Source of the DNA: Microtetraspora sp. NBRC 16547
Lineage (GTDB): Bacteria; Actinomycetota; Actinomycetes; Streptosporangiales; Streptosporangiaceae
Assembly: GCF_030268965.1 (NCBI RefSeq)
Contig: NZ_BSSE01000007.1
Coordinates: forward strand, 186,001 to 250,000
Direction: 5' to 3'
Length of the DNA: 64,000 nt
Shown here: piece after piece, positions 1 to 64,000 of the stretch
How positions within the stretch are numbered: the first letter of the stretch is position 1
Layout of the letters: each line of letters opens with the position of its first letter
Made by a program: the position numbers and the translations under genes
Notes under the pieces: model-generated
Databases searched by the model: none
Told to the model about the DNA's origin: nothing
The model's input: only the letters and a program-made list of their open reading frames with translations

Positions 1-1
1 A

Positions 2-589
2 CGTATCGGCATCGGCCTGGAGCTCGACTCGACACATCTCAAGATCCTTGAGGTGCTCAGGGAGAACGGCCGGATCTCCGTGGCCGCGCTCGCCGAGCGC
101 GTGGGCATCTCCCGCGCGAACGCCTACACCCGGTTCGAGGCCCTGCGCGCCGACGGGGCGATCAAGGGCTTCACCGCCGAGATCGACCACGTCCGCGCGG
201 GTCTGGGCATCACCGCGCTGGTCTTCGTCACCGTACGGCAGCAGATGTGGCGGCAGTTCCGCGCCCAGCTCGCCCAGATGCCCGAGGTGGAATACTGCGC
301 GATCACCACGGGCCAGCACGACGCGATGATCCAGGTGCGGATGGCGGACGTGGCGGCCGTGCACTCCCTGGTGACCGAGCGGCTGGCGAACATTCCAGCG
401 GTCAAGGCCACCGAGACCGTCTTCATCCTCGACGAGGTGATCAAGCGGCCGTACATCCTGCCGACCGACAGCAGGCCCGCCGCCCGCAGGCCCGCCGCCG
501 AGGCATCGGGTGACGGGGTCCCGCTGGGCAAGATGCGGTTCGAAGGGGTCTCCGAAAGCCGGGCCGGCCTGCAGCGGGACCAGGGGTGA
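2..589 (+). CDS. Lrp/AsnC-family transcriptional regulator (5' partial)
   Basis: The frame is open at the left edge, so the true start lies outside the window; about 195 residues are visible. A winged helix-turn-helix of the Lrp type (LKILEVLRENGRISVAALAE, then RVGISRANAYTRFEALRADG) is followed by an RAM/AsnC ligand-binding domain (ALVFVTV; EYCAITTGQHDAMIQVRM). Lrp/AsnC proteins bind DNA as dimers or octamers and respond to amino acids or related small molecules. The likely target, a neighbouring catabolic or transport gene, is not in view. The C-terminal tail after DEVIKRPYILPTDS is Ala/Arg/Pro rich and unlike the family. It is convergent with the small gene at 654-998, with a long palindrome between them. 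Confidence 0.85.
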   Translation, partial: RIGIGLELDSTHLKILEVLRENGRISVAALAERVGISRANAYTRFEALRADGAIKGFTAEIDHVRAGLGITALVFVTVRQQMWRQFRAQLAQMPEVEYCAITTGQHDAMIQVRMADVAAVHSLVTERLANIPAVKATETVFILDEVIKRPYILPTDSRPAARRPAAEASGDGVPLGKMRFEGVSESRAGLQRDQG

Positions 590-596
590 TGACGTG

Positions 597-630
597 CTGT
601 CGACATCATTGTCGACAATGATGTCGACAG
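597..630. repeat. 34-bp perfect palindrome with three phased TGTCGACA cores
   Basis: Both strands read identically across 34 bp. Inside it the octamer TGTCGACA occurs at 598, 610 and 622, exactly 12 bp apart, and the middle copy is extended to TTGTCGACAA. The palindrome lies between convergent genes, just after the Lrp stop. It could fold as a bidirectional terminator hairpin, although no T-tract follows. It could instead be a multimeric operator, since the core resembles GntR-type sites. Confidence 0.8.
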
Positions 631-653
631 GGATGATGACGCCGGGCGTCGGC

Positions 654-998
654 TCAGGAGACCTCGGCGCAGACGCTGACGTGCGTCGTGTCGTCTCCCT
701 CGAACTGGAACTCCTCGATCAGGTGCAGCCGCCCGTCGGGCCGCGTCTCGATGCGGCTGGTGCTCCTCCCGCCGGCCCGGCCGCCCTTCTTGAGCTGGTG
801 GATGTAGGTGATCTCCAGGCGGTCGTCCTCCCGGGTACCCACGAAATGCCCGTGCACCACCGTGTCGCCGACGTAGCTGCCCCAGACGATGCCGTCCTCC
901 TCCGTGTAGACGAACTCGGTCGGCCCGTCCGGGTCCACCTCGCTCGCGGTGGAGCTGACCATCACGAACTTGCGGCCGTTGAGATTTCTGTCGTCCAT
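654..998 (-). CDS. Small conserved protein of the 'N-acetylglutamate synthase-like' misnamed family
   Basis: A 114-residue protein starting MDDRNLNGRKF; upstream in-frame codons lack family similarity, so the ATG at 998 is preferred. The pattern (LNGRKF, then TEFVYTEEDGIVWGSYVGD, VVHGHFVGT, and a closing IEEFQFEG) matches a family of roughly 110-residue beta-rich proteins. Databases often call these N-acetylglutamate synthase without biochemical support. No catalytic residues, signal peptide or membrane segment is evident. Function is unknown. It is convergent with the Lrp gene and divergent from the oxidoreductase remnant. Confidence 0.6.
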   Translation of the reverse strand: MDDRNLNGRKFVMVSSTASEVDPDGPTEFVYTEEDGIVWGSYVGDTVVHGHFVGTREDDRLEITYIHQLKKGGRAGGRSTSRIETRPDGRLHLIEEFQFEGDDTTHVSVCAEVS

Positions 999-1129
999 GA
1001 CCCCGCATCGTGCCGATCCGTCCGGAGTTCGCAATCGATGCTGGACGTTTCGCCGGCCGGATGCCCCTGGCAGCCGTCTTCCGTCCAGCTGGCCGTGACC
1101 TCCCTCAGAAGGACGCAGACACGCGAGCG

Positions 1130-1645
1130 ATGGAGTCGTCGTACAGCCACATCCAGCTCGCCGAGGGGCTGGCCGGCGACTTCACCGCCTGGACCGACGA
1201 TCCGGTCAGCTACGCCGACGAGCGGTGGCAGGTCCCGCCGAGCCGCGTCTTCCCCAAACCGCCCGGCGGGATGCCGGTCTACCTCGCCGGTTTCGCTCCA
1301 AGCGCACTTGAGCGCGTCGGTCGCCGGGCCGACGGCTGGCTCGGCGTCGCCCTGCCGCTCCCGGTCCTGACCGGGATGTGGGCCGCGATCCGCCGGGCCG
1401 CGGAGGACGCGGGACGTGATCCCGCCGCGCTCCGCATGGTTCTGCGGGCCAACCCGAAGGTCACCGCCGCGCCCGCGCCGGAGGCGGACGTCCCCGACTC
1501 GGGTACGGTCACGCAGATCGCGGGCTATCTGGCCGCCGCGGCCGAGGCGGGCGCGGACGAGATCCTGCTCGATCTCCAGCTCACCGCGCGGGACGACGAC
1601 CACCTGCTCGACCTCGCCCGGGCGTTCCGCGCGGCACTCTCCTGA
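1130..1645 (+). pseudogene. Truncated LLM-class (luciferase-like) flavin/F420 oxidoreductase, N-terminal half missing
   Basis: The reading frame encodes the C-terminal half of a luciferase-like monooxygenase. FTAWTDDPVSYADERWQVPP is followed by PVYLAGFAPSALERVGRRAD and a final repeat-like helix-strand (EAGADEILLDLQL). Family members are about 280-300 residues; here the first half of the TIM barrel is absent. The sequence just upstream (1010-1130) is open but shows no family match. A flavin-binding barrel without its N-terminal half is unlikely to work, so this is called a remnant. A genuine short paralogue cannot be excluded. Confidence 0.6.
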
Positions 1646-1729
1646 CCATGGACTTCAGGGCCTGACGATCGGTTTCGCGTGTGACTCAATGAAGGAAAGT
1701 TACAGAAGCTTCACGTCTTGTGGAGATAA

Positions 1730-1758
1730 TTGACGTCATCGCTGCTTCACCATAAAGT
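1730..1758 (+). promoter_or_regulatory. Predicted sigma-70-type promoter of the ABC importer operon
   Basis: TTGACG at 1730-1735 and TAAAGT at 1753-1758 are separated by exactly 17 bp, inside an unusually AT-rich stretch ahead of the lipoprotein gene at 1814. Candidate regulator sites flank it: GAAAGTTAC at 1695-1703 and the inverted repeat GGAAAAAGTTCC at 1761-1772, just downstream of the -10, where a repressor would block initiation. Confidence 0.5.
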
Positions 1759-1813
1759 CCGGAAAAAGTTCCCTCTGTCCAGCCTCGATATATAGACCCC
1801 CACGGAGCGGTCC

Positions 1814-3625
1814 ATGAAGCGTGTAGCAGCGGTTGTGTCGTTGCTCAGCCTTGCCGCCGTCACTGTGACGGCGTGCAGCAGCACCAGTACGGGTGGAAGT
1901 TCAGCCGGTGGCGGCGTCTTCACCACCATCGACGGCTTCAAGCCGGGTCTCGACGTCAACGGGCCGATCAACCCGTGGAACCCCAAGGGCAACATGTTCC
2001 AGGGGTACAACGCGATGAAGCTCGGGTGGAAGAAGAACCACCTGACCGACCCGAACCAGTTCTATCCCGGCATCGCCGCGAGCTGGGAGATCGCGCCCGA
2101 CAACTCCTCGATCACGCTGCACCTGCAGCCGAACAACAAGTGGTCCGACGGCACGCCCGTCACCGCCGAGGATGTCAAGCTCTCCATCGCCCTCGCGTAC
2201 ACGCAGGGCAGCACGGCCTTCTCCGTCGACCCCGGAGCCGCGGGCGCGGCCTCCGACGTGGAGATCATCGACGACCACACGGTCAAGATCTCTCAGGACA
2301 TGAGCAACCCCAGTGTCACGTTCGTCCGTGGCGTAATGGACAGCTTCGTCGTCCCGGCCCACATCTGGAAGGACGCGGTCCCCGCCAACTTCTGGGACAC
2401 CCTCAAGGCCGCCCGCGGTGAGGGCGCCGAGGCCGAGAAGGCCCGCGCCGAGATCACCGCCCAGGCGGACAAGGTGCTCGCCTTCGCGCCGGCCAAGGAC
2501 GTCTCCGCCGGGCCGTTCACCCTGGAGCGGATGAACCCGGGCGAGGCACTTCTCGTCAAGAACAAGAACTTCTACAACGCCGCCAACGTCGGCCCCGACC
2601 AGGTCAAGCTGCTCAACTACACGGGTAACGAGCAGATTTGGAACTACCTGATTTCGGGTAAGCTCGACAATGCGCCGTTCACCGCGGTGCCGGCCGACGT
2701 GATGAAGCGGATCGGCCAGACGCCTGGAAACGCGGTCGTCAAGGGCTTCTCGCCCGTCTCGGTCGCGATGGCGTTCAACCAGTCCAAGAAGCCCTACGAC
2801 AACGTCCACGTGCGCAGGGGCCTCGCCTACCTCATCAACCGGGACGAGATCACCAAGATCGCCTCTCCCGAGGGCGGCACCCCCGCGCTGACCACCACGG
2901 GCATCCACCAGAAGCCCGCGGAGGCGTGGCTGGGCTCCGAACTGAGCGAGCTCGAGCCGTACAAGCTCGACGTGGCCAAGGCGGAGAAGGAGTTCAAGGA
3001 AGCCGGTCTGAAGAAGACCGGCGGCAAGTGGACGCTTCCTGACGGGAAGCCGTGGAAGTTCACGATCAACGTGCCCGCGCCGTTCTCCGACTGGGTGTCC
3101 GCGGCCAAGGCCGTGACCAGCCAGCTCAACGAGGCGGGCGTCAGCGCCGAGGTGCTCACCAGCGCCGACTACCCGCTCTACCTTTCGGAGCTGGCGGCGG
3201 GCAAGTACGACGTCGGCTTCTGGCTCGTGGCCCTCGGCCCCGCGCCGTACAACATCTACCAGCGCCTCTACGGCGCCTCCAACGGTTGGTCCATCCTCGG
3301 CGGCAAGATCAAGCACTCTGCCCCGGGCAAGGACGGCAACTGGATGGGCAGCCCCGAGACGATCGATGTCAAGGGCGTCGGGAAGGTCAACCCCGGCGAG
3401 CTCACCGGCAAGCTGAACACCGCTCCCGAGTCCGAGCAGAAGGCGATCATCAGCCAGCTCGCCAAGGCGGCCAACCAGGACCTGCCCGTTATCCAGCTGT
3501 GGGACTACGTCAACACGCAGTTCATCAACACGAACCGGTTCACCGGTTTCCCGGAGAACGAGAGCGACCTGCTCCGGGAGACCTCCGGTGTGTGGATCCA
3601 GCTCGGAATGATCAAGAAGAAGTAG
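1814..3625 (+). CDS. ABC transporter substrate-binding lipoprotein, SBP family 5 (peptide/muropeptide type)
   Basis: A 603-residue extracytoplasmic solute receptor. The N-terminus has a lipoprotein signal: MKR, a hydrophobic stretch, then the lipobox VTAC with Cys at about 21, followed by a Ser/Gly/Thr linker. The body follows family 5 (DppA/OppA/MppA-like): NNKWSDGTPVTAEDVKLSIAL near residue 110, VRRGLAYLINRDEI around 340, and a late LPVIQLWDYVN. This family binds oligopeptides, some oligosaccharides and, in MppA, murein tripeptide. It heads a five-gene importer (two permeases, two ATPases) with a 4-nt gap to the first permease. The muropeptide enzymes downstream make cell-wall fragments the likely cargo; that is inference from context. 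Confidence 0.88.
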   Translation: MKRVAAVVSLLSLAAVTVTACSSTSTGGSSAGGGVFTTIDGFKPGLDVNGPINPWNPKGNMFQGYNAMKLGWKKNHLTDPNQFYPGIAASWEIAPDNSSITLHLQPNNKWSDGTPVTAEDVKLSIALAYTQGSTAFSVDPGAAGAASDVEIIDDHTVKISQDMSNPSVTFVRGVMDSFVVPAHIWKDAVPANFWDTLKAARGEGAEAEKARAEITAQADKVLAFAPAKDVSAGPFTLERMNPGEALLVKNKNFYNAANVGPDQVKLLNYTGNEQIWNYLISGKLDNAPFTAVPADVMKRIGQTPGNAVVKGFSPVSVAMAFNQSKKPYDNVHVRRGLAYLINRDEITKIASPEGGTPALTTTGIHQKPAEAWLGSELSELEPYKLDVAKAEKEFKEAGLKKTGGKWTLPDGKPWKFTINVPAPFSDWVSAAKAVTSQLNEAGVSAEVLTSADYPLYLSELAAGKYDVGFWLVALGPAPYNIYQRLYGASNGWSILGGKIKHSAPGKDGNWMGSPETIDVKGVGKVNPGELTGKLNTAPESEQKAIISQLAKAANQDLPVIQLWDYVNTQFINTNRFTGFPENESDLLRETSGVWIQLGMIKKK

Positions 3626-3629
3626 GTTC

Positions 3630-4670
3630 ATGACGCTCATCGGGGTCCCGGGACGTTCCGGGGTAATCGCTGTCGCACGACGACTCGCGGGCCACCTGGC
3701 CCGCGGGCTCGTCATGATCCTGGTGGTCACCACGATCAGCTTCCTGATCATCAGGAACATTCCCGGTGACCCCATGGCGGCCAAGTACGAGAAGCTCGTC
3801 GAGCAGGGCATGTCGCCCGAGGCGGCCCAGCAGGCGGTCAACGTTCTGTACGGCTTCATGCCGACGGGCAGCATGTGGGAGCAGTACCTCGACTACATGA
3901 AGGGGCTGGCCCGGTTCGACCTCGGCCAGTCGCTGAACGTGCCGGGCACCGGCGTGGGGACTGTGCTCATGTCCGCGGCCAAGTGGACGCTGATCCCGGT
4001 GCTCGCCGGGACCCTGCTGAGCTTCCTGGTCGGCATCATCCTCGGGGTCTACGCCGCGATCAAGCGCCAGAGCAAGGTCGGCGACCTGCTCGCGATCTCC
4101 GGATCGCTGCTGCACGGCCTGCCGCAGTACGTGCTGGCGCTGCTGCTCGCGGCGATCTTCACCACGCTGATCCCCATCCTCCCCGCGGGAGGAACCGCCG
4201 ACATCATGTTCGAGCCGGGCTTCAACGCCGGCTACATCGGCTCGCTGATCCAGCACGCCACGCTGCCCGTCGTGACGTACGCGCTGTCCAGCTACGGCGG
4301 TTGGATCCTGGCCATGAAGTCCAGCGTGGTCACCGTGCTCGGCGACGACTTCATCCTCGCCGCCGAACTGCGCGGGATGAAGCGCTCGATCATCTTCAGG
4401 TACATCGCGCGCAACGCGATCCTGCCGCTCTTCACGATCCTCGCGCTGTCGCTCGGCATGCTGTTCGGCGGGGCCATCTTCATCGAGCGGATCTTCAACT
4501 ATCCGGGTCTCGGGCTGATGCTCATCGACAGCATCACCGGACGCGACTACGCCCTCATGGGCGGCGCGTTCCTGCTCATCACGGTTGCGATCATCATCGC
4601 GAACATCGCGGCCGACCTGCTGTACACCGTCATCGACCCCCGGGTCAGAAGCGGAGGTGAGGCGGCATGA
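3630..4670 (+). CDS. ABC importer permease 1 (DppB/OppB type)
   Basis: A 346-residue inner-membrane permease with about six transmembrane segments. The first (GLVMILVVTTISFLIIRNIP) is followed by a long external loop, as in DppB-type proteins. The EAA-like coupling loop is visible as ILAAELRGMKRSIIFRYIAR near residues 245-265, followed by NAILPLFTILALSLGMLFGGAIFIERIFNYPGLG, the hallmark of the B-type subunit. It follows the receptor by 4 nt and overlaps the next permease by an ATGA junction, so translation is coupled. Confidence 0.9.
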   Translation: MTLIGVPGRSGVIAVARRLAGHLARGLVMILVVTTISFLIIRNIPGDPMAAKYEKLVEQGMSPEAAQQAVNVLYGFMPTGSMWEQYLDYMKGLARFDLGQSLNVPGTGVGTVLMSAAKWTLIPVLAGTLLSFLVGIILGVYAAIKRQSKVGDLLAISGSLLHGLPQYVLALLLAAIFTTLIPILPAGGTADIMFEPGFNAGYIGSLIQHATLPVVTYALSSYGGWILAMKSSVVTVLGDDFILAAELRGMKRSIIFRYIARNAILPLFTILALSLGMLFGGAIFIERIFNYPGLGLMLIDSITGRDYALMGGAFLLITVAIIIANIAADLLYTVIDPRVRSGGEAA

Positions 4671-5575
4671 CCGCGACGACGATCATGCCGGAGGCGCGCA
4701 GCGCCTCGGCGACCCTGCGCCGCAACTTCTGGCGCGGCGTCTGGCGGGTCATGAAGCGCAAGCCCAGCCGGATGGCCGGCGTGGTCATCATGGCCGGGTT
4801 CGCCTTCATGGGCGTCTTCGGGCCGATGTTCTACCCGGAACATCTGCCGCGTGACACGTCGGCGCTCTACGCGCCGCCGAGCTGGGCGCACCCGTTCGGC
4901 ACCGACTTCGAGGGCACCGACGTGCTCGCCCTCGTCATCACCGGATCGCGCTACGTCCTGCTGACCGGCCTGGTCACCGCGGTGATCACGGTCGTGCTCG
5001 GCGCGGGCATCGGGCTGTTCGCCGGGTTCAGGCGCGGACGCTGGGACAGCGTCCTCATGCGGATCACCGACATGAAGCTGACGATCCCCGGCCTGCCGCT
5101 GATGCTGGTGCTGTCCACGATCTGGAAGTTCACCAGCGCCATCGAGATGGGCCTCGTGCTCGGCCTGCTCGGCTGGGGCGGCGTGGCCCGCGCCGTGCGC
5201 TCCCAGACCCTCTCCCTGCGCGAGCGCGGGTTCGTGGAGGCCGCCAGGGGACTCGGTCTGTCCACGCCGCACATCATCGGCAGGGAACTGCTGCCCAGCA
5301 TGGCCCCGTACATCGCGATGAACATGCTCATCGCGGTCACCGGAGCCGTGTACGCGCAGGTGGGCCTCTTCTTCCTCGGCGTCCTGCCGTTCGAGGCCAA
5401 CAACTGGGGCGTGATGCTCAACCTCGCCGTGTTCGGGGGCGGCGCGCTGACCACGACCGCGGCCCTGCCGTACCTTCTGGCGCCGCTGCTGGCGATCCTG
5501 TTGCTCACCCTGGGCATCGTGCTCGTCGTCGACGCCATGGACGAGATCTTCAACCCCCGTCTGCGTGAGGAGTGA
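4667..5575 (+). CDS. ABC importer permease 2 (DppC/OppC type)
   Basis: A 302-residue membrane protein and the C-type partner of the preceding permease. Seen are an N-terminal segment (MAGVVIMAGFAFMGVFGPMF), the HPFGTDFEGTDVLALVITGS motif typical of OppC/DppC, and a coupling loop FVEAARGLGLSTPHIIGREL near residue 190. A C-terminal segment ends LTLGIVLVVDAMDEIFNPRLR, the standard family ending. ATGA overlap with the upstream permease; the next gene begins 4 nt after the stop behind a GAGGAG ribosome site. Confidence 0.9.
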   Translation: MTATTIMPEARSASATLRRNFWRGVWRVMKRKPSRMAGVVIMAGFAFMGVFGPMFYPEHLPRDTSALYAPPSWAHPFGTDFEGTDVLALVITGSRYVLLTGLVTAVITVVLGAGIGLFAGFRRGRWDSVLMRITDMKLTIPGLPLMLVLSTIWKFTSAIEMGLVLGLLGWGGVARAVRSQTLSLRERGFVEAARGLGLSTPHIIGRELLPSMAPYIAMNMLIAVTGAVYAQVGLFFLGVLPFEANNWGVMLNLAVFGGGALTTTAALPYLLAPLLAILLLTLGIVLVVDAMDEIFNPRLREE

Positions 5576-5578
5576 CCG

Positions 5579-6618
5579 GTGTCCGTGACTTCTGACAAGA
5601 GGGCGCCGGGCGTCCGCATCAGTGACCTGTCCGTCGTCTACCGCACCGGCGCGGGCGAGCTACCCGCCGTCCGGGGCGTCGACCTCGAGCTCGAACCCGG
5701 GACGATCACCGGCGTGGTCGGCGAGTCCGGCTCCGGCAAGTCCACCCTGGCGCTGTCGATGCTCAACGCGGTGCAGCCGCCCGGCCGGATCAGGTCGGGA
5801 AGCGTGGAGATCGACGGCCTCGGCGACGTCGTGACCCTGGGCGGCGACGACCTGCGCAAGACGCGCGGCCGGCACGTCGGCTACGTCTTCCAGGCCGCGC
5901 AGAACTCGCTCAACCCGCTCAAGACGGTCGGCAAGCAGCTCCTCGACCTGGGCCGCTCGCACGATGTTGACGACCTGCCCGGCCTGGTCAAGGAGGCGCG
6001 GAGCCTCCTCGACCGGATGGGTTTGGACGGGGCACGGGTTCTCGACTCCTACCAGCACGAGCTGTCCGGCGGCATGCGCCAGCGCGTCGGCATCATGCTC
6101 GCGCTGGTGCTCAACGCCCACGTCGTCGTCCTGGACGAGCCCACCACGGCGCTCGACATGATCACCCAGGCGACCATCCTGCGGATCATCCGCGAGGTCC
6201 ACGAGGAGCGCGGCCTCACCACGCTCGTCATCACCCACGACCTCGGCGTCGTCGCCGAGATCGCCGACCGGCTCGCCGTCATGTACGGCGGTCGCCTGGT
6301 CGAGCAGGGCCCGACCAGGGAGGTGCTGGGCGCGCCCAAGCACCCGTACACACAGGGCCTGCTCCAGGCGATCCCGCGCCTGGTCGGCGACATCGACGAG
6401 GCCAGGGCGCTGCCCGGCCGCCCGCCGACGCTGGGCACCATCCCGCCCGACGGGTGCGTGTTCCGCGAGCGCTGCGCCGTCCGCATGGACGTGTGCGAGA
6501 CCGGCGAGCCGCCCGTCCTCACCATCGGACCGCGCGTGGTGGCCTGCCACACGGCGGCCGGCGACGGGGAGCAGAAGGAGACCGTCACGACGGGACCCAC
6601 GAGAGGGGAGGAGCAGGC

Positions 6619-6622
<4 letters not shown>
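5579..6622 (+). CDS. ABC importer ATP-binding protein 1 (DppD/OppD type)
   Basis: A 347-residue ATPase that powers the importer from the cytoplasmic side. Walker A is GESGSGKST (about residue 48), the Q-loop lies in GYVFQAAQNSLNPL, the ABC signature is LSGGMRQR, Walker B is VVVLDEPTTALD and the switch His is in VITHDL. The C-terminal oligopeptide-type extension is present (HPYTQGLLQAIP, then CVFRERCAVRMDVC, the Cys cluster of Dpp/Opp ATPases). The GTG start at 5579 has GAGGAG six bases upstream. The stop overlaps the ATG of the second ATPase. Confidence 0.92.
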
Positions 6623-7625
<1,003 letters not shown>

Positions 7626-7629
<4 letters not shown>

Positions 7630-8537
7630 CCGCCGCCAAGGGGCTCACCGGGGACGCCGCCCGGCAGGTCGCCGCAGGGATCCGCGAGGCGTCCGGAGAG
7701 ATCGAGGCGCTCGGCGAGCTCGCCGCGGCGGCGCTCACCCTCGACGCCGCCGACGCGCCGCTGCTGGTCGCCCGGCTCGCCACGCCGCCGGCGGACCGCC
7801 GCTGGACCGCGCTGGCGACGGACGGCCTCGACGGGGTCGTCCTCACCTCCGTGTCCACGCGCGACCCCAGCGTCGGCCACCTCGATCTGCTCGCCGTACA
7901 TCCGGACGCCCGGGGCGAGGGACGCGGGCGGGCGCTGGTCGCGGCGGCCGAGGAGTGGCTGCGAGCCGAAGGCGTCACGACCGTGCGCGTCGCCGGCAAC
8001 CCGCCTGCCTACGCCTGGCCGGGCATCGACGTGCGCTACACCCCTGCCGCCTGCCTGGTCGAGTCGCTCGGCTACGAGCGGGAGGGCGTCGCCTGGAACA
8101 TGACCGCCGACCTGTCCTGCGGTCACTCCACGGCGGACGACGTCGAACGGCTGGCCGCCAAGGGCGTCGCCATACACGCGGCGGAGCCGGGCGACCGGGC
8201 CGCGGTGACGGCGTTCGTCCGCGAGGAGTGGAACGAGAGCTGGGCGTGGGAGGCCGAGCAGGCCACCGGCTGCCACTACGCCACCCGCGACGGGGAGATC
8301 ATCGGATTCGCCGCCTGGGGGGCCAGGCCCGCCTGGTTCGGCCCGATGGGCACCGCACCCGCCGCGCGCGGGCTCGGCGTCGGCGGCGTGCTGCTGCGTC
8401 GCTGCCTGGCCGAGATGCACGCGGCGGGCCTGTCGAGCGCGCAGATCTCCTGGGTGGGGCCGCTCCGGTTCTACTCCGGCGCGGTCGGTGCGCGGGCGGA
8501 GCGTGTCTTCTGGCTCTACCGGCGGGACCTGCGGTGA
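7626..8537 (+). CDS. Tandem GNAT N-acetyltransferase, possibly GlmA-like (glucosamine/glucosaminide)
   Basis: A 303-residue protein beginning GTG in a GTGA overlap with the ABC ATPase, so it is the sixth gene of the importer operon. It holds two GNAT folds. The first has LDLLAVHPDARGEGRGRALVAAAE (acetyl-CoA loop, residues about 80-105). The second has MGTAPAARGLGVGGVLLRRCL (about 240-260). Tandem GNATs acetylate amines. Clostridium acetobutylicum GlmA, a two-domain GNAT encoded beside the MurNAc/GlcNAc kinase MurK, re-acetylates glucosamine from the wall. The operon context suggests the same role here, but substrate assignment is inference. It is convergent with namZ, only 10 bp away. Confidence 0.75.
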
Positions 8538-8547
8538 CGGCCGGATG

Positions 8548-9711
8548 TCACGGGTAGAGCAGCTTCCCGCCGGACAGCCAGGCCTCCGGGTGGCAGGGGG
8601 AGGGGCACAGGTCGCGGGGGTCCGCCCCCGCGTCCAGCCGCTCGCGCAGCGACGGGGAGCCCCACAGCAGGTCCATGAAGTGCTGCCCGCCCGTGGTATC
8701 CGTTTCGGTGGCGTCGGCTGTGGTCCAGGCGAACCCTTCGGGGTGCTGCGAGTGGTAGACGTGCAGCATCGACACCCCGGTCAGCACCGGCTGGAAGGCC
8801 ACCGGGTCGTGCACGTGCAGCTGGACCCCGCGTACCGCCGTTCCCGCGTGCTTGCCGAAGGCCGGGGTGAACCAGGTGTCGCGGAACCGCACGCCGGGCA
8901 ACCCGAGACGGTTCAGCTCCGCGGCGAACCGGGCGTCGAGGCCGGGTGCGCCGACCAGCTCGAACGGCCGGGTGGTGCCCCGGCCCTCGGACGCGGTCGT
9001 GCCCTCGAACAGGCCGGTCCCCGGGTAGGCCAGCGCCGTCTCCGTGGTCGGCATGTTCACCGACGGCATGATCCAGGGCAGGCCGGTGTCCGCGAAGCGC
9101 ATGTGCCGCCGCCAGCCCTCGTTCACGATCACGGTCAGATCCACGCCGATCGACTCGTTGAGGAGGAGCGCCAGCTCGCCGATGGTCAGGCCGTGCCGTA
9201 CCGGGATGGCCGCCCGGCCCACGAAGCTGGCGCAGGCGGGGTCGAGCAGCGGCCCCTCGGCGCGGGTGCCGCCGAGCGGGTTGGGCCGGTCCAGCACCGC
9301 GAAGCGCAGCCCCAGCCGGGCCGCCGACTTCATGAGGTCGTGCATCGTCCACACGAAGGTGTAGAAGCGCGTCCCCACGTCGGCGATGTCGAAGACCAGC
9401 GTGTCCACGCCCGACGACGCCACCAGCGCGTCCAGGGCGTCGCCGTGCCTGCCGTACGTGTCGAGGACCGGGAGCCCGGTCGCCGGGTCACGGCCCGAGT
9501 CCTCGCTGAAGCCCGCCTGCGCCGTGCCGCGGATCCCGTGCTCGGGACCGAACAGGGCGGTCAGCGGCACACCCGCCGCCCGCAGCGCCGTGGCGGTCGG
9601 GGTCAGATCGGGAAGAACCCCGGTGGGGTTGGTGACGAGGCCGATCCGGCCTCCTCGCAGGAGATCGGGATCGGCCGCGAGCCGCTCGGCACCGGTTCGT
9701 ACATGTGACAT
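8548..9711 (-). CDS. namZ: NamZ-type exo-beta-N-acetylmuramidase (DUF1343), apparently cytoplasmic
   Basis: A 387-residue DUF1343 protein. Family motifs are complete: LFGPEHGIRG, VDTLVFDIADVGTRFYTFVW, FAVLDRPNPLGG, MPSVNMPTTETALAYPGTGLFEGT and SEGRGTTRPFELVGAP. Bacillus subtilis NamZ (YbbC) removes non-reducing terminal MurNAc from wall glycan and founds GH171. The start at MSHVRTGAERL (9711) has GGAG upstream; the longer open frame lacks a ribosome site. No signal peptide is seen, unlike the secreted Bacillus enzyme, which suggests it acts on imported fragments. It is divergent from murQ across a 67-bp AT-rich promoter region. Confidence 0.88.
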   Translation of the reverse strand: MSHVRTGAERLAADPDLLRGGRIGLVTNPTGVLPDLTPTATALRAAGVPLTALFGPEHGIRGTAQAGFSEDSGRDPATGLPVLDTYGRHGDALDALVASSGVDTLVFDIADVGTRFYTFVWTMHDLMKSAARLGLRFAVLDRPNPLGGTRAEGPLLDPACASFVGRAAIPVRHGLTIGELALLLNESIGVDLTVIVNEGWRRHMRFADTGLPWIMPSVNMPTTETALAYPGTGLFEGTTASEGRGTTRPFELVGAPGLDARFAAELNRLGLPGVRFRDTWFTPAFGKHAGTAVRGVQLHVHDPVAFQPVLTGVSMLHVYHSQHPEGFAWTTADATETDTTGGQHFMDLLWGSPSLRERLDAGADPRDLCPSPCHPEAWLSGGKLLYP

Positions 9712-9778
9712 GATCCCATTCTCCGAAGAATTTTTGCATAATGGAACCATCCGGTGAAAATTAGCGACATGGAACGAG
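9712..9778. promoter_or_regulatory. Divergent namZ/murQ promoter region with candidate MurR sites
   Basis: A short AT-rich region between divergent starts. It contains GAAAATTAG at 9756-9764, which fits the loose consensus GAARNTTA shared by all four promoter regions of the salvage locus. An imperfect inverted repeat GAAGAATTTTTGC lies at 9725-9737. This is a plausible site for the RpiR-type regulator, but no -35/-10 pair was clear. Confidence 0.35.
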
Positions 9779-10702
9779 ATGATTGATCCACTCGCCGACC
9801 TGTCCACAGAGCAGAGCGATCCACGCTACAGCGAGATCGACCGGCTGCCCACCGAACAGGTCGCCAGGCTCATGAACGCGGCCGACGCCAAGGTCCCTGC
9901 GGCGGTCGCCGTGGCGATCCCGGAGATCTCGGCCACCATCGACGCGATCGTCGCCCGCATGAAGCAGGGGGGACGGCTCTTCTACGTGGGCGCCGGGACC
10001 TCCGGCCGCCTCGCGGTGCTCGACGCGTCCGAATGTCCGCCCACCTTCGGCACCGACCCCGAGCTCGTGCAGGGCATCATCGCGGGCGGCGTGCCCGCGC
10101 TGACCCGCTCGGTCGAGGGAGCCGAAGACGACGACGCCGCCGGAGCCGCGGCCATCCGCGCCCAGGAGGTGGGCCCGCTCGACTCCGTCGTCGGGGTCTC
10201 CGCCAGCGGGCGGGCGCCGTACGTGCTCGGAGCCCTCGGCGAGGCGTCCCGCAGGGGCGCCCTGACCGCGGCTCTGTCGTGCAACAAGGGATCCGCGCTC
10301 TCCGCCGCGTCCGAGCACCCGATCGAGGTGATCGTCGGGCCCGAGATCGTGACCGGATCGACCCGCCTCAAGGCCGGGACCGCGACGAAGCTCGTCCTCA
10401 ACATGATCTCGACGATCGCGATGGTCCGGCTCGGCCGGACGTACGGGAACTCGATGATCGAGGTCTCCGCGGCCAACTCCAAGCTCGCCGACCGGGCCGC
10501 CCGCATGGTCGGCGACATCACCGGCGCCGGCCTGGACACCGCCCAGGAGGCCCTGGAGGCGGCGGGCTGGCAGGTAAAGGCGGCCGTGCTCATGATCGAG
10601 CACGACCTCGGGGCGGACGACGCCAAGGCGCTGCTCCAGGCCAACGGCGACCGCTTGGAGGCGGCGCGGCAGGCCGCGTCTGGGGGAGCGCTGGGTGCCT
10701 GA
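9779..10702 (+). CDS. murQ: N-acetylmuramic acid 6-phosphate etherase
   Basis: A 307-residue SIS-domain lyase that cleaves the D-lactyl ether of MurNAc-6-phosphate to give GlcNAc-6-phosphate and D-lactate. Diagnostic segments: VGAGTSGRLAVLDASECPPTFG (sugar-phosphate loop and catalytic Glu, residues about 68-90), VVGVSASGRAPYVLGAL, ETVTGSTRLKAGTATKLVLN-like EIVTGSTRLKAGTATK, and GRTYGNSMIEVSAANSKL. The length matches E. coli MurQ (298). It overlaps the following serine hydrolase gene by 8 nt and is divergent from namZ. It is the convergence point of MurNAc salvage in this locus. Confidence 0.95.
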   Translation: MIDPLADLSTEQSDPRYSEIDRLPTEQVARLMNAADAKVPAAVAVAIPEISATIDAIVARMKQGGRLFYVGAGTSGRLAVLDASECPPTFGTDPELVQGIIAGGVPALTRSVEGAEDDDAAGAAAIRAQEVGPLDSVVGVSASGRAPYVLGALGEASRRGALTAALSCNKGSALSAASEHPIEVIVGPEIVTGSTRLKAGTATKLVLNMISTIAMVRLGRTYGNSMIEVSAANSKLADRAARMVGDITGAGLDTAQEALEAAGWQVKAAVLMIEHDLGADDAKALLQANGDRLEAARQAASGGALGA

Positions 10703-11873
10703 CAGGCCGGGCGACCGCACCGACATCGGATCCGGTGACGATCCCTCCGGGGCCATGCCGGACGTCCCGGGGAATCCGGTCCGGGACGTCTCCACACCGG
10801 AGACCTCCGCCGGACTCTCCCGGATCCTGGAGGATGCGGTGCCGGCGGCCTGCTCGGCGGCGGTCGCGGTGATCGCCGTGGAGGGAACCGTCGTCGCCGC
10901 GGCCGCGGCGGGCGAGGCCGTACGTTATTCAGGAGCCACGGAGGCGCTCTTGGAGAAACGTCCCCCCGCCCGTCGCGACTCGGTCTTCGACCTCGCCTCG
11001 ATCACCAAGCTGTTCACCACCGCTGCCATCCTGTCGCTGGTGGAGGACGGCCTCCTCGGGCTCGACGAGCCGGTCGCCACCTGGCTCCCCGCGGCGTACG
11101 GAGGGCACCACGCGACCACGCTGCGGCATCTGCTCACCCACACGGCCGGTCTGCCGCCGAGCCGCCGGGCCCACGAGGAGATCCCCGGCGACGGCCCCGC
11201 CGCGCACGCCGCGCGGATGGAGCTGATCCTCACCACCCGGCCGGACCACCCCCTCGGGGAGCGGTACGTCTACTCCGACGTCGGCATGGTGACGGCGGGC
11301 CGGGTGGCCGAGATCGCCGGGGGAGCGCCCCTCGACGAGCTCGTAGGCACCCGTGTCATCGGGCCGCTCGGCCTGACGAGCACCTGCTACCGCCCTCCGG
11401 CCGCGCTGCTCCCGCGCGTCGTCGCGACCGAGTACCAGGCCGACCGCCCCGGTCCCGGCTGCATCAGGGGCGAGGTCCATGACGAGACCGCCTACGGCCT
11501 CGGCGGGGTCGCCGGGCACGCCGGGCTGTTCTCCACGGCGGACGACCTCGTCCGCTTCGGGGAAACCCTGCGCACCGGGGGCGGGCCGATCCTGCGCCCG
11601 GACACGGTGGCGGAGATGGCCCGCGACCAGGGCGTCACGGGGGCGGCGTTCGACCACGGGCTCGGCGTCCGCATCGGCGACCCCGCCATCGTGGGGCCAC
11701 TCGGCCGCGCCTACGGCCACTCCGGGTTCACCGGGACCGCCCTCGTCGTCGACCCCGAACGGGCGCTGACCGTCGTCCTGCTGACCAACAATGTCCACCC
11801 CGTACGTGGCCGGCCGGGCATCCGCGACCTGCGCCACGCCGTCGCCGCCGAGGCGCTCCGGATCGCGTCCTGA
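10695..11873 (+). CDS. Serine beta-lactamase-fold hydrolase, AmiE-like muropeptide amidase candidate
   Basis: A 392-residue protein of the class C beta-lactamase/PBP4* fold. The active-site SxxK is SITK in FDLASITKLFTTAA (around residue 100), the second motif is YSD in RYVYSDVGM, and the KTG-like element is HSG in GHSGFTGTALVVDP. In Bacillus the murQ-namZ-nagZ operon contains AmiE (YbbE), a serine amidase of this fold that strips the stem peptide from MurNAc. Position directly behind murQ, overlapping it by 8 nt, supports the same role. The N-terminal 35 residues are hydrophilic with no signal peptide, implying cytoplasmic action. An esterase or D,D-peptidase role is possible; an ATG at 10755 is an alternative start. 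Confidence 0.78.
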   Translation: MPDRPGDRTDIGSGDDPSGAMPDVPGNPVRDVSTPETSAGLSRILEDAVPAACSAAVAVIAVEGTVVAAAAAGEAVRYSGATEALLEKRPPARRDSVFDLASITKLFTTAAILSLVEDGLLGLDEPVATWLPAAYGGHHATTLRHLLTHTAGLPPSRRAHEEIPGDGPAAHAARMELILTTRPDHPLGERYVYSDVGMVTAGRVAEIAGGAPLDELVGTRVIGPLGLTSTCYRPPAALLPRVVATEYQADRPGPGCIRGEVHDETAYGLGGVAGHAGLFSTADDLVRFGETLRTGGGPILRPDTVAEMARDQGVTGAAFDHGLGVRIGDPAIVGPLGRAYGHSGFTGTALVVDPERALTVVLLTNNVHPVRGRPGIRDLRHAVAAEALRIAS

Positions 11874-11892
11874 CCGGAGCGCCGTCCGGCGT

Positions 11893-11991
11893 TCACGACC
11901 AGAGCTCGACCGCCAGGCGCACCACGAGCCGGTCCTTCTCCTTCTCCGCCTCGGGCAGCAGCGGGTAGGGCAGTCGCTGCTCCGGCGACGC
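11893..11991 (-). pseudogene. Possible C-terminal remnant of a RyR-domain protein
   Basis: The minus strand encodes LPYPLLPEAEKEKDRLVVRL before a stop. This resembles the end of the bacterial RyR domain (PYxxLPExEKEKDR). Only about 30 residues match; the upstream frame shows no similarity, so this would be a decayed fragment. The rest of 11874-12235 holds nothing recognisable. The block marks the left edge of the insert that interrupts the salvage locus. Confidence 0.35.
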
Positions 11992-12235
11992 CCGCCGACT
12001 CGCCGTCCGAGAGTGGCGCTGCGCTGCGGCGGGTGGCTGTTCCGGCGCGCCGTGATAGTTGCGCTCTGGTGATGCCGCTTTCGCGGCCGTCGCGGGCGCG
12101 GTGGTACAGGGCACGGTCTTACGCGCGCCTCCACAACCACCCGCACTCCGCTCCGCTCTCCCGCCGCACCGACGTGTATCGGAAGTGCTGGTTGGGAGTG
12201 GCAATGCAGGCGCCCCTGTGTGCTTCGATGCTTCG

Positions 12236-12784
12236 GTGATTCGACTGACTGTTTCCACGGCTGATGGATCTCCGGCGGCCTGCGTTGTCAGGCCGCGTGA
12301 TGCGTCTGACGTCGATGAGTGCGTCCGAGTGCTCGCCCAGGTCCATGACCGTGACGGCTATCCGGTGAACTGGCCGGACCGGCCCAGCGAGTGGCTGATG
12401 GAGCCCTCCCAGTTCGCGTCCTGGGTGGCGGAACTGGACGGGCGCGTCGTCGGACACATCGGTCTGTCCCGTAGCGGGGCCGGGGACGTGGCACCGATCC
12501 ACTGGAGCCGTCTGGAGGGCAAGCCTATTCAGTCCACCGCGGTGGTCAGCCGTCTGTTCGTCTCACCCACGGCTCGTGGATACGGAATCGGCGCCCTGCT
12601 GATGGCCGAGGTTGTGAGGGAGGCACAGGAGCGTGATCTGTACCCGGTTCTCGACGTCGTGGCCACTGACACGGCGGCAGCCGCTTTGTACGAACGTCTG
12701 GGCTGGCGCTTGCTGGCCACGGTCGACCAGCGGTGGAGTCCGGCTCAGACAGTGACCGTGCGCTGCTACGCCGCGCCTGCGTGA
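12236..12784 (+). CDS. GNAT-family N-acetyltransferase
   Basis: About 182 residues from the GTG at 12236 (VIRLTVSTADGSPAAC). The open frame extends upstream to 12059 but that part has no family character. The core GNAT signature is VVSRLFVSPTARGYGIGALL followed by the helix MAEVVREAQ and the C-terminal AAALYERLGW typical of acetyltransferases. A negatively charged centre (DRPSEWLMEPSQFASWVAEL) resembles small-molecule acetyltransferases. No ribosome site is obvious, and codon use is less GC-biased than in the flanking salvage genes, consistent with transfer. The substrate is unknown. Confidence 0.65.
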   Translation: MIRLTVSTADGSPAACVVRPRDASDVDECVRVLAQVHDRDGYPVNWPDRPSEWLMEPSQFASWVAELDGRVVGHIGLSRSGAGDVAPIHWSRLEGKPIQSTAVVSRLFVSPTARGYGIGALLMAEVVREAQERDLYPVLDVVATDTAAAALYERLGWRLLATVDQRWSPAQTVTVRCYAAPA

Positions 12785-12808
12785 CCGCTACAACCACGGC
12801 ACACCGCG

Positions 12809-12982
12809 TCACAGCCACTCGGTGATGGCTGCGACGAGGACGGTCGCTTCGTAGCGGACGGCGAGTTTCTCGTAGCGGGTGGTGACCGCGCGTTGGTGCT
12901 TGAGGCGGTTGATCCCGCACTCCACCGCGTGGTGCTCTTTGTCGTCGGTCTTGTCGAACTTCGGCGGCCGACCACAGCGGGA
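12809..12982 (-). pseudogene. C-terminal remnant of an IS5-family transposase
   Basis: The minus strand reads SRCGRPPKFD, then HHAVECGINRLKHQRAVTTR and a closing VLVAAITEWL before a stop. This is the familiar end of IS5/IS1182-like DDE transposases (GGRPPxFD ... VERxxxRLKxxRxxxTRYxK ... WL), including the catalytic-region Glu (VEC). An in-frame stop lies immediately upstream, so the N-terminal two thirds are gone. No inverted repeats could be paired around it. It indicates past transposition in the insert. Confidence 0.65.
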
Positions 12983-13017
12983 GCCGAGCCATCACGATGC
13001 TGGGGTTGCGACGCGGT

Positions 13018-14121
13018 TCAAGCTATGAGCAGGCGGAGGCCAAGCTCTGCCGCGTCGAGGTCGGCGAGGTCGCGGTTGCGCTCGGCCCACCGGCCGGAGG
13101 CGAGGTCATCGCTGAGGCTTCGCACCGCCCGCTGTTCGGCCTCCGGCCCGACCCTCGTCCACGCCGACATCGCACGGCGCACGTGATCCTCCAGATACGC
13201 CCCGGGCCGGCGCCAGTATGCCTCGAACAGGCCGTCAGTGCAGTCCCACGGAATGGGCACCGGCTCCGCGCGGGCGCCGATCGCGTCGGCCATCCCGGCA
13301 AGCGAGGGCCATTGCGTAAAGAGGCCGACGAACTCGGGCAGGTAGTCGCGAGTAAGCCAGAACCGGCGCTGCCATCCAGGCTCGCTGGCGTCGAACGTGA
13401 GCACCACCACGCGGCGGGCCACACGCCGCATCTCGCGTAACCCGGCGATCGGGTCCCGCCAGTGGCGAACGGTGGAGACGGCCATTGCGGCGTCGAAGGA
13501 CTGGTCCTTGAACGGCAGGCTCTCCGCGGCGGCGGCCACGCACGGTGCCGCGCCGGCGGGCCGCTGCGCCCGCATGACCGCCGACGGCTCTACTGCGATC
13601 ACGTCGCGGTCGGAGGGCTCGTAGGAGCCGGTACCCGCCCCGACATTCAGCACCGTCTGTGCGTCCCCAAGCGCTTCCCAGATCTGCGCGGCGATCCGCA
13701 GCTCGGTGCGCCGTGTCGCGGTGTAAGCGCCGCCGATCGCGTCGTACAGCCGCGCGCCGAGCATCTCCAGTTGCTCCTCCGGCGTCATCTTTATTCCCTT
13801 CGCCCGCGCCTCGAGTTCCCTGTCGATGGCCGCCACCATGGCATCAGCGCGATCACGCCGTTCCAACAGCAGGCCGCGCAGTCGGCGCAGGTGCGCGACC
13901 GCGTCGGTGGACGGGTCGCCGACCAGGTCCGCGACCTCCCGCAGCCCGAAGCCCAGCCGCCGGTAGGCCAGCACCTCCCGCAGCCGCTCCACGTCACCCG
14001 CCGAGTAGGCCCGGTACCCGGCTGCGGTCCGCGCCGACGGCCGCACGAGCCCGATCTCGTCATAGTGATGCAGCGTGCGGACGGTCACGCCGGCCAGCTC
14101 GGCCACGCGTCCCACGGTCAA
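13018..14121 (-). CDS. MerR DNA-binding domain fused to a SAM-dependent methyltransferase
   Basis: About 367 residues. The TTG at 14121 sits 5 nt after GGAGG and gives the usual MerR start (M)TVGRVAELAGVTVRTLHHYD; GTG codons at 14133 and 14160 are alternatives. Residues 1-70 are a MerR winged helix (EIGLVRPSARTAAGYRAYSA), followed by a coiled-coil dimerisation helix and the TipAL-like linker GIKMTPEEQLEMLG. Instead of an effector-binding TipAS domain, a class I methyltransferase follows: VLNVGAGTGSYEP (motif I), VIAVEPSAVM, and FDAAMAVSTVRHWRDP with a LREMRRVARRVVVLTF strand. It may be a regulator that senses or modifies a ligand. Function is unproven. Confidence 0.78.
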   Translation of the reverse strand: MTVGRVAELAGVTVRTLHHYDEIGLVRPSARTAAGYRAYSAGDVERLREVLAYRRLGFGLREVADLVGDPSTDAVAHLRRLRGLLLERRDRADAMVAAIDRELEARAKGIKMTPEEQLEMLGARLYDAIGGAYTATRRTELRIAAQIWEALGDAQTVLNVGAGTGSYEPSDRDVIAVEPSAVMRAQRPAGAAPCVAAAAESLPFKDQSFDAAMAVSTVRHWRDPIAGLREMRRVARRVVVLTFDASEPGWQRRFWLTRDYLPEFVGLFTQWPSLAGMADAIGARAEPVPIPWDCTDGLFEAYWRRPGAYLEDHVRRAMSAWTRVGPEAEQRAVRSLSDDLASGRWAERNRDLADLDAAELGLRLLIA

Positions 14122-14831
14122 GTGCTCCTCCACGCCACCGACTATGCAGTCTGACGGCACGTGAGGGTCAAGCGCCTCGCTCCCGGCAGCACGTGCGTGG
14201 CCGGTCGCGACCGGGTCGACCGGGTCGACCAGGACAGCCAGGGTCCTGGGTGCGCTTCCGTTGTCATCCCGGACGATGACCTACGCCGGCAGGGCCGCCG
14301 CCTTCCGTATGGCCGTGACGGCCGCCGTCGCCCAGAAGCGACGTTCAACACCCTCAGCTGACTCATGGGCAAGGGAAACCATGCGCCATGGCCGGCCGAG
14401 TCGGTGGATGAACCCGTGCGCGGCGACTTTGCCGCTGGCGGCTGAGACAAGAATCCGAGGCCGATTCCGTTAGTCCAGCAGGTCTTGCCCACGGCTGATT
14501 CTGCGGGTGACCGGCAGCAGTGTTTGCCGGTCGGTTTCGACAGCACTCCGGGGCCGATCGAGCCTGGAATGCCGGTGAGAAGTAACAGCACCCGGAGACC
14601 CGAATGCTCGCATGAAGGAGGCCGGCACGCGGGGCGCATGGGCTCTGGCGCACACGCGCGGCTCCGTCGCGAAGGTGTGCCGCAGGGTGTCCGCGGAGAT
14701 GGCGGGCGCGCCGTTGTGGCCGACCGGGTTCGCCTCGGCCGCGAATTCATCCGGCATCGGGGCGTGTGCTTTGAGATCATGACTGCACTCGCCGCGGCGG
14801 ACCGAGTCGTTGGCCTCTACCCCCAGGGAAA
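14122..14831. other. Non-coding/decayed 710-bp stretch with an integrase-like scrap
   Basis: No convincing gene. On the minus strand near 14665-14707 the frame reads PAISADTLRHTFAT, which resembles the conserved Arg-containing box of tyrosine recombinases (HTLRHTFAT). It is not followed by the rest of the catalytic domain. The remainder shows no codon bias in any frame. It may be the wreck of an integrative element inside the insert; the similarity is short and weak. Confidence 0.3.
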
Positions 14832-15680
14832 ATGAACTCTTTCAGCTACGTTGAATCGTCCGAGTCCCACCCCGAGATCCCGCTCGTCGGCGGTGACGTC
14901 ACCGAGGGGGTGGTGCGGGTCGGCGACACTGTGCGCCGGCCGGTCGGCCCCAACGCCCCGCTTGTCCACGCGCTACTGCGCCATCTGGAGGAGGCCGGGT
15001 TCCCGGGCGCGCCGCGGTTCCTCGGCATCGACGCGGCCGGGCGTGAGGTGCTGACCTTCGTTCCCGGCGAGGTCGCGGGGCGGCCGAGGCCGGCGTGGCT
15101 CGCCGACGAGAAGCGGCTGGCCTCCGTCGGGCGCCTCGTCCGCGACTACGACGACGCCGTCGCGGGGTTCGTCATCCCTGAAGGAGTGCGGCCGAGCCGG
15201 GGGCTCGCGGAGCCGCCGGGCATGCCGCCCGCGCCGCCCTACCCGGCTGAGGTGGTCGGGCACAGGGATTACACGCCGGACAACATCGTGTTCCGGGACG
15301 GTGAGGCGGCCGCGCTGATCGACTTCGACCTCGCCAAGCCGACCACCCGGGCAGATGAGGTGGCCAACGCGATGATGTACTGGGCGCCGCTGTGCGACCC
15401 CGTCGACGCCGACCCGCTGTTGCGGGAGGTGGACGTGCCGCGCCGCTGCCGGATCCTGGCCGACGCCTACGGGATGTCGGAGGTCGACCGTTCCCGGGTC
15501 GTCGAGGTGCTCGCGCTGGGGACCCGGCGGGCGTGGTTCCTGATGAAGCAGAGAGCTGAGGAGCAGGGCGGCGGCTGGGCGAGGATGTGGGATGAGGGCA
15601 TCGGCAATGAGATCAAGCGGCGCGAGGCCTGGCTGGATCGCCATGGCGCGGCCATCGATGCGGCGCTGAGCACACCGTAA
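14832..15680 (+). CDS. Aminoglycoside phosphotransferase-like (APH) small-molecule kinase
   Basis: A 282-residue kinase-fold protein. The N-lobe is short (VRRPVGPNAPLVHALLRHLE, then VLTFVPGEV as hinge). The catalytic loop is GHRDYTPDNIVF (Brenner-type HxDxxxxN, around residue 140) and the metal-binding motif is ALIDFDLAKPT. ATG at 14832 is preceded by AGGGAAA. Members of this family phosphorylate alcohols such as choline, homoserine, amino sugars or antibiotics; the substrate cannot be told here. It sits alone in the insert with no obvious partner. Confidence 0.8.
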   Translation: MNSFSYVESSESHPEIPLVGGDVTEGVVRVGDTVRRPVGPNAPLVHALLRHLEEAGFPGAPRFLGIDAAGREVLTFVPGEVAGRPRPAWLADEKRLASVGRLVRDYDDAVAGFVIPEGVRPSRGLAEPPGMPPAPPYPAEVVGHRDYTPDNIVFRDGEAAALIDFDLAKPTTRADEVANAMMYWAPLCDPVDADPLLREVDVPRRCRILADAYGMSEVDRSRVVEVLALGTRRAWFLMKQRAEEQGGGWARMWDEGIGNEIKRREAWLDRHGAAIDAALSTP

Positions 15681-15836
15681 TCCCGTCAGCGCCACGGTTT
15701 GTGCCACCCGGACCAACTCCAAGACAAGTCGATCGCGGTGTTTGATTCCGTGCGTGCTGTTCTTGGAGCCTCCCCCTGGAGCGTGGACACCTTGACGTCC
15801 GGTCGATGTCGTCCATCGACCCGACAGCTCAATCGG

Positions 15837-16244
15837 CTATTGGTCGCGGACCGGAATCGGCTCAGCTAGCGCAGCGCGCCCGGGAGGCGCGGGGAAGGGG
15901 TCGGCGAAGTACTGGGTCTCGTGCGTTACGAGACCATCGGTGATCTCCATAACGCTGAGCGAGTATGTGGGCACGCCGTCATAGGTGATCACGCACTCGC
16001 TCACCCAAAGGTCGCCGCCGCCCAGGATTCGGCGGATGGTGAAGTGGCGTTCGGCCGGGTGCCCGCCGCGTTGCGCTTGGATCCTTGACCGGCCTCTGAA
16101 GCGCTCGCCCGACTGCGGGTAGTCCAGGATCGCGTCTGCAGCGTAGATCGCGTGCTCAGCGTCGACGTCCCCGCGTTCGGATGCCTCCCAGTGCTGCTGG
16201 AGCCGAGCCCGGATATCGGCTTCAGGATCACTTGCGCTGTTCAC
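15837..16244 (-). CDS. SnoaL-like/NTF2-fold protein
   Basis: A 135-residue protein with the cone-shaped NTF2/SnoaL pattern: an N-terminal helix (IRARLQQHWEASERGDVDAE), AIYAADAILDYPQSGERFRG, a central strand FTIRRILGGGDLWVSECVIT, and a closing VMEITDGLVTHETQYFADPF. Such proteins act as small-molecule isomerases, cyclases or as ligand-binding accessory proteins. The ending, with a conserved TQYFADPF, is typical of a stand-alone family of unknown role. The start is a GTG at 16244 with no strong ribosome site. Confidence 0.75.
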   Translation of the reverse strand: MNSASDPEADIRARLQQHWEASERGDVDAEHAIYAADAILDYPQSGERFRGRSRIQAQRGGHPAERHFTIRRILGGGDLWVSECVITYDGVPTYSLSVMEITDGLVTHETQYFADPFPAPPGRAALAEPIPVRDQ

Positions 16245-16395
16245 CCGTTAGCCCCTCATGACCAGAAGGAATGTCGCTGGCTCGCACGACAGGTGTTACC
16301 CGAGGGTTCTTGTGCAGCTTGGGACCGCGGTAGCCGACCTCCGGCCCCGATGCAAGGCGGCGCTCAGGGGCGGCGACCACCCGTTCGGCCGCACG

Positions 16396-16569
16396 TTAGT
16401 GAGCGAGGTTGGCGCCCGTGCCGACGCCGATCTCTAAAACCTGCCCGCTCAGGTCCCCGACCAGATGGTCGCGCACCGCCCCCAGCCAGGCTCGTTCGGC
16501 GGTCCGCGTGATGGTGTCGTAGAACCTTGCGAAACATCGGTGCCCGCGGCCGCCTACGTGATCAGCCAT
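16396..16569 (-). pseudogene. N-terminal fragment of a class I SAM methyltransferase
   Basis: The minus strand encodes about 57 residues: ARFYDTITRTAERAWLGAVR, a short helix, then QVLEIGVGTGANLAH, which is the SAM-binding motif I, before a premature stop. Intact relatives are about 200-220 residues, so everything after the glycine-rich loop is missing. It is a degraded gene at the right end of the insert. Confidence 0.65.
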
Positions 16570-16764
16570 GACTGCCCCCTGCCCTGCCGGATCCCGGCAA
16601 AACACGGTCACAGCGTGTCGCGGACCATCGCAGATCGAGTTCCCCTCGGCGGGTGATGATCAGCCTTGACGGCTGAAGACAGCGGCGCACGAGTAACCGC
16701 GGCTGTAGGAGTCCCGCGCCGCATCACGCGGCGCGAACACGGAAGGTTGCACACCGGAACAGCG

Positions 16765-16788
16765 GCCCGCCGCTCATTGACGGCGGGC
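16765..16788. terminator. Hairpin downstream of the RpiR gene
   Basis: GCCCGCCG, an 8-nt loop and CGGCGGGC form a perfect 8-bp GC stem about 65 bp beyond the stop of the minus-strand regulator gene. No T-run follows on either strand, so its terminator role is tentative. The surrounding 282 bp (16570-16851) hold no gene. Confidence 0.4.
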
Positions 16789-16851
16789 ACCACGCGTCCC
16801 GGAGCAGCCGCTCGCCGCGGCGTCACTTATCGACGGCGAGCCACCACGGGC

Positions 16852-17751
16852 TCATCCCGTCTTGGTACGCCGGCGGGAGTCCTCGAGGTAGCCGTTGACC
16901 GCGGCACGGGTGGCGCGTAAGGCGGAGTCTGAGGTGTCGAAGGTGCGCTGGGCGACCCCGACGAAGATGCAGTCGACGATGAGGAGCTGGCTGATCCGGC
17001 TGGCCAGCGATCCCGGGCGGAAGGCCGTCTCCCGGCCCGCCGAGACCAGTACGTGGTCGGCGAGTTCGGCCAGCGAGGACCGGGGGTTGTTGGTGATCGC
17101 GACGGTGGTGGCCCCGGCCGCGCTCGCCACCCGCATCGGGCCGAACACGTCGGGCGTCTCGCCGGTGCAGCTCACTCCGATGGCGACGTCACCGGATCGG
17201 ACGAGCGCCGCGCTGGTGAGGGCGAGATGCGCGTCGGTGAAGGAGTGGCCGGGGAGCCCGATCCGCATCAGCTTCTGCGCCATGTCGACCGCGACGAGGC
17301 CGGAGGCGCCGACCCCGTACGTGTCGACCCGGCGCGCGGTGGCCACGGCCTCCACGACGGCGGCCAGCCGTTCCGGGGCCAGTTGGGCGGCGGTGTCGGC
17401 GAGGGCCTCGGACTCGGCCCGGGTGACCTTCGCGATCACGTCGGTGAGGGGATCGTCCGGCCCGAGGTCGCCGGGGACCAGGCGCTCGGGCTTGGCCCGC
17501 GCGACCGCGCCCGCGAGGGCGAAGCGGAGCTGGGAGTAACCGGCGAACCCGAGGGCCCTGGCGGTGCGCACGATCGTGGCCTCGCTCGTTCCCGAGGCCG
17601 CGCTGAACTCGGTGATGGTGCTGGCGGCGACCATCGCGGGATCGTCCAGGATGAGCCGGGCGACGGACTGGGCCGCGGGTGTGAGGGAGGGCAGGATCGC
17701 CCGCACCGTCGCGACCAGGTTGACCGGGGTTGGGCCCTCGTGTTCGTTCAC
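16852..17751 (-). CDS. RpiR/MurR-type transcriptional regulator (HTH + SIS)
   Basis: 299 residues from the GTG at 17751, which overlaps the nagZ stop as GTGA behind an AGAAGG ribosome site. The N-terminal HTH_6 domain reads SEATIVRTARALGFAGYSQL. The SIS sugar-phosphate domain follows (YGVGASGLVAVDMAQKLMRI; VAIGVSCTGETPDVFGPMRV; VAITNNPRSSLAELADHVL). Family members such as E. coli MurR sense sugar phosphates, MurNAc-6-P in that case. Co-transcription with nagZ and the nearby murQ, namZ and anmK make it the likely regulator of the locus; effector and operator are inferred. Confidence 0.88.
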   Translation of the reverse strand: MNEHEGPTPVNLVATVRAILPSLTPAAQSVARLILDDPAMVAASTITEFSAASGTSEATIVRTARALGFAGYSQLRFALAGAVARAKPERLVPGDLGPDDPLTDVIAKVTRAESEALADTAAQLAPERLAAVVEAVATARRVDTYGVGASGLVAVDMAQKLMRIGLPGHSFTDAHLALTSAALVRSGDVAIGVSCTGETPDVFGPMRVASAAGATTVAITNNPRSSLAELADHVLVSAGRETAFRPGSLASRISQLLIVDCIFVGVAQRTFDTSDSALRATRAAVNGYLEDSRRRTKTG

Positions 17752-19370
17752 CCTTCTGCCTTCTCCTGTCGGGGTCGCGTTCGTTCGCTGCCGGTGAGCC
17801 ATCGGGCGACAACGCGCTCAGATGCCCGCGAGACGCCGTGTGTAGTGACATATACCGCGCCAACCGGTTGAGCGGGAATGCCAGTCTCCACCACGATCGC
17901 GTCCGGCCGGGCCTGTACGGCCGTCGCCAGCAGTTCGTGGACCCACGCGTGCCTGCCCGCGTCGTGGACGACCAGCACGACCGGCCGGTCACCACTCAGA
18001 TCGGGAAGCGTCGTGGCCTCCGCGGTGATCGTATGTCCCTCCGTGCCCGGAAGCAGCTCGTTCAGCTCACGGGTGAGGCCCACCGGCGCACCGGACTCGA
18101 CCGCCCGGCTCATCCGGGGTGCGATGTGGACCACCAGAGGCGGCTCGGAGATCGGGACCGGCTGGGGAGTGCCAGTGGTGGGGGCGCCGGTGGTGGGGGC
18201 GCCGGTGGTGGGGGCGCCGGGTACGACGACGCGCATGGCCGCGCGGGCCACCTCCAGGCCGAGCTGCTCGCCGCTCTTCTCGGCGCCCTCCTCGACGCTC
18301 TCCTCGTCCGTCCCCTCGGCGTATCCGCGACCGGGACGTTCCTGGGCCGCGCGCCGCGTGGCCGCCTGGGCGGTGTGCCAGTCGGCGACGGCGAGGACCC
18401 GGGCCGCGGCCTCGGCGAGGCGCTCCTCGGGCAGCCGTCCGTCGCGGACCGCCGCGACGATCGCGTCACGCAGCGCGTAGACGCTCTCACCGCCGGGGGA
18501 GGAGACCCCCACGCAGATCGCGTCCGCACCGGCCATGAGCGCGCGTACGGCGACCTCGCCGGGCGGGTGGAGGGCGGCGACGGCGCGCATCTCGATCGCG
18601 TCGGTGACGAGCATCCCGCGGAAGCCCAGCTCCTCGCGGAGCAGCCCGGTCAGGATCCGCCGGCTGAGCGTGGCGGGGCCGTCCGGGTCGAGCGCGGGCA
18701 CCAGCAGGTGGCCGCACATCATCGACTGGACGCCGGCCTCCACCGCCGCGCGGAACGGCGGCAGGTCACGCTCGCGGAGCACCTCAAGGGACGCGTGGAC
18801 GGTCGGCAGCGCGAGGTGCGAGTCGGTGACGGTGTCGCCGTGGCCGGGGAAGTGCTTGGCGCACGCGGCCACCCCCTCGGCCTGGAGGCCAGTGATCCAG
18901 GCGGCGGTGTGGCGGGCGACGAGCTCGGGATCGGGGCCGAAGGAGCGGATGCCGATCACCGGGTTGGCCGGGTTGGCGTTGACGTCCGCCACGGGCGCGT
19001 AGTTCAGCGTGACGTCCGCCGCGGCGAGCAGCCGGCCGATGGCCCGGGCGACCTGCTCCGTCCGGGTGACGTCGTCCACCACGCCCAGCGCCCGGTTGCC
19101 GGGCCATGAGCTGCCGGGCCCGGCCTCGAAGCGGGTGACCGCGCCGCCCTCCTCGTCGGCCGCGACGACCACGGCCGGGTTCTCCTCGCGCAGCGCGGCG
19201 ACGAGCGCGGCGGTCTGCGGGACGTCCACGATGTTGCGCGCGAACAGCACGGCGCCGCCGAGGCCGTCGGCGAGCGCCCGGCGGAGCCAGTCGGGCGGTG
19301 TGACGCCGTCGAAGCCGGGCTGGAGGACGGTCATGGCCAGCCGGTCCAGGCTGGAGCTGCTTGCGGACAT
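17748..19370 (-). CDS. nagZ: Beta-N-acetylhexosaminidase NagZ (GH3), apparently cytoplasmic
   Basis: 540 residues from the ATG at 19370, behind GGAGGG; a longer open frame to 19517 has no ribosome site. The GH3 domain shows AADEEGGAVTRFEAG, CAKHFPGHGDTVTDSHLALP (Asp-His general acid/base dyad) and MLVTDAIEM with the Asp nucleophile region. It releases non-reducing GlcNAc from muropeptides. A C-terminal domain of about 150 residues follows (VVLVVHDAGRHAWVHELLAT), as in longer Gram-positive NagZ. No signal peptide is visible. A GAPTT repeat joins the domains. It forms an operon with the RpiR regulator and is divergent from the GHL10 gene. Confidence 0.92.
   Translation of the reverse strand: MSASSSSLDRLAMTVLQPGFDGVTPPDWLRRALADGLGGAVLFARNIVDVPQTAALVAALREENPAVVVAADEEGGAVTRFEAGPGSSWPGNRALGVVDDVTRTEQVARAIGRLLAAADVTLNYAPVADVNANPANPVIGIRSFGPDPELVARHTAAWITGLQAEGVAACAKHFPGHGDTVTDSHLALPTVHASLEVLRERDLPPFRAAVEAGVQSMMCGHLLVPALDPDGPATLSRRILTGLLREELGFRGMLVTDAIEMRAVAALHPPGEVAVRALMAGADAICVGVSSPGGESVYALRDAIVAAVRDGRLPEERLAEAAARVLAVADWHTAQAATRRAAQERPGRGYAEGTDEESVEEGAEKSGEQLGLEVARAAMRVVVPGAPTTGAPTTGAPTTGTPQPVPISEPPLVVHIAPRMSRAVESGAPVGLTRELNELLPGTEGHTITAEATTLPDLSGDRPVVLVVHDAGRHAWVHELLATAVQARPDAIVVETGIPAQPVGAVYVTTHGVSRASERVVARWLTGSERTRPRQEKAEG
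18175..18219. repeat. 15-bp x 3 in-frame repeat inside nagZ
   Basis: Three nearly identical copies of the unit GTGGTGGGGGCGCCG encode (GAPTT) in the interdomain linker of NagZ. The 15-bp period keeps the frame, so copy-number slippage would only alter linker length. Confidence 0.85.
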
Positions 19371-19507
19371 GAGCTCACCCTCCTGTGTGGACGTCTTGAA
19401 GCAGGTTACACATCGATGACACTTTCTTTCATCATCATTGATCTGAAAGTAAGTTTCTGCCAATGTCGCGGTCGGTGCCTTCTTCTTCATGCCCCCTGGA
19501 GGTCCGC
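19371..19507. promoter_or_regulatory. Divergent nagZ/GHL10 control region
   Basis: An AT-rich intergenic region. It contains the near-palindrome GAAAGTAAGTTTC at 19445-19457 (reverse strand GAAACTTAC), which matches the GAARNTTA motif seen upstream of the importer, namZ/murQ and kinase/anmK. It is the most symmetrical candidate operator for the RpiR-type regulator in the locus. Confidence 0.4.
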
Positions 19508-21070
19508 ATGAGTTCACCTACCCGACGTTCTGTCCTGCGTGGCCTGGCTCTGGCCGCCGCCGCGACGGCTCTCCCCGTGTCGGGCCTAACCTCGATGCCC
19601 GCCTTCGCCGCCGGGAGCTCCGACGGCCACATCCCCCCGCTGCGCCAGATGCGCGGGATGTGGATCGCCTCGGTGGTCAACATCGACTGGCCGTCGAAGC
19701 CGGGACTCACCGTCGACCAGCAGAAAGCCGAATACCTCGCCTGGCTGGACCTGGCGCAGGTCCGCAAGCTGAACTCGGTCTTCGTCCAGATCCGGCCGAC
19801 CGCCGACGCCTTCTGGCCCTCGTCGTTCGAGCCGTGGTCGGAGTGGCTGACCGGCGTGCAGGGACAGGACCCGGGCTACGACCCGCTGGGCTTCCTCGTC
19901 GAGGAGACGCACCGGCGGGGCATGGCCTTCCACGCCTGGTTTAACCCGTACCGCGTGTCGATGCAGTCGAACCCGGCCAAGCTCCACCCCGAGCACCCGG
20001 CCCGCAAGCACCCGGACTGGATCGTCTCGTACGGTGGAAAGCTCTACTACAACCCCGGAATTCCGGAGGTACGGGCTTTCGTCCAGGACGCGATGATGGA
20101 CGCGATCACCCGGTACGACATCGACGGCCTGCACTTCGACGACTACTTCTACCCGGTCAACTCCACGGCGTTCGACGACAGTGCGGCCTTCGCGCAGTAC
20201 GGCGCGGGCTTCCCCGACCTCGCCTCCTGGCGGCGCCACAACGTCGACCTGCTCGTCCAGGAGATGCAGCAGCGCGTACGGCAGGCCAAGCCGGAGGTCG
20301 CCTGGGGCATCAGCCCGTCGGGCATCTGGCGGAACAAGTCCACCGACCCCCTCGGCTCGGACACCGCCGGCGGCCAGTCCTACGACAACCTGCACGCCGA
20401 CACGCGGGGCTGGGTCAGGAAGGGCTGGCTGGACTACATCGCGCCGCAGATCTACTGGTACATCGGCCAGTGGAACGCCGACTACGCGAAGCTGATCCCC
20501 TGGTGGTCCGGCGTGGCGGCCGGTACCGACGTGCAGTTGTGGATCGGCCAGGCCGCCTACAAGGCCGGTGTCGACGGGCAGCCTGCCGAGTGGTTCCAGC
20601 CGGACGAGCTCACCCGGCACCTCACGCTCAACCGGAACCATCCGGAGGTCGGCGGGGACATCTGGTTCAGCGCCGCCGACGTGCGCGAGAACCGGCTGGG
20701 CTCCCTCTCCACGGTCGCGACCGACCACTACACCCGACCGGCCCTCGGCCCGCTGCTGCCGCGCCTCGCGAACGGCCAGGCCCCGCGGCGTCCGGTCCTG
20801 GCCACCGCCCGCCGGGCGGCCGGAGGCGCCGAACTGCACATCGTCGCGACCGGCAGCACCATCCCGTTCCAGTTCGCGGTCTTCCGGTTGGACCGGGAGG
20901 CGGGGGCGGGCGACTTCGCCGACGCCCGCAACCTGGTCGCGCTCGTCCCGGCGGACCGCAACGTGCGCTGGGTGGATCCCGAAGGCGGCCAGGGCGTGAC
21001 CTACTACGTCGCGGCCGTGGACCGGGCGAACCGCATGAGCGAGCCGAGCGACGGCCGCACGGTCCGCTGA
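19508..21070 (+). CDS. Secreted GHL10-family glycoside hydrolase (YngK-like, former DUF187)
   Basis: 520 residues from the ATG at 19508 (GGAGG 5 nt upstream). A twin-arginine signal is clear: RRSVLRGLALAAAATALP followed by AFAAGSS as a cleavage site. The catalytic barrel starts MRGMWIASVVNIDWPSKPGL and continues NSVFVQIRPTADAFWPSSFE, MAFHAWFNPYRVS and DIDGLHFDDYFYP (acidic pair expected at the active site). A fibronectin-like C-terminal domain ends the protein. GHL10 members act on cell-wall or related glycans. It is the only exported enzyme in the locus and may generate fragments for import. Confidence 0.85.
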   Translation: MSSPTRRSVLRGLALAAAATALPVSGLTSMPAFAAGSSDGHIPPLRQMRGMWIASVVNIDWPSKPGLTVDQQKAEYLAWLDLAQVRKLNSVFVQIRPTADAFWPSSFEPWSEWLTGVQGQDPGYDPLGFLVEETHRRGMAFHAWFNPYRVSMQSNPAKLHPEHPARKHPDWIVSYGGKLYYNPGIPEVRAFVQDAMMDAITRYDIDGLHFDDYFYPVNSTAFDDSAAFAQYGAGFPDLASWRRHNVDLLVQEMQQRVRQAKPEVAWGISPSGIWRNKSTDPLGSDTAGGQSYDNLHADTRGWVRKGWLDYIAPQIYWYIGQWNADYAKLIPWWSGVAAGTDVQLWIGQAAYKAGVDGQPAEWFQPDELTRHLTLNRNHPEVGGDIWFSAADVRENRLGSLSTVATDHYTRPALGPLLPRLANGQAPRRPVLATARRAAGGAELHIVATGSTIPFQFAVFRLDREAGAGDFADARNLVALVPADRNVRWVDPEGGQGVTYYVAAVDRANRMSEPSDGRTVR

Positions 21071-21115
21071 TCCGCGCACCTGGACGACCCGCACCATCCA
21101 CCCCCGGATGACCCA

Positions 21116-21162
21116 CCCGGCCGGTACGGCTCCCGCCCCCGCAGGGAGCCGTGCCGGCCGGG
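21116..21162. terminator. Strong bidirectional terminator hairpin
   Basis: Two 19-nt arms (21116-21134 and 21144-21162) are complementary with one G-T mismatch and enclose a 9-nt loop. The hairpin lies 45 bp after the GHL10 stop and 24 bp before the end of the convergent kinase gene, so it can terminate both. Confidence 0.75.
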
Positions 21163-21185
21163 CCGGGGACCGGGACCCGCGCCGG

Positions 21186-22196
21186 TCAGGCGATGAGCCT
21201 CCGGTGGGCGGCCATGACCTCCCGGGCATCAGGGGCGTCCGGCGCGGCGTGGTGCAGGGCCAGGGCGGCCGCCCCGGCCGCGCCGTCACGAGCGGCGAGC
21301 GTGGGGCGGCCGAGCCCGGACCTGACCAGCTCGGCCAGCACGGTGGGGTTGGTGAGCAGCGACCCAGCGAGCACCGTCGGCCCGGTCTCCTCGCCCAGGG
21401 ACTCCGCCGTGGCGACGAGCCGGTCCGCGGCCTCCTGGAGGATCGCGAGAGCGGTCGCGTCACCCAGGCGCGCCGCGGCCTCGACCGCGGGAGCGAACCG
21501 TCCCAGCCACGCGGGACCGGCCTCCGTGACCCCGGCCTGGACCGCACGCACGACCCGGTCCGGCGAGAGGCGCACGGCCCCTCCTCTGGCGCCGGGCTCG
21601 CCCGGAACGTCGATCAGGGTGTCGTCGACAAGGGCGTCGCGGAGCGAGCACTCCGGCGGCCCGTCGAGCAGCGCCGTGGGCGCGCCCCGGCCGTCGAGCG
21701 CGGCCAGCAGGGCCTGTACCGCCCGCCGTCCGATCCACACCCCCGACCCCTCGTCCCCGAGGATCCAGCCGTACCCGTCGGCGCGCGCGACGATGGCGCG
21801 CTCGTGGATCCTGGCGGCGATCGCGCCGGTCCCCGCGATCAGGACCGTCCCCGACGGCTCCTCGGTGGCGCCGGCGAACGCGGCGAGGATGTCGGGCACG
21901 ACCACGGGCCGTCCGGACAGCCCGCAGGCCCGCCACGCCTCGGTGGCGAGGCGCTCGGCCCGCTCCGGGGCCGAGCCCGCGCCCGCGAGGGCGAACACGC
22001 CGCCCACGACCCGGTCCGGCGCGATGCCGGTGAGGGCGTCCTCCAGCGCGGTCCGCAGGCTGCCGACGGGATCGGCGGCGGAGAGCACGTTGGCGCCCGA
22101 GCCGCGTCCCCTTCCGGCCACCTGGCCCGTACGTGTCGCCACCACGCAGCGGGTGCCCGTCCCGCCGCCGTCGACGCCGATGACCAGAGTCGTCAC
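21186..22196 (-). CDS. BadF/BadG/BcrA/BcrD-family sugar kinase (MurK/NagK-like)
   Basis: A 336-residue ASKHA-fold kinase. Phosphate-1 loop VIGVDGGGTGTRCVVA at the N-terminus, FALAGAGSAPERAERL, phosphate-2 GTVLIAGTGAIAARI, and the motif YGWILGDEGSGVWIGRRAV (residues about 140-160) that defines the eukaryotic-type GlcNAc kinase branch. Clostridium acetobutylicum MurK, of this family, phosphorylates both MurNAc and GlcNAc at O-6. Because import here is by an ABC system, free MurNAc needs such a kinase before MurQ can act. The start is a GTG at 22196 with GGAGAG upstream. It is divergent from anmK. Confidence 0.85.
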   Translation of the reverse strand: MTTLVIGVDGGGTGTRCVVATRTGQVAGRGRGSGANVLSAADPVGSLRTALEDALTGIAPDRVVGGVFALAGAGSAPERAERLATEAWRACGLSGRPVVVPDILAAFAGATEEPSGTVLIAGTGAIAARIHERAIVARADGYGWILGDEGSGVWIGRRAVQALLAALDGRGAPTALLDGPPECSLRDALVDDTLIDVPGEPGARGGAVRLSPDRVVRAVQAGVTEAGPAWLGRFAPAVEAAARLGDATALAILQEAADRLVATAESLGEETGPTVLAGSLLTNPTVLAELVRSGLGRPTLAARDGAAGAAALALHHAAPDAPDAREVMAAHRRLIA

Positions 22197-22264
22197 ACGC
22201 TCTCCATGTGTAGATAATCTTCCAAGAACTATATTCCTATGAAGAATCCCGACAAGGAGCAGGC
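22197..22264. promoter_or_regulatory. Divergent kinase/anmK promoter region
   Basis: 68 bp of AT-rich DNA between divergent starts. On the minus strand GAAGATTAT (plus-strand 22214-22222) fits the locus consensus GAARNTTA, and AAGGAGC precedes the anmK GTG. The candidate regulator site would overlap the kinase promoter. Confidence 0.35.
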
Positions 22265-23479
22265 GTGCGGGTGCTCGGGCTGATTTCGGGGACGTCCCAC
22301 GACGGGATCGACAGCGCGGTCGTGGACTGGACCATGGCGGACGGCGTGCTCACCGGCGTGATCGAGCACATCGGCGCCCGGCCGTACGAGCCGGAGTTGC
22401 GCGCCAGGGTCGTCGCGGCGCTGCCGCCGCACCGGATCGACATGGCCGAGGTGTGCCGCCTCGACACCCTGATCGGCCAGGCGTTCGCCCGCGCGGCCGA
22501 GGAGTGCCCCGCCGCCGACCTGATCTGCTCCCACGGCCAGACCCTCTACCACTGGGTGGAGGACGGCCGGGCGCGGGGCACGCTGCAGCTCGGCCAGCCC
22601 GCCTGGATCGCCGAGCGGCTCGGCGTCCCGGTCGTCTCCGACCTGCGCGTCCGCGACGTGAGCGCGGGCGGCCACGGCGCCCCTCTGGTGTCCGCCTTCG
22701 ACCTCCCGCTGCTGGCCGGGCTGCCGGGCCGCACCGGGGCGCTGAACCTCGGAGGGATCGCCAACCTCACCGTGCCTGATTCCGCCGTGCCTGATTCCGC
22801 CGTGCCTGACTCCACCGTGCCTGACTCCGCCGTGCCTGACTCCACCGGAATCCACCGGGCCGTCGCCTACGACACCGGTCCGGCCTCCGCCCTGCTGGAC
22901 GCGGCCGTCCTCGCCGCGACCGGCAGGCCGTACGACGAGGACGGCCGTCTCGCGGCGGCGGGGAAGGTCCACGATGGGCTGCTGGCCGAGCTGCTCGCCG
23001 ATCCGTACTACCGGCGCACGCCGCCCAAGAGCACCGGCAAGGAGCTGTTCCACGAGGGATACCTGGCGCGGGTGGCGGCGCCGTACGGGCTGGGGCTGGA
23101 GGACCTGCTCGCGACGCTGGCCGCGCTGACAGGGGAGACGGCGGCGGCGGAGATCCGGCGGCACCGGCTGGACACGGTTGTCGTGTCCGGCGGCGGCCTG
23201 CGCAACCCGGTCCTCATGGGAGAGCTGGAGCGACGGGCGCCCGGCGCGCGGTTCCTGGCCAGCGACGAGCTGGGCGTGCCCTCCGACGCCAAGGAGGCAA
23301 TCGCCTTCTCATTCCTGGGCTGGCTGACCGCGCACGGACTGCCGGGGACGGTTCCCACCTGCACGGGAGCCTCGGGGGCGCGGGTGCTCGGCACCGTCAC
23401 CCCGGGACGGCAGCCGCTGCGGCTCCCCGCGCCCCTCGCGGAGCCGCCGGCGCGTGTCCGCGTGACCGCGGCGCGGTGA
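22265..23479 (+). CDS. anmK: Anhydro-N-acetylmuramic acid kinase
   Basis: 404 residues from the GTG at 22265 behind AAGGAG. AnmK phosphorylates and hydrolyses 1,6-anhydro-MurNAc to MurNAc-6-P, the MurQ substrate. Motifs: [81 protein letters not shown] and [14 protein letters not shown]. It is longer than E. coli AnmK (369), mainly because of five copies of a Val-Pro-Asp-Ser-Ala type pentapeptide inserted right after GIANLT. Its presence implies that lytic transglycosylase products are also salvaged. Confidence 0.94.
22772..22846. repeat. 15-bp x 5 minisatellite inside anmK
   Basis: Five tandem copies of GTGCCTGAYTCCRCC, differing at two positions, encode repeated [10 protein letters not shown]. 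They fall between the conserved GIANLT motif and YDTGPAS, a surface loop in the family. The period of 15 keeps the frame whatever the copy number. Confidence 0.95.
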
Positions 23480-23670
23480 TCCGCGGTTCGGGCGACGGAG
23501 CGTCCCGGATCGAGAATGGGACCGTAAAAGGACGCGATTAGGGCTTTCCGTTAATGACGGCCGGGCCAAGTATGTAGAGGAGGGAGGGACCGGCCCGTCG
23601 ACCGCGGGTGCCGTCCTCCACACCGTCTTTCCGGGGAACCGCCTCCCCGGGTGTGAGGAGGAACACGATC

Positions 23671-24195
23671 GTGACGCAGACGCCCCAGACGGGCCGCGCG
23701 ACTCGTACAGGTGCGGCCACCACGCCCCGGACGACGCGGAAGCCGGCGACGAGGAAGCAGCCCACGAGGGCCGCCGCGAAGCCGACCGCGGAGACCGCGG
23801 TCCCGTCCGCCGTGAAGCCCATATCCGTGGCGGAGCAGCACAACGGGCAGTTCACGCTGAACCTGCCCATGGTGAGTCTCCAGTTCCACCGGCCGCACAT
23901 GCCACACCTCGAGATGCCGCACATGCCGCACATGCCGCACGTCGGCCGTCAGGAGGTCGGCCACGCCGTCGACGTCGCGCGGTCGTTCCTTCCGCCGCCC
24001 GAGCGTGTCGCGTACTACGGAGGGCTCGGCGCCCTCGCCATCTTGGGTGTGATCGACTGGCCCGTGGCCGCCGCCATCGGCGTCGGGACCGTGCTCGCGC
24101 AGCGCGGCCGCACGGAGGAGTCGAAGGCCTGGTCGCAGGAGCGGCGCCCGACCCCAGTGGCGACCGCCGCCCGGACCGCGCGAGCGGGCAGGTGA
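23671..24195 (+). CDS. His/Met-rich membrane-anchored protein next to a CtpH/CtpI-type ATPase
   Basis: 174 residues from the GTG at 23671 (GAGGAGG upstream). A basic, Thr/Ala/Lys-rich N-terminal tail of about 50 residues is followed by FTLNLPMVSLQFHRPH and a striking series of MPH repeats (six histidines in about 17 residues) that could bind soft metals. Then come an amphipathic helix and one or two hydrophobic segments (VAYYGGLGALAILGVIDW; AAAIGVGTVLAQ). In Mycobacterium tuberculosis ctpH is flanked by a similar small membrane-protein gene, Rv0426c. An accessory or chaperone role for the pump is inference. Confidence 0.65.
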   Translation: MTQTPQTGRATRTGAATTPRTTRKPATRKQPTRAAAKPTAETAVPSAVKPISVAEQHNGQFTLNLPMVSLQFHRPHMPHLEMPHMPHMPHVGRQEVGHAVDVARSFLPPPERVAYYGGLGALAILGVIDWPVAAAIGVGTVLAQRGRTEESKAWSQERRPTPVATAARTARAGR

Positions 24196-24330
24196 CCCCG
24201 CCATCCCGTCCGGACGGCGCGTCCGCCGTCCGGACCGGCCATCATGCCTGCCACCGGGCCGACCACAGGGCCGACCACAGGGCCGGCCACTGGGCCCACC
24301 GCCGCGCCCACACGACAGGTGGGTGCTGAC

Positions 24331-27300
24331 ATGCGGTTCGGTTTGCCTTCCCTCGACACCGTGCTGAGCATCCTGCCGGAGCCGCTGCGAAGTTTCCTAC
24401 CGCGCCCGCGGCGCGTCCAGGCGTGCGCGGGCGGAGTACGGATCGAACTGCGCGAGATCGGCGGACCCGACACCCGCGACGCCGTCGAGGCGCTTGAGGC
24501 GCAGCTGCGCGCGGCGGGAGCGGATCGCGCGGAGGTGAACGGCGCGCTCGGCTGCGTCTTCGTGACCTGTGCCGAGGACACCGCCGACATGGACCGTCTG
24601 CTGGCCGTCGTCGAGGAGTACGACGTCGCGCCGCCCGGCAGTGACGAGCAGGCCGTCGAAATGGCCGAGGTGGTCGCTGCCGAGGAGGACGAGGACGAGG
24701 AGGAGACCGAACCGGCCGGCGGGGTCCGGTGGGCGCGGGACGGCGTGGAGCAGGAGGTGCACGCCGGCATCGCCCTGTTCGGCGGGCTCGCCGGCACCGG
24801 CCTCGCGCTGGCCGGCTTCCTCACGCGCTCGCGGCGGCTGCCGCCGACCGTTCCCGCCTTCGTCCAGCTCGTCGAGCACACCCCTCGGGTGCGGGTGGCG
24901 CTCGAACGCCATGTCGGGGTGCCGGCGACGGACACCCTCTTCACCGTGACGCGGATCGTCACCCAGACGCTCGCGGTGCGGCCCATCGCCCTCTTCCTGG
25001 ACTCGACGGCGGCGGCCGGGCGGTTCGCCGACTCCCGGGCCGGCCGCCGTGCCTGGGAGCGCCGCGAGGAGGAGTTCGCCGCCCACGACGGGGCCTACCG
25101 CCACATCCGGGTGCCGATGAAGCCCCGCTCCGCCCCGCTGCCCCATGGTCCGATCGAGCGGTACGGCGATGCGGCGAGTTTCGCCGCGCTGGCCGCGCAG
25201 GGCGTCACCTCGGTGGCCAGCCGCAGCCAGGAGCGCGGGCTGGCCATGCTGATCTCGGGGACGCCCAAGGCCGCGCGTCTCGGCCGGGACGGGTTCGCCA
25301 GCGCGGTCGTGCAGGCGGTGTCGGACCGGGGCGGGATCGTGCTGCACCGGACCGCGCTGCGCCGCATGGACCGGATCGACGCGGTGCTCCTCGACGCCCG
25401 GGTGCTGGAGACGGGCGGGTGGACGATCGAGGAGGTGGTGCCGCTCGCGGAGGGTGGGGATCTCGACGCCCTGCACGCCCGGCTCTACACGCTCCTCGAC
25501 CTGAAGGACCCCGCTGCCCGGCGCGCCGAAGCAGGATGGATCGCCGAGCCCCTCACCGGCCCCGCGGCCGAGGAGAGGGAGCGGGTGGCGCGCTGGCGCG
25601 AGCGCGGCGTGCGGCCGATCGAGGTGACGAGGGACGGCACACGGGTCGCGCTGGTGGGGCTGGCCCCCGAGCTGCACCCGCTGGCGGAGGCGCTCGCCGC
25701 CGCGGCGAAGGGGACCGCCCGGGTGTTCGTGGCCGGCGGCGAGCCGGGGCTCGGCCGCCGGCTGGGTGTGGAGCAGATGGCCGTGGGCGCGGCCCACCTT
25801 GTCGAGTCGGTGCGGACGCTCCAGCGTGAAGGGCACGGCGTCGCCCTGGTGTCGCGCCGTTCCCCGCACGGGCTGGCCGAGGCCGACATCGGCATCGGTG
25901 TGTTCCGGAGCGGGTCGAGCCACGTCCCCTGGGACGCCGACGTGATCGCCGACCATGAGGGCGTCTATCTGCTGCTGCGCGGCCTGCCGTACGCCAGGAA
26001 GGCGAGCGAGCACAGCGTGCGGGTGACCCTCGGCGGGGCGGTGATCGGCGCGGGGCTGTCGACCCTCGGGCCGGCGGCGCGCGCGATCAGGAGCGCCGTC
26101 CTCGTGGGCGACGCCACCGCGCTGGCGTCGATGGTGGCCGGGGCGCTGGTGGGCCGCGGCATCCGGCATGTGGTGCCGCCGTCCGGCGCCGACCGCACGC
26201 CCTGGCACGCGATGGCGACGTCCGACGTGCTGGCCCGGCTGGACACCTCCGACACCGGGCTGGCCGACGAGGATGCGGTCCAACGGCGCGGGATCGCCCC
26301 GCCCCGCGCCGCCGAGGCGCCGCCGTCGCTGGTGCGGGCGTCCGTCGAAGAGCTCGCCAACCCGCTGACACCGGTCCTCGCCACGGGGGCGGGGGTGTCG
26401 GCCATGGTCGGCTCCGTCCTGGACGCGGTGCTGATCGCCGGTGTGATGGTGGTGGACGCCGTCCTGGGCGGAGCCCAGCGCAGGGACGCCCAGCGCGCGC
26501 TGCGCCACCTCACCAAGGAGACGGAGGTCCACGTACGGCTCCTGCGACGCGGCGGAGGCCGAGGGGGAGCCACCGCAGAAGACCTGGTCCAGGGCGACGT
26601 GATCGAGCTGCGGGCCGGGGACGCCGTGCCCGCGGACGCCCGGCTGCTCCGGGCGGTCGGCCTGGAGGTCGACGAGTCCACGCTGACCGGCGAGTCCCAG
26701 CTCGTGGTCAAGACGAGCGCGCCGACGGCGGCGCAGGCCGTGGCGGACCGTACGTCGATGGTCTACCAGGGCACCACCGTCGCGGCGGGGCACGGCCTGG
26801 CCGTGGTGGTGGCCGTCGGCGAGGCGACCGAGGTGGGCCGGACCGCGGAGCTTGGCAGGGAGGGGCCGCCGCCGAGCGGTGTGGAGCTGCGCCTGCGCGA
26901 GCTGAGCCGGCGCATCCTCCCCATCGCCCTCGGGTCCGGCGCGCTGCTGATGGTGATCGACCTGCTGCGCGGCTCACCCGCCGCCACCGCCGTGTCGACC
27001 GCGGTGAGTCTGTCCGTCGCCGCGGTCCCCGAGGGGCTGCCGTTCATCGCCACCGTCGCAGAGCTGGCCGCCGCCAAGCGGCTGTCCGCCCGAAACACGC
27101 TGGTCAGGAACCCCGCGACGATCGAGGCGCTCGGCCGCGTGGACGTCCTGTGCTTCGACAAGACCGGAACCCTGACCGAGGGGCACATCAGCCTGGGCCG
27201 GGTGTCCGACGGCTGGACCGAGCAGGACGTGGACGCGCTGACGCCCCAGCTCCGCGCGATCGTCGCCGCCGCGCTGCGGGCCAGCCCGAGGTTCGGGGGC

Positions 27301-28788
27301 GGCCGGGCCATCCCGCATCCGACCGACCGCGCCGTGGTGGAGGGGGCGACCGGCGTCGGCATCACACCCGAGGACGGCCTGCGCGAATGGAAGCGCGTCG
27401 ACGAGATGCCGTTCGAACCGGCCCGCGGCTACCACGCCGTGCTCGGGCTCTCCGAGACCGGTCACCTGCTGAGCGTCAAGGGCGCTCCCGAGATCGTGCT
27501 GACCCGCTGCGACACCGTCGAGCGCGACGGCAGTGCCGTGCCCCTCGACGATGTGACGCGGAAGGAGCTGACCGAGGAGGTGGACCGGCTGGCCCGCCAG
27601 GGCTACCGCGTGCTCGCCGTGGCGGAACGCCGCGCCTCCAGCCGCGCCGACCTGGACGAGTCCAGGATCAGCCGGCTGTGCTTCCTCGGCTACCTCGGCC
27701 TGTCCGATCCCGTACGGCCGACGGCCAAGCGGAGCGTGGAGGGGCTGACCCGGGCCGGGGTCAGGGTCGTCATGATCACCGGCGACCACCCGAGCACCGC
27801 CGAAGCGATCGCGGCCGAGGTCGGCGCGCTGAACGGGCTGCACATCATGACCGGCCCGCAGGTCGACGATCTCGACGACGCCGCGCTCGTGGAGGTGCTG
27901 CCCCAGGTCTCGGTCTTCGCGCGGGTCACTCCGGCGCACAAGGCGCGGATCGTGTCCTGCCTGCGCCAGGCCGGGAAGATCGTCGCGGTCACCGGCGACG
28001 GCGCCAACGACGTGCCGGCGATCCGGCTCGCGGACGTGGGCGTGGCGCTCGGGGAGCGGGCCACGCCCGCCGCCCGGTCGGCGGCCGACATCGTCGTGGC
28101 CGACAACCGCATCGAGACGATCATCGACGCGATCGTCGAGGGACGGGCGATGTGGGGATCGGTCCGCGACTCGCTGGGCATCCTGCTCGGCGGCAACGTC
28201 GGGGAGATCCTCTTCACGGTGGGATCCAACCTGCTCACCCAGCGCAGCGCGCTGAACGCCCGCCAGCTCCTCCTGGTCAACATGCTCACCGACATGCTCC
28301 CCGCTATGGCGGTGGCCGTACGCCCTCCGAGCGCGACCAGCCCGGAGAAGCTGCTCGCGGAGGGGCCGGAGGTGTCGCTGGGGGCCGCGCTGACGCGCGA
28401 CATCTACCTGCGCGCGGGGACGACGGCCGTGGGCGCCGGGCTCGCCTGGGGGCTCGCCCGGATGACCGGAACCCGTGGCCGCGCGGACACCGTCGGGCTG
28501 ATCGGGCTGGTGGCGACCCAGCTGCTGCAGACGCTCATGACGGGAGGCAGGGACCGCACGGTGGTGATCGCCGCGATGTCGTCGTTCGCGGGCCTGGCCC
28601 TGATCATCTCGGTGCCCGGGCTCAGCCAGTTCTTTGGGTGCCGCCCCATCGGCCCGTTCGGATGGGCCATCGGGCTCGGCTGCTCCGCCGTGGCGAGTGC
28701 CCTGGGGCAACTGATCGAGCGGAGCATCGCCCCGTCGGCCATCGCGGCAGCTCCGGTTGCCGTCGAGGCGGCCCCGGCGCTCCTCTAG
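24331..28788 (+). CDS. Giant cation-transporting P-type ATPase, CtpH/CtpI type
   Basis: 1485 residues from the ATG at 24331 (AGGTGGG upstream); an open frame from 24244 would add a TGPT-repeat leader. The C-terminal half is a complete P-type ATPase: TLTGESQLVV (actuator), AVPEGLPFIATV (membrane PEGL), FDKTGTLTEG with the phosphorylated Asp near residue 943, MITGDHPSTA and TGDGANDVPAI, then the C-terminal membrane helices. The N-terminal ~600 residues carry a HMA-like segment and a degenerate copy of the P-domain/helix unit, without DKTG. Length matches mycobacterial CtpH/CtpI (about 1540-1630). Ion specificity is not established; calcium has been proposed for relatives. Confidence 0.88.
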   Translation: MRFGLPSLDTVLSILPEPLRSFLPRPRRVQACAGGVRIELREIGGPDTRDAVEALEAQLRAAGADRAEVNGALGCVFVTCAEDTADMDRLLAVVEEYDVAPPGSDEQAVEMAEVVAAEEDEDEEETEPAGGVRWARDGVEQEVHAGIALFGGLAGTGLALAGFLTRSRRLPPTVPAFVQLVEHTPRVRVALERHVGVPATDTLFTVTRIVTQTLAVRPIALFLDSTAAAGRFADSRAGRRAWERREEEFAAHDGAYRHIRVPMKPRSAPLPHGPIERYGDAASFAALAAQGVTSVASRSQERGLAMLISGTPKAARLGRDGFASAVVQAVSDRGGIVLHRTALRRMDRIDAVLLDARVLETGGWTIEEVVPLAEGGDLDALHARLYTLLDLKDPAARRAEAGWIAEPLTGPAAEERERVARWRERGVRPIEVTRDGTRVALVGLAPELHPLAEALAAAAKGTARVFVAGGEPGLGRRLGVEQMAVGAAHLVESVRTLQREGHGVALVSRRSPHGLAEADIGIGVFRSGSSHVPWDADVIADHEGVYLLLRGLPYARKASEHSVRVTLGGAVIGAGLSTLGPAARAIRSAVLVGDATALASMVAGALVGRGIRHVVPPSGADRTPWHAMATSDVLARLDTSDTGLADEDAVQRRGIAPPRAAEAPPSLVRASVEELANPLTPVLATGAGVSAMVGSVLDAVLIAGVMVVDAVLGGAQRRDAQRALRHLTKETEVHVRLLRRGGGRGGATAEDLVQGDVIELRAGDAVPADARLLRAVGLEVDESTLTGESQLVVKTSAPTAAQAVADRTSMVYQGTTVAAGHGLAVVVAVGEATEVGRTAELGREGPPPSGVELRLRELSRRILPIALGSGALLMVIDLLRGSPAATAVSTAVSLSVAAVPEGLPFIATVAELAAAKRLSARNTLVRNPATIEALGRVDVLCFDKTGTLTEGHISLGRVSDGWTEQDVDALTPQLRAIVAAALRASPRFGGGRAIPHPTDRAVVEGATGVGITPEDGLREWKRVDEMPFEPARGYHAVLGLSETGHLLSVKGAPEIVLTRCDTVERDGSAVPLDDVTRKELTEEVDRLARQGYRVLAVAERRASSRADLDESRISRLCFLGYLGLSDPVRPTAKRSVEGLTRAGVRVVMITGDHPSTAEAIAAEVGALNGLHIMTGPQVDDLDDAALVEVLPQVSVFARVTPAHKARIVSCLRQAGKIVAVTGDGANDVPAIRLADVGVALGERATPAARSAADIVVADNRIETIIDAIVEGRAMWGSVRDSLGILLGGNVGEILFTVGSNLLTQRSALNARQLLLVNMLTDMLPAMAVAVRPPSATSPEKLLAEGPEVSLGAALTRDIYLRAGTTAVGAGLAWGLARMTGTRGRADTVGLIGLVATQLLQTLMTGGRDRTVVIAAMSSFAGLALIISVPGLSQFFGCRPIGPFGWAIGLGCSAVASALGQLIERSIAPSAIAAAPVAVEAAPALL

Positions 28789-28798
28789 CAGTCAGTCA

Positions 28799-28935
28799 CA
28801 TCGGGGGGCGGATCGGCGGTCTTCGGGGCAGGTCAGTAGTTATCGGGACGGGTCAGTACTCTGGTCAGTACTCATCGGGGGGCGGATCAGCGGTCTTCGG
28901 GACAGATCACCAGTCATTCGGGCAGGTCGGCGGCC
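28799..28935. repeat. Two imperfect ~61-bp direct repeats after the P-type ATPase
   Basis: CATCGGGGGGCGGATC begins at 28799 and again at 28873, and each copy continues with CGGTCTTCGGG, giving a period of 74 bp. Shorter GGTCAGTA units recur between them. The region is non-coding on both strands. It may be a decayed slippage product; no hairpin with a T-run is present. Confidence 0.7.
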
Positions 28936-29054
28936 ATCGGAATAGTGCAATAGCCATTGGCTGTTCACCTGCTGTTCACCTGAATGGTCCGGATGTAGTC
29001 GTTTATATGGTGAAATCTGTCCTTAAGTGCTGGTTCGCCCCCGTGAGGTATCCA

Positions 29055-29198
29055 ATGACCGAGTTCCTGGCTTCCGTGCTGGCCAAGGCGGCTTTCATCG
29101 CCCTCGAGGCCCTCGTCATGCGCATCGTCCAGTCCCTGATCCTGTCCACCGTGCGTACCACGAGTGGGCCTGGGCCGGTGTACTTCCAGGCGGCGTAG
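29055..29198 (+). CDS. Small amphipathic peptide of 47 residues
   Basis: ATG at 29055 is preceded by GTGAGG with good spacing. The product begins MTEFLASVLAKAAFIALEAL and continues VMRIVQSLIL, a long amphipathic to hydrophobic helix, before a short polar tail. Codon third positions are strongly G/C. It is not recognised as a toxin, leader or bacteriocin, but its helical, membrane-seeking composition is clear. Upstream 28940-29050 is relatively AT-rich and may hold its promoter. Confidence 0.5.
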   Translation: MTEFLASVLAKAAFIALEALVMRIVQSLILSTVRTTSGPGPVYFQAA

Positions 29199-29473
29199 TC
29201 CCGCCCCGGCCACGGCCCCGCCCGCGCCCGGAGATCACTCTCCGTGGCGCACCGTTCGGACCTCGCAGAGGAGATACCGGCGGAAGGCGGGGTCATCGTA
29301 TGTCTCCGGCCGTGCGACCGAGCGCGGACTACCACGTCCCGGCTCCGGCGAACTCCCGGGTCCGGGCGATCGGGTGGTCCGCCCCCATCGCGAGGTCTCC
29401 CAGGTCGTACGTATCCCCAATGTCGTGATCGCCGCCGAGATCCCGGGTTCTCCCGATGGCACGAGGCGGCCCG

Positions 29474-32400
29474 TCAGGCACCGAAGACGTCCTGCTGATA
29501 GCGGCCCTCCTCCTCCAGGCGCCGCACACCCTCCTCGCCCCAGATCTCCGCGAGCGCCCGCCGCACCGCCGGGGCCATCCGCACCCCGTCGCCGCACACG
29601 TAGACGTACGCGCCGCGCTCCAGCAGATCCCGTACGCCGTCGGCGTCCGCGAGCAGCGCGTCCTGGACGTACCGGTGCGGGTGGCCGGGCAGCGCGGAGA
29701 AGGCCAGGTGCACGTCCGCGTCCCATTTCTCGTCCCGGTACAGCCAGTCGTGCTCGGGGTGGCGGCAGCCGTAGAACACCTTCGCCGGACCCGAACCCGC
29801 CCGCAGCGCCCGCTCCTCCAGGAAGCCGCGCAGCGGGGCGAAACCCGTACCGGGACCGATCAGGATCACCGGGGTGGCCGGGTCGTCGGGCAGGTGGAAC
29901 GGCGGAGACGGCACCCGGACGTACCCGTAGAACGTGTCCCTGGGCGTCAGACCGGCCAGGTAAGCCGAGCACATGCCCCGGTACTGCCCGGTTCCCGACC
30001 AGGCGGGCCCCTCCACCAGTCCCACCGTGATCCGCACCTGGCGCGGCCCGGCCAGCGGAGAGGAGGAGATCGAGTAGAAACGCGGCCGGATCGGACCGCA
30101 CATCTCCAGGAAGGCGTCCAGCGGCAACGCGACCGAGGGGAACCGCTCCAGCAGCGCCAGCACGGACACCCGCTTGGCGAGCACGTCCTCGGCGTACTCC
30201 AGCCGGGCCAGCTCGCCCCTGGTCCACGGGCACTCCGTGAAGGAGGCCAGCGTCTCCAGGTCAGAACGGGTCGCGACCTCCTGTAGCTCGACGAACTCGG
30301 CCAGCAGCAGTTCCGTCGGCACCGGGACGCCCAGCGGCAGGTGCGTCGATCGCTCGCCGTCCTGGCTCAGCCGAACCACCTGGCCCGCGGGCAGCCGCAG
30401 GCAGCGCATCGCCCACGCGACCAGCTCGGGATCGTTCTTCGCGTACACCGCCAGATGGTTGCCCGCGTCGTACGTCACGCCCTCGGGCAGCTCGGCGACG
30501 ATGGAGCGCACGCCGGGCCGGGGCCGCTCCGCACCGAAGTCCCACAGGCCCGACGGGTCGGCCACCAGCTCCTCGTTCGAGAACACCGTGAGCGGGAACG
30601 CTTGGTCGGACACGACCGCGGGCCGCACCTCCGCCTGGGTCAGCAGCTCGGCGCGGTAGCGTCGGCCCTCGGGCTCGGCCGCCGCGCCGTACTCGGAGGC
30701 GAGCGCCGACCACAGCTCCGCGGTCCAGGAGCGCACGTCGCCGTCGAAGTCGCCGGACGCGTCGGCCTCGCCGCGCGGCACCAAGGGTACGGCTCCCGCC
30801 GCCAGCAGCTTGGCCTCGATCCTCCTCGGGAAGGCCTGGTACGTCGGCCACTGCGTGTTGCCGCAGCCCAGCACGGCGAAGCGCACCCCGGACAGGTCGC
30901 CGAGGCTCTCCGCGGCGTCGAAGGCGGCGGCGTTGTCCGGGGCCCTGCCGTTGTAGCTGGCCGCCACCACGACGAGCAGCCCGTCCGCGGGCGGCTGCAG
31001 CGCGTCGAGCGTGGTCAGCGTGGTGGCGAAGCCGGATCGGCGGGCCTGGTCGGCAACCTGCTCGGCGATGTCCTGCGCTGTGCCGAGGTTCGAGCCGTAG
31101 GCGACGGTCAGGCCGACACCCTGGACCCGGACCTCCGCGCCCTTCCCGGCCTCCTTCGTGCCCTCCTCCGCGGTGGGAGGGGCGGCCAGGGCGCTCATAC
31201 GCTCGGCCGGCTTGCGGGGCCGTACCCGGATGGTGAAGTTGTCCGGCTTCAGGGTGAGGGTCTGCTTGATCTCCATCCGGTAGGCGGCGGGGTCGGAGAG
31301 CGCGAACCTCTGCAGGATGAGCGCCAAGGCGAGCCTGGCCTCGGTGAGCGCGAACTGGCGGCCGATGCACGCCCGCTCGCCGTTGCCGAACGGCTTGTAC
31401 GCGTGCGGGTGGTGGGCCGCCTTGTTCTCGGGCAGCCACCGGTCGATGTCGAACTCGTCCGGCCGGTCCCAGGCCTTCGCGGCGCGATGCAGCGGCGGCA
31501 GCAGAATCACGCACTTGGTCCCCTTCGCCAGGGCGTACCGGCCGCCGATCACGGTGTCCCGGTACGGCGTGAGCCCGATCGCGGGGATCGGCGACCACAG
31601 CCGCAGCGTCTCGTCGAGGATCCGGGGGATGACGTCCAGCTTCATGATCGTCTCGTAGGTCGGGACGGTGTCGCCGGGAAGCAGCCGGTCGGCCTCGGCG
31701 TACGCCTGGGCCAGCACGTGCGGGTTGCGCAGCAGGTTGTAGATCGCGAAGGAGAGCAGGCCGCTGGTGGTCTCGTGTCCGGCGATGAGGAAGGTCAGCA
31801 CCTGGTCGCGGATGTTCTCGTCGGACAGCCGCTCGCCGGTGCGCGGGTCGGCCGCCTCCAGCATCAGCCCGAGCAGGTCGCGTCCGCTGCTCCCCGTGCT
31901 GCTCCCCGTGCCGATTCCCGCGCCGCCCGCACCGTCCCCACGCCGCTCGCGGATCACCTCGTCGACGAGCTCCTGCATACGCCGGATGTCGGCCCGGTAC
32001 GCCGCGTCGGCCTGCTTCTTCATCCGGGTGACGAACGGGAGCTGCCGGTTGCGCGCCATGGCCTCCGTGAGGGCGTTGCCCATCGACGCGAGGAAGGGGT
32101 GCAGCCGCTCCTCGGCGAACGAGTCGAAGCGGCAGCCGAACCCGGTGAGGGCGATCGTGTCCAGGGTCAGCCGGGTCATGTCCTCCGGCACGTTGACCTC
32201 GGCGGCGACCTCGGCGGTGACCCCGGTGACGCTCGACCACTTGGCGGCCAGCGCTTCGGCGACCTCCAGCATCTGCGGGAAGTAGGCCTTCATCGACCGC
32301 TGGCCGAACGCCGGCATCAGGATCCGGTGCGCCTGCCCCCAGACCGGATCATCGCTCCGGGCGGTGAACAGCCCGTCCCCGCCGAAGTCGCGGACGATGG

Positions 32401-32635
32401 ACAGCGGCGGGTCGATCGGCTTGTAGAAGCGGGTCTCGTCCGAGAGCTCCGCGATGAGGTCGGGATCGTAGACGAACACGACGTCGTGACCGACCAGCTC
32501 CAGCCGGAACAGTCCCTCGGGATGCCGTTCGGCGAGGTCCACGAAGAACGCGTTGGGGTGGTGCCGCGGAACCTGCAATGAGTTTCCGACGACGGGCAGC
32601 CCCGGGTGGCTGGGAATGGTGCTGAGCTCGTCCAT
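29474..32635 (-). CDS. Self-sufficient cytochrome P450-reductase fusion (CYP102/BM3 type)
   Basis: 1053 residues from the ATG at 32635 (AGGAG upstream), close to P450 BM3 (1049). The heme domain has FLIAGHETTSGLLSFAIYNL (I-helix acid-alcohol region), ETLRLWSPIP (ExxR) and FGNGERACIGRQFAL with the heme-ligating Cys, around residues 265-405. A flavodoxin domain starts VAYGSNLGTAQDIAEQVADQ, and a CPR-type FAD/NADPH domain follows (RFYSISSSPL; GPGTGFAPLRGFLEERAL; FYGCRHPEHDWLYRDE). It would hydroxylate medium- or long-chain fatty acids or related substrates using NADPH and O2 in the cytosol. Divergent TetR gene and a shared operator imply substrate-linked repression, as BM3R1 does for BM3. Confidence 0.95.
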   Translation of the reverse strand: MDELSTIPSHPGLPVVGNSLQVPRHHPNAFFVDLAERHPEGLFRLELVGHDVVFVYDPDLIAELSDETRFYKPIDPPLSIVRDFGGDGLFTARSDDPVWGQAHRILMPAFGQRSMKAYFPQMLEVAEALAAKWSSVTGVTAEVAAEVNVPEDMTRLTLDTIALTGFGCRFDSFAEERLHPFLASMGNALTEAMARNRQLPFVTRMKKQADAAYRADIRRMQELVDEVIRERRGDGAGGAGIGTGSSTGSSGRDLLGLMLEAADPRTGERLSDENIRDQVLTFLIAGHETTSGLLSFAIYNLLRNPHVLAQAYAEADRLLPGDTVPTYETIMKLDVIPRILDETLRLWSPIPAIGLTPYRDTVIGGRYALAKGTKCVILLPPLHRAAKAWDRPDEFDIDRWLPENKAAHHPHAYKPFGNGERACIGRQFALTEARLALALILQRFALSDPAAYRMEIKQTLTLKPDNFTIRVRPRKPAERMSALAAPPTAEEGTKEAGKGAEVRVQGVGLTVAYGSNLGTAQDIAEQVADQARRSGFATTLTTLDALQPPADGLLVVVAASYNGRAPDNAAAFDAAESLGDLSGVRFAVLGCGNTQWPTYQAFPRRIEAKLLAAGAVPLVPRGEADASGDFDGDVRSWTAELWSALASEYGAAAEPEGRRYRAELLTQAEVRPAVVSDQAFPLTVFSNEELVADPSGLWDFGAERPRPGVRSIVAELPEGVTYDAGNHLAVYAKNDPELVAWAMRCLRLPAGQVVRLSQDGERSTHLPLGVPVPTELLLAEFVELQEVATRSDLETLASFTECPWTRGELARLEYAEDVLAKRVSVLALLERFPSVALPLDAFLEMCGPIRPRFYSISSSPLAGPRQVRITVGLVEGPAWSGTGQYRGMCSAYLAGLTPRDTFYGYVRVPSPPFHLPDDPATPVILIGPGTGFAPLRGFLEERALRAGSGPAKVFYGCRHPEHDWLYRDEKWDADVHLAFSALPGHPHRYVQDALLADADGVRDLLERGAYVYVCGDGVRMAPAVRRALAEIWGEEGVRRLEEEGRYQQDVFGA

Positions 32636-32665
32636 CTCTTCTCCTGGCACTCCTCGTTCGGTCAG

Positions 32666-32702
32666 CCATACACCGTATGGAAAGCTACCATACGGTGTAT
32701 GG
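32666..32702. promoter_or_regulatory. Double TetR operator between the P450 and its regulator
   Basis: Two 15-bp arms, CCATACACCGTATGG (32666-32680) and CCATACGGTGTATGG (32688-32702), are exact inverted copies separated by 7 bp. Each arm is itself a CCATAC-N3-GTATGG dyad, so two dimers could bind. The right arm covers the ATG (32699) of the tetR gene and the left arm lies 31 bp before the P450 start, giving repression of both genes. Confidence 0.85.
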
Positions 32703-33265
32703 CAGCCAGTGCGCGGAGAGGATCCCCCCTCTCATCCAGGGAGATCTACGGTGAGGCCCTGCGCCTCATCGACGAGCGAGGGGTCGAGGCGCTGAGCATG
32801 CGCAAGCTCGCCGCCGAACTCGACGTCAACCCCATGTCGCTCTACCACCACGTGCCGAACAAGGAGGCGCTGCTCGAAGGGGTGTGCGACCTCGTCATAA
32901 GCGGGATCGAGCTTCCGGCGGACGACGCGGCGCCCTGGCAGGAACAGCTCAAGGCACTCGGCGTCGGCCTGCGGGCGATCGCGCTCGCGCATCCCGCGCT
33001 GTACCCGTACCTGGTCTCCCGCCCGCGGCTGATGCGTCACGACACTGTGTGGGAGGCGCAGAACCGGGTGCTGGCAGCCGCGGGCGTGCCCGAGGAGCGT
33101 CGGCCCCGGATACGCAACGTGCTCTTCGCGTTCACCACGGGATTCCTGCTCACCGAGATCAACGGGGTGTTCCCCGAGCCGGACGACGAGGCATTCGACG
33201 AGGCCGTCGACCTCATCATCAACGGCCTGTCGGCATACGGGTCATGCGGGGAAAGTGGGGCCTGA
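32699..33265 (+). CDS. TetR-family repressor of the CYP102-type gene
   Basis: 188 residues from the ATG at 32699, embedded in the operator, so probably leaderless or nearly so; an open frame upstream is the P450 promoter region. The HTH is RGVEALSMRKLAAELDVNPM followed by SLYHHVPNKEALLEG. The C-terminal ligand domain (ALAHPALYPYLVSRPRLMRH; NVLFAFTTGFLLTEI) is of the TetR_C_1 kind found in TetR proteins of actinomycetes. It is divergent from the P450 fusion and probably autoregulated. The inducer is likely the P450 substrate. Confidence 0.85.
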   Translation: MAASARRGSPLSSREIYGEALRLIDERGVEALSMRKLAAELDVNPMSLYHHVPNKEALLEGVCDLVISGIELPADDAAPWQEQLKALGVGLRAIALAHPALYPYLVSRPRLMRHDTVWEAQNRVLAAAGVPEERRPRIRNVLFAFTTGFLLTEINGVFPEPDDEAFDEAVDLIINGLSAYGSCGESGA

Positions 33266-33331
33266 TCGGGGAGCCACGGATGTGATCATCTGTGCGATAG
33301 TTGTCTCTCCAGGATTGACCAGGAGTGTGCG

Positions 33332-34135
33332 GTGACCGCAGAACGTTCCGTTCCGGCCGGAGTGGACCCCAATCGTCCCAGCTCGGCCCGCATCTACGAC
33401 TACGCCATCGGCGGCAAGGACAACTACGCCGTCGACAGGCAGGTGGCGGAGACCGTCTTCGCGCTGGCCCCCGAGATGCGTTCCATGGCCCGGCAGAACC
33501 GCGAGTTCCTCGGCCGTGCCGTACGGTTCCTCGCCGAGGAGGCGGGCATCCGGCAGTTCCTGGACATCGGGTCCGGCCTGCCGACCCAGCGGAACGTCCA
33601 CGAGGTGGCGCACGAGGTCGATCCGCGCTGCCGGGTCGTCTACGTCGACCACGACCCCATCGTCGCGAGGTACGGCGACGCGCTGCTGGCCACGAGCGGC
33701 GACGTCGCGTTCGTCCAGGCGGACCTGCGCGCCCCCGACGACTACCTCGGCCACCCCGACCTCCAGCGGCTGATCGACTTCTCCGAGCCGGTCGCGGTGC
33801 TGATGGTGGCCGTGCTGCACTTCGTGCCCGACGAGGACGGCCCGGCCGAGGTCGTGACCCGGCTCCGCGACCTCATGGCCCCGGGCAGTCACCTGGCGAT
33901 CTCCCACGTCACCAGCGAGTTCCGGCCCCAGGAGATCGGCAATCTCGTCGCCGTGTCCGGGCGCGCGGGCGCGCCGTGGGTGGCTCGCGACCGTGCCGAG
34001 ATCATGCGCTTCTTCGACGGGTTCGAGCTCGTCGATCCTGGCCTGGTGACCGCTCCCGAATGGCACCCCCACGTCGCGCGGCCCGTCGAGCCCGAGAAAA
34101 TGTGGGTCTACGCCGGCCTCGGGCGGCTCGCCTAG
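33332..34135 (+). CDS. DUF574 (methyltransf_19) SAM-dependent methyltransferase
   Basis: 267 residues from the GTG at 33332 behind CCAGGAG. The family opening is present (DPNRPSSARIYDYAIGGKDN), followed by FLDIGSGLPTQRNVHEVAHE (SAM motif I), RVVYVDHDPIV and a central VAVLMVAVLHFVPDE. This family is much expanded in Streptosporangiales and Streptomyces; crystal structures show a Rossmann methyltransferase fold but substrates remain unknown. It has no operon partner here and is 66 bp from the tetR gene. Confidence 0.9.
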   Translation: MTAERSVPAGVDPNRPSSARIYDYAIGGKDNYAVDRQVAETVFALAPEMRSMARQNREFLGRAVRFLAEEAGIRQFLDIGSGLPTQRNVHEVAHEVDPRCRVVYVDHDPIVARYGDALLATSGDVAFVQADLRAPDDYLGHPDLQRLIDFSEPVAVLMVAVLHFVPDEDGPAEVVTRLRDLMAPGSHLAISHVTSEFRPQEIGNLVAVSGRAGAPWVARDRAEIMRFFDGFELVDPGLVTAPEWHPHVARPVEPEKMWVYAGLGRLA

Positions 34136-34375
34136 GTGGACCGACCACGTTGCCCGGATGGGCGGCGCTGGAGCGGGTCCGGGTGTCGTTAACCAATGTG
34201 ACACCTGCCGCCAAGTGGCACACACAGGCGGTTCTGGACCTCCTTGCGGACGCGCTTCACCCTTCCTGCGGCGACTCCGCAGCTGCCAGAGAGCGCCGAC
34301 GTCGCTCCACGAGGAGGAAGCGGACGACGATGAAGCCGATACTCGCGGCAGCCGCCGTCCATACGATCGTCTTCC

Positions 34376-34600
34376 CTAGCCGGAGTCGAGCAGCACGCTC
34401 ATGATTTCCGCGATCGACCACCCGCTGGTGGTATAGGCACGGCTTTCAAGGTCGGCGGAGCTGTGGGAGAGGGCGTTCACGAGGGAGGTTGCCGCGCCGA
34501 ATCCCGCTCCGACCGCCAGGGCGCTCACCAGGATCTCCACGGGACGGGTCACACGCGAGCGGTCCCGCTGTCGACCGCCATGCCGCTGATCGTCAATCAT
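34376..34600 (-). CDS. Small single-pass membrane protein
   Basis: 74 residues. The ATG at 34600 is preceded by GAAAGG with a 5-nt gap. A basic N-terminus (RHGGRQRDRSRVTRP) precedes one hydrophobic segment (VEILVSALAVGAGFGAATSL), then a polar C-terminal part ending IAEIMSVLLDSG. Codon third positions are G/C-biased. Not recognised. It is flanked by about 240 bp (34136-34375) without a gene on one side and 220 bp on the other, with TCATGAT repeats near its promoter. Confidence 0.5.
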   Translation of the reverse strand: MIDDQRHGGRQRDRSRVTRPVEILVSALAVGAGFGAATSLVNALSHSSADLESRAYTTSGWSIAEIMSVLLDSG

Positions 34601-34819
34601 GATGCCTTTCTACCGTACAGATCATGATGTGTACGGCGGATGCTCCATGCCGACAGACCAGGGATCAGCCGCATTTGGCGGTTGGTGACATGGCCGTTAG
34701 GCGTACCTGCTGGGTCCTTGGGCGGGTAGCCGTGCTATCGCCGGGGTGTTTCGTGAATGCCGCGGCAGCGCGCGGGTAGCGGAAATCCGTGACATGGGCG
34801 GACATGGGCGGACACGGGC

Positions 34820-35515
34820 ATGGACACGGACATCGACATGGACACCGATGCGGACACCGACACGGACAGGGCCCTGGTGGGCATCCTGCTTGACCGGTAC
34901 GGCCGCACCTACGCGGAGGAGGCCGGCATCCGGCTCGCCGACAAGCCGGGCCCGCTGTACCAGCTCCTTGTCCTCACCACCCTGCTGAGCGCCCGCATAT
35001 CGTCGGACATCGCGGTCGCCGCCGCGCGGGAGTTGTTCGCCGCGGGTTATCGCACGCCGCGGTCGATGCGGAAGGCGAGCTGGCAGGATCGGGTGGACGC
35101 GCTGGGGCGGGGCCACTATCGGCGGTACGACGAGCGTACGTCGACGATGCTCGGCCGCGCGGCCGACATGTTGATCGACCGGTGGTCAGGCGATCTGCGC
35201 CGGCTGCGGGAGGAGTCCGGCTGCGACCCGCGACGGATCAAAGCTCTGCTCACCGAGCTTCCCGGCATCGGACCCACGGGAGCCGACATATTCCTGCGCG
35301 AGGTTCAGGTGGTGTGGCCGCAGGTCGCACCGTATGTCGACGACCGTGTCCTTGACGCCGCCCGCACTGTCGGCCTGCCCCGGCAAGGTGGCCCGCTGGC
35401 CGCCCTGGTCGGATCGGACGACGACCTCGCCCGGCTGTCCGCCGCGCTGATCCGGGTCTCCCGTCGCAAGGGATCGACCGACGAGGTGAAATCCGCCGCG
35501 CGGTCACCCCGGTGA
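34820..35515 (+). CDS. HhH-GPD-superfamily DNA glycosylase-like protein lacking the EndoIII lysine
   Basis: 231 residues. The helix-hairpin-helix is LTELPGIGPTGADIFLREVQ and the downstream acidic residue lies in VAPYVDDRVLDAARTVGLP. In endonuclease III the motif reads LPGVGxKTA with a catalytic Lys; here Thr/Gly replace it while the Asp is kept. That points to a monofunctional glycosylase or a non-catalytic member. N-terminal helices (LVLTTLLSARISSDIAVAAA) match the six-helix barrel. The iron-sulfur Cys set is absent. The first 17 residues are a Met-Asp-Thr-Asp repeat encoded by hexamer DNA repeats, so the start may lie a little later. Confidence 0.72.
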   Translation: MDTDIDMDTDADTDTDRALVGILLDRYGRTYAEEAGIRLADKPGPLYQLLVLTTLLSARISSDIAVAAARELFAAGYRTPRSMRKASWQDRVDALGRGHYRRYDERTSTMLGRAADMLIDRWSGDLRRLREESGCDPRRIKALLTELPGIGPTGADIFLREVQVVWPQVAPYVDDRVLDAARTVGLPRQGGPLAALVGSDDDLARLSAALIRVSRRKGSTDEVKSAARSPR

Positions 35516-35625
35516 ACGGTTCCGGTAAGCGGTCGGCGGTCATCCCGGCGAAGCGAGCCGTGAGGTCACCCGGCCGCGTGGTGGCGCCGCAACAGCAGGT
35601 TTCCCACGCAGCGGTGACGAGCCGG

Positions 35626-36129
35626 TCAGCCGATCAACCCGCCCAGCCGTCCCTCCAGGGTGGCCAGCAGTTCCCCGAGCGCGGCGGCCAGCTCGTCTTG
35701 GCGGTCGCCGCCGAGACCGGACAGCAGCGTGACCTCCGCCGCGAGCTGCTCGGGGAGGAGCCGGTCGATGAGCTCGCGGCCGCGGTCGGTGAGCGAGAGA
35801 TGGAACACCCGCCGGTCCCGATCGTCCACGCGGCGCGACACCAGGCCGTTGTGCTCCAGGACCTTGACGCGCTTGGTGACGGCGGCTCCGGACGCGAAGG
35901 TCTCCTTGGCGAGGCGACTCGGGGTCAGCTCGCCGCCAACCCTGCGCAGCGCCCCCAGGATGTCGAACTCCGGCCGGGTCAGGCCCTCCTCGCCCAGCAG
36001 GATGTCGGAGGCCTGGCGGAGCAGCGCGCAGCAACGGTTCAGCCGGCCGATCACGGCCATCGGCCCGAGATCCAGCTCCGGATGGACCTGCTGCCACTGG
36101 CGCAGCACTCCGGCGACGACGTCCTCCAC
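35626..36129 (-). CDS. MarR-family regulator paired with a FUSC exporter
   Basis: 167 residues from the GTG at 36129 (GAAGGG upstream); the longer open frame runs back into the FUSC gene. MarR winged helix: RPEFDILGALRRVGGELTPS, the recognition helix ASGAAVTKRVKVLEHNGLVS, and the wing RRVDDRDRRVFHLSLTDRGR. MarR proteins sense phenolic or drug-like ligands. It lies 71 bp downstream of the FUSC gene on the same strand, so the pair is probably co-transcribed and the regulator controls the exporter. A dyad ahead of the exporter gene is a candidate site. Confidence 0.85.
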   Translation of the reverse strand: MEDVVAGVLRQWQQVHPELDLGPMAVIGRLNRCCALLRQASDILLGEEGLTRPEFDILGALRRVGGELTPSRLAKETFASGAAVTKRVKVLEHNGLVSRRVDDRDRRVFHLSLTDRGRELIDRLLPEQLAAEVTLLSGLGGDRQDELAAALGELLATLEGRLGGLIG

Positions 36130-36200
36130 GACCGGTTTCCCTTCGATGGTCTGGCTTGCCAGTCTGGCAGCAGCGGCGATCGGGCGAGCACGGCGCCGGA

Positions 36201-37994
36201 TCAGGCGGCCCGGGCCAGGGGCAGCCCGGCGGCCAGCTCGGCGAGCAGCCGGTGGCCGTCGCGTTCCGCGAGCGCGACCTCCTCCTCCGGGAGGGCCCGC
36301 TGCCACCACTCGCCGGAGGCGACGTCGACGGCCTCCCGAAGCTGGACCAGCGCCACGGCCAGCTCGCGCCGGACCCGCGCCTCCTCCCGCGTGCCCGCCG
36401 GGTCCTGAGCTCCGTCCCGATCCGCGCCCCGATCCGCGCCCCGATCCGCGTCGGGATCAGCATTCAGATCAGCATTCAGATCAGCATTCGGACCGGCGTT
36501 CGGATCGGCCTGCAGGCGGCGCGCGGCGGCCTCCGCGCGTGCCACCCGCCGCAACGCGCACTCGACCCTGCCGCCCGCCCGGCGGTTGGTCACCAGGAGG
36601 CAGCTCAGGATGCCCAGGCCCGCTCCGACGCAGGTGTCCAGCCAGCGGTCGGCGACGAGCACCGAGGCGGGCTGCCGCACGGCGAACTCCGTCATGAGCA
36701 GGGCCATCGGGGTGAGAAAGACGTTGCCCACCCAGTAGTTGCGGGTCATGGCCGCCTCGGTCAGGAACTGGCAGACGAGCATCGACGCGATGAGCGCGAG
36801 CGGCCCGATCCGCGACACCGGCAGGATCGCGGTGAACAGCACCAGCCCGGCCAGGTTGCCGAGGACCCGTTGCAGGGCCCGCTGCCAGCTCAGCGACGTG
36901 TTGGCCTGGAAGACCGACGCGGCGGTGACGACCGCCCAGTACGGATGACCGACCCCGGCGGCCATGGATCCCCATCCGGCCAGGGTGCAGCCCAGCGCCA
37001 CCCGCGCCCCGATCGGGAGCAGCGGGGATCCTGGCCGCAGCTCGGACAGCACGGCACGGAACCCGTGCGGGCCTTCGCGCGCGGGAAGGCGGGACGCGAC
37101 ATGGGGCCCGGGCTCCGGTTCCACCGCGGGCAGCGGACCGTTCCCGCGCAGCGCGCGGGCCCACGCGCGGAGCCGTACGGCCTCGGCGTGGTCGGCCCGG
37201 TCACCGGCGAGCGCGGCCTCGGCGTGCTCCACGAGCCGTTCCAGCACGGCACGCGATCGGAACCCGGCGGCGGTCCTGGGACGCAGCAGCAGAAGGGTGT
37301 GCCAGGCGGCGTTCACCGCGGCGGCCGTGTCGTGCCGGGCCGCGGCGCGCGCGTGCCCCTTCTCCCGCGCGCCGGAGCGCAGCAGGGCCGCCGCCTCCAG
37401 CGCGCGAGCGGTGGCGACGCGCTCCGGGCCGTGCGGCCGGACGAGCGCCGGGGCCAGGCAGACCAGCAGCGCCATGACCCCTCCGGCGAGCCCGACGGCC
37501 AGATGCCCGGGGATGTCGCCCAACGGCTGGGGAATGAACGCGCAGCTCGCGGCGACGAACGTGAGGACGACGTTGCCCGGTGGTCCGATGCGCGTCGCGT
37601 CGCAGAGCATCCGGTGGACGGCGGCGATCAGCGCGGCGACGGCCACCCTGATGACGGTCGAGTCGGTGAGCGACGCGGTCAGCAGCGCCACGCCCGTGCC
37701 CGCCAGCATCCCGGCCACCACCCACGGCAGGGTCCTGGCCCGCGCCGCGTACGGCAGGCCGTGGCCGTAAAGCGCGCAGAGAGCGCCGGCGGAGGCGTAG
37801 ACGGCGAGGTCGAGCCGGTCGAGGACGAGCAGCACGAGGCTCGGGACGGCGGTCGCGACCACCACACTGAGCGCGGGCTTGTGCCAGATGTCCCCGTACG
37901 GTCTCAGGCGGAGCATGCCCTTGAGCGGAAGCGGCTGGACGCGTGCGCCCGTCCGTGGGCGTACGGACGTGTCGTGATGGTTCCCCTCCCGCAT
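36201..37994 (-). CDS. FUSC-family inner-membrane exporter (aromatic/organic compound efflux)
   Basis: 597 residues from the ATG at 37994. Two blocks of about five hydrophobic helices (LSVVVATAVPSLVLLVLDRL onward, and ARVALGCTLAGWGSMAAGVG onward) are separated by a cytoplasmic Ala/Arg-rich region, the FUSC/AaeB layout. Motifs include HPYWAVVTAASVFQANTSLS and RVLGNLAGLVLFTAI, with RWLDTCVGAGLGI further on. A repetitive Asn/Ala/Asp linker from eight 12-bp repeats lies near residue 500. It probably exports toxic aromatics; AaeB handles hydroxybenzoate. No clear ribosome site precedes the start, so a leaderless transcript is possible. Confidence 0.82.
   Translation of the reverse strand: MREGNHHDTSVRPRTGARVQPLPLKGMLRLRPYGDIWHKPALSVVVATAVPSLVLLVLDRLDLAVYASAGALCALYGHGLPYAARARTLPWVVAGMLAGTGVALLTASLTDSTVIRVAVAALIAAVHRMLCDATRIGPPGNVVLTFVAASCAFIPQPLGDIPGHLAVGLAGGVMALLVCLAPALVRPHGPERVATARALEAAALLRSGAREKGHARAAARHDTAAAVNAAWHTLLLLRPRTAAGFRSRAVLERLVEHAEAALAGDRADHAEAVRLRAWARALRGNGPLPAVEPEPGPHVASRLPAREGPHGFRAVLSELRPGSPLLPIGARVALGCTLAGWGSMAAGVGHPYWAVVTAASVFQANTSLSWQRALQRVLGNLAGLVLFTAILPVSRIGPLALIASMLVCQFLTEAAMTRNYWVGNVFLTPMALLMTEFAVRQPASVLVADRWLDTCVGAGLGILSCLLVTNRRAGGRVECALRRVARAEAAARRLQADPNAGPNADLNADLNADPDADRGADRGADRDGAQDPAGTREEARVRRELAVALVQLREAVDVASGEWWQRALPEEEVALAERDGHRLLAELAAGLPLARAA
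36417..36512. repeat. 12-bp x 8 imperfect repeat inside the FUSC gene
   Basis: Eight units of 12 bp in two flavours (CCGATCCGCGCC and CAGATCAGCATT) encode a run of NADL/RGAD-type tetrapeptides in a cytoplasmic loop. The period preserves the frame. Confidence 0.85.
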
Positions 37995-38003
37995 GGGTAA
38001 CAG

Positions 38004-38016
38004 ATTAGCCTCTAAT
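38004..38016. promoter_or_regulatory. Dyad upstream of the FUSC/MarR operon
   Basis: ATTAG-CCT-CTAAT is a perfect 5-bp dyad placed 10 bp before the FUSC start in an AT-rich patch. Size and position fit a MarR operator. Confidence 0.45.
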
Positions 38017-38118
38017 TTACTTGGAAAATATCTCGCCCGGATGGTCCGGCCCGCGTGATGCCGTGATCGGCCGTGGTCCAGAATGTCGATGACCTTTCCA
38101 GCCTTCGGAGGACAGCGC

Positions 38119-39126
38119 ATGCGGGAACACGACCTCTCCGGAGGCGCCGAGGTCCTGGCGCGGACCGACCGGATCGCGGGCCTGGCGCTGCGTCACCACG
38201 ACCTATCGCCGGACGCGACCGCCACGCTGATCAACGTCTCGGAGAACGCGACGTACCGGGTGGACGAGCCGGCCACCGGCCACCGGTCGATCCTGCGCGT
38301 ACACCGCCTCGGCTACCACTCGGAGCAGGCGATCGCGTCCGAGCTCGATTGGCTGGAGGCGCTGCGCGAGGAGGCGGGTGTGCGCACCCCACGCGTGATC
38401 CCCTCCGCCGGAGGCGCCCGCATCCTCGCGGTCGAGGGCCCGGGCGGAGAGCGGCGCAACTGCGTGATGTTCGAGTACCTGCCCGGAACCGAGCCGTCCG
38501 AGGACCGACTTGTTGACGACTTCGAACGGCTCGGCGCGGTGACGGCGCGGATGCACCGGCACGCCCGGAGCTGGCGACGGCCTCCGGGTTTCCGGCGGTT
38601 CCACTGGGACTACGACGCCGCCCTCGGCAAAGTGGCCCGCTGGGGACGCTGGCAGGACGGCACGGGCGTCCAGGGTGAGGCGAGAGCCGTGCTCGAGCGG
38701 CTCGACAAGGTTCTGCGCGAGCGGCTGGCGGCGTTCGGCCGGGGGACGGACCGCTACGGACTGATCCACGCCGACCTGCGGCTCGCGAACCTGCTCGTCG
38801 AGGGCGCGCGGGCGCCGAACGTCATCGACTTCGACGACTGCGGCTTCGGCTGGTACCTGTACGACCTCGGCGCGGCCGTCAGCTTTATCGAGCACTACCC
38901 TCAGGTGCCCGAGATGATCGACTCCTGGGTTCGGGGGTACCGGACCGTTCTCTCCTTGCCCAAGGAGGAGGAGCAGGAGATCTGGACCTTCATCCTGTTC
39001 CGCCGGCTGCTCCTGGTCGCCTGGATCGGCACCCACTCGGCCGTCGACATCGCCCGCGAGCTCGGCGCCGGATACACCGACGGGAGCTGCGAGCTGGCCG
39101 AGCGCTATCTCAGCGGCTCCCTGTAG
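38119..39126 (+). CDS. Aminoglycoside phosphotransferase-like kinase (SrkA/YihE-like)
   Basis: 335 residues from the ATG at 38119 (GGAGG upstream). N-lobe ATYRVDEPATGHRSILRVHR with ExxxLxxL (ELDWLEALREEAGV), hinge VMFEYLPGTEP, catalytic loop LIHADLRLANLLVEG and metal motif VIDFDDCGFGWYLYDLG, around residues 215-255. These are the features of the APH/homoserine-kinase-II/SrkA group. Substrate is unknown; E. coli SrkA is a protein kinase, others act on small molecules. The divergent FUSC operon is 124 bp away and the two promoters share this space. Confidence 0.85.
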   Translation: MREHDLSGGAEVLARTDRIAGLALRHHDLSPDATATLINVSENATYRVDEPATGHRSILRVHRLGYHSEQAIASELDWLEALREEAGVRTPRVIPSAGGARILAVEGPGGERRNCVMFEYLPGTEPSEDRLVDDFERLGAVTARMHRHARSWRRPPGFRRFHWDYDAALGKVARWGRWQDGTGVQGEARAVLERLDKVLRERLAAFGRGTDRYGLIHADLRLANLLVEGARAPNVIDFDDCGFGWYLYDLGAAVSFIEHYPQVPEMIDSWVRGYRTVLSLPKEEEQEIWTFILFRRLLLVAWIGTHSAVDIARELGAGYTDGSCELAERYLSGSL

Positions 39127-39146
39127 CCGGCTTCCCTTCGCCGGCT
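39125..39146. terminator. Hairpin directly after the kinase stop codon
   Basis: AGCCGGC, an 8-nt loop and GCCGGCT form a 7-bp stem that begins within the TAG stop. It lies between convergent genes; further CCGGCT repeats follow up to 39190. No T-run is present. Confidence 0.45.
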
Positions 39147-39200
39147 CCCTGGCCGGTCTTCCCTGACGGCTTCCCTCGACCGGCTCCCCGGAGCGGTCGC

Positions 39201-40190
39201 TCAGGGCACGAGGACGACCTTGCCCATCGTGGCCCGGGTCTCCAGCGCTGCGTGTGCGGCCGCGGCGTCCTTGAGCGGGAAGCTCTGGGTCAGCGGGACC
39301 AGCGCGCCCGTCGCCGCCGCGGCCAGCGCCCGCTCCTCAAGGGAGCGGAGCCCACCGGGCCGGTTCAGGATCCGCGGGCCGACCGCGACCGAGGCGGTCA
39401 GGCCGCGAGCGTACAGGTCTTCGGTGGTGATCTCGGTCGGCCCGTCCGCGGAGTCGGCCCAGCCGAACAGGACCAGCCTGCCGCCGATCCCCAGCAGCTC
39501 CATCGCGCCGCGCCCCAGCGTGCCGCCGACGCCGTCCAGCGCCACGGTCGCCTCCCGGTCGCCGAGCGCGGCCCGTACCGCCTCCCGCCAGTCCGGTGCG
39601 GTGTAGTCCACGGCGTGCGTGGCGCCGAGGCGGCGGACCCGCTCGACCTTGGCCGCGCCGCCCGCCAGCCCGACGACGGTCGCGCCGGCGCCGACCGCCG
39701 CCTGCACGAGCAGGTTGCCGATCCCGCCCGCCGCGGCCGTCACCAGCACGACGTCGTCGGAGGCGAACGCCGCCACGTCCAGGATTCCCATGGTGGTGCG
39801 GCCGGTCCCGATCATCGCGATCGCCGCCTCGTATCCCAGCCCGTCCGGGAGCTCGTGCACCGAACCGGCGTCCCGTACGGCCAGCTCGGCGTAGCCGCCG
39901 GGGACCATGCCCAGGTGGGTGACGACCCGCTTTCCCAGCCAGCCGGGGTCGGCGCCCTCGCCGACGGCGTCCACGACTCCGGCGACCTCGCGCCCGGGAA
40001 TGGTGGGCAGGTCCGGCGCGGGGATGGGGCCGCCGTGATAGACCCCCGCCCTGATCGCCGTGTCCACCAGGTGCACCCCGGCCGCCCGTACGGCGATCCG
40101 CAGCTGCCCGGCGGCGGGACTGGGGTCCTCGACCTCCTCATAGCGGAGGTTCTCGGCGGGTCCGAAGGCGTGCAGGCGGATGGCGCGCAT
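39201..40190 (-). CDS. Zinc-independent quinone oxidoreductase-like MDR dehydrogenase
   Basis: 329 residues from the ATG at 40190 (GGGAGA upstream). MDR fold: MRAIRLHAFGPAENLRYEEV at the N-terminus, IPGREVAGVVDAVGEG, and the nucleotide-binding VLVTAAAGGIGNLLVQAAVG (residues about 145-165). The structural and catalytic Zn ligands of alcohol dehydrogenases are absent, as in quinone reductases. It would reduce quinones or enones with NADPH. It is convergent with the kinase gene, and its upstream region contains the 220-bp MITE-like element. Confidence 0.88.
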   Translation of the reverse strand: MRAIRLHAFGPAENLRYEEVEDPSPAAGQLRIAVRAAGVHLVDTAIRAGVYHGGPIPAPDLPTIPGREVAGVVDAVGEGADPGWLGKRVVTHLGMVPGGYAELAVRDAGSVHELPDGLGYEAAIAMIGTGRTTMGILDVAAFASDDVVLVTAAAGGIGNLLVQAAVGAGATVVGLAGGAAKVERVRRLGATHAVDYTAPDWREAVRAALGDREATVALDGVGGTLGRGAMELLGIGGRLVLFGWADSADGPTEITTEDLYARGLTASVAVGPRILNRPGGLRSLEERALAAAATGALVPLTQSFPLKDAAAAHAALETRATMGKVVLVP

Positions 40191-40293
40191 GGTGGTTCTC
40201 CCAAGTCGGGTGTCGATGCTCTCGTCGTGGCCTCGCGGCCCCGTGCCATCTGTTGTAGATCCCAGTGTGGTGACACCGGTATCGGACGATGGT

Positions 40294-40513
40294 CCTAGGT
40301 CGTGTTTCGTGGATCTTTTTGGCCTACTGCGGTCGCCCAGATGGCGCCTCGCTTCGTTGTCGCCCCACCCACGAAAACTCCTCGCAAGCTCGGACTTTCC
40401 GCGGGGCCCGGGAATGTCGGCCGGAGGCTCCGCTCCGACCTCCTCCTCCGCCTTGCGCGGCATCCATCTGGCCGATCCTCGCTACGGCAAAGATCCACGA
40501 AACACTCCCTAGG
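40294..40513. mobile_element. 220-bp MITE-like element (type A) with 25-bp terminal inverted repeats
   Basis: Both ends read CCTAGG, two variable bases, then GTGTTTCGTGGATCTTT inwards, with the only terminal mismatch at the TC/GA pair. The interior is itself an extended imperfect palindrome with no open gene. CTAG lies at both extremities, a possible target duplication. The two-base asymmetry (CTAGGTC at one end, CTAGGGA at the other) is shared with the 60-bp element at 52232-52291, suggesting one transposase type. The rest of 40191-40703 holds nothing else recognisable. Confidence 0.75.
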
Positions 40514-40703
40514 CCATCCCCCAGGGGCCTCCCGCCGCGGGCCTACCACCGCGGGTCTCCGCGCCGGTGGTCATGCCGGTCTCCGCTCCGTGACCTACCG
40601 CCGCGGCGTCGCCATCCGGCGGGAGACGGGACACTAGTCCTCGTACACATGAGACGGAGCGGACCGGCTCCGTCTCCGGCAGGCGTCCAGGGAGCCACGA
40701 AAG

Positions 40704-41327
40704 ATGAGTCCACGACGGCGTGACGACGGCGGCACCGCGGCCACGCGGGCGGGGCGACGTACGGAGCTGCTCGCCACCGCGGCCGAGGTGTTCGCCGCGC
40801 GAGGGTATGCCGCCACCACCGTCAGGGAGATCGCGGACGCGGCCGGCATCCTTGGAGGCAGCCTCTACTACCACTTCGACTCCAAGGAGTCGATCGTCGA
40901 CGAGATCCTCTCCACTTTCCTGGACGACCTGTGGGCCCGGTACGACGAGGTACTCGGCTCGGGGCTCGGGGCGCGGGAGACGATGGAGAGCCTCGTCATC
41001 GAGTCGTTCCGCGCGATCGACCGGCACCGGGCGGCCGTCGTGATCTACCAGAACGAGTCCAGACACCTGTCGGAGGGGGAGCGCTTCACCTACCTGGGGG
41101 AGTCCTGGGACCGGTTCGAGCGGATGTGGCGCGAGGTGCTCGACCGGGGGATCAAGGAACACGCCTTCCGTTCCGATCTGGACGTTCCACTGGTGCACCG
41201 CTTCCTGCGCGACACCGTGTGGGTGGCGGCGAGCTGGTACCGCCCCGGCGGCCGCTTGGCCGCCGACGAGATCGCCAGGCGGTACCTCACCATGGTCCTG
41301 GAAGGGATCCAGGCGCCCCAGGAGTGA
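40704..41327 (+). CDS. TetR-family regulator
   Basis: 207 residues from the ATG at 40704 (GAAAG upstream). The HTH is AARGYAATTVREIADAAGIL then GGSLYYHFDSKESIVDEIL. The C-terminal domain ends FLRDTVWVAASWYRPGGRLA followed by ADEIARRYLTMVLEGI, a pattern seen in KstR2-like regulators of steroid and acyl-CoA degradation. No catabolic gene is adjacent, so the target is uncertain. It is convergent with the marR gene, 30 bp away. Confidence 0.82.
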   Translation: MSPRRRDDGGTAATRAGRRTELLATAAEVFAARGYAATTVREIADAAGILGGSLYYHFDSKESIVDEILSTFLDDLWARYDEVLGSGLGARETMESLVIESFRAIDRHRAAVVIYQNESRHLSEGERFTYLGESWDRFERMWREVLDRGIKEHAFRSDLDVPLVHRFLRDTVWVAASWYRPGGRLAADEIARRYLTMVLEGIQAPQE

Positions 41328-41356
41328 CTCGATGACGTGTGGCGCCGCCGTCGCCG

Positions 41357-41842
41357 TCAGGGAGGGGTGAGGTCGCTCTCGTGCCCGTCCCGGGCGTACG
41401 CGGCCGTGAGGGTGGCGAGGATGTCACGGAACTGCCGCGCCTGCTCGCCGGTGAGCGGATCGAACAGGCGGTGCCGCACCTCTTCCACATGACCGGGCGC
41501 GGCGGCCTCCAGGACCGCGAACCCCTCGCCGGTCAGTTCGGCCATGGTCGTGCGCCGGTCCTGCCCGTGCTTGACCCGGCGGACCCAACCCTTCTCCTCC
41601 AGGCGGGCCATGGCGTGGGAGAGCCGGCTCGCGGAGAACCGGGTGACGCGGGCGAGCCGGGTCATCGTCAGCGTACGGCCGGGCGCCTCGGACAGCATGG
41701 CGAGGATCATGTAGTAGGCGTGCGGCATGCCCGAGTCGCGTTGGAGCTGCCGCTCCAGCGCATCCTGCAGCAGCTGGGTGCTCGCGAGGTAGGCTCGCCA
41801 GGTCCGCTGCTCGTCGTCGCTCAGCCATCGTGTCCCGGACAT
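41357..41842 (-). CDS. MarR-family regulator
   Basis: 161 residues from the ATG at 41842 behind GGAGG. Winged helix: PHAYYMILAMLSEAPGRTLT, the recognition helix FSASRLSHAMARLEEKGWVR and the wing HGQDRRTTMAELTGEGFAVL. The layout (ACT DEQRTWRAYLAS N-terminus, SLSHAM-like helix) matches the MarR group common in actinomycetes beside MFS or flavoprotein genes. A TTGAA dyad 22 bp upstream of the start is its probable site, suggesting autoregulation. Confidence 0.88.
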   Translation of the reverse strand: MSGTRWLSDDEQRTWRAYLASTQLLQDALERQLQRDSGMPHAYYMILAMLSEAPGRTLTMTRLARVTRFSASRLSHAMARLEEKGWVRRVKHGQDRRTTMAELTGEGFAVLEAAAPGHVEEVRHRLFDPLTGEQARQFRDILATLTAAYARDGHESDLTPP

Positions 41843-41863
41843 GCCTCCAGTCTAGCGAAATAT

Positions 41864-41875
41864 TTGAACTTTCAA
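41864..41875. promoter_or_regulatory. MarR-type dyad upstream of the marR gene
   Basis: TTGAACTTTCAA is a perfect TTGAA-N2-TTCAA dyad in an AT-rich patch between the marR start and upstream DNA. This is the classical size for a MarR half-site pair. Confidence 0.55.
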
Positions 41876-42010
41876 CTTTTCTCGTGGAGCGTCTGGCGAA
41901 GACCGTTGTGTGGAGTAATGACCGTTTGACGCAGGAGGATCTCCACTGTGGGGCTGCCGGGCCGGCTCCAGGACGCGGGGCTCCAGGACGCGGGGGCCCG
42001 GGCACGCGAA

Positions 42011-42040
42011 ACGCCCTCGGAGGAATCCCTCCGAGGGCGT
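42011..42040 (-). terminator. Hairpin terminator of rbpA
   Basis: Perfect 13-bp arms (42011-42023 and 42028-42040) with a 4-nt loop lie 21 bp beyond the rbpA stop. On the minus strand a short T-containing stretch (TTTCGCG) follows. Confidence 0.75.
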
Positions 42041-42061
42041 CGCCGTTTCGTCGCGTGCCGG

Positions 42062-42406
42062 TTATGCGCTCTTACGCCGCTGAGCCCGCAGGATCGCCAG
42101 CCGTTCATTGAGGACCTCCTCGAGATCCTCGATCGTGCGCCGCTCCAGCAGCATGTCCCAGTGCGTCCTGGGCGCCTTGGCCTTCTTCTGCTGGGGCTGC
42201 TCGGCGTCCACCCGGAGAGCGGCGGCCCCGCAGCTGCGGCACTCCCAGCTCGCCGGAATCTCGGCCTCGGCGGCAAGCGGCACGGTGGTGCGATGGCCCT
42301 TGGGGCAGGTGTAGGACACCTCCTGGCGCGGAGCCAGATCGGTGTTGCGGTCGTTCTCGTAGCTGGTCGCGCCGAGCCGGGTACCGCGAAGTGCACGCTC
42401 GCCCAT
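42062..42406 (-). CDS. rbpA: RNA polymerase-binding protein RbpA
   Basis: 114 residues, nearly canonical: MGERALRGTRLGATSYENDR at the N-terminus, a zinc-binding-like core (SYTCPKGHRTTVPLAA; WECRSCGAAALRVD), a basic linker, and the sigma-binding C-terminus RTHWDMLLERRTIEDLEEVL. RbpA binds the group 1 and some group 2 sigma factors and stabilises the open promoter complex in actinobacteria; it also influences rifampicin tolerance. The start has AGGAGG 9 nt upstream. A sigma-R promoter match lies 45-80 bp upstream, as reported for Streptomyces rbpA. Confidence 0.97.
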   Translation of the reverse strand: MGERALRGTRLGATSYENDRNTDLAPRQEVSYTCPKGHRTTVPLAAEAEIPASWECRSCGAAALRVDAEQPQQKKAKAPRTHWDMLLERRTIEDLEEVLNERLAILRAQRRKSA

Positions 42407-42459
42407 GTCTTAATGCCTCCTGAGGTCCCGCCTGAGAGGGGTCGGTCTCCACCGCGTTC

Positions 42460-42486
42460 AACGCTTGATACCGTGTGGGGATTCCC
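42460..42486 (-). promoter_or_regulatory. Sigma-R-type promoter of rbpA
   Basis: On the minus strand GGGAAT (42486-42481) is followed after exactly 18 nt by GTT (42462-42460). This is the GGGAAT-N18-GTT consensus of the thiol-stress sigma factor SigR, which controls rbpA in Streptomyces coelicolor. Confidence 0.8.
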
Positions 42487-42528
42487 ACAGGAGGCGTGAT
42501 CCAACCGCCCTTTGCGGCGTGTGGTTCC

Positions 42529-43947
42529 TCAGATGCGTTCCGGGACCTCGTTGCCCGCGTCCCGGATGGCCCGCGGGATGTTCACCGCCAGCAGCAGACC
42601 GAAGCCGATCACGAAGAAGACCACCAGCGAGACGATCGCGATCCGGTAGCTGTTGGAGAACTGCAGCGCCAGGGTGATCGTCAGCGATCCGATGAAGGCC
42701 GAGCCCTTGTCGCTGATCTGCAGCAGGCTGAAATACTCCGCCTCCCTGCCCTGGGGGATCACCTGCGAGAACAGCGAGCGGGAGAGCGCCTGCGTGCCGC
42801 CGAGCACGATGGCGATTGCGAAGCCCATGGCGTAGAACTGCGTTGCCGCGCCCTCATTCAGGAAGACCGCCACGACCACGATCACGGTCCAGACGACCAG
42901 GCTGGCCAGGATGGTGCGCTTGGTGCCGTACCTGCCGGCGAGCCAGCCGAGCAGCAGCGCGCCGCCGAACGCCACGAACTGCACCATCAGGATGGTGCTG
43001 ATCTGCACGTCCTTGCTGAGCTTCAGCGCCTCGGACGCGTACGCCGCGGAGTTGCCGATCACGGTCTGCACGCCGTCGTTGTAGACGAGATAGGCGATCA
43101 GGAACAGCAGCGTGCGCGGATAGCGGCGCAGCTCGGCGATGGTACGCCCGAGCTGGCGGAAGCTGCCCCCGACCGACCTCAGCGCGGTCGTCTCGTGCGC
43201 GGGGACGGGCCGGTTGCGCAGGGCGAGCAGCGGGACGACGGTGAAGATCGCCCACCACAGCCCGGCCGACATCATGCTGATCCGCACCGCCATGCCCTCG
43301 CTGACGCCGAGGCCGTCCCTGCCGAGGTAGAGGACGAGGTTGAGCGCGAGGAGCAGGCCGCCGCCGAGGTATCCGATGGCCCAGCCCCGCGAGGAGACGC
43401 GGTCCCGCTCGTCCGGCGTGGAGATCTGCGGCAGGAACGAGTCGTAGACCACGATCGACGCGCCGTAGCCCAGGTTCGCCACGATGAACAGCACACCGCC
43501 GAGCAGGTAGCGGTCGCCGGCCACGAAGTAGAGCCCCATGGTTGACAGGGCGCCCACGTACGCGAAGCCGCCGAGCAGCTCCTTCTTGCGGCCGGTGTGG
43601 TCGGCCAGCGCGCCCACCACGGGCAGGATGACGATCTGCAGCAGCACCGCCACCGTCATGGTCAGCCCGAAATAGGCGGCGGGCCGGATGTCGGCGCCCA
43701 GCACGTCCACGAAGCCCAGCCGGTCGGTCGCCAGCCGGTCGAAGTCGGCGACGCAGGCGTCCACCGGCATCCCCGGGAAGTCCTTGCCGCAGGCCGCCGC
43801 CTTGGCGACCGGGATGAGGTAGGGCCCGAGGAAGACGGAGATGATCGTCGTGTAGAAGGCGGAGTTCGCCCAGTCGTACCAGTACCAGCCGCGCTGCTCC
43901 CGAAGACGTGCCTTCGGGGTTTCGTCGATGACCTGGGGGGCGGTCAT
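42529..43947 (-). CDS. MFS transporter, UMF1 (vacuole effluxer Atg22-like) family
   Basis: 472 residues with about 12 membrane helices. The N-terminal QRGWYWYDWANSAFYTTIIS is diagnostic for UMF1/Atg22-like permeases. The A-motif equivalent is GALADHTGRKKELLG, and VVYDSFLPQISTPDERDRVS marks the second cytoplasmic loop. Fungal Atg22 exports amino acids; bacterial substrates are unknown. ATG at 43947 with GGAG 5 nt upstream. It is in the same orientation as glpQ-like and rbpA genes, between them, but with gaps of 43 and 122 bp. Confidence 0.88.
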   Translation of the reverse strand: MTAPQVIDETPKARLREQRGWYWYDWANSAFYTTIISVFLGPYLIPVAKAAACGKDFPGMPVDACVADFDRLATDRLGFVDVLGADIRPAAYFGLTMTVAVLLQIVILPVVGALADHTGRKKELLGGFAYVGALSTMGLYFVAGDRYLLGGVLFIVANLGYGASIVVYDSFLPQISTPDERDRVSSRGWAIGYLGGGLLLALNLVLYLGRDGLGVSEGMAVRISMMSAGLWWAIFTVVPLLALRNRPVPAHETTALRSVGGSFRQLGRTIAELRRYPRTLLFLIAYLVYNDGVQTVIGNSAAYASEALKLSKDVQISTILMVQFVAFGGALLLGWLAGRYGTKRTILASLVVWTVIVVVAVFLNEGAATQFYAMGFAIAIVLGGTQALSRSLFSQVIPQGREAEYFSLLQISDKGSAFIGSLTITLALQFSNSYRIAIVSLVVFFVIGFGLLLAVNIPRAIRDAGNEVPERI

Positions 43948-43990
43948 ATGGTCTCCTCGCCGGGCGCTTGCCGCAGGGGTCGGGGTGGGG

Positions 43991-44782
43991 TTATGTGCGG
44001 GGATGCCACTGGCCGCGCACGTCGAGCACGTCGCGCAGGCCGGTGATGTTGTCGGTCATGATCCCGTCGACGCCGAGGTCGAGCAGCCGCTGCATCACCG
44101 CCGGGTCGTCGATCGTCCACACGTGCACCTGCATGCCGAGCGCGTGCGCCGTGCGGACGAAGGATCGGGTGGTGACACGCAGCCCGCGGACGCCGATCGG
44201 CACCTGCGCGCAGGGCACCCCGGCGCGGGCCAGGGCGGCGAGCAGCCGGCCGTAGCCCGACCCCATGGCGGCGGCCCGCAGGGCGGCGACCCCGCGCGGT
44301 CCGAGCGACGAGCACACCGGGGCGCCGACGGCCCGGCGCGCCTGGGCCAGGCGCAGGTCGGAGAACGAGGTCAGACAGACCCGGTCGTAGGCGTTGGTAC
44401 GGCGGATCGCGCGGGCCAGCGGCAGGATCGACTGGGTCGCCTTCACATCGATGTTGAACCGGATGTCCGACCAGGTGCCGAGGAGCTCCTCAAGCAGCGG
44501 GATCTCCTCGGTGCCGCCGATGCGGGCCTTGCGCACCTCGCGGTAGGGGAGCTGGGAGATCCGGCCCTTGCTGTCGGTCACCCGGTCCAGGGTGTGGTCG
44601 TGGAAGGCGAGCAGCACTCCGTCGGCCGTCGCGTGGGCATCGGTCTCCAGGTACGTGTACCCGAGATCGACCGCCCGCGAGAAAGCGGTCATGGTGTTCT
44701 CGCGGCCCTCGGCCGCCCCGCCCCGGTGGGCGAAGGCGAGCGGCCCCGGGTGGTCGAGAAAGGCGAAGCGCCGCCGGGCCAT
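43991..44782 (-). CDS. Glycerophosphodiester phosphodiesterase
   Basis: 263 residues. Catalytic motifs: FAHRGGAAEGRENTMTAF (His-Arg and Glu-Asn-Thr), YLETDAHATADG (metal Glu/Asp) and LLAFHDHTLDRVTDSKGRIS (second His). The TIM barrel closes with VHVWTIDDPAVMQRLLDLGV then DGIMTDN. It hydrolyses glycerophosphodiesters from phospholipids to glycerol-3-phosphate. No signal peptide, so it is cytoplasmic. The start at 44782 is followed 43 bp upstream of the MFS start, suggesting a shared transcript. Confidence 0.93.
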   Translation of the reverse strand: MARRRFAFLDHPGPLAFAHRGGAAEGRENTMTAFSRAVDLGYTYLETDAHATADGVLLAFHDHTLDRVTDSKGRISQLPYREVRKARIGGTEEIPLLEELLGTWSDIRFNIDVKATQSILPLARAIRRTNAYDRVCLTSFSDLRLAQARRAVGAPVCSSLGPRGVAALRAAAMGSGYGRLLAALARAGVPCAQVPIGVRGLRVTTRSFVRTAHALGMQVHVWTIDDPAVMQRLLDLGVDGIMTDNITGLRDVLDVRGQWHPRT

Positions 44783-44879
44783 TCGTTGGTCACCGCTCCT
44801 CGGATCAGTTCCCGTGTACGACCAGGAGTATGCCGGTTGGAGGCCCAGGTCGTCAGTGAGCGCTCCATGAACAAGCGAA

Positions 44880-45434
44880 TTACGGATGGGCCGTCGACGT
44901 CCACTCCTGCCGCCGCGCCTCCGCGACGGCGATGGCGGCGGCGATCGACACGTTGAGCGAGCCGACCCGGCCCACCTGGGGGATGTAGACGACGCCGTCG
45001 GCCGCCTCCAGCAGGGCGGGGGAGCAGCCGTGGTCCTCGCTGCCGACCACCAGGCACACGTCGCCGCCGAGCTTGGCCTCGTGCAGCGGCGCGGCGTCGG
45101 CGGTCAGCTCCACCGCGACGACGCGGTAGCCCGCCTCCTTCGCCGCGCGTACGGCCTCGGCGGCGGGGACCGGCTCGTGCCACTCGACCAGCCGGTCGGT
45201 GCCCAGCGCGGTCTTCTGCGCCTTGGGATTCGTCGGCGGGGTGGCGTTCCCGGCCAGCCAGATCGTCTCCACCCCGAACGCGGCGGCCGTGCGGAACACG
45301 GAGCCCACGTTGAAGGGGCCGGTGACCGATTCGAGGATGAGCGCGAGGCGGGACTCGGTGGCGCGGCGCCAGGTGCGGTTGAGCCGCTTGACGTCGGTCG
45401 GCCGCAGCTGCCTGCGCGGGTTCGGGGTGCTCAT
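44880..45434 (-). CDS. SpoU/TrmH-family RNA methyltransferase
   Basis: 184 residues from the ATG at 45434, which overlaps the stop of the RsmC-like gene as ATGA. SPOUT trefoil-knot motifs: motif 1 FNVGSVFRTAAAFGVETIWL, motif 2 CLVVGSEDHGCSPALLEAAD, motif 3 VYIPQVGRVGSLNVSIAAAI. It transfers a methyl group from SAM to the 2'-O of a tRNA or rRNA nucleotide. It lacks the N-terminal substrate domain of RlmB, and is TrmL/TrmH-sized. Pairing with another rRNA methylase gene supports an RNA-modification operon. Confidence 0.92.
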   Translation of the reverse strand: MSTPNPRRQLRPTDVKRLNRTWRRATESRLALILESVTGPFNVGSVFRTAAAFGVETIWLAGNATPPTNPKAQKTALGTDRLVEWHEPVPAAEAVRAAKEAGYRVVAVELTADAAPLHEAKLGGDVCLVVGSEDHGCSPALLEAADGVVYIPQVGRVGSLNVSIAAAIAVAEARRQEWTSTAHP

Positions 45435-46024
45435 CGCGCTTCCACCTTGAGGATTCGGTAGGCGGACCGGCTGGCCGCACGGGTGGTGGGCCAGCCCTGG
45501 TCGTTCAGCCAGTTCTGCAGAGAGTCGGAGCCGAGGTGCTTCTGCACGACCAGGTAGGCGACGCCGTCCGGGGTGAGCCGGTCCAGCCATCGGGTGAGCA
45601 TGTCGTGCAACGCCTGCTTGCCGATGCGGATGGCCGGATTGGACCAGATCGCCCGGAAACGCACGTCGCCGGGCACCTCGTCGACATGGACCGACCTTAC
45701 TTTGTCAAGGCCGGCGGCCTTGGCGTTCCGCTCACACAGCTCCACGGAGCGGCGGTTCACGTCGACGGCCCACACGGTCGCGCCCGGCGCGCGCGAGGCC
45801 ATGGTCAACGCGATCGGGCCGTAGCCGCAGCCCAGGTCGAGCAGGTCGCCCTCGGCGGGCGGTGGTGGCACGCTCTCCAGCAGGACGCGGGTCCCGGCGT
45901 CGACCCGGTCCGGTGAGAACACCCCGCGGTCGGTCTCCAGCCTCAGATGCAGATCGGGGAGGAGCAGGGTAACCACGCCCGGCCTGCTGGCCGCGCGTGG
46001 GCGCTCCTCGAAGTAATGTGCCAC
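45431..46024 (-). CDS. RsmC-like class I methyltransferase
   Basis: About 197 residues from the GTG at 46024 (VAHYFEERP matches the family start; a TTG at 46042 is the alternative). Features: HYFEERPRAASRPGVVTLLL, LETDRGVFSPDRVDAGTRVL, motif I LLDLGCGYGPIALTMASRA, and a NPPxR-like SNPAIRIGKQALHDML with Pro-Ala in place of Pro-Pro. The family modifies 16S rRNA guanine N2 (RsmC/RlmG group), but the actinobacterial short form lacks the N-terminal domain. It overlaps the SpoU gene, suggesting coupled translation. Confidence 0.87.
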   Translation of the reverse strand: MAHYFEERPRAASRPGVVTLLLPDLHLRLETDRGVFSPDRVDAGTRVLLESVPPPPAEGDLLDLGCGYGPIALTMASRAPGATVWAVDVNRRSVELCERNAKAAGLDKVRSVHVDEVPGDVRFRAIWSNPAIRIGKQALHDMLTRWLDRLTPDGVAYLVVQKHLGSDSLQNWLNDQGWPTTRAASRSAYRILKVEAR

Positions 46025-46097
46025 ATGGAGAGACGTTACCAATGCCGGCGTGCGGGGATCATCGGCCGCCCGGTCGCACGCTCCGGCCGCTGACCGC

Positions 46098-47045
46098 TCA
46101 GGGGATCCGCGAGCCCAGCAGCATGGCCGCGCTGGCCGCCCCGGCGCCGAGCAGCAATGCGATGAGGATGAACCGCTGGGTGATCTCCTGGTTCACGATC
46201 TTGTATCCGAGTGAGGTGCCGATCTGGGCGTAGACGTCCCGGAGTTCGCTGCCCGACTGGGCCTCGTACGCCCGGCCGCCCGTGCCGTCGGCCAGCGACC
46301 GCAGGGCAGCCTTGTTGACCGGGACCAGGACCGGCCTGTTGTCGATGGTGACCGTCCCCTCGGGCGTGCCGTACGCGATCGTGGAGACCGGGATCTTGGC
46401 GGCGAGGGCGGCCTGGGTTGCCTCGTTCACGGACCGGCCCGAGGTGTTGTCGCCGTCGGACAGCAGCACGATCGCCGACGGCGGCGGATCGGTCGCTGCC
46501 CGCTGGTCGAACGACCTGATGGCGTCGAGCGAGTTGAAAACGGCCTCGCCGATCGCGGTGCCGGGCCGGGTGCTCAGGTTCGAGATGGCGCTGATCACCG
46601 CGGCGTGGTCGGCCGTGGGGGAGATGACCACCGACGCCGACCGCGCGAACGACACCACGCCGACATTGAAGCGTTCCGGAAGGTCGGCGACGAACTTCTG
46701 GGCGGCCTGCTTGGCCGCGGCCAGCCGGTTCGGCGGGACGTCCTGCGCCTCCATCGACAGTGAGATGTCCACCGCGACCATGATGGTGGCCCGGTCCCTC
46801 GGCACGCGTGCGGTGCCGGCGGGGCGGGCGGCGGCCAGGACGAGGACGCTCATCATCACCAGGAAGATCGCCGCGGGCACGTGCCGCCGCCACGCGGGCC
46901 GCTCCGGGACGACGACCGAGAGCAGCCGGAGGTTCGTGAACCGGACGGCGTACCTGCGGCGGGCGAACTGCAGCGCGACGTAACCGCCCAGCAGGACCCC
47001 GACCAGCGTGAACAGCCACAGCCAGGCGGGGGAAAGGAAGGTCAT
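46098..47045 (-). CDS. VWA-domain membrane protein (BatA-like)
   Basis: 315 residues. N-terminal hydrophobic helices ([40 protein letters not shown]) place the VWA domain next to the membrane. The MIDAS motif is [13 protein letters not shown], with the later Thr in [10 protein letters not shown] and the Asp in [13 protein letters not shown]-terminal helix ([20 protein letters not shown]) completes a Bat-type protein. In MoxR modules such VWA proteins couple ATPase action to envelope or metal-insertion tasks. It shares one base with the stop of the DUF58 gene. Confidence 0.9.
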
Positions 47046-47959
47046 CAGCGTCCTCCGCTCGGATGCCGCCGGGCCAGGTGGGCGGTGCGCCGCTGCCGGA
47101 GGACGAACTGGACGATGTCCGCCACCCAGTCCCGGTCGGTGCGCAGCACCAGATGCGCGGCGCCGCTCCGTCGCAGCGCGGCCCGGTTGGCCTCCCGCTG
47201 CGCGGCCGCGGCCGCGGCGTACCGCTCGCGGACCTTGCGCGACAGGTGCACGTCACGGGTCCGGCCGGTCTCGGGGTCGCGGAACGTCACCAGACCGATG
47301 TCGGGCAGCTCCAGCTCGCGCGGGTCGATCACCTCGACGGCCAGCACCTGGTGGCGGGACGCGAGGCGGCGCAGCGGCCGCTCCCAGGACTCCGGAGTGT
47401 CCAGGAAGTCGGAGACGACCACCCGCAGGCCCCTCCGATGATGGGCCGCGGCCATCATCTCCACGGCGGAGGCCAGGTCCACGGACCCCGTTCCGCGCCG
47501 GGCGCCGGCCAGCGAGTGCAGCAGCGCGTACAGGGCGTGCCGCCCGCCGCGCGCCGGAAAGCGGTGGACCTCGTCGCCGTTCAGGACGTAGGCGCCGAAC
47601 CGGTCGCCGACCCGGCCGGCCAGGAACCCGATCGCGCCCACGGCCGAGACGACCAGGTCGCGCTTCTCCATGTCGGCGGTGCCGAAGTCCATGCTCGCGG
47701 ACAGGTCCACGACGGCCCACGTCTCCAGCTCGCGGTCGGCGATCAGGTCGCGGACGTGCGGCGTGGTCGTGCGCGCGGTGACCGCCCAGTCCATGCGGCG
47801 GACGTCGTCCTCGCCGGGGACGTAGACGCGGGTGTCGCCCAGCTCGCTGCCCGGTCCGGGGAGCAGCCCCTGGTGGTTGCCGTGCAGCAGGCCGTCCAGC
47901 CGGCGGACCACGGTCAGCTCCAGCCGCCGCAGGGCGAGCTCCGGCGATCCGGCGCTCAT
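47045..47959 (-). CDS. DUF58 protein of a MoxR module
   Basis: 304 residues. The DUF58 signature is present: [37 protein letters not shown] and [17 protein letters not shown], the last a degenerate MIDAS of a VWA-like fold. It always accompanies MoxR ATPases. ATG at 47959 lies 7 bp after the stop of the MoxR gene, and its own stop touches the VWA gene, so the three form a single operon. Confidence 0.92.
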
Positions 47960-47966
47960 GCCCCGC

Positions 47967-49040
47967 TCACCGGGTGCCCTGGTTCCACACGACGACGGGC
48001 GGGGGGACGGCGGCGACGATGCGCCGCACGACGTCCTCGGCGTCCACGTCGTCGGCGAGGGCGTCGAAGGTGAGCATCAGCCGGTGCGCCATCACGTCGA
48101 CCGCCACGTCCCGCACGTCGTCGGGCAGCAGGTAGTCGCGTCCGCGTACCAGGGCCAGCGCCCGGCCGGCCGCCATCAGGCCCAGCGTGGCACGCGGGCT
48201 CACGCCGATCTCGATCGTGTCCTCCAGCTCGCGCAGGCCGTACTCGGCGGGGGAGCGGGTGGCCATCACCAGCCGCACCACGTAGTCGGCGACCAGGTGG
48301 TGGACGGCGACCTCCTCCGCCATGTCCTGCAGCTTCATCAGCCGCCCGGGATCGAGCACCGGCTCGGGCACCGGCGGCCGCACGCTCATCCGCTGGAGGA
48401 TCTCCAGCTCCTCGTGGGCGCTCGGATGGGACACCCGTACCTTGAACAGGAACCGGTCCCGCTGAACCTCGGGCAGCGGATAGACGCCCTCGGACTCGAT
48501 CGGGTTCTGCGTCGCCAGCACCACGAACGGCCGGGGCAGCGGGTGGGTCTTCCCCGCCAGGGTGACCTGCCGCTCCGCCATCACCTCCAGCAGTGCGGAC
48601 TGCACCTTCGCCGGGGCGCGGTTGATCTCGTCGGCGAGCAGGAAGTTGACGAAGACCGGACCGAGTTCGACGTCGAACCGCTCGCTGCCCGGATGGTAGA
48701 CGCGGGTGCCCACGATGTCGCTCGGCACCAGGTCGGGGGTGAACTGGATCCGCGCGAAGGAGCCGCCGACCACCGTGGCCAGCGTCGACGCGGCGAGCGT
48801 CTTGGCGACCCCGGGAACGCCCTCCAGGAGGCAGTGCCCCCGCGCGAGCAGCGCCACCAGCAGCCGCTCGACCATGTGGTCCTGCCCGACGATGACGCGG
48901 CGCACCTCGGCGAGGGTCTCCCGCAACGCTCCAGTGCCGCCTCCAGTGCCGCCTCCAGTGCCGGCCGCTGTGCCGGCCGCTGTGCTGCCGCCCCTCGCCC
49001 GGTCCCGATCCGGCTCACTGCGCTCATCCGCAACGGTCAT
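47967..49040 (-). CDS. MoxR-family AAA+ ATPase
   Basis: 357 residues. Walker A EGVPGVAKTLAAST, Walker B LLADEINRAPAKVQSALLEV, sensor ATQNPIESEGVYPLPEVQRD, and a C-terminal AAA_lid with IEIGVSPRATLGLMAAGRAL. MoxR AAA+ proteins act as chaperones for metal-centre or cell-envelope complexes together with VWA proteins. The N-terminal 35 residues form a Gly/Thr/Ala repeat (AAGTGGGTGGGTG) from 12-bp DNA repeats, probably a flexible leader. It heads the MoxR-DUF58-VWA operon. Confidence 0.94.
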   Translation of the reverse strand: MTVADERSEPDRDRARGGSTAAGTAAGTGGGTGGGTGALRETLAEVRRVIVGQDHMVERLLVALLARGHCLLEGVPGVAKTLAASTLATVVGGSFARIQFTPDLVPSDIVGTRVYHPGSERFDVELGPVFVNFLLADEINRAPAKVQSALLEVMAERQVTLAGKTHPLPRPFVVLATQNPIESEGVYPLPEVQRDRFLFKVRVSHPSAHEELEILQRMSVRPPVPEPVLDPGRLMKLQDMAEEVAVHHLVADYVVRLVMATRSPAEYGLRELEDTIEIGVSPRATLGLMAAGRALALVRGRDYLLPDDVRDVAVDVMAHRLMLTFDALADDVDAEDVVRRIVAAVPPPVVVWNQGTR

Positions 49041-49126
49041 GCGCGTTATTCAATCGTGACTCCGTGGCAGAATCCATGCCCTGACCGTGCCCGGCGTCGG
49101 GGGCCGGAACCGTCGGGTGTGTTTTC

Positions 49127-49885
49127 ATGAGCTGGATGGCCACTCCTTTGCAGTACGGCGACCCGCCCCGCCTGGGGCCTTTCGTGCTGCAGGCCCGCCT
49201 GCTGACCGCGCCCGCCGGTCTGGTCTACCTCGGCCAGGGGCCCAACGGCCGTGCCGTGTCCGTGGCCGTCCTCACCAGAGGGGCCGCGCTGGACGCGGCG
49301 GCCAGGGAGCGGTTCGTCACCGCGATCAAGGAGGCCGAACGGCACCGCGCCGGACGGCGTGGCCGGGGTGTCCCCCTCCTCGGCATGGTGCGCGGCCGTG
49401 TCGATACCCCGCAGGTCATCGGCATGGACGGTGGCCGGGCGCCGTGGGTCGCCGTGCCGTACGTGCCGGGGGGAGCGGGCGCGGAGCGGTTCCTCGAGCC
49501 GGTCATGGTGTCGGGCATGCTGCTCGGCGACCGGAACGGACCCGACTTCGTGCCGTACTGGCTGGGCGACCGGGACCCGGCGCTGCCCGCGCCGGCGCCT
49601 CCGGGACCCCCTCCTGTCGCGACCGGGCGCTCCGTCGGCCTCGCCTCGGCGCTGCTGGCCACGCTTCTGACGATGACGGTCTTGATGATCTTGCTGCTGC
49701 TGTTCCGTCTGGACGGCGACCAGCAGCCGTCCCGGCCGTTGCCGCCGACGGTCATCGTCCCCACGCCGCCGCCCACCCCGGCGTCCCCGCGACCCGGGGA
49801 ACAGTCGCCCAAGCCGTCCGACGGAGGCTCGGACGACCGGACGAGAGTCCCCGGCAGGGACGACGACCTCGGCAGGGATATCTGA
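49127..49885 (+). CDS. Membrane protein with a kinase N-lobe-like domain and no catalytic lobe
   Basis: 252 residues. The first ~100 resemble the N-lobe of actinobacterial Ser/Thr kinases (DPPRLGPFVLQARLLTAPAG, VYLGQGPNGRAVSVAVLTRG, then AARERFVTAIKEAER). The lysine expected in the VAVK strand is Leu, and no HRD or DFG follows, so it cannot be an active kinase. A Pro-rich region leads to one transmembrane helix (LLATLLTMTVLMILLLLFRL) and an external Pro/Asp/Arg tail. It is divergent from the MoxR operon (86 bp), and may act with it as a membrane sensor or scaffold; that is inference. Confidence 0.65.
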   Translation: MSWMATPLQYGDPPRLGPFVLQARLLTAPAGLVYLGQGPNGRAVSVAVLTRGAALDAAARERFVTAIKEAERHRAGRRGRGVPLLGMVRGRVDTPQVIGMDGGRAPWVAVPYVPGGAGAERFLEPVMVSGMLLGDRNGPDFVPYWLGDRDPALPAPAPPGPPPVATGRSVGLASALLATLLTMTVLMILLLLFRLDGDQQPSRPLPPTVIVPTPPPTPASPRPGEQSPKPSDGGSDDRTRVPGRDDDLGRDI

Positions 49886-50172
49886 GCCGCGTTTCATCAG
49901 AGGCGCGTTGCGAGTCGTGGCCTGTCGTCGATCGCTGAACGACGAGGTCTCCGACCCGCGGCCCGGGCACGCTTCGGTCGCCGGCGGAGCAGCCGGACGG
50001 CGCGGGCGCTGCGGTCGGGTGAACCGCCAGTAACCGGGATAGAGTGGCATAAAACGCACTCGGATTCATGGATCTGGCGATCGTACGGCTGCTCCGTTTT
50101 CGCGGGCGGAGGCAAGTCCTGGCGGGCGGTCGCAAGAACGAACAGCACCTTTGACGCTGGAGAACCACGGTC

Positions 50173-50622
50173 ATGAGTGATATCTCCGCCGGCAAGCAGA
50201 TCAGGGTCGCGCGCCGCGACGCTCTCGACGGCGATACGGCGCAGACACCCGGGCTCATCCGTGACGTCGCTTTCGACGCCCGCAACCCGGACGCGGCCCA
50301 TCTGTCGGCGTTCCTGAGCACCGTCAAGCCCGGCGCGGTAACTGGAGCGCACCATCACGGGGACCAGGAGACCGTCCTCTACGTCGTCAGCGGCACGTCC
50401 CGGTTCCGATGGGGAGACCGGCTGGAGCACGTGGCCGAGGCGGGCCCGGGAGATTTCGTGTTCGTCCCCTCCTACGTCGTTCACCAGGAGATCAACGCCT
50501 CCGCCGAATTTGAGACGGTCTGGGCAGTGGTGCGCTCCGGCGTGAACCCGGTGGTTGTCAATCTCCCGGAGCTCGACGCCTACATCGAGCATGCCGCGAT
50601 CGAGTACACCGCTCCGCAATAG
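50173..50622 (+). CDS. Cupin-domain protein
   Basis: 149 residues. Cupin motif 1 GAVTGAHHHGDQETVLYVVS supplies His-His and Glu metal ligands and motif 2 PGDFVFVPSYVVHQEIN supplies the last His. The N-terminal IRDVAFDARNPDAAHLSAFL is typical of single-domain cupins near oxygenases or in stress responses. Function is unknown. GGAG lies 10 nt upstream of the ATG. The preceding 287 bp (49886-50172) contain no gene. Confidence 0.85.
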   Translation: MSDISAGKQIRVARRDALDGDTAQTPGLIRDVAFDARNPDAAHLSAFLSTVKPGAVTGAHHHGDQETVLYVVSGTSRFRWGDRLEHVAEAGPGDFVFVPSYVVHQEINASAEFETVWAVVRSGVNPVVVNLPELDAYIEHAAIEYTAPQ

Positions 50623-50646
50623 ACGAGTCATTCCGATGTGATCAGT

Positions 50647-50673
50647 GGTCTTGCGATCAGGGATCGCAAGACC
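50647..50673. terminator. Bidirectional terminator hairpin
   Basis: GGTCTTGCGATC and GATCGCAAGACC form a perfect 12-bp stem with a 3-nt loop between convergent genes. A third GGTCTTGCG occurs at 50682. Confidence 0.75.
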
Positions 50674-50706
50674 TGCTGTCCGGTCTTGCGGTTGTGGCAG
50701 CCGCCG

Positions 50707-51195
50707 TTATGTGACGCGGTCGGTGGCCGTGCGCCGGGCGAAGTCCATGTGCCAGTTGGTGATCCAGGTCTGCCCGTTGTCGAGGGAGAACGCCTGCTCC
50801 CAGTGGGCGCGGTCGGTGGTGATGCCGGACCAGATGAAGCGCGCCTTGACCGCGCGGCCGTCGTGTTCGTCGTCGCCGTGGAAGACGCCGGTGCCGTCCG
50901 CGCCGAAGCTGCCGGTGACGGGTGGGAAGAGGGTGCCGGTGCGCTTGCTGGCCCAGTACAGCGACCACTGTGCGGTCGCTGGGTTGAACAGCCGCAGGGT
51001 CAGCCCGGAGAAGCCCTTGGTCGGGAATTCGATCTCGTCGAAGCTGGCGGCGCCGTCGAAGTGGCAGGAGGCGCGGGTGATGCCGGGGAACTCCTCCCAA
51101 CGGTCGTCACCCTCCGTCGGGTCGAGGAAGTCCTTGCGCCAGCGGTTGGCGACGTCGTAGGTGCCGGTGAGGAACGCGAAGTCGTTGTTCGTCAT
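50707..51195 (-). CDS. Lipocalin-like DUF1579-type hypothetical protein
   Basis: 162 residues. A beta-rich sequence with the opening NDFAFLTGTYDVANRWRKDF, a middle RLFNPATAQWSLYWASKRTG, and the pattern GVFHGDDEHDGRAVKARFIW then WEQAFSLDNGQTWITNWHMD. This is the pattern of small 'DUF1579/heme-binding-like' proteins with a calycin barrel. No signal peptide. It is divergent from the WYL regulator, and a dyad lies between them, so it is likely the regulator's target. Confidence 0.65.
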   Translation of the reverse strand: MTNNDFAFLTGTYDVANRWRKDFLDPTEGDDRWEEFPGITRASCHFDGAASFDEIEFPTKGFSGLTLRLFNPATAQWSLYWASKRTGTLFPPVTGSFGADGTGVFHGDDEHDGRAVKARFIWSGITTDRAHWEQAFSLDNGQTWITNWHMDFARRTATDRVT

Positions 51196-51219
51196 GCCCC
51201 AGACGCTATGACCGGTCCC

Positions 51220-51236
51220 CTGACATCCAGTGTCAG
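51220..51236. promoter_or_regulatory. Dyad between the DUF1579-like and WYL genes
   Basis: CTGACA-N5-TGTCAG is a perfect 17-bp dyad located 24 bp from each divergent start. TGACA/TGTCA dyads are frequent beside YafY/WYL regulators. Confidence 0.6.
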
Positions 51237-51260
51237 TGGACAGGCCGTAGATTTCCGACC

Positions 51261-52235
51261 ATGCGCGCCAGTCGACTCCTCTCGCTTCTGCTCCTGCTGC
51301 AAAACCGCGGCCGGATGACCGCCGATGAGTTGGCGGCGGAACTCGAGGTGTCGGTGCGTACGGTGTACCGGGATGTGCAGGCGCTGATCGCGGCGGGCGT
51401 GCCGGTCTACGGCGAGGCAGGGCACGCGGGCGGCTACGCCCTGCTCGACGGCTACCGCACGCGGCTGACCGGACTGACCGCGGCCGAGGCGCAGGCCCTG
51501 CCCCTGGCCGGTCTCCCCGGGCCGGCGGCCGAGCTGGGGATGGGCTCGGTCCTGGCAGCGGCCGAGCTCAAGCTCGAGGCGGCCCTGCCGGTCGCGCTGC
51601 AGGACCAGGTCAGGCGGATCCGTGAGTGCTTCCACCTCGACGCCCCGGGCTGGTACCGGCAGGCGGACGAGGTGCCGCATCTTCCGGCGGTGGCGGCCGC
51701 GGTGTGGGAGCGGCGGGCCATCCGCGTGCGCTACCGCCGGTGGCATGCCCCGCAGGTGGTTGAGCGGCGTCTGGAGCCCTACGGGATCGTGCTCAAGGCC
51801 GGACGCTGGTACACCGTCGCCCGTGCCGGCGATGACCTGCGCACCTACCGGATCGGGCAGATCCTTGACCTGGAGCCGCTGGAAGAGGTGTTCGACCCAC
51901 CGGTCCGGTTCGACCTGGCTCGTCACTGGCAGGCCCATACGGCGCGGCTGCAGGAGCGGCTGTGGCAGGGCGAAGCGGACATACGCATCTCACCGGTCGG
52001 CATCACCCGCCTCCAGGACGTCGCGGCGCAGGCGGTGCTCGATGGCGTGAACCAGGGAAAGCTGGAGCCCGGCGGCTGGCGCCGGGCTGTCATCCCCATC
52101 GAGAGCCTCGCCCACGCGGAGGCAGAGCTGCTGCGGCTGGGCCCGGAGGTGGAGGTGCTCGCACCATCGGAGCTTCGGGAGCGCGTCGCCGCATCGGCAC
52201 GGGCCATGGCGACGCTCTACGACGGGGAGATCTAG
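51261..52235 (+). CDS. WYL-domain (YafY-type) transcriptional regulator
   Basis: 324 residues. N-terminal DeoR-like HTH: MRASRLLSLLLLLQNRGRMT and VSVRTVYRDVQALIAAGVPV, followed by YGEAGHAGGYALLDGYRTRL. The WYL region reads RAIRVRYRRWHAPQVVERRL then LEPYGIVLKAGRWYTVARAG (WYT for WYL), and the WCX tail ends RERVAASARAMATLYDG. These regulators often sense ligands or nucleic acids through WYL. Its TAG stop belongs to the CTAG edge of the small MITE-like element, so the last codons may have been changed by insertion. Confidence 0.9.
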   Translation: MRASRLLSLLLLLQNRGRMTADELAAELEVSVRTVYRDVQALIAAGVPVYGEAGHAGGYALLDGYRTRLTGLTAAEAQALPLAGLPGPAAELGMGSVLAAAELKLEAALPVALQDQVRRIRECFHLDAPGWYRQADEVPHLPAVAAAVWERRAIRVRYRRWHAPQVVERRLEPYGIVLKAGRWYTVARAGDDLRTYRIGQILDLEPLEEVFDPPVRFDLARHWQAHTARLQERLWQGEADIRISPVGITRLQDVAAQAVLDGVNQGKLEPGGWRRAVIPIESLAHAEAELLRLGPEVEVLAPSELRERVAASARAMATLYDGEI

Positions 52236-52291
52236 GGAGTGTCTGACAAATGCTGCCCGCAGCAGGGCTTGATTTGTCAGACACGACCTAG
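52232..52291. mobile_element. 60-bp MITE-like element (type B) with CTAG edges
   Basis: Left end CTAGGGAGTGTCTGACAAAT and right end (reverse) CTAGGTCGTGTCTGACAAAT are 20-bp inverted repeats that differ at only two bases, with 20 bp between. The GA/TC asymmetry and CTAG edges are the same as in the 220-bp element at 40294. It supplies the stop codon of the WYL gene. Its small size means it is either a MITE fragment or a solo-end scar. Confidence 0.7.
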
Positions 52292-52357
52292 CGCCTGGAT
52301 CGCCGTGCTCCGTCCCTCTAACGTTCCTCCATCGACATGGACGCTCCAGGAGATGCA

Positions 52358-53608
52358 ATGAACGCTGCCGAACTCCTAAAGCCGGGCAAGCTGCGGCAAG
52401 TTGCCGTAGGGGCGGGCGTGGTGGTTACGGTGGTGGTCCTGGCCGGCTGCCAGTCCGTTCGGCGGCCTGCCACGGCACCGTCAGCGAGGTCGTCCCCCGT
52501 GGTGACCGCGGCCACGATCGGGAAGACGCCTGCCGGGGCGGAGCCGGTCGTCGCCGCTGGTCCGCCATGGCGAATCGCACATGCGCACGACTACGGCGAG
52601 TTCGACTCGATGAATGTCGGGGTCATGGTCGGCTCGACGGAAGGATGGGCGTTCGGCCAGACCAATGTGGGTGACGAGCTGGAGCCGCAGTTCCCCGTGA
52701 CGCTGCGCTGGGATGGGGCATCGTGGCGCGCGGTCCGGCTCCCAGGCAAGTTCGAGGGCGCGTTTCTGTCCGCAAGTGGCTCGTCACGGACCGACGTCTG
52801 GGCTGTGTCCAGCTCCGAGACCGGATTCGCCAATGTGCTCCGCTTCGATGGTCGCCGGTGGACGCTCGCCCGCCGGGTCCAGCAGGACGTGAGCGGCGTG
52901 CAGGCCGTTGGCCGCCACCGGGCATGGCTGTTCGGCGGCTACGCCGGGGACAACTGGTTCTTCGACGACGGCAGCTGGCGGCGGGTGCGTTTACCGCTCC
53001 GGGTCACCGCGACGAGCGCCGCTTCCGAAGAGGATGTGTGGGCCATCGGCTGGCGTGATGATGCCGACGGGGATCGGGCGGCGGTTGCCCACTTCGACGG
53101 TCGAACGTGGGGGACTGTGTCCCTTGGTTCCGCGTTCGGCTCGCCCAACGATCAGGCGTTCACCCAGTTCACCAGCGTGCACGCCGCGGCAAGGGATGAC
53201 GTCTGGGTCTTCGGAACGCAAACCGGGTCAGGCATCGACCACATGGGCGAGGGCGCCTCCGACGGGCAGGAGATTCCCGTTGCCGCGCACTGGAACGGTC
53301 GCCTCTGGAGCCAGGTCCCGGTGCCGCACGGCTGGCAACTGGGTGCGGTGATCGGCGGTACGCGCGGTGCCGTTCACGTGGCCGCGACAAAGATGGATCA
53401 GGAGGGAAACCCAGACTACTCAGCGGTGCTTTCTCACCGGGAAGACGGCTCCTGGACCATCTCCAACCTTCCGCGCCCCCAGGGTGCGAAACCGTTCCTG
53501 TCCTCCTTCGCGCGGGTGGCCGCAACCGGAGATCTCTACGGATTCGGCTTCATCGAGACGGACGACGGGGATCGCACTTCCGCCATCTTCGTCTCGGACG
53601 CGTCCTGA
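52358..53608 (+). CDS. Lipoprotein with beta-propeller-like repeats
   Basis: 416 residues from the ATG at 52358 (GGAG upstream). A lipoprotein signal: LRQVAVGAGVVVTVVVLAGC, with the lipobox LAGC. The mature part has repeated blades of the type SRTDVWAVSSSETGFANVLR, SAASEEDVWAIGW and HAAARDDVWVFGT, each followed by a HFDGRTW or HWNGRLW strand. This DVWAVG/WDG pattern is common in extracytoplasmic propeller proteins of actinomycetes with unknown partners. No enzyme motif is visible. It is a monocistronic gene, convergent with the response regulator. Confidence 0.7.
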   Translation: MNAAELLKPGKLRQVAVGAGVVVTVVVLAGCQSVRRPATAPSARSSPVVTAATIGKTPAGAEPVVAAGPPWRIAHAHDYGEFDSMNVGVMVGSTEGWAFGQTNVGDELEPQFPVTLRWDGASWRAVRLPGKFEGAFLSASGSSRTDVWAVSSSETGFANVLRFDGRRWTLARRVQQDVSGVQAVGRHRAWLFGGYAGDNWFFDDGSWRRVRLPLRVTATSAASEEDVWAIGWRDDADGDRAAVAHFDGRTWGTVSLGSAFGSPNDQAFTQFTSVHAAARDDVWVFGTQTGSGIDHMGEGASDGQEIPVAAHWNGRLWSQVPVPHGWQLGAVIGGTRGAVHVAATKMDQEGNPDYSAVLSHREDGSWTISNLPRPQGAKPFLSSFARVAATGDLYGFGFIETDDGDRTSAIFVSDAS

Positions 53609-53687
53609 TGCGAGTCCCGGCAGCCGCTGGCCGAGGGCCGTAGAAGTCGCGCTGTGTGATTTCTTGGTAGCGGCCCGTCGCTCACGG

Positions 53688-54329
53688 TCAGCTGGGGGAG
53701 ACGAAGCCCGACTCGTAGGCGGCGATCACCGCCTGGGTCCGGTCCCGGGCGTCGAGTTTGGCCAGCACGTTTCCCACGTGGGTCTTGACGGTCTCCGGGC
53801 CGACCACCAGCTCGGCCGCGATCTCGCCGTTGGACAGGCCGCGCGCCATCAGCCGCAGCACCTCCGCCTCGCGTGCGGTGAGCCGGCCGATCCCGGGCAC
53901 GGTGCGGTCCACGCCGCGCGCGGCGGCCAGCGACCTGATCGCGGCCGGGAAGAGCAGCGAGTCCCCAGAAGCCACCAGCCGGATCGCGTGCACCAGCTCC
54001 TCCGGCCGGGCGCGCTTGAGCAGGAATCCACTCGCTCCGGCCCGCAGCGCGTCGTAGACGTAGTCGTCGTTCTCGAAGGTCGTGACGACCAGCACCTTCG
54101 GCGGCGCCTGACCGGCCAGGATCGTCCGGGTCGCCTGGATCCCGTCCACGGCGGGCATGCGCACGTCCATGAGCACCACGTCGGGCCGCGTCTCCCGGAC
54201 GACGGACACCGCCTCGGCGCCGTCCGACGCCTCGCCGACGACGCTGAGGTCCGGCTCGGCCCCGATGATGATGCGCAGTCCGGTACGAATCAGATCTTCG
54301 TCGTCGACGATCACCACACGCAGCATCAT
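53688..54329 (-). CDS. NarL/LuxR-type response regulator
   Basis: 213 residues. Receiver: RVVIVDDEDLIRTGL (acidic pair), VVLMDVRMPAVDGIQATRTI with the phosphorylatable Asp near residue 54, VVTTFENDD and the conserved Lys in FLLKRARPEEL. C-terminal LuxR HTH: LTAREAEVLRLMARGLSNGE, then IAAELVVGPETVKTHVGNVL. Such regulators work with HisKA_3 kinases. One of these lies at 58460-59701 on the same strand, but separated by four genes. This distance suggests that a formerly adjacent pair was split. Confidence 0.92.
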   Translation of the reverse strand: MMLRVVIVDDEDLIRTGLRIIIGAEPDLSVVGEASDGAEAVSVVRETRPDVVLMDVRMPAVDGIQATRTILAGQAPPKVLVVTTFENDDYVYDALRAGASGFLLKRARPEELVHAIRLVASGDSLLFPAAIRSLAAARGVDRTVPGIGRLTAREAEVLRLMARGLSNGEIAAELVVGPETVKTHVGNVLAKLDARDRTQAVIAAYESGFVSPS

Positions 54330-54405
54330 GGCCCAACCCTAGAAGGTTCCGGCGGGTGGCCTGAATGCCGTCCGGGCCGGTGCCCAGTGACCATTTCGGT
54401 CGCGG

Positions 54406-55356
54406 TCACACATGCTCGCGGGCGAGGGCGCGCATCTGGTCGAAGACGGCGATCGGGTCGCCGTGGCGGTACCACGGATACCCCGTCACCAGGTCGCCGA
54501 TCATGCCGAACAGCTCCCTCGCCGCCGTGTAGTCCCCGGCCATGACGAAGACGTACGCGAACAGGTTGTCCGTGATCGGCCAGCCGGGCCGGCGACGGTA
54601 GGCGGGATGGCGGACGGAGCGGTCGGCCGCTGCGTGCAGCTCGGCCAGCACATCCGGCCGGTTCAGGTAGCCGTCCGGCATCCCCTCCCAGAACCAGCGC
54701 TCAAGATGCGCGCTCGCGACGAGCCGCCCGAGGGGACTGCCGGGCGGTGACGTTGCGACGGTCGCGCGGGCGAAGTCGAACATCTCCTCCTCGTTGCCGC
54801 CCCACCTGGCGGACAGGCCGCGCAACATCTCGTCGTGGGCGTGCAGGTGGAGCGGATGCCGGGCCACCACTTCCGCGAACCGCCGCCGAGTCTCGGCGAG
54901 CGGGAGTTCCCGCCGGAAGGACGTGCCGACGAGATACGACCAGGCTGCGGAGTTGTCCGGATCGCGGGTGAGCACCGCAGTGAAACAGTCTTCAGCGGCC
55001 TCCAGTCGACGGAAGTACCGGAATCCTCCGCCCGAGGGCTCCGCCGCCTGCAGCGCCCACCTCATGCCGCACAGGCCTTTGACGAGCAGGGGAACGGCCC
55101 AGTCCGGCTGCATTTTGATCCACTCCCCGGCCCATTTCCGCATTCCGGGCACCAGTGAGCAGACGTACAGGTAGAACGCGAGATCATCAGGGTCGCTCAC
55201 CTCCTCCAAGACTTCGCGGGCCGAGCGCAGATCACGTCTCGCCAGCGTCCGCCACAGGCGGTCCGCAGTGGGGTCCCCCGTAGGTGGGGCGGGGTCGCCC
55301 CTGCCCGCGTCGTGGACGGCCGGATCCATCCGTTTCCGGAAGTATCTGAAAATCAT
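54406..55356 (-). CDS. Hypothetical protein with TPR-like helical repeats
   Basis: 316 residues from the ATG at 55356; another ATG lies at 55365 and neither has a clear ribosome site. The sequence is almost all helical, with Ala/Leu/Arg/Trp pairs: LWRTLARRDLRSAREVLEEV, AEDCFTAVLTRDPDNSAAWS, RRRFAEVVARHPLHLHAHDE and YTAARELFGMIGDLVTGYPW. These helix-turn-helix units resemble tetratricopeptide repeats. Such proteins in actinomycetes are of unknown function, some linked to DUF4034. No signal peptide or membrane segment. It ends 76 bp before the response regulator start. Confidence 0.6.
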   Translation of the reverse strand: MIFRYFRKRMDPAVHDAGRGDPAPPTGDPTADRLWRTLARRDLRSAREVLEEVSDPDDLAFYLYVCSLVPGMRKWAGEWIKMQPDWAVPLLVKGLCGMRWALQAAEPSGGGFRYFRRLEAAEDCFTAVLTRDPDNSAAWSYLVGTSFRRELPLAETRRRFAEVVARHPLHLHAHDEMLRGLSARWGGNEEEMFDFARATVATSPPGSPLGRLVASAHLERWFWEGMPDGYLNRPDVLAELHAAADRSVRHPAYRRRPGWPITDNLFAYVFVMAGDYTAARELFGMIGDLVTGYPWYRHGDPIAVFDQMRALAREHV

Positions 55357-55441
55357 GGCGCGCATGGTAGGGGGACGGGCTGACGAGGCGCCACAGCATG
55401 GCAAGGACGCGTGGATGGGTCGCGAGCGACAGGTCGCCTGG

Positions 55442-56265
55442 CTAACTCCTCACCAGAGCCCCGGACTCCATCGCGACCCAGATCGCGCCGTCGGGTCCGA
55501 CCGTGAGCCCGTGGGGTTCGGCGCCCTCCAGCGGATACTCGTCGATCTTGCCCTCGGTGGTGATCCGGCCCAGCTTGCCGATGCCCCACTCGGTGAACCA
55601 GAGGGCACCGTCCTGGCCGGTCACGATGGCGTGCGGCCTGGCGGCGCGATCAGGCAGCGGGAACTCGCTGATCGCACCGGAGGTGTCGATCCGGCCCACC
55701 TGGCCCGCGCCGATCTCCACGAACCACAGCGCCTCATCCGGTCCGGCGCAGATGCCCACCGGGGCCGCGCCCGCCGTGGGCAGCGCGTACCGCGTCACCT
55801 CGCCGTCAACGGTGATGCGGCCGATCGCGTTGCCCTGGTTGAGGGTGAACCAGAGCGCGCCGTCAGGCCCCGTCACGATCGCCGACGGCATCGCGCCTTC
55901 GGTGGGCAGCGGGTGGAGGGTGACCTCGCCCGTCGCAGTGATGCGGCCGATCTGGTCACCCTGGAGCCCCGTGAACCACATGGCCCCGTCGGGGCCGGCG
56001 GCGATGCCGTACGGCGAGGCCACCTCGAAGGCGGTGATCGTGCCGTCCGGGGTGATCCGCCCGATCCGGCCACCGGCGAACTCGGTGTACCACAACGATC
56101 TGTCATGCCCCACGGTGATCACCGTGGGCTGGCCGTCGGCAGGATCGAGCTGGAAGATCGTGGGGTCCTCGCCCGGCACGACCCGCCCGATCTGTCCCTG
56201 ATGGACGAGCGTGAACCACAGCGCGCCGTCGGGACCGGTGACGACGCCGTAAGGCGAACCATTGA

Positions 56266-56272
<7 letters not shown>
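55442..56272 (-). CDS. vgb: Virginiamycin B lyase (streptogramin B lyase)
   Basis: 276 residues forming a seven-bladed propeller whose blades repeat GPDGALWFT/GxIGRI. Virginiamycin B lyase linearises type B streptogramins by cleaving the ester bond with Mg2+. The catalytic region near the end reads AEPHGLTVGPDGAIWVAMES; His254 and Glu269 correspond in position to the His/Glu pair of the Staphylococcus enzyme. The ATG at 56272 lies inside the last codons of the ABC-F gene (7-nt overlap), so both are translated from one message. This supports a streptogramin-resistance role rather than a generic propeller. Some chromosomal homologues lack the activity. Confidence 0.8.
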
Positions 56273-57777
<1,505 letters not shown>

Positions 57778-57790
57778 TCACAACTTGTGT

Positions 57791-57826
57791 AGCGTTAAGC
57801 TACCATGACCATGAAAATTAACGCAA
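57791..57826. promoter_or_regulatory. Dyads in the ABC-F/TetR divergent promoter
   Basis: GTAGC-N5-GCTAC at 57791-57805 is a perfect dyad. GCGTTAA (57794-57800) is mirrored by TTAACGC (57820-57826). They lie between the divergent start codons (57777 and 57839) and could bind the TetR protein encoded next door to block both promoters. Confidence 0.55.
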
Positions 57827-57838
57827 CTGGAGTAGACT

Positions 57839-58420
57839 TTGGACAAGCGACCCGGTGGTCGAAGTGCTCGCGTGCGCGACGCCGTACGGCAGGCGACAAT
57901 CGCCGAACTGGCCGAACATGGCTACAGCGGACTGACGGTGGAGAACGTGGCGATCCGCTCAGGTGTCCACAAGACGACCGTGTACCGCCGCTGGGGAAGC
58001 GTGGAGGGGCTGATCGCGGACGCGCTGGAGCTCGCGCGGGAGGAGCCGTGGCCGATGCCCGACACCGGTTCCCTCCAGGATGATCTGAGGGAGATCGTCC
58101 GGCTGGTGCAGAGCGGGTTCGCCGATCCCGTCGCCGGGCCGATCTCCGCCGCGTTCGTGACGGCGGCCGTACAGAGCGGCGGGGCCGCGCAGTCCCTGCA
58201 CGACTTCTTCATGGCCCGCCACGAGCAGGCGGCCGAAGTGGTGCGGCGAGCCGTCGAGCGGGGCGAACTGCCGGCGGACACGGACGGCGCCGACGTGATC
58301 AGGATGGCCGTCGCCCCGATCTACTACCGGCTGTTCATCACCCACGAGCCGGTCACCGAACGCGACGCGGAACGCGCGGCCGACGCCGCTGTCGCCGCCG
58401 CCCGCGCGGGCGTCATCTAG
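57839..58420 (+). CDS. TetR-family regulator of the resistance cassette
   Basis: 193 residues from the TTG at 57839, placed 6 nt after GGAG. HTH: IAELAEHGYSGLTVENVAIR then SGVHKTTVYRRWGSVEGLIA. The C-terminal TetR_C_16-like domain reads LREIVRLVQSGFADPVAGPI and FVTAAVQSGGAAQSLHDFFM. It is divergent from the ABC-F/vgb operon, so it probably represses it and may bind the drug or a signal, as VarR does in Streptomyces virginiae. Convergent with the histidine kinase gene. Confidence 0.83.
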   Translation: MDKRPGGRSARVRDAVRQATIAELAEHGYSGLTVENVAIRSGVHKTTVYRRWGSVEGLIADALELAREEPWPMPDTGSLQDDLREIVRLVQSGFADPVAGPISAAFVTAAVQSGGAAQSLHDFFMARHEQAAEVVRRAVERGELPADTDGADVIRMAVAPIYYRLFITHEPVTERDAERAADAAVAAARAGVI

Positions 58421-58459
58421 GCGTGTATGGAGTTCGGATCTTCATGCGGCTGCGCACGG

Positions 58460-59701
58460 TCATGACCGCCACCTTCCTTCGATGGGCAGCGGGAGGGAGG
58501 CGCGGACCCGCCAGCCGCCGTCCGCCGGGCCCGCCTCGAACTCGCCGCCGAGCAGGTCTGCCCGCTCCCGCATGCCCGCCAGCCCACGCCCCGCCCGCCG
58601 TCCGCTCGCGTGCGCGTCCCGCCGTGCCCGTGTCGCGTTCCGCAGATCCAGCTCCAGGTTCTCGTCGCGTACGGATATCGTCACCTCGACCGGGCCGGTG
58701 CCGTACCGGAGGGCGTTGGTGAGCGCCTCCTGCACGATCCGGTACGCCTCACGGGACACCACCGGGGGGACGCCGGACAGATCCCCGATATTACGAGTGA
58801 TCCGGGCACCCGAGGAGTCCAGGAGCCGGTCCAGGTCGTGCAGGGTCGGCTCCGGATCGGTGCGGCTCGCGCCCTCCCGCAGCACACCGATGACGTGGTC
58901 GAGCTCGGCCAGGGCGGACCTGGCGGACTGCTCGATGGCGTCCAGAGCGGCCCGCGCCGTGGCCGGGTCCCGATCGAGGACGCGGCCGGCGGCTGCGGCC
59001 TGGACGGTGACGACGCTGAGCGCGTGGCCGACGGAGTCGTGTAGTTCCCTGGCCAGGCGGTTGCGGGCGGCGAGCCGGCGCGCGTTCGCCTCGGCCGTCG
59101 CCAGCCGGTCGGCGGGCGAGGGGCCCAGCAGGGCGGGCGCGAGCGCGGCCAGCAGGCTGCCCGCTCCCACGAGCGCGCCGAAGAGGGACACGAGCGTCAG
59201 CACGGCGAGCGGTGGCCCCCACGCGGCGGCCCACCCGGTTTCGACGGTGAGATCACCGATGCTGATCGGACGGTCCATCAGCGGCAGCGCCGTCGTCCAG
59301 ATCGCGAACGGGACGAGGGCCAGCGCCAGGCCGCTCGCGATGCCGCCGAAGGCGAGATGGGCGGTGAACCACGCGGCGGTCCGCAGGCGTTCCGTCCAGG
59401 TCCGTCGCGCCACGGGAGGGGGCGGTTCGATGGACACGCCCAGCAGCGCCCTCGCCGCCGCGATCTCGAACGCCCGCACCGGCAGGAACAGCCCGGATAC
59501 AGCGATGATCGGCAGGACGGCCAAGAAGACCAGCGGCTCGACCGACAGCAGCGGGTCGCCGACGACGGGGGATGGGCGCCAGATCGCCGCCACCAACCCA
59601 CCGGCCATCATGTACGGCATCAGCAGTGCGCCGCCGACGACCAGACAGGCCCACCGGCGGTAGGTGACCGCGCTGCGCAGTGTGGCGACGACGCCTTTCA
59701 C
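58460..59701 (-). CDS. HisKA_3 (NarL-type) sensor histidine kinase
   Basis: 413 residues from the GTG at 59701 with AAAGGAG 5 nt upstream; an extended frame to 59782 lacks such a site. Four to six membrane helices (WACLVVGGALLMPYMMAGGL; LVFLAVLPIIAVSGLFLPV; LAFGGIASGLALALVPFAIW) precede the dimerisation/phosphotransfer helix LARELHDSVGHALSVVTVQA, with His in ELHDS. The ATPase domain has EALTNALRYGTGPVEVTISV and GRGLAGMRERADLLGGEFEA. It autophosphorylates and passes phosphate to a LuxR-type regulator. The candidate partner is at 53688, separated by the resistance cassette and a helical protein gene. Confidence 0.92.
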   Translation of the reverse strand: MKGVVATLRSAVTYRRWACLVVGGALLMPYMMAGGLVAAIWRPSPVVGDPLLSVEPLVFLAVLPIIAVSGLFLPVRAFEIAAARALLGVSIEPPPPVARRTWTERLRTAAWFTAHLAFGGIASGLALALVPFAIWTTALPLMDRPISIGDLTVETGWAAAWGPPLAVLTLVSLFGALVGAGSLLAALAPALLGPSPADRLATAEANARRLAARNRLARELHDSVGHALSVVTVQAAAAGRVLDRDPATARAALDAIEQSARSALAELDHVIGVLREGASRTDPEPTLHDLDRLLDSSGARITRNIGDLSGVPPVVSREAYRIVQEALTNALRYGTGPVEVTISVRDENLELDLRNATRARRDAHASGRRAGRGLAGMRERADLLGGEFEAGPADGGWRVRASLPLPIEGRWRS

Positions 59702-59930
59702 CTGTGCTCCTTTCCGGGTCCGCTCACTGGTCCCGCTCGCCGAACCGTTGCCGGTCGGTTCGCCGCTTCGGTCGCACCCCATGGTGCCCTGCCCGTGGAG
59801 TGCCTTTCCTCTGGCGGGGAGGGATGGGGGTTGGGGGAGCGGGCGGCCAGTCGAAACCGAGGGGCCCGGAGGCGGGAACGAGAAGCGGGATGGGGAGGGG
59901 AATCTGGAGGGGAGACCGGGGTAGGGGTGG

Positions 59931-60824
59931 TCACCCGAGGCCGCAGGCCGCGCAACGTCCTCTGGTCCGGTAGTGATAGCCGATCGCGGCCGCCGCCATG
60001 GTCAGGCCCCAGGTGAGGAACAGGGGATAGATGCCCTGGAACACCCACGCGGAGACCCCTCCCAGGTCGCCTGATATCTGTGGTTCAAGGAGCCCGAGCT
60101 CGGCGGCGACCATCATGCCGGTGCTGATGAGGCCGGTGGAGATCAGCATCACCGAACCCACGAACGCGGCGGTCAGGGGCATCCAGCGCGGGATGAACCG
60201 GGGAGTCCAGGTGCGGGCGAAACCGATGCCGAGCGCGACCCCGATGAGGCCGAGCACGGCCGTGTCCCCGAGCCCCGGCGTCCACAGGTGCACGTCATCC
60301 CCGAAGGCGTGCGGATCGTCGAGACCGAACGTGCCGCCCAGTCCCCACTGGGCCTTCAGCCCGCCGTACGCGGCGGCGAGCAGGGCGCTGGCGTATCCCG
60401 CGTGGCGGGTGTATCCGCTCAGACCGCTCCAAGCGCTCCGTTCGTGCTGTTCGTCCTGTCCGGCGGCGCCGGTGTGATCGCTCTCCGGATGCGGGTGGTG
60501 TCCCGTTCGGCCGCATCGGGAGCAGGCGCCCGTCGCGCGCCGCCGGTAGCGCATGGTGGCGACGGCGACGACCGTGCCCGCGATGAGGGACGCCACACGC
60601 GTGCCGCTGAGCACCCAGTCGATGTCCAAGCTGAGCACGCCCGGGTCGCCGGTCAGGAGGGAGATTCCCTTCATGATCACCAGGAGGATGTCGAAGGCCA
60701 CACCGGTGGCCGAGTAGCCGATGAGCAGCGCGGTGGCCGTCCATCCGCCGGCGACGATGAGGGGACGGTACGGCGGTGCCTCCGGGCGCGCCTCGATGCG
60801 CGAGTTCGTTTGCTGCGAGTTCAT
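59931..60824 (-). CDS. Integral membrane protein with two Cys-x-x-Cys motifs
   Basis: 297 residues from the ATG at 60824 (GGGAG upstream). Six or seven hydrophobic segments are visible, e.g. LIVAGGWTATALLIGYSATG, VASLIAGTVVAVATMRYRRR, LGDTAVLGLIGVALGIGFAR, VGSVMLISTGLISTGMMVAA and FLTWGLTMAAAAIGYHYRTR. Between helices is CSRCGRTGHHPHPESDH and the protein ends CAACGLG, two CxxC pairs that may form a zinc site or disulfide. Not recognised as a named family. It lies between the PLP enzyme and the kinase on the same strand, with 229 bp to the kinase gene. Confidence 0.7.
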   Translation of the reverse strand: MNSQQTNSRIEARPEAPPYRPLIVAGGWTATALLIGYSATGVAFDILLVIMKGISLLTGDPGVLSLDIDWVLSGTRVASLIAGTVVAVATMRYRRRATGACSRCGRTGHHPHPESDHTGAAGQDEQHERSAWSGLSGYTRHAGYASALLAAAYGGLKAQWGLGGTFGLDDPHAFGDDVHLWTPGLGDTAVLGLIGVALGIGFARTWTPRFIPRWMPLTAAFVGSVMLISTGLISTGMMVAAELGLLEPQISGDLGGVSAWVFQGIYPLFLTWGLTMAAAAIGYHYRTRGRCAACGLG

Positions 60825-60909
60825 GGATCCACGCTCCCGCGCCCGTGGATTCCGGTCTTCCCGAGCCAGGGTGAGCGGCCTCCCCCGCGTGGGGGAGATC
60901 CACGCCCGG

Positions 60910-61944
60910 TCACCAGGATTCGCCGTGATCCAGTACGCGAGCGAGGCGGGCGGCGTGGGGCTCCCAGTCCAGCCCCTTGCCCTTCGCCCAAGCGTCGTCG
61001 TGGCAGGTGGACAGGTGGCGAGGGTGCGCGTCACCGATCACCGTCACCACGTCGCCGCGCACGTCCTCGGCGCGCATGCGGCCGATGAGTTCGAGCGCGC
61101 CCCACAGGTTCGTCCCCGTCGCGGGCCCGACCGCCAGTCCCGTCGCCTCGCATACGCGGCGGGCGGCGGCCACGCTCGCGGCGTCGGGCACCGGGACGAC
61201 CAGATCGACGACATCGGCGGCGAACCCGGGTTCCACGCGTGGGCGGCCGATGCCCTCGATCCGGGAGGGCATTCCGGTGGTGTAGTCGGGCGTGCCGTAG
61301 GCCCAGCCGGGGAAGTAGGCGGAGTTCTCCGGATCCACCACGGCCAGCCGCCCGGGGAGACCGCGATCGCGCAGGTGACGGCCGAGAGCGGCGGAGGTGG
61401 CGCCGGTCCCGGCGCCGACCACGATCCAGCGCGGACACTCGGCCACCTGCTCGAACAGTTCCTCCGCCAGGCTCCCGCCGTGCCAGTCCACGGCCGCGGC
61501 CGCCGCGTAGTGATCGAGACAGTGGCCCTTCACCCGGTCGGCCAGGCGCCGGGCCTCCTCATAGATCGCGAGCGGCGGATCGACGTACCGGCACGTCCCG
61601 CCCAGCCGCTCGACCTCGGCGCCGGAGGACTTCTTCGGCATCACGGCGACGTACGGCAGGCCGAGCAGCCGGGCGAAGTACGCCTGGGCGGTGGCCATCG
61701 CACCTCCGGTGGCCTCCACCACGGTGGTGCCCTCGGAGATCCGGCCCGCGATGATCGCGTCGTGGAAGAGGGCGCGCGCCAGCCGGTGCTTGAGGCTGCC
61801 CGTGGGCTGGGCGGACTCGTCCTTCAGCAGCAGCCGCACTCCCCATCCGGCTGGGAGGGGGAACTCGCGGAGCGGCGTGGCGCCCGCGCGTTCCCGTTCC
61901 TCGTCCAGCCTGCCGATCGCCTGCGTCGCCCATGCGCTGATCAT
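60910..61944 (-). CDS. PLP-dependent cysteine-synthase-family enzyme
   Basis: 344 residues. The Schiff-base Lys is in PTGSLKHRLARALF near residue 52. A substrate loop reads VVEATGGAMATAQAYFARLL, the PLP-phosphate loop is VVGAGTGATSAALGRHLRDR, and the end has TGTNLWGALELIGRM. This is the beta-family (fold II) of cysteine synthase, cystathionine beta-synthase and relatives. The substrate loop TGGAMA differs from the TSGNTG of O-acetylserine sulfhydrylases, so the amino-acid substrate is probably different. The divergent ECF sigma gene starts 12 bp away. Confidence 0.85.
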   Translation of the reverse strand: MISAWATQAIGRLDEERERAGATPLREFPLPAGWGVRLLLKDESAQPTGSLKHRLARALFHDAIIAGRISEGTTVVEATGGAMATAQAYFARLLGLPYVAVMPKKSSGAEVERLGGTCRYVDPPLAIYEEARRLADRVKGHCLDHYAAAAAVDWHGGSLAEELFEQVAECPRWIVVGAGTGATSAALGRHLRDRGLPGRLAVVDPENSAYFPGWAYGTPDYTTGMPSRIEGIGRPRVEPGFAADVVDLVVPVPDAASVAAARRVCEATGLAVGPATGTNLWGALELIGRMRAEDVRGDVVTVIGDAHPRHLSTCHDDAWAKGKGLDWEPHAARLARVLDHGESW

Positions 61945-61955
61945 GTGGGCAATCT

Positions 61956-62597
61956 ATGGCGTTTCCACGTTTTCCGTCTCTTGGGGAACCGGCGGGGGCG
62001 GATGCCGCGATAGATGGGGGTGTGTACGGATTCCTTGCCCGGCGGAGAGAGCCTCCTCCGATCGGCCCGGCCAGCGACGACGCGGAACTCCTCGCCGCCG
62101 CGGCGGCCCGCAGGACGGACGCGCTGCGTCTCCTCCACCAGCGGCACGCCCCATGGCTCCGCGTACGGCTGGCCCGCCGGTGCGCCGACCCGGACATGGT
62201 GGACGACGCGATCCAGGACACGTTCGTCGCCGTCTGGCGGGACGCGCACCGCTATCGCGCCGCGGAGGGCGAGGCGGCGGCGTGGATCTGGACGATCGCG
62301 ATCCGCCGCCTGATCTCCGCGCTGCGCAGGACCGGTACGGCGCCGTCCGTCACCTCGTTCGACGACGCGCACCTGGTCACGGAGTCCGCCGAGGACGCCG
62401 TCCTGGTCGGTGTCGAGCACGGCGACCTGGGCACCGCCATCGCCCGGCTCTCACCGGAGCTGCGCGCCGCCATCCAGGCGACCGTGCTCGACGGCCTCAC
62501 CGTGAGGGAGGCCGCCCGGCTTCTCGGCGTTCCCGAGGGCACCGTCAAGACCCGCGTCATGCGGGCCAAGGCCCGGCTCAGGGGGTATCTGGCATGA
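61956..62597 (+). CDS. ECF-type RNA polymerase sigma factor
   Basis: 213 residues if read from the ATG at 61956; no ribosome site precedes it and a GTG at 62022 is an alternative. Region 2: AELLAAAAARRTDALRLLHQ, then DMVDDAIQDTFVAVWRDAHR and AAAWIWTIAIRRLISALRR. Region 4: LSPELRAAIQATVLDGLTVR, then EAARLLGVPEGTVKTRVMRA. It overlaps the anti-sigma gene by ATGA, and the operon continues with an ABC ATPase. It probably responds to an envelope signal. Confidence 0.92.
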   Translation: MAFPRFPSLGEPAGADAAIDGGVYGFLARRREPPPIGPASDDAELLAAAAARRTDALRLLHQRHAPWLRVRLARRCADPDMVDDAIQDTFVAVWRDAHRYRAAEGEAAAWIWTIAIRRLISALRRTGTAPSVTSFDDAHLVTESAEDAVLVGVEHGDLGTAIARLSPELRAAIQATVLDGLTVREAARLLGVPEGTVKTRVMRAKARLRGYLA

Positions 62598-63424
62598 CCT
62601 GGCACCTGCCCGCCGATCTCGTCGAGCGTTACGCGCGCGGCCGTCTCGACCCCGCCCAGGTGATGTCCGTGGAAAGCCACCTCGCGGGCTGCCCGCGCTG
62701 CCGGGCGGCGGTGCCGTACGAGGAGGGGTGGCTCGCGGCGAGCTGGGAGCGCATCGAGGACCTGGTCGACATGCCGCGGCCGAGAGCCGCCGCGCGCGTC
62801 CTGCGCCGGCTCGGCGTGCCCGAGCACGTGGCCACGTTCCTCGCGGCCACTCCCGCCCTGGCCCGCGGCTGGCTCGTCGCCGTGACCGGTGTCCTCGCCT
62901 TCGCCGTCGCGGCGGCCCACCTCGGCGCGCACGGCGGGCCGGACAAGGCGAACGCGCTGCTCCCCTTCCTGGTGGCCGCCCCGATCCTGCCGGTCGCCGG
63001 CATCGCGATGGCGTACGGCCGGCACGTCGACCCCGCGTACGAGCTGCAGGCCGCCACCCCGATGGCCGGGTGGCGGGCGTTGCTGCTGCGGACGCTCGCG
63101 GTGCTGTGCTGCGCGGTCGGGCTGACGGGCGCGGCCACGCCGCTGCTCCCCGCGCCGCCGGGGCTCGCCGTGGCCTGGCTGCTGCCCTCCCTGGCGCTGA
63201 CCGCCGCCGCGCTGGCCCTGTCGACACGCTTCGCGCCGCCGTTCTCGGTGGCGGTGCTCGCCGCCGCCTGGTTCGGGGCGGTGGCCGCCGGCCCCCTGCT
63301 CGCCGACGACCGCCTGCTGGCCTTCTCACCCGGCGCCCAGGCGTTGTACGGCGCGGCGGCGCTGGCGCTCGTCCCCCTCGTCTACCTGCGGCGCGGCCGC
63401 CTCGACCCCGGAGACCCCCGATGA
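62594..63424 (+). CDS. Zinc-finger anti-sigma factor, membrane-bound
   Basis: 276 residues. N-terminal zf-HC2/ZAS motif: VMSVESHLAGCPRCRAAVPY, with His and two Cys in the HxxxCxxC layout. About six hydrophobic helices follow (WLVAVTGVLAFAVAAAHLGA; LLPFLVAAPILPVAGIAMAY; LLRTLAVLCCAVGLTGAATP; VAWLLPSLALTAAALALS). The protein would hold the sigma factor at the membrane. ATGA overlaps with both neighbours make a tight three-gene operon. The many helices are more than the single span of simple anti-sigma factors. Confidence 0.88.
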   Translation: MTWHLPADLVERYARGRLDPAQVMSVESHLAGCPRCRAAVPYEEGWLAASWERIEDLVDMPRPRAAARVLRRLGVPEHVATFLAATPALARGWLVAVTGVLAFAVAAAHLGAHGGPDKANALLPFLVAAPILPVAGIAMAYGRHVDPAYELQAATPMAGWRALLLRTLAVLCCAVGLTGAATPLLPAPPGLAVAWLLPSLALTAAALALSTRFAPPFSVAVLAAAWFGAVAAGPLLADDRLLAFSPGAQALYGAAALALVPLVYLRRGRLDPGDPR

Positions 63425-64000
63425 CCACTCCCACGACACCTCCGACGTCGGCGCCCGCGACGGCGACGGTGACCGTGCGCGACCTGACCAAGAGATACGG
63501 CCGCAAAATGGTGCTCGACGGCGTCACCCTGGAGTTCGGCCGGGGCGTGACCGGGCTCCTCGGGCCCAACGGCGCGGGCAAGACCACCCTCCTGCGCTGC
63601 CTGGCGACCACGCTCGCCCCCGACGGCGGCGAGGTGCGGGCACTGGGGCTTGACCCGTCCGACCCCGGCAGGCGTACGGACCTGCGCAGGAGGCTCGGCT
63701 ACCTCCCGCAGAGTCCTGGGTTCTATCCGCATTTCACGGTGTTCGAGCTGGTGGAGTACGTCGCGATCCTGAAGGAGCTGACCGACAGGAGGCGACGCCA
63801 CCAGGAGGTGCGCCGGGTCCTGCGCGAGACCGACCTGGCGGATCTGGCCGGGACGAAGGTGCGCAAGCTGTCCGGCGGCATGCGTCAGCGGCTCGCGCTG
63901 TCCCAGGCGTTGCTCGGTGACCCCGGCCTGCTCATCCTCGACGAGCCCACCGTGGGGCTGGACCCGGAGCAGCGGATGCGGTTCCGCGCCCTCGTGTCAC
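63421..64000 (+). CDS. ABC transporter ATP-binding protein (3' partial)
   Basis: 193 residues visible; the gene runs off the right edge. Walker A LLGPNGAGKTTLLRCLATTL, Q-loop LGYLPQSPGFYPHFTVFELV, signature KLSGGMRQRLALSQALLGDP and Walker B LLILDEPTVGLDPEQR. This is the single-ATPase type found in drug or lipid efflux systems and in Nod factor-like exporters. It overlaps the anti-sigma gene by ATGA, so it is the likely target module of the ECF sigma factor, with the permease gene beyond the window. Confidence 0.92.
   Translation, partial: MTTPTTPPTSAPATATVTVRDLTKRYGRKMVLDGVTLEFGRGVTGLLGPNGAGKTTLLRCLATTLAPDGGEVRALGLDPSDPGRRTDLRRRLGYLPQSPGFYPHFTVFELVEYVAILKELTDRRRRHQEVRRVLRETDLADLAGTKVRKLSGGMRQRLALSQALLGDPGLLILDEPTVGLDPEQRMRFRALVS

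Follow-up and report, generated by a model that had tools for sequence, protein, structure and literature searches.

The recycling of anhydromuropeptides in Escherichia coli combines an exported enzyme of the lytic-transglycosylase kind, import through AmpG before trimming, intracellular NagZ, AnmK and MurQ, and AmpD. Clostridium acetobutylicum reportedly has a MurK/NagZ/GlmA system with a BadF-family MurNAc/GlcNAc kinase and a tandem GNAT of the glucosamine acetyltransferase type. Bacillus subtilis carries the cluster murQRP-amiE-nagZ-ybbC(namZ); AmiE and NagZ work outside the cell, and MurP is a PTS, according to the relevant passages of PMC5061867. In Agrobacterium, the available text of PMC9790009 describes YejBEF-YepA, a muropeptide ABC importer that has its own binding protein and replaces AmpG; this alphaproteobacterial system has one ATPase gene, and YepA is encoded apart from the transporter genes. 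Streptomyces coelicolor recycles MurNAc although a MurP orthologue is absent: its cluster SCO4305-SCO4308 holds murQ and a MurR-like gene, and loss of murQ leads to accumulation of MurNAc-6P (PMC5061867, in the passages on this cluster, which name no importer or hydrolase in it). In the open-licence literature we recognised neither a described Gram-positive muropeptide ABC importer nor an account of murein recycling in Streptosporangiaceae.

Gene content of the locus

The window analysed here, a 64 kb stretch of DNA from Microtetraspora sp. NBRC 16547 (Streptosporangiaceae), contains an SBP_bac_5/OppBCDF importer that adjoins genes for NamZ, MurQ, an AmiE-like hydrolase, NagZ, a MurR-like regulator, a BadF/MurK-like kinase and AnmK:

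1814..3625, +, SBP_bac_5 binding lipoprotein, 603 aa, lipobox-like TVTAC (Pfam, E 6.4e-53)
3630..4670, +, OppB-like permease (BPD_transp_1, 3.7e-33)
4667..5575, +, OppC-like permease (BPD_transp_1, 2.8e-27; OppC_N, 4.7e-8)
5579..6622, +, OppD-like ATPase (ABC_tran, 2.6e-26; oligo_HPY)
6619..7629, +, OppF-like ATPase (ABC_tran, 1.2e-29; oligo_HPY)
7626..8537, +, tandem GNAT acetyltransferase (two Acetyltransf_1 stretches, 2e-18)
8548..9711, -, NamZ exo-N-acetylmuramidase without signal peptide (NamZ_N, 3.1e-71; NamZ_C, 1e-43)
9779..10702, +, MurQ, MurNAc-6P etherase (TIGR00274, 355 bits, cut-off 302)
10695..11873, +, AmiE-like serine hydrolase (Beta-lactamase family) without signal peptide (PF00144, 3e-63)
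16852..17751, -, MurR/RpiR-like regulator (SIS, 9.8e-20; HTH_6, 1.1e-13)
17748..19370, -, NagZ-like GH3, two-part, without signal peptide (PF00933, 1.8e-72)
19508..21070, +, GHL10 enzyme with twin-arginine signal-like N-terminus (PF02638, 2.6e-84)
21186..22196, -, BadF/BadG sugar kinase, MurK/NagK-like (PF01869, BcrAD_BadFG, 3.3e-29)
22265..23479, +, AnmK, anhydro-MurNAc kinase (PF03702, 1.1e-95; NF007146, 552.8 bits, cut-off 440)

The starts of NamZ (9711), NagZ (19370), MurR (17751) and GHL10 (19508) were chosen by Shine-Dalgarno sites and comparison. The initial annotation had described a muropeptide salvage gene set around a complete SBP_bac_5 importer, with a Tat-exported GHL10 enzyme; Pfam and NCBIfam profiles recovered every gene that it named, including the binding protein, both permeases and both ATPases.

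The locus shares with E. coli the intracellular NagZ, AnmK and MurQ and, as predictions, an exported enzyme of putative lytic-transglycosylase type and import before trimming. Unlike E. coli, it has an Opp-type ABC importer, and no AmpG was found in the genome over the cut-off (TIGR00901, best 20.1 bits against 350; the E. coli control was positive); an AmiE-like serine hydrolase is found here against AmpD there, and NamZ, the BadF kinase and the tandem GNAT are additional. It has the hydrolase set, MurQ and MurR-like regulator of B. subtilis, but differs in its signal-less hydrolases, ABC importer and separate kinases. Judged by gene make-up, it resembles YejBEF-YepA in coupling an ABC importer to a binding protein of its own; here, however, SBP and oppBCDF form one operon with two ATPases, within a murQ regulon. 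The BadF kinase and the tandem GNAT recall the system attributed to C. acetobutylicum, the GNAT similarity being weak. As in S. coelicolor, murQ occurs with a MurR-like gene and without MurP, here accompanied by an importer and hydrolases.

The NagZ-like GH3 scores slightly below the cut-off of the NCBIfam beta-N-acetylhexosaminidase model (193.8 against 207 bits), contains the NagZ-type motif KHFPGHGDTVTDSH and is 43% identical to a NagZ-like protein of Virgibacillus L140; the AmiE-like protein is 37% identical to the hydrolase preceding nagZ-namZ in the same Virgibacillus. NagA is encoded elsewhere in the Microtetraspora genome.

The best PDB match of the BadF kinase is a MurNAc/GlcNAc kinase (1.1e-17), and the NagK model gives 80 bits, below its cut-off of 370. 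When aligned via 1ZXO, the SPL site of MurK corresponds to Asp-Gly-Tyr and the Thr94 site to Pro (MurK sites as given in the consulted part of PMC10465942). The absence of Glu, His and Asn from these positions is permissive for the lactyl ether, not diagnostic. The acceptor is predicted to be MurNAc, perhaps also GlcNAc.

The GHL10 enzyme has Cwp19 as its nearest PDB match, aligned over 355 residues (E 1.8e-120). Cwp19 is a lytic transglycosylase making 1,6-anhydromuropeptides, as the pertinent sections of PMC6016235 report, and by this resemblance the GHL10 enzyme is probably of the lytic-transglycosylase kind. Cwp19 was preferred to E. coli DigH as a model because the accessible portion of the DigH paper mentions neither GHL10 nor DUF187 (PMC12288456). 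An exported enzyme of this kind would feed AnmK and so explain its presence in the set, placing both in one Gram-positive pathway.

The tandem GNAT gene overlaps the oppF stop. Its protein has weak PDB matches to 4zbg, 5kga and 5kf1 (5.7e-5 to 7.9e-5) and to 4zm6 (8.3e-4); 5KF1 and 5KGA are titled 'Predicted acetyltransferase', and we take both solved tandem enzymes to be GlmA. The window protein may be a glucosamine acetyltransferase. A tRNA-Asp called by ARAGORN at 8399-8488 was rejected as a gene or insertion site: the call falls within the tandem GNAT gene, and in three relatives the corresponding gap contains no tRNA according to ARAGORN.

Linkage to murQ and a common promoter element

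We compared neighbourhoods across 120 Streptosporangiaceae genomes, 38 of which have the importer. All 41 importer copies lie at most 9 kb from murQ, a linkage that rules out chance adjacency of an Opp operon and strengthens the initial reading of the locus. The tandem GNAT accompanies 37 of these copies and the AmiE-like gene 31; the conservation set leaves out the single GNAT gene at 12059 and the MerR-methyltransferase, APH and SnoaL genes. The same block occurs in nine named species contigs out of 80 NamZ contigs examined. One genome (G099) has a close murQ with the importer absent, and another (G095) retains only an oppF remnant. MurQ itself is found in 100 of the 120 genomes, mostly without this importer, so other entry routes must exist. 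In a second family, a signal-less NagZ-type GH3 follows the importer in 4/4 copies, and murQ was not seen within the 20 kb examined.

A weight matrix for a 14-mer, built from other genera and scanned over the 64 kb window, places operator-like sites at four promoters of the set:

1691-1704 and 1722-1735, +, two sites upstream of the SBP gene with a spacing of 31 bases (scores 20.5, 21.0)
9725-9738 and 9756-9769, +, two sites between namZ and murQ (18.8, 21.0)
19417-19430, -, and 19445-19458, +, two sites between nagZ and GHL10 (16.7, 12.6)
22209-22222, -, and 22241-22254, +, two sites between the kinase gene and anmK (24.1, 12.0)

The six best sites in the window all lie at these promoters, and the pair upstream of the SBP gene (1691..1735) is conserved in relatives. 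At a threshold of at least 14 bits, seven sites were observed against 0.7 expected; one of the seven, at 2260, falls within the SBP gene. The MurR-like protein, whose best NCBIfam match (197.5 bits) is below the cut-off of 378, is the putative regulator acting on this element.

Importer ligand and side of the membrane

Searched as a single sequence, the binding protein has a chitin oligosaccharide binding protein as its best PDB match (5.5e-21); in a profile search, 4PFT and 1VR5 rank above it. Its ligand residues were left unassigned, as it aligns too weakly with solved proteins. The genome encodes two PTS_EIIC proteins, both outside the locus, with NagE (427.8 bits, cut-off 553.2) and MtlA (481.9 bits, cut-off 468.4) as best models; among the models tried, which included no separate MurP model, no PTS gene has a MurNAc PTS as its best match.

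In its SBP_bac_5/OppBCDF architecture and its oligo_HPY ATPases the importer is built like peptide importers, and the AmiE-like gene in 31/41 neighbourhoods implies that peptides are around. The importer could be a co-regulated peptide or murein-peptide transporter, MppA-Opp-like, with another transporter supplying sugars to the hydrolases. We consider this rather unlikely: the closest solved binding protein in the single-sequence search is an oligosaccharide binder, the importer's partners are sugar enzymes in both families (murQ in every copy of the first, the GH3 in every copy of the second), and the set lacks a peptidase.

The same structural match, together with the second-family copies that have no murQ in view, could point to uptake of chitin or other GlcNAc oligosaccharides for cleavage by NagZ, the murein genes being neighbours through GlcNAc metabolism; GH3 enzymes can act on chitobiose. 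However, NamZ, MurQ, AnmK and GHL10 have no known role in chitin use, and the promoter element is common to all four promoters, which makes this reading distinctly improbable.

Signal peptides were judged by frame opening and a lenient hydropathy rule rather than SignalP. By these measures NamZ, NagZ and the AmiE-like hydrolase in the window have none, as the initial annotation had noted; its counterpoint that all three are exported in Bacillus also holds, as the bacilli proteins carry signals (for AmiE and NagZ, the passages in PMC5061867). Among importer-linked proteins, 24/28 NamZ, 21/21 NagZ and 32/33 AmiE lack a signal-like N-terminus; the four NamZ that pass the lenient rule do so from upstream starts. 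In contrast, 70 of the 77 NamZ without the importer have one and seven lack it. On the tree, this contrast amounts to about one evolutionary event in one clade (weakly supported, 56/25), and many independent changes of location are not supported, a single change being enough. It suggests that NamZ's side of the membrane and the transport route changed together. A Sanguibacter NamZ (L083) was dropped as a further importer-linked signal-less case, its adjoining transporter being an amino-acid permease and its start unclear. SBP_bac_1 importers adjoin signal-less NamZ and tandem GNAT genes in Kribbella and others.

That the hydrolases act outside, after lysis or by another export route, with only MurNAc and GlcNAc monosaccharides imported, is suggested by the signal-bearing, extracellular bacilli enzymes (the same passages of PMC5061867) but is very improbable, given that the frame opens fewer than 18 residues before the core in 5/28 NamZ, 5/21 NagZ and 6/33 AmiE and that an acetyl-CoA-type GNAT lies in the same operon.

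Proposed pathway and meaning

Gene identities, synteny, the common promoter element and the absent signal peptides are read directly from the DNA. A peptidoglycan-salvage regulon working inside the cell is probable, and the best reading is intracellular recycling of the E. coli type in which an Opp-type importer replaces AmpG. The order first proposed, import, then trimming inside, then phosphorylation, is best supported, by the invariable importer-murQ linkage, the operator-like element at four promoters, the signal-less hydrolases, and the lack of an AmpG over cut-off or a best-fit MurNAc PTS in the genome.

Outside the cell, the Tat-type exported GHL10 enzyme and other autolysins would cut glycan strands, yielding GlcNAc-MurNAc or GlcNAc-anhydroMurNAc fragments that may or may not carry peptide. 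These cell-wall fragments, the predicted ligand of the SBP_bac_5 lipoprotein, would be captured by it and brought in whole by OppBCDF. In the cytoplasm, NagZ would take off GlcNAc, NamZ, where present, would remove MurNAc from MurNAc-ended fragments, and the AmiE-like hydrolase would strip the peptide. The BadF kinase would phosphorylate MurNAc and perhaps GlcNAc, AnmK would convert anhydroMurNAc, and MurQ would turn MurNAc-6P into GlcNAc-6P, from which NagA would continue. Glucosamine units from de-N-acetylated wall, the putative acceptor of the tandem GNAT, may be re-acetylated by it, and the MurR-like regulator would control the four promoters.

With somewhat less than even confidence, we propose further that Gram-positive actinomycetes may possess a self-contained equivalent of the E. 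coli intracellular muropeptide pathway, in which a GHL10 transglycosylase is exported, an Opp-type importer is dedicated to whole GlcNAc-(anhydro)MurNAc(-peptide) fragments, trimming is cytosolic and a GNAT step opens up de-N-acetylated, lysozyme-resistant wall; it would serve foreign-wall scavenging as well as self-recycling. The Opp-type importer, or the SBP_bac_1 importers beside signal-less NamZ and tandem GNAT, may be the missing entry route where MurP is absent.

The entry step of murein recycling in actinomycetes is open, and a 2026 mycobacterial preprint posits, in the part available, a MurNAc transporter of unknown identity (PMC13041923). The gene set described here, from a soil actinomycete, appears to be co-regulated and to import bacterial cell-wall pieces by a dedicated ABC transporter, dismantling and reusing them inside; its murQ-linked importer under a common promoter element, present in 38 of 120 genomes, offers a concrete and directly testable candidate for that step.

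Gene content and conservation of the locus

Profile searches bore out every gene of the salvage set that the initial annotation had named here, and gene starts were placed by Shine-Dalgarno sites and comparison. The locus comprises the following features:

1814-3625, SBP_bac_5 lipoprotein
after the SBP gene, ending at 7629, OppB, OppC, OppD and OppF
7626-8537, tandem GNAT
8548-9711, minus strand, NamZ
9779-10702, MurQ
10695-11873, AmiE-like protein
between the AmiE-like and MurR-like genes, single GNAT, MerR-methyltransferase, APH and SnoaL genes
16852-17751, minus strand, MurR-like protein
17748-19370, minus strand, NagZ
19508-21070, GHL10
21186-22196, minus strand, BadF kinase
22265-23479, AnmK

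Three of these assignments score under the curated cut-offs: NagZ (193.8 bits; cut-off 207), the MurR-like protein (197.5 bits; cut-off 378), and the BadF kinase with the NagK model (80 bits; cut-off 370). The gene pairs oppF/GNAT, murQ/amiE, and nagZ/murR overlap, which suggests that their translation is coupled. A tRNA-Asp called by ARAGORN at 8399-8488 was rejected as a false positive, since the tandem GNAT gene encloses it and the same gap of three relatives holds no tRNA. Between the two halves of the cluster lies a gene whose product joins a MerR regulator and a methyltransferase domain (13018-14160; 97% identity in the family genome G038). Next to AnmK, here as in two relatives, lies a conserved P-type ATPase of 1514 residues (24244-28788), with about 750 residues ahead of its ATPase domains. 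The translations of AnmK (22265-23479) and NagZ (17748-19370; GAPTT units) contain short repeats.

A comparison of neighbourhoods, which the initial annotation had proposed, was made across 120 genomes of the family, including that of the window itself. The SBP matched at E 1e-100 or better in 40 genomes, at 43 places; 41 of these, in 38 genomes, show at least 58% identity, the other two 40 and 38% (G078 and G105). A MurQ orthologue lies within 9 kb of the importer at all 41 places, and OppB, OppC, OppD, and OppF are present in all 41 fetched stretches, together with the tandem GNAT in 37 and AmiE in 31. Since the stretches are of unequal length, the remaining counts are lower bounds: at least 22 for NagZ, 21 each for NamZ and MurR, 19 for BadF, 7 for GHL10, and 5 for AnmK. 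GHL10 also occurs in all five AnmK-bearing neighbourhoods, the window being one of those mapped. One group of neighbourhoods carries BadF and NagZ, often also MurR, immediately ahead of the SBP gene. G084, G097, and G119 each hold two copies of the system, one from each of two groups (stretches L169, L170, and L171 with L048, L046, and L044). G078 has a divergent importer (39%), preceded by NamZ, GNAT, NagZ, and AmiE genes in a different order.

Counting against the linkage, 100 of the 120 genomes have a MurQ, and most of these copies are less similar and lack the SBP-OppBCDF importer. Among genomes with a close MurQ, G099 has no importer within its 20 kb, G095 just an oppF remnant nearby, and G039 just a partial SBP match; in G068, the contig stops 0.8 kb ahead of murQ.

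A profile built from ten SBPs and run against 296 genomes of the class at E 1e-70 matched 13, four of them from another family. All four other-family importers are followed by a GH3 gene with the NagZ-type motif KHFPGHG[DG]T..DTH and, as judged by eye, no signal-like N-terminus. For the two tested, the best NCBIfam model was beta-N-acetylhexosaminidase (191.9 and 188.6 bits; cut-off 207). No murQ was seen in the 20 kb around these importers.

Cellular side of the hydrolases

The claim that NamZ, NagZ, and the AmiE-like hydrolase lack signal peptides held up well when a lenient signal rule was applied to their importer-linked orthologues. After omission of three family records matching named contigs, 106 NamZ were examined: 28 linked, 77 without an importer in view, and that of G078, which has no signal, counted apart. 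Among linked NamZ, 24 of 28 fail the rule, five of these having frames that open fewer than 18 residues ahead of the core; the other four pass, but with upstream starts that fall where the sequence is antisense to the operator and the beginning of murQ. In contrast, 70 of the 77 unlinked NamZ pass, although some of the 77 lie near contig ends and may have an importer beyond the visible sequence. The seven failing ones are from two Kribbella, G106, Microlunatus, Sanguibacter, and a Thermomicrobiales MAG, plus one truncated by a contig end. None of 21 linked NagZ and only 1 of 33 linked AmiE pass.

In a tree of 49 NamZ, the signal-less actinomycete forms make up one clade (18 rows, support 100/99), with one row of unclear label within it and the G078 and Thermomicrobiales rows outside. 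The contrast between linked and unlinked NamZ thus reflects about one evolutionary event.

Kribbella rubisoli (L081, 11098-15953) and G106 (L068, 9154-15400) also have a signal-less NamZ, accompanied there by a PIG-L deacetylase, an SBP_bac_1 importer, and a second GNAT protein, which in one of them has two Acetyltransf_7 stretches. This arrangement represents a second importer type on the theme of the window locus; a BadF kinase lies near the second, SBP_bac_1-type NamZ-MurQ-AnmK cluster of G106 (L068, 2924-5189). In the cases looked at, a tandem GNAT accompanies signal-less NamZ. In an Alkalihalobacillus stretch (L094), NamZ, NagZ, and AmiE are exported and stand together with MurQ, a BadF kinase, and an SBP_bac_1 importer; two further bacilli resemble it in gene order, and the family genome G025 has an SBP_bac_1 importer with exported NamZ.

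A promoter element shared across the set

Alignments of upstream regions revealed conserved 14-base elements, which in the window's group often occur as pairs in a 31-base register. A matrix was made from 59 consensus-picked sites at the SBP, murQ, and BadF promoters of 22 other genomes, excluding five genomes of the window's own close cluster, and scanned on the 64 kb. Its six best matches (24.1 to 16.7), at 22209, 1722, 9756, 1691, 9725, and 19417, cover all four promoters: upstream of the SBP gene, namZ/murQ, nagZ/GHL10, and BadF kinase/anmK. Seven matches score at least 14, against 0.7 expected from 20 first-order simulations, the seventh lying inside the SBP gene (2260); at 12 or more, 8 of 14 fall within the four promoters. 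Matches at three of the promoters represent conservation rather than prediction, because these are orthologous to the training promoters; the nagZ/GHL10 promoter supplied no training sites, yet it had been seen before the consensus was written and is therefore not a fully blind case. The MurR-like protein is predicted to bind this element.

Relatives of the parts and a putative salvage route

Compared as a single sequence with solved proteins, the SBP best matches a chitin oligosaccharide binding protein (5.5e-21); in a profile search, 4PFT and 1VR5 lead and the chitin binder comes tenth. The best solved relative of the BadF kinase is a MurNAc/GlcNAc kinase (1.1e-17), and GHL10 aligns over 355 residues (1.8e-120) with Cwp19, reported to yield 1,6-anhydromuropeptides (PMC6016235). 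The AmiE-like protein shares 37% identity with a Virgibacillus serine hydrolase encoded upstream of nagZ-namZ, and the window NagZ 43% with the NagZ-like neighbour of that hydrolase; the tandem GNAT has weak matches to solved acetyltransferases.

Elsewhere in the window's genome, NagA is encoded on contig 1, and there are two PTS IIC genes, whose best models are NagE (under cut-off; adjoined by a GlmS/NagB-II-like isomerase) and MtlA (over cut-off). Nothing in this genome scores over the cut-off for AmpG. Another BadF kinase, identified by profile, has as neighbours an apparent sugar ABC importer and what seem to be a SIS protein and an RpiR regulator (L179, 5355-11640).

The initial annotation knew of no described system with this set, and our search of the open-licence literature likewise recognised none. 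The locus resembles E. coli recycling in its way of working but without an AmpG over cut-off, has genes in common with the B. subtilis cluster though not its export and MurP, and is like YejBEF-YepA in relying on an ABC importer. The set is most simply explained as intracellular salvage of cell-wall fragments. Outside, the wall would be cut by exported GHL10 along with other autolysins, and disaccharide fragments would then be imported and trimmed by NagZ, NamZ, and AmiE. GNAT possibly acetylates; the BadF kinase or AnmK would phosphorylate, and MurQ, then NagA, would complete the route.
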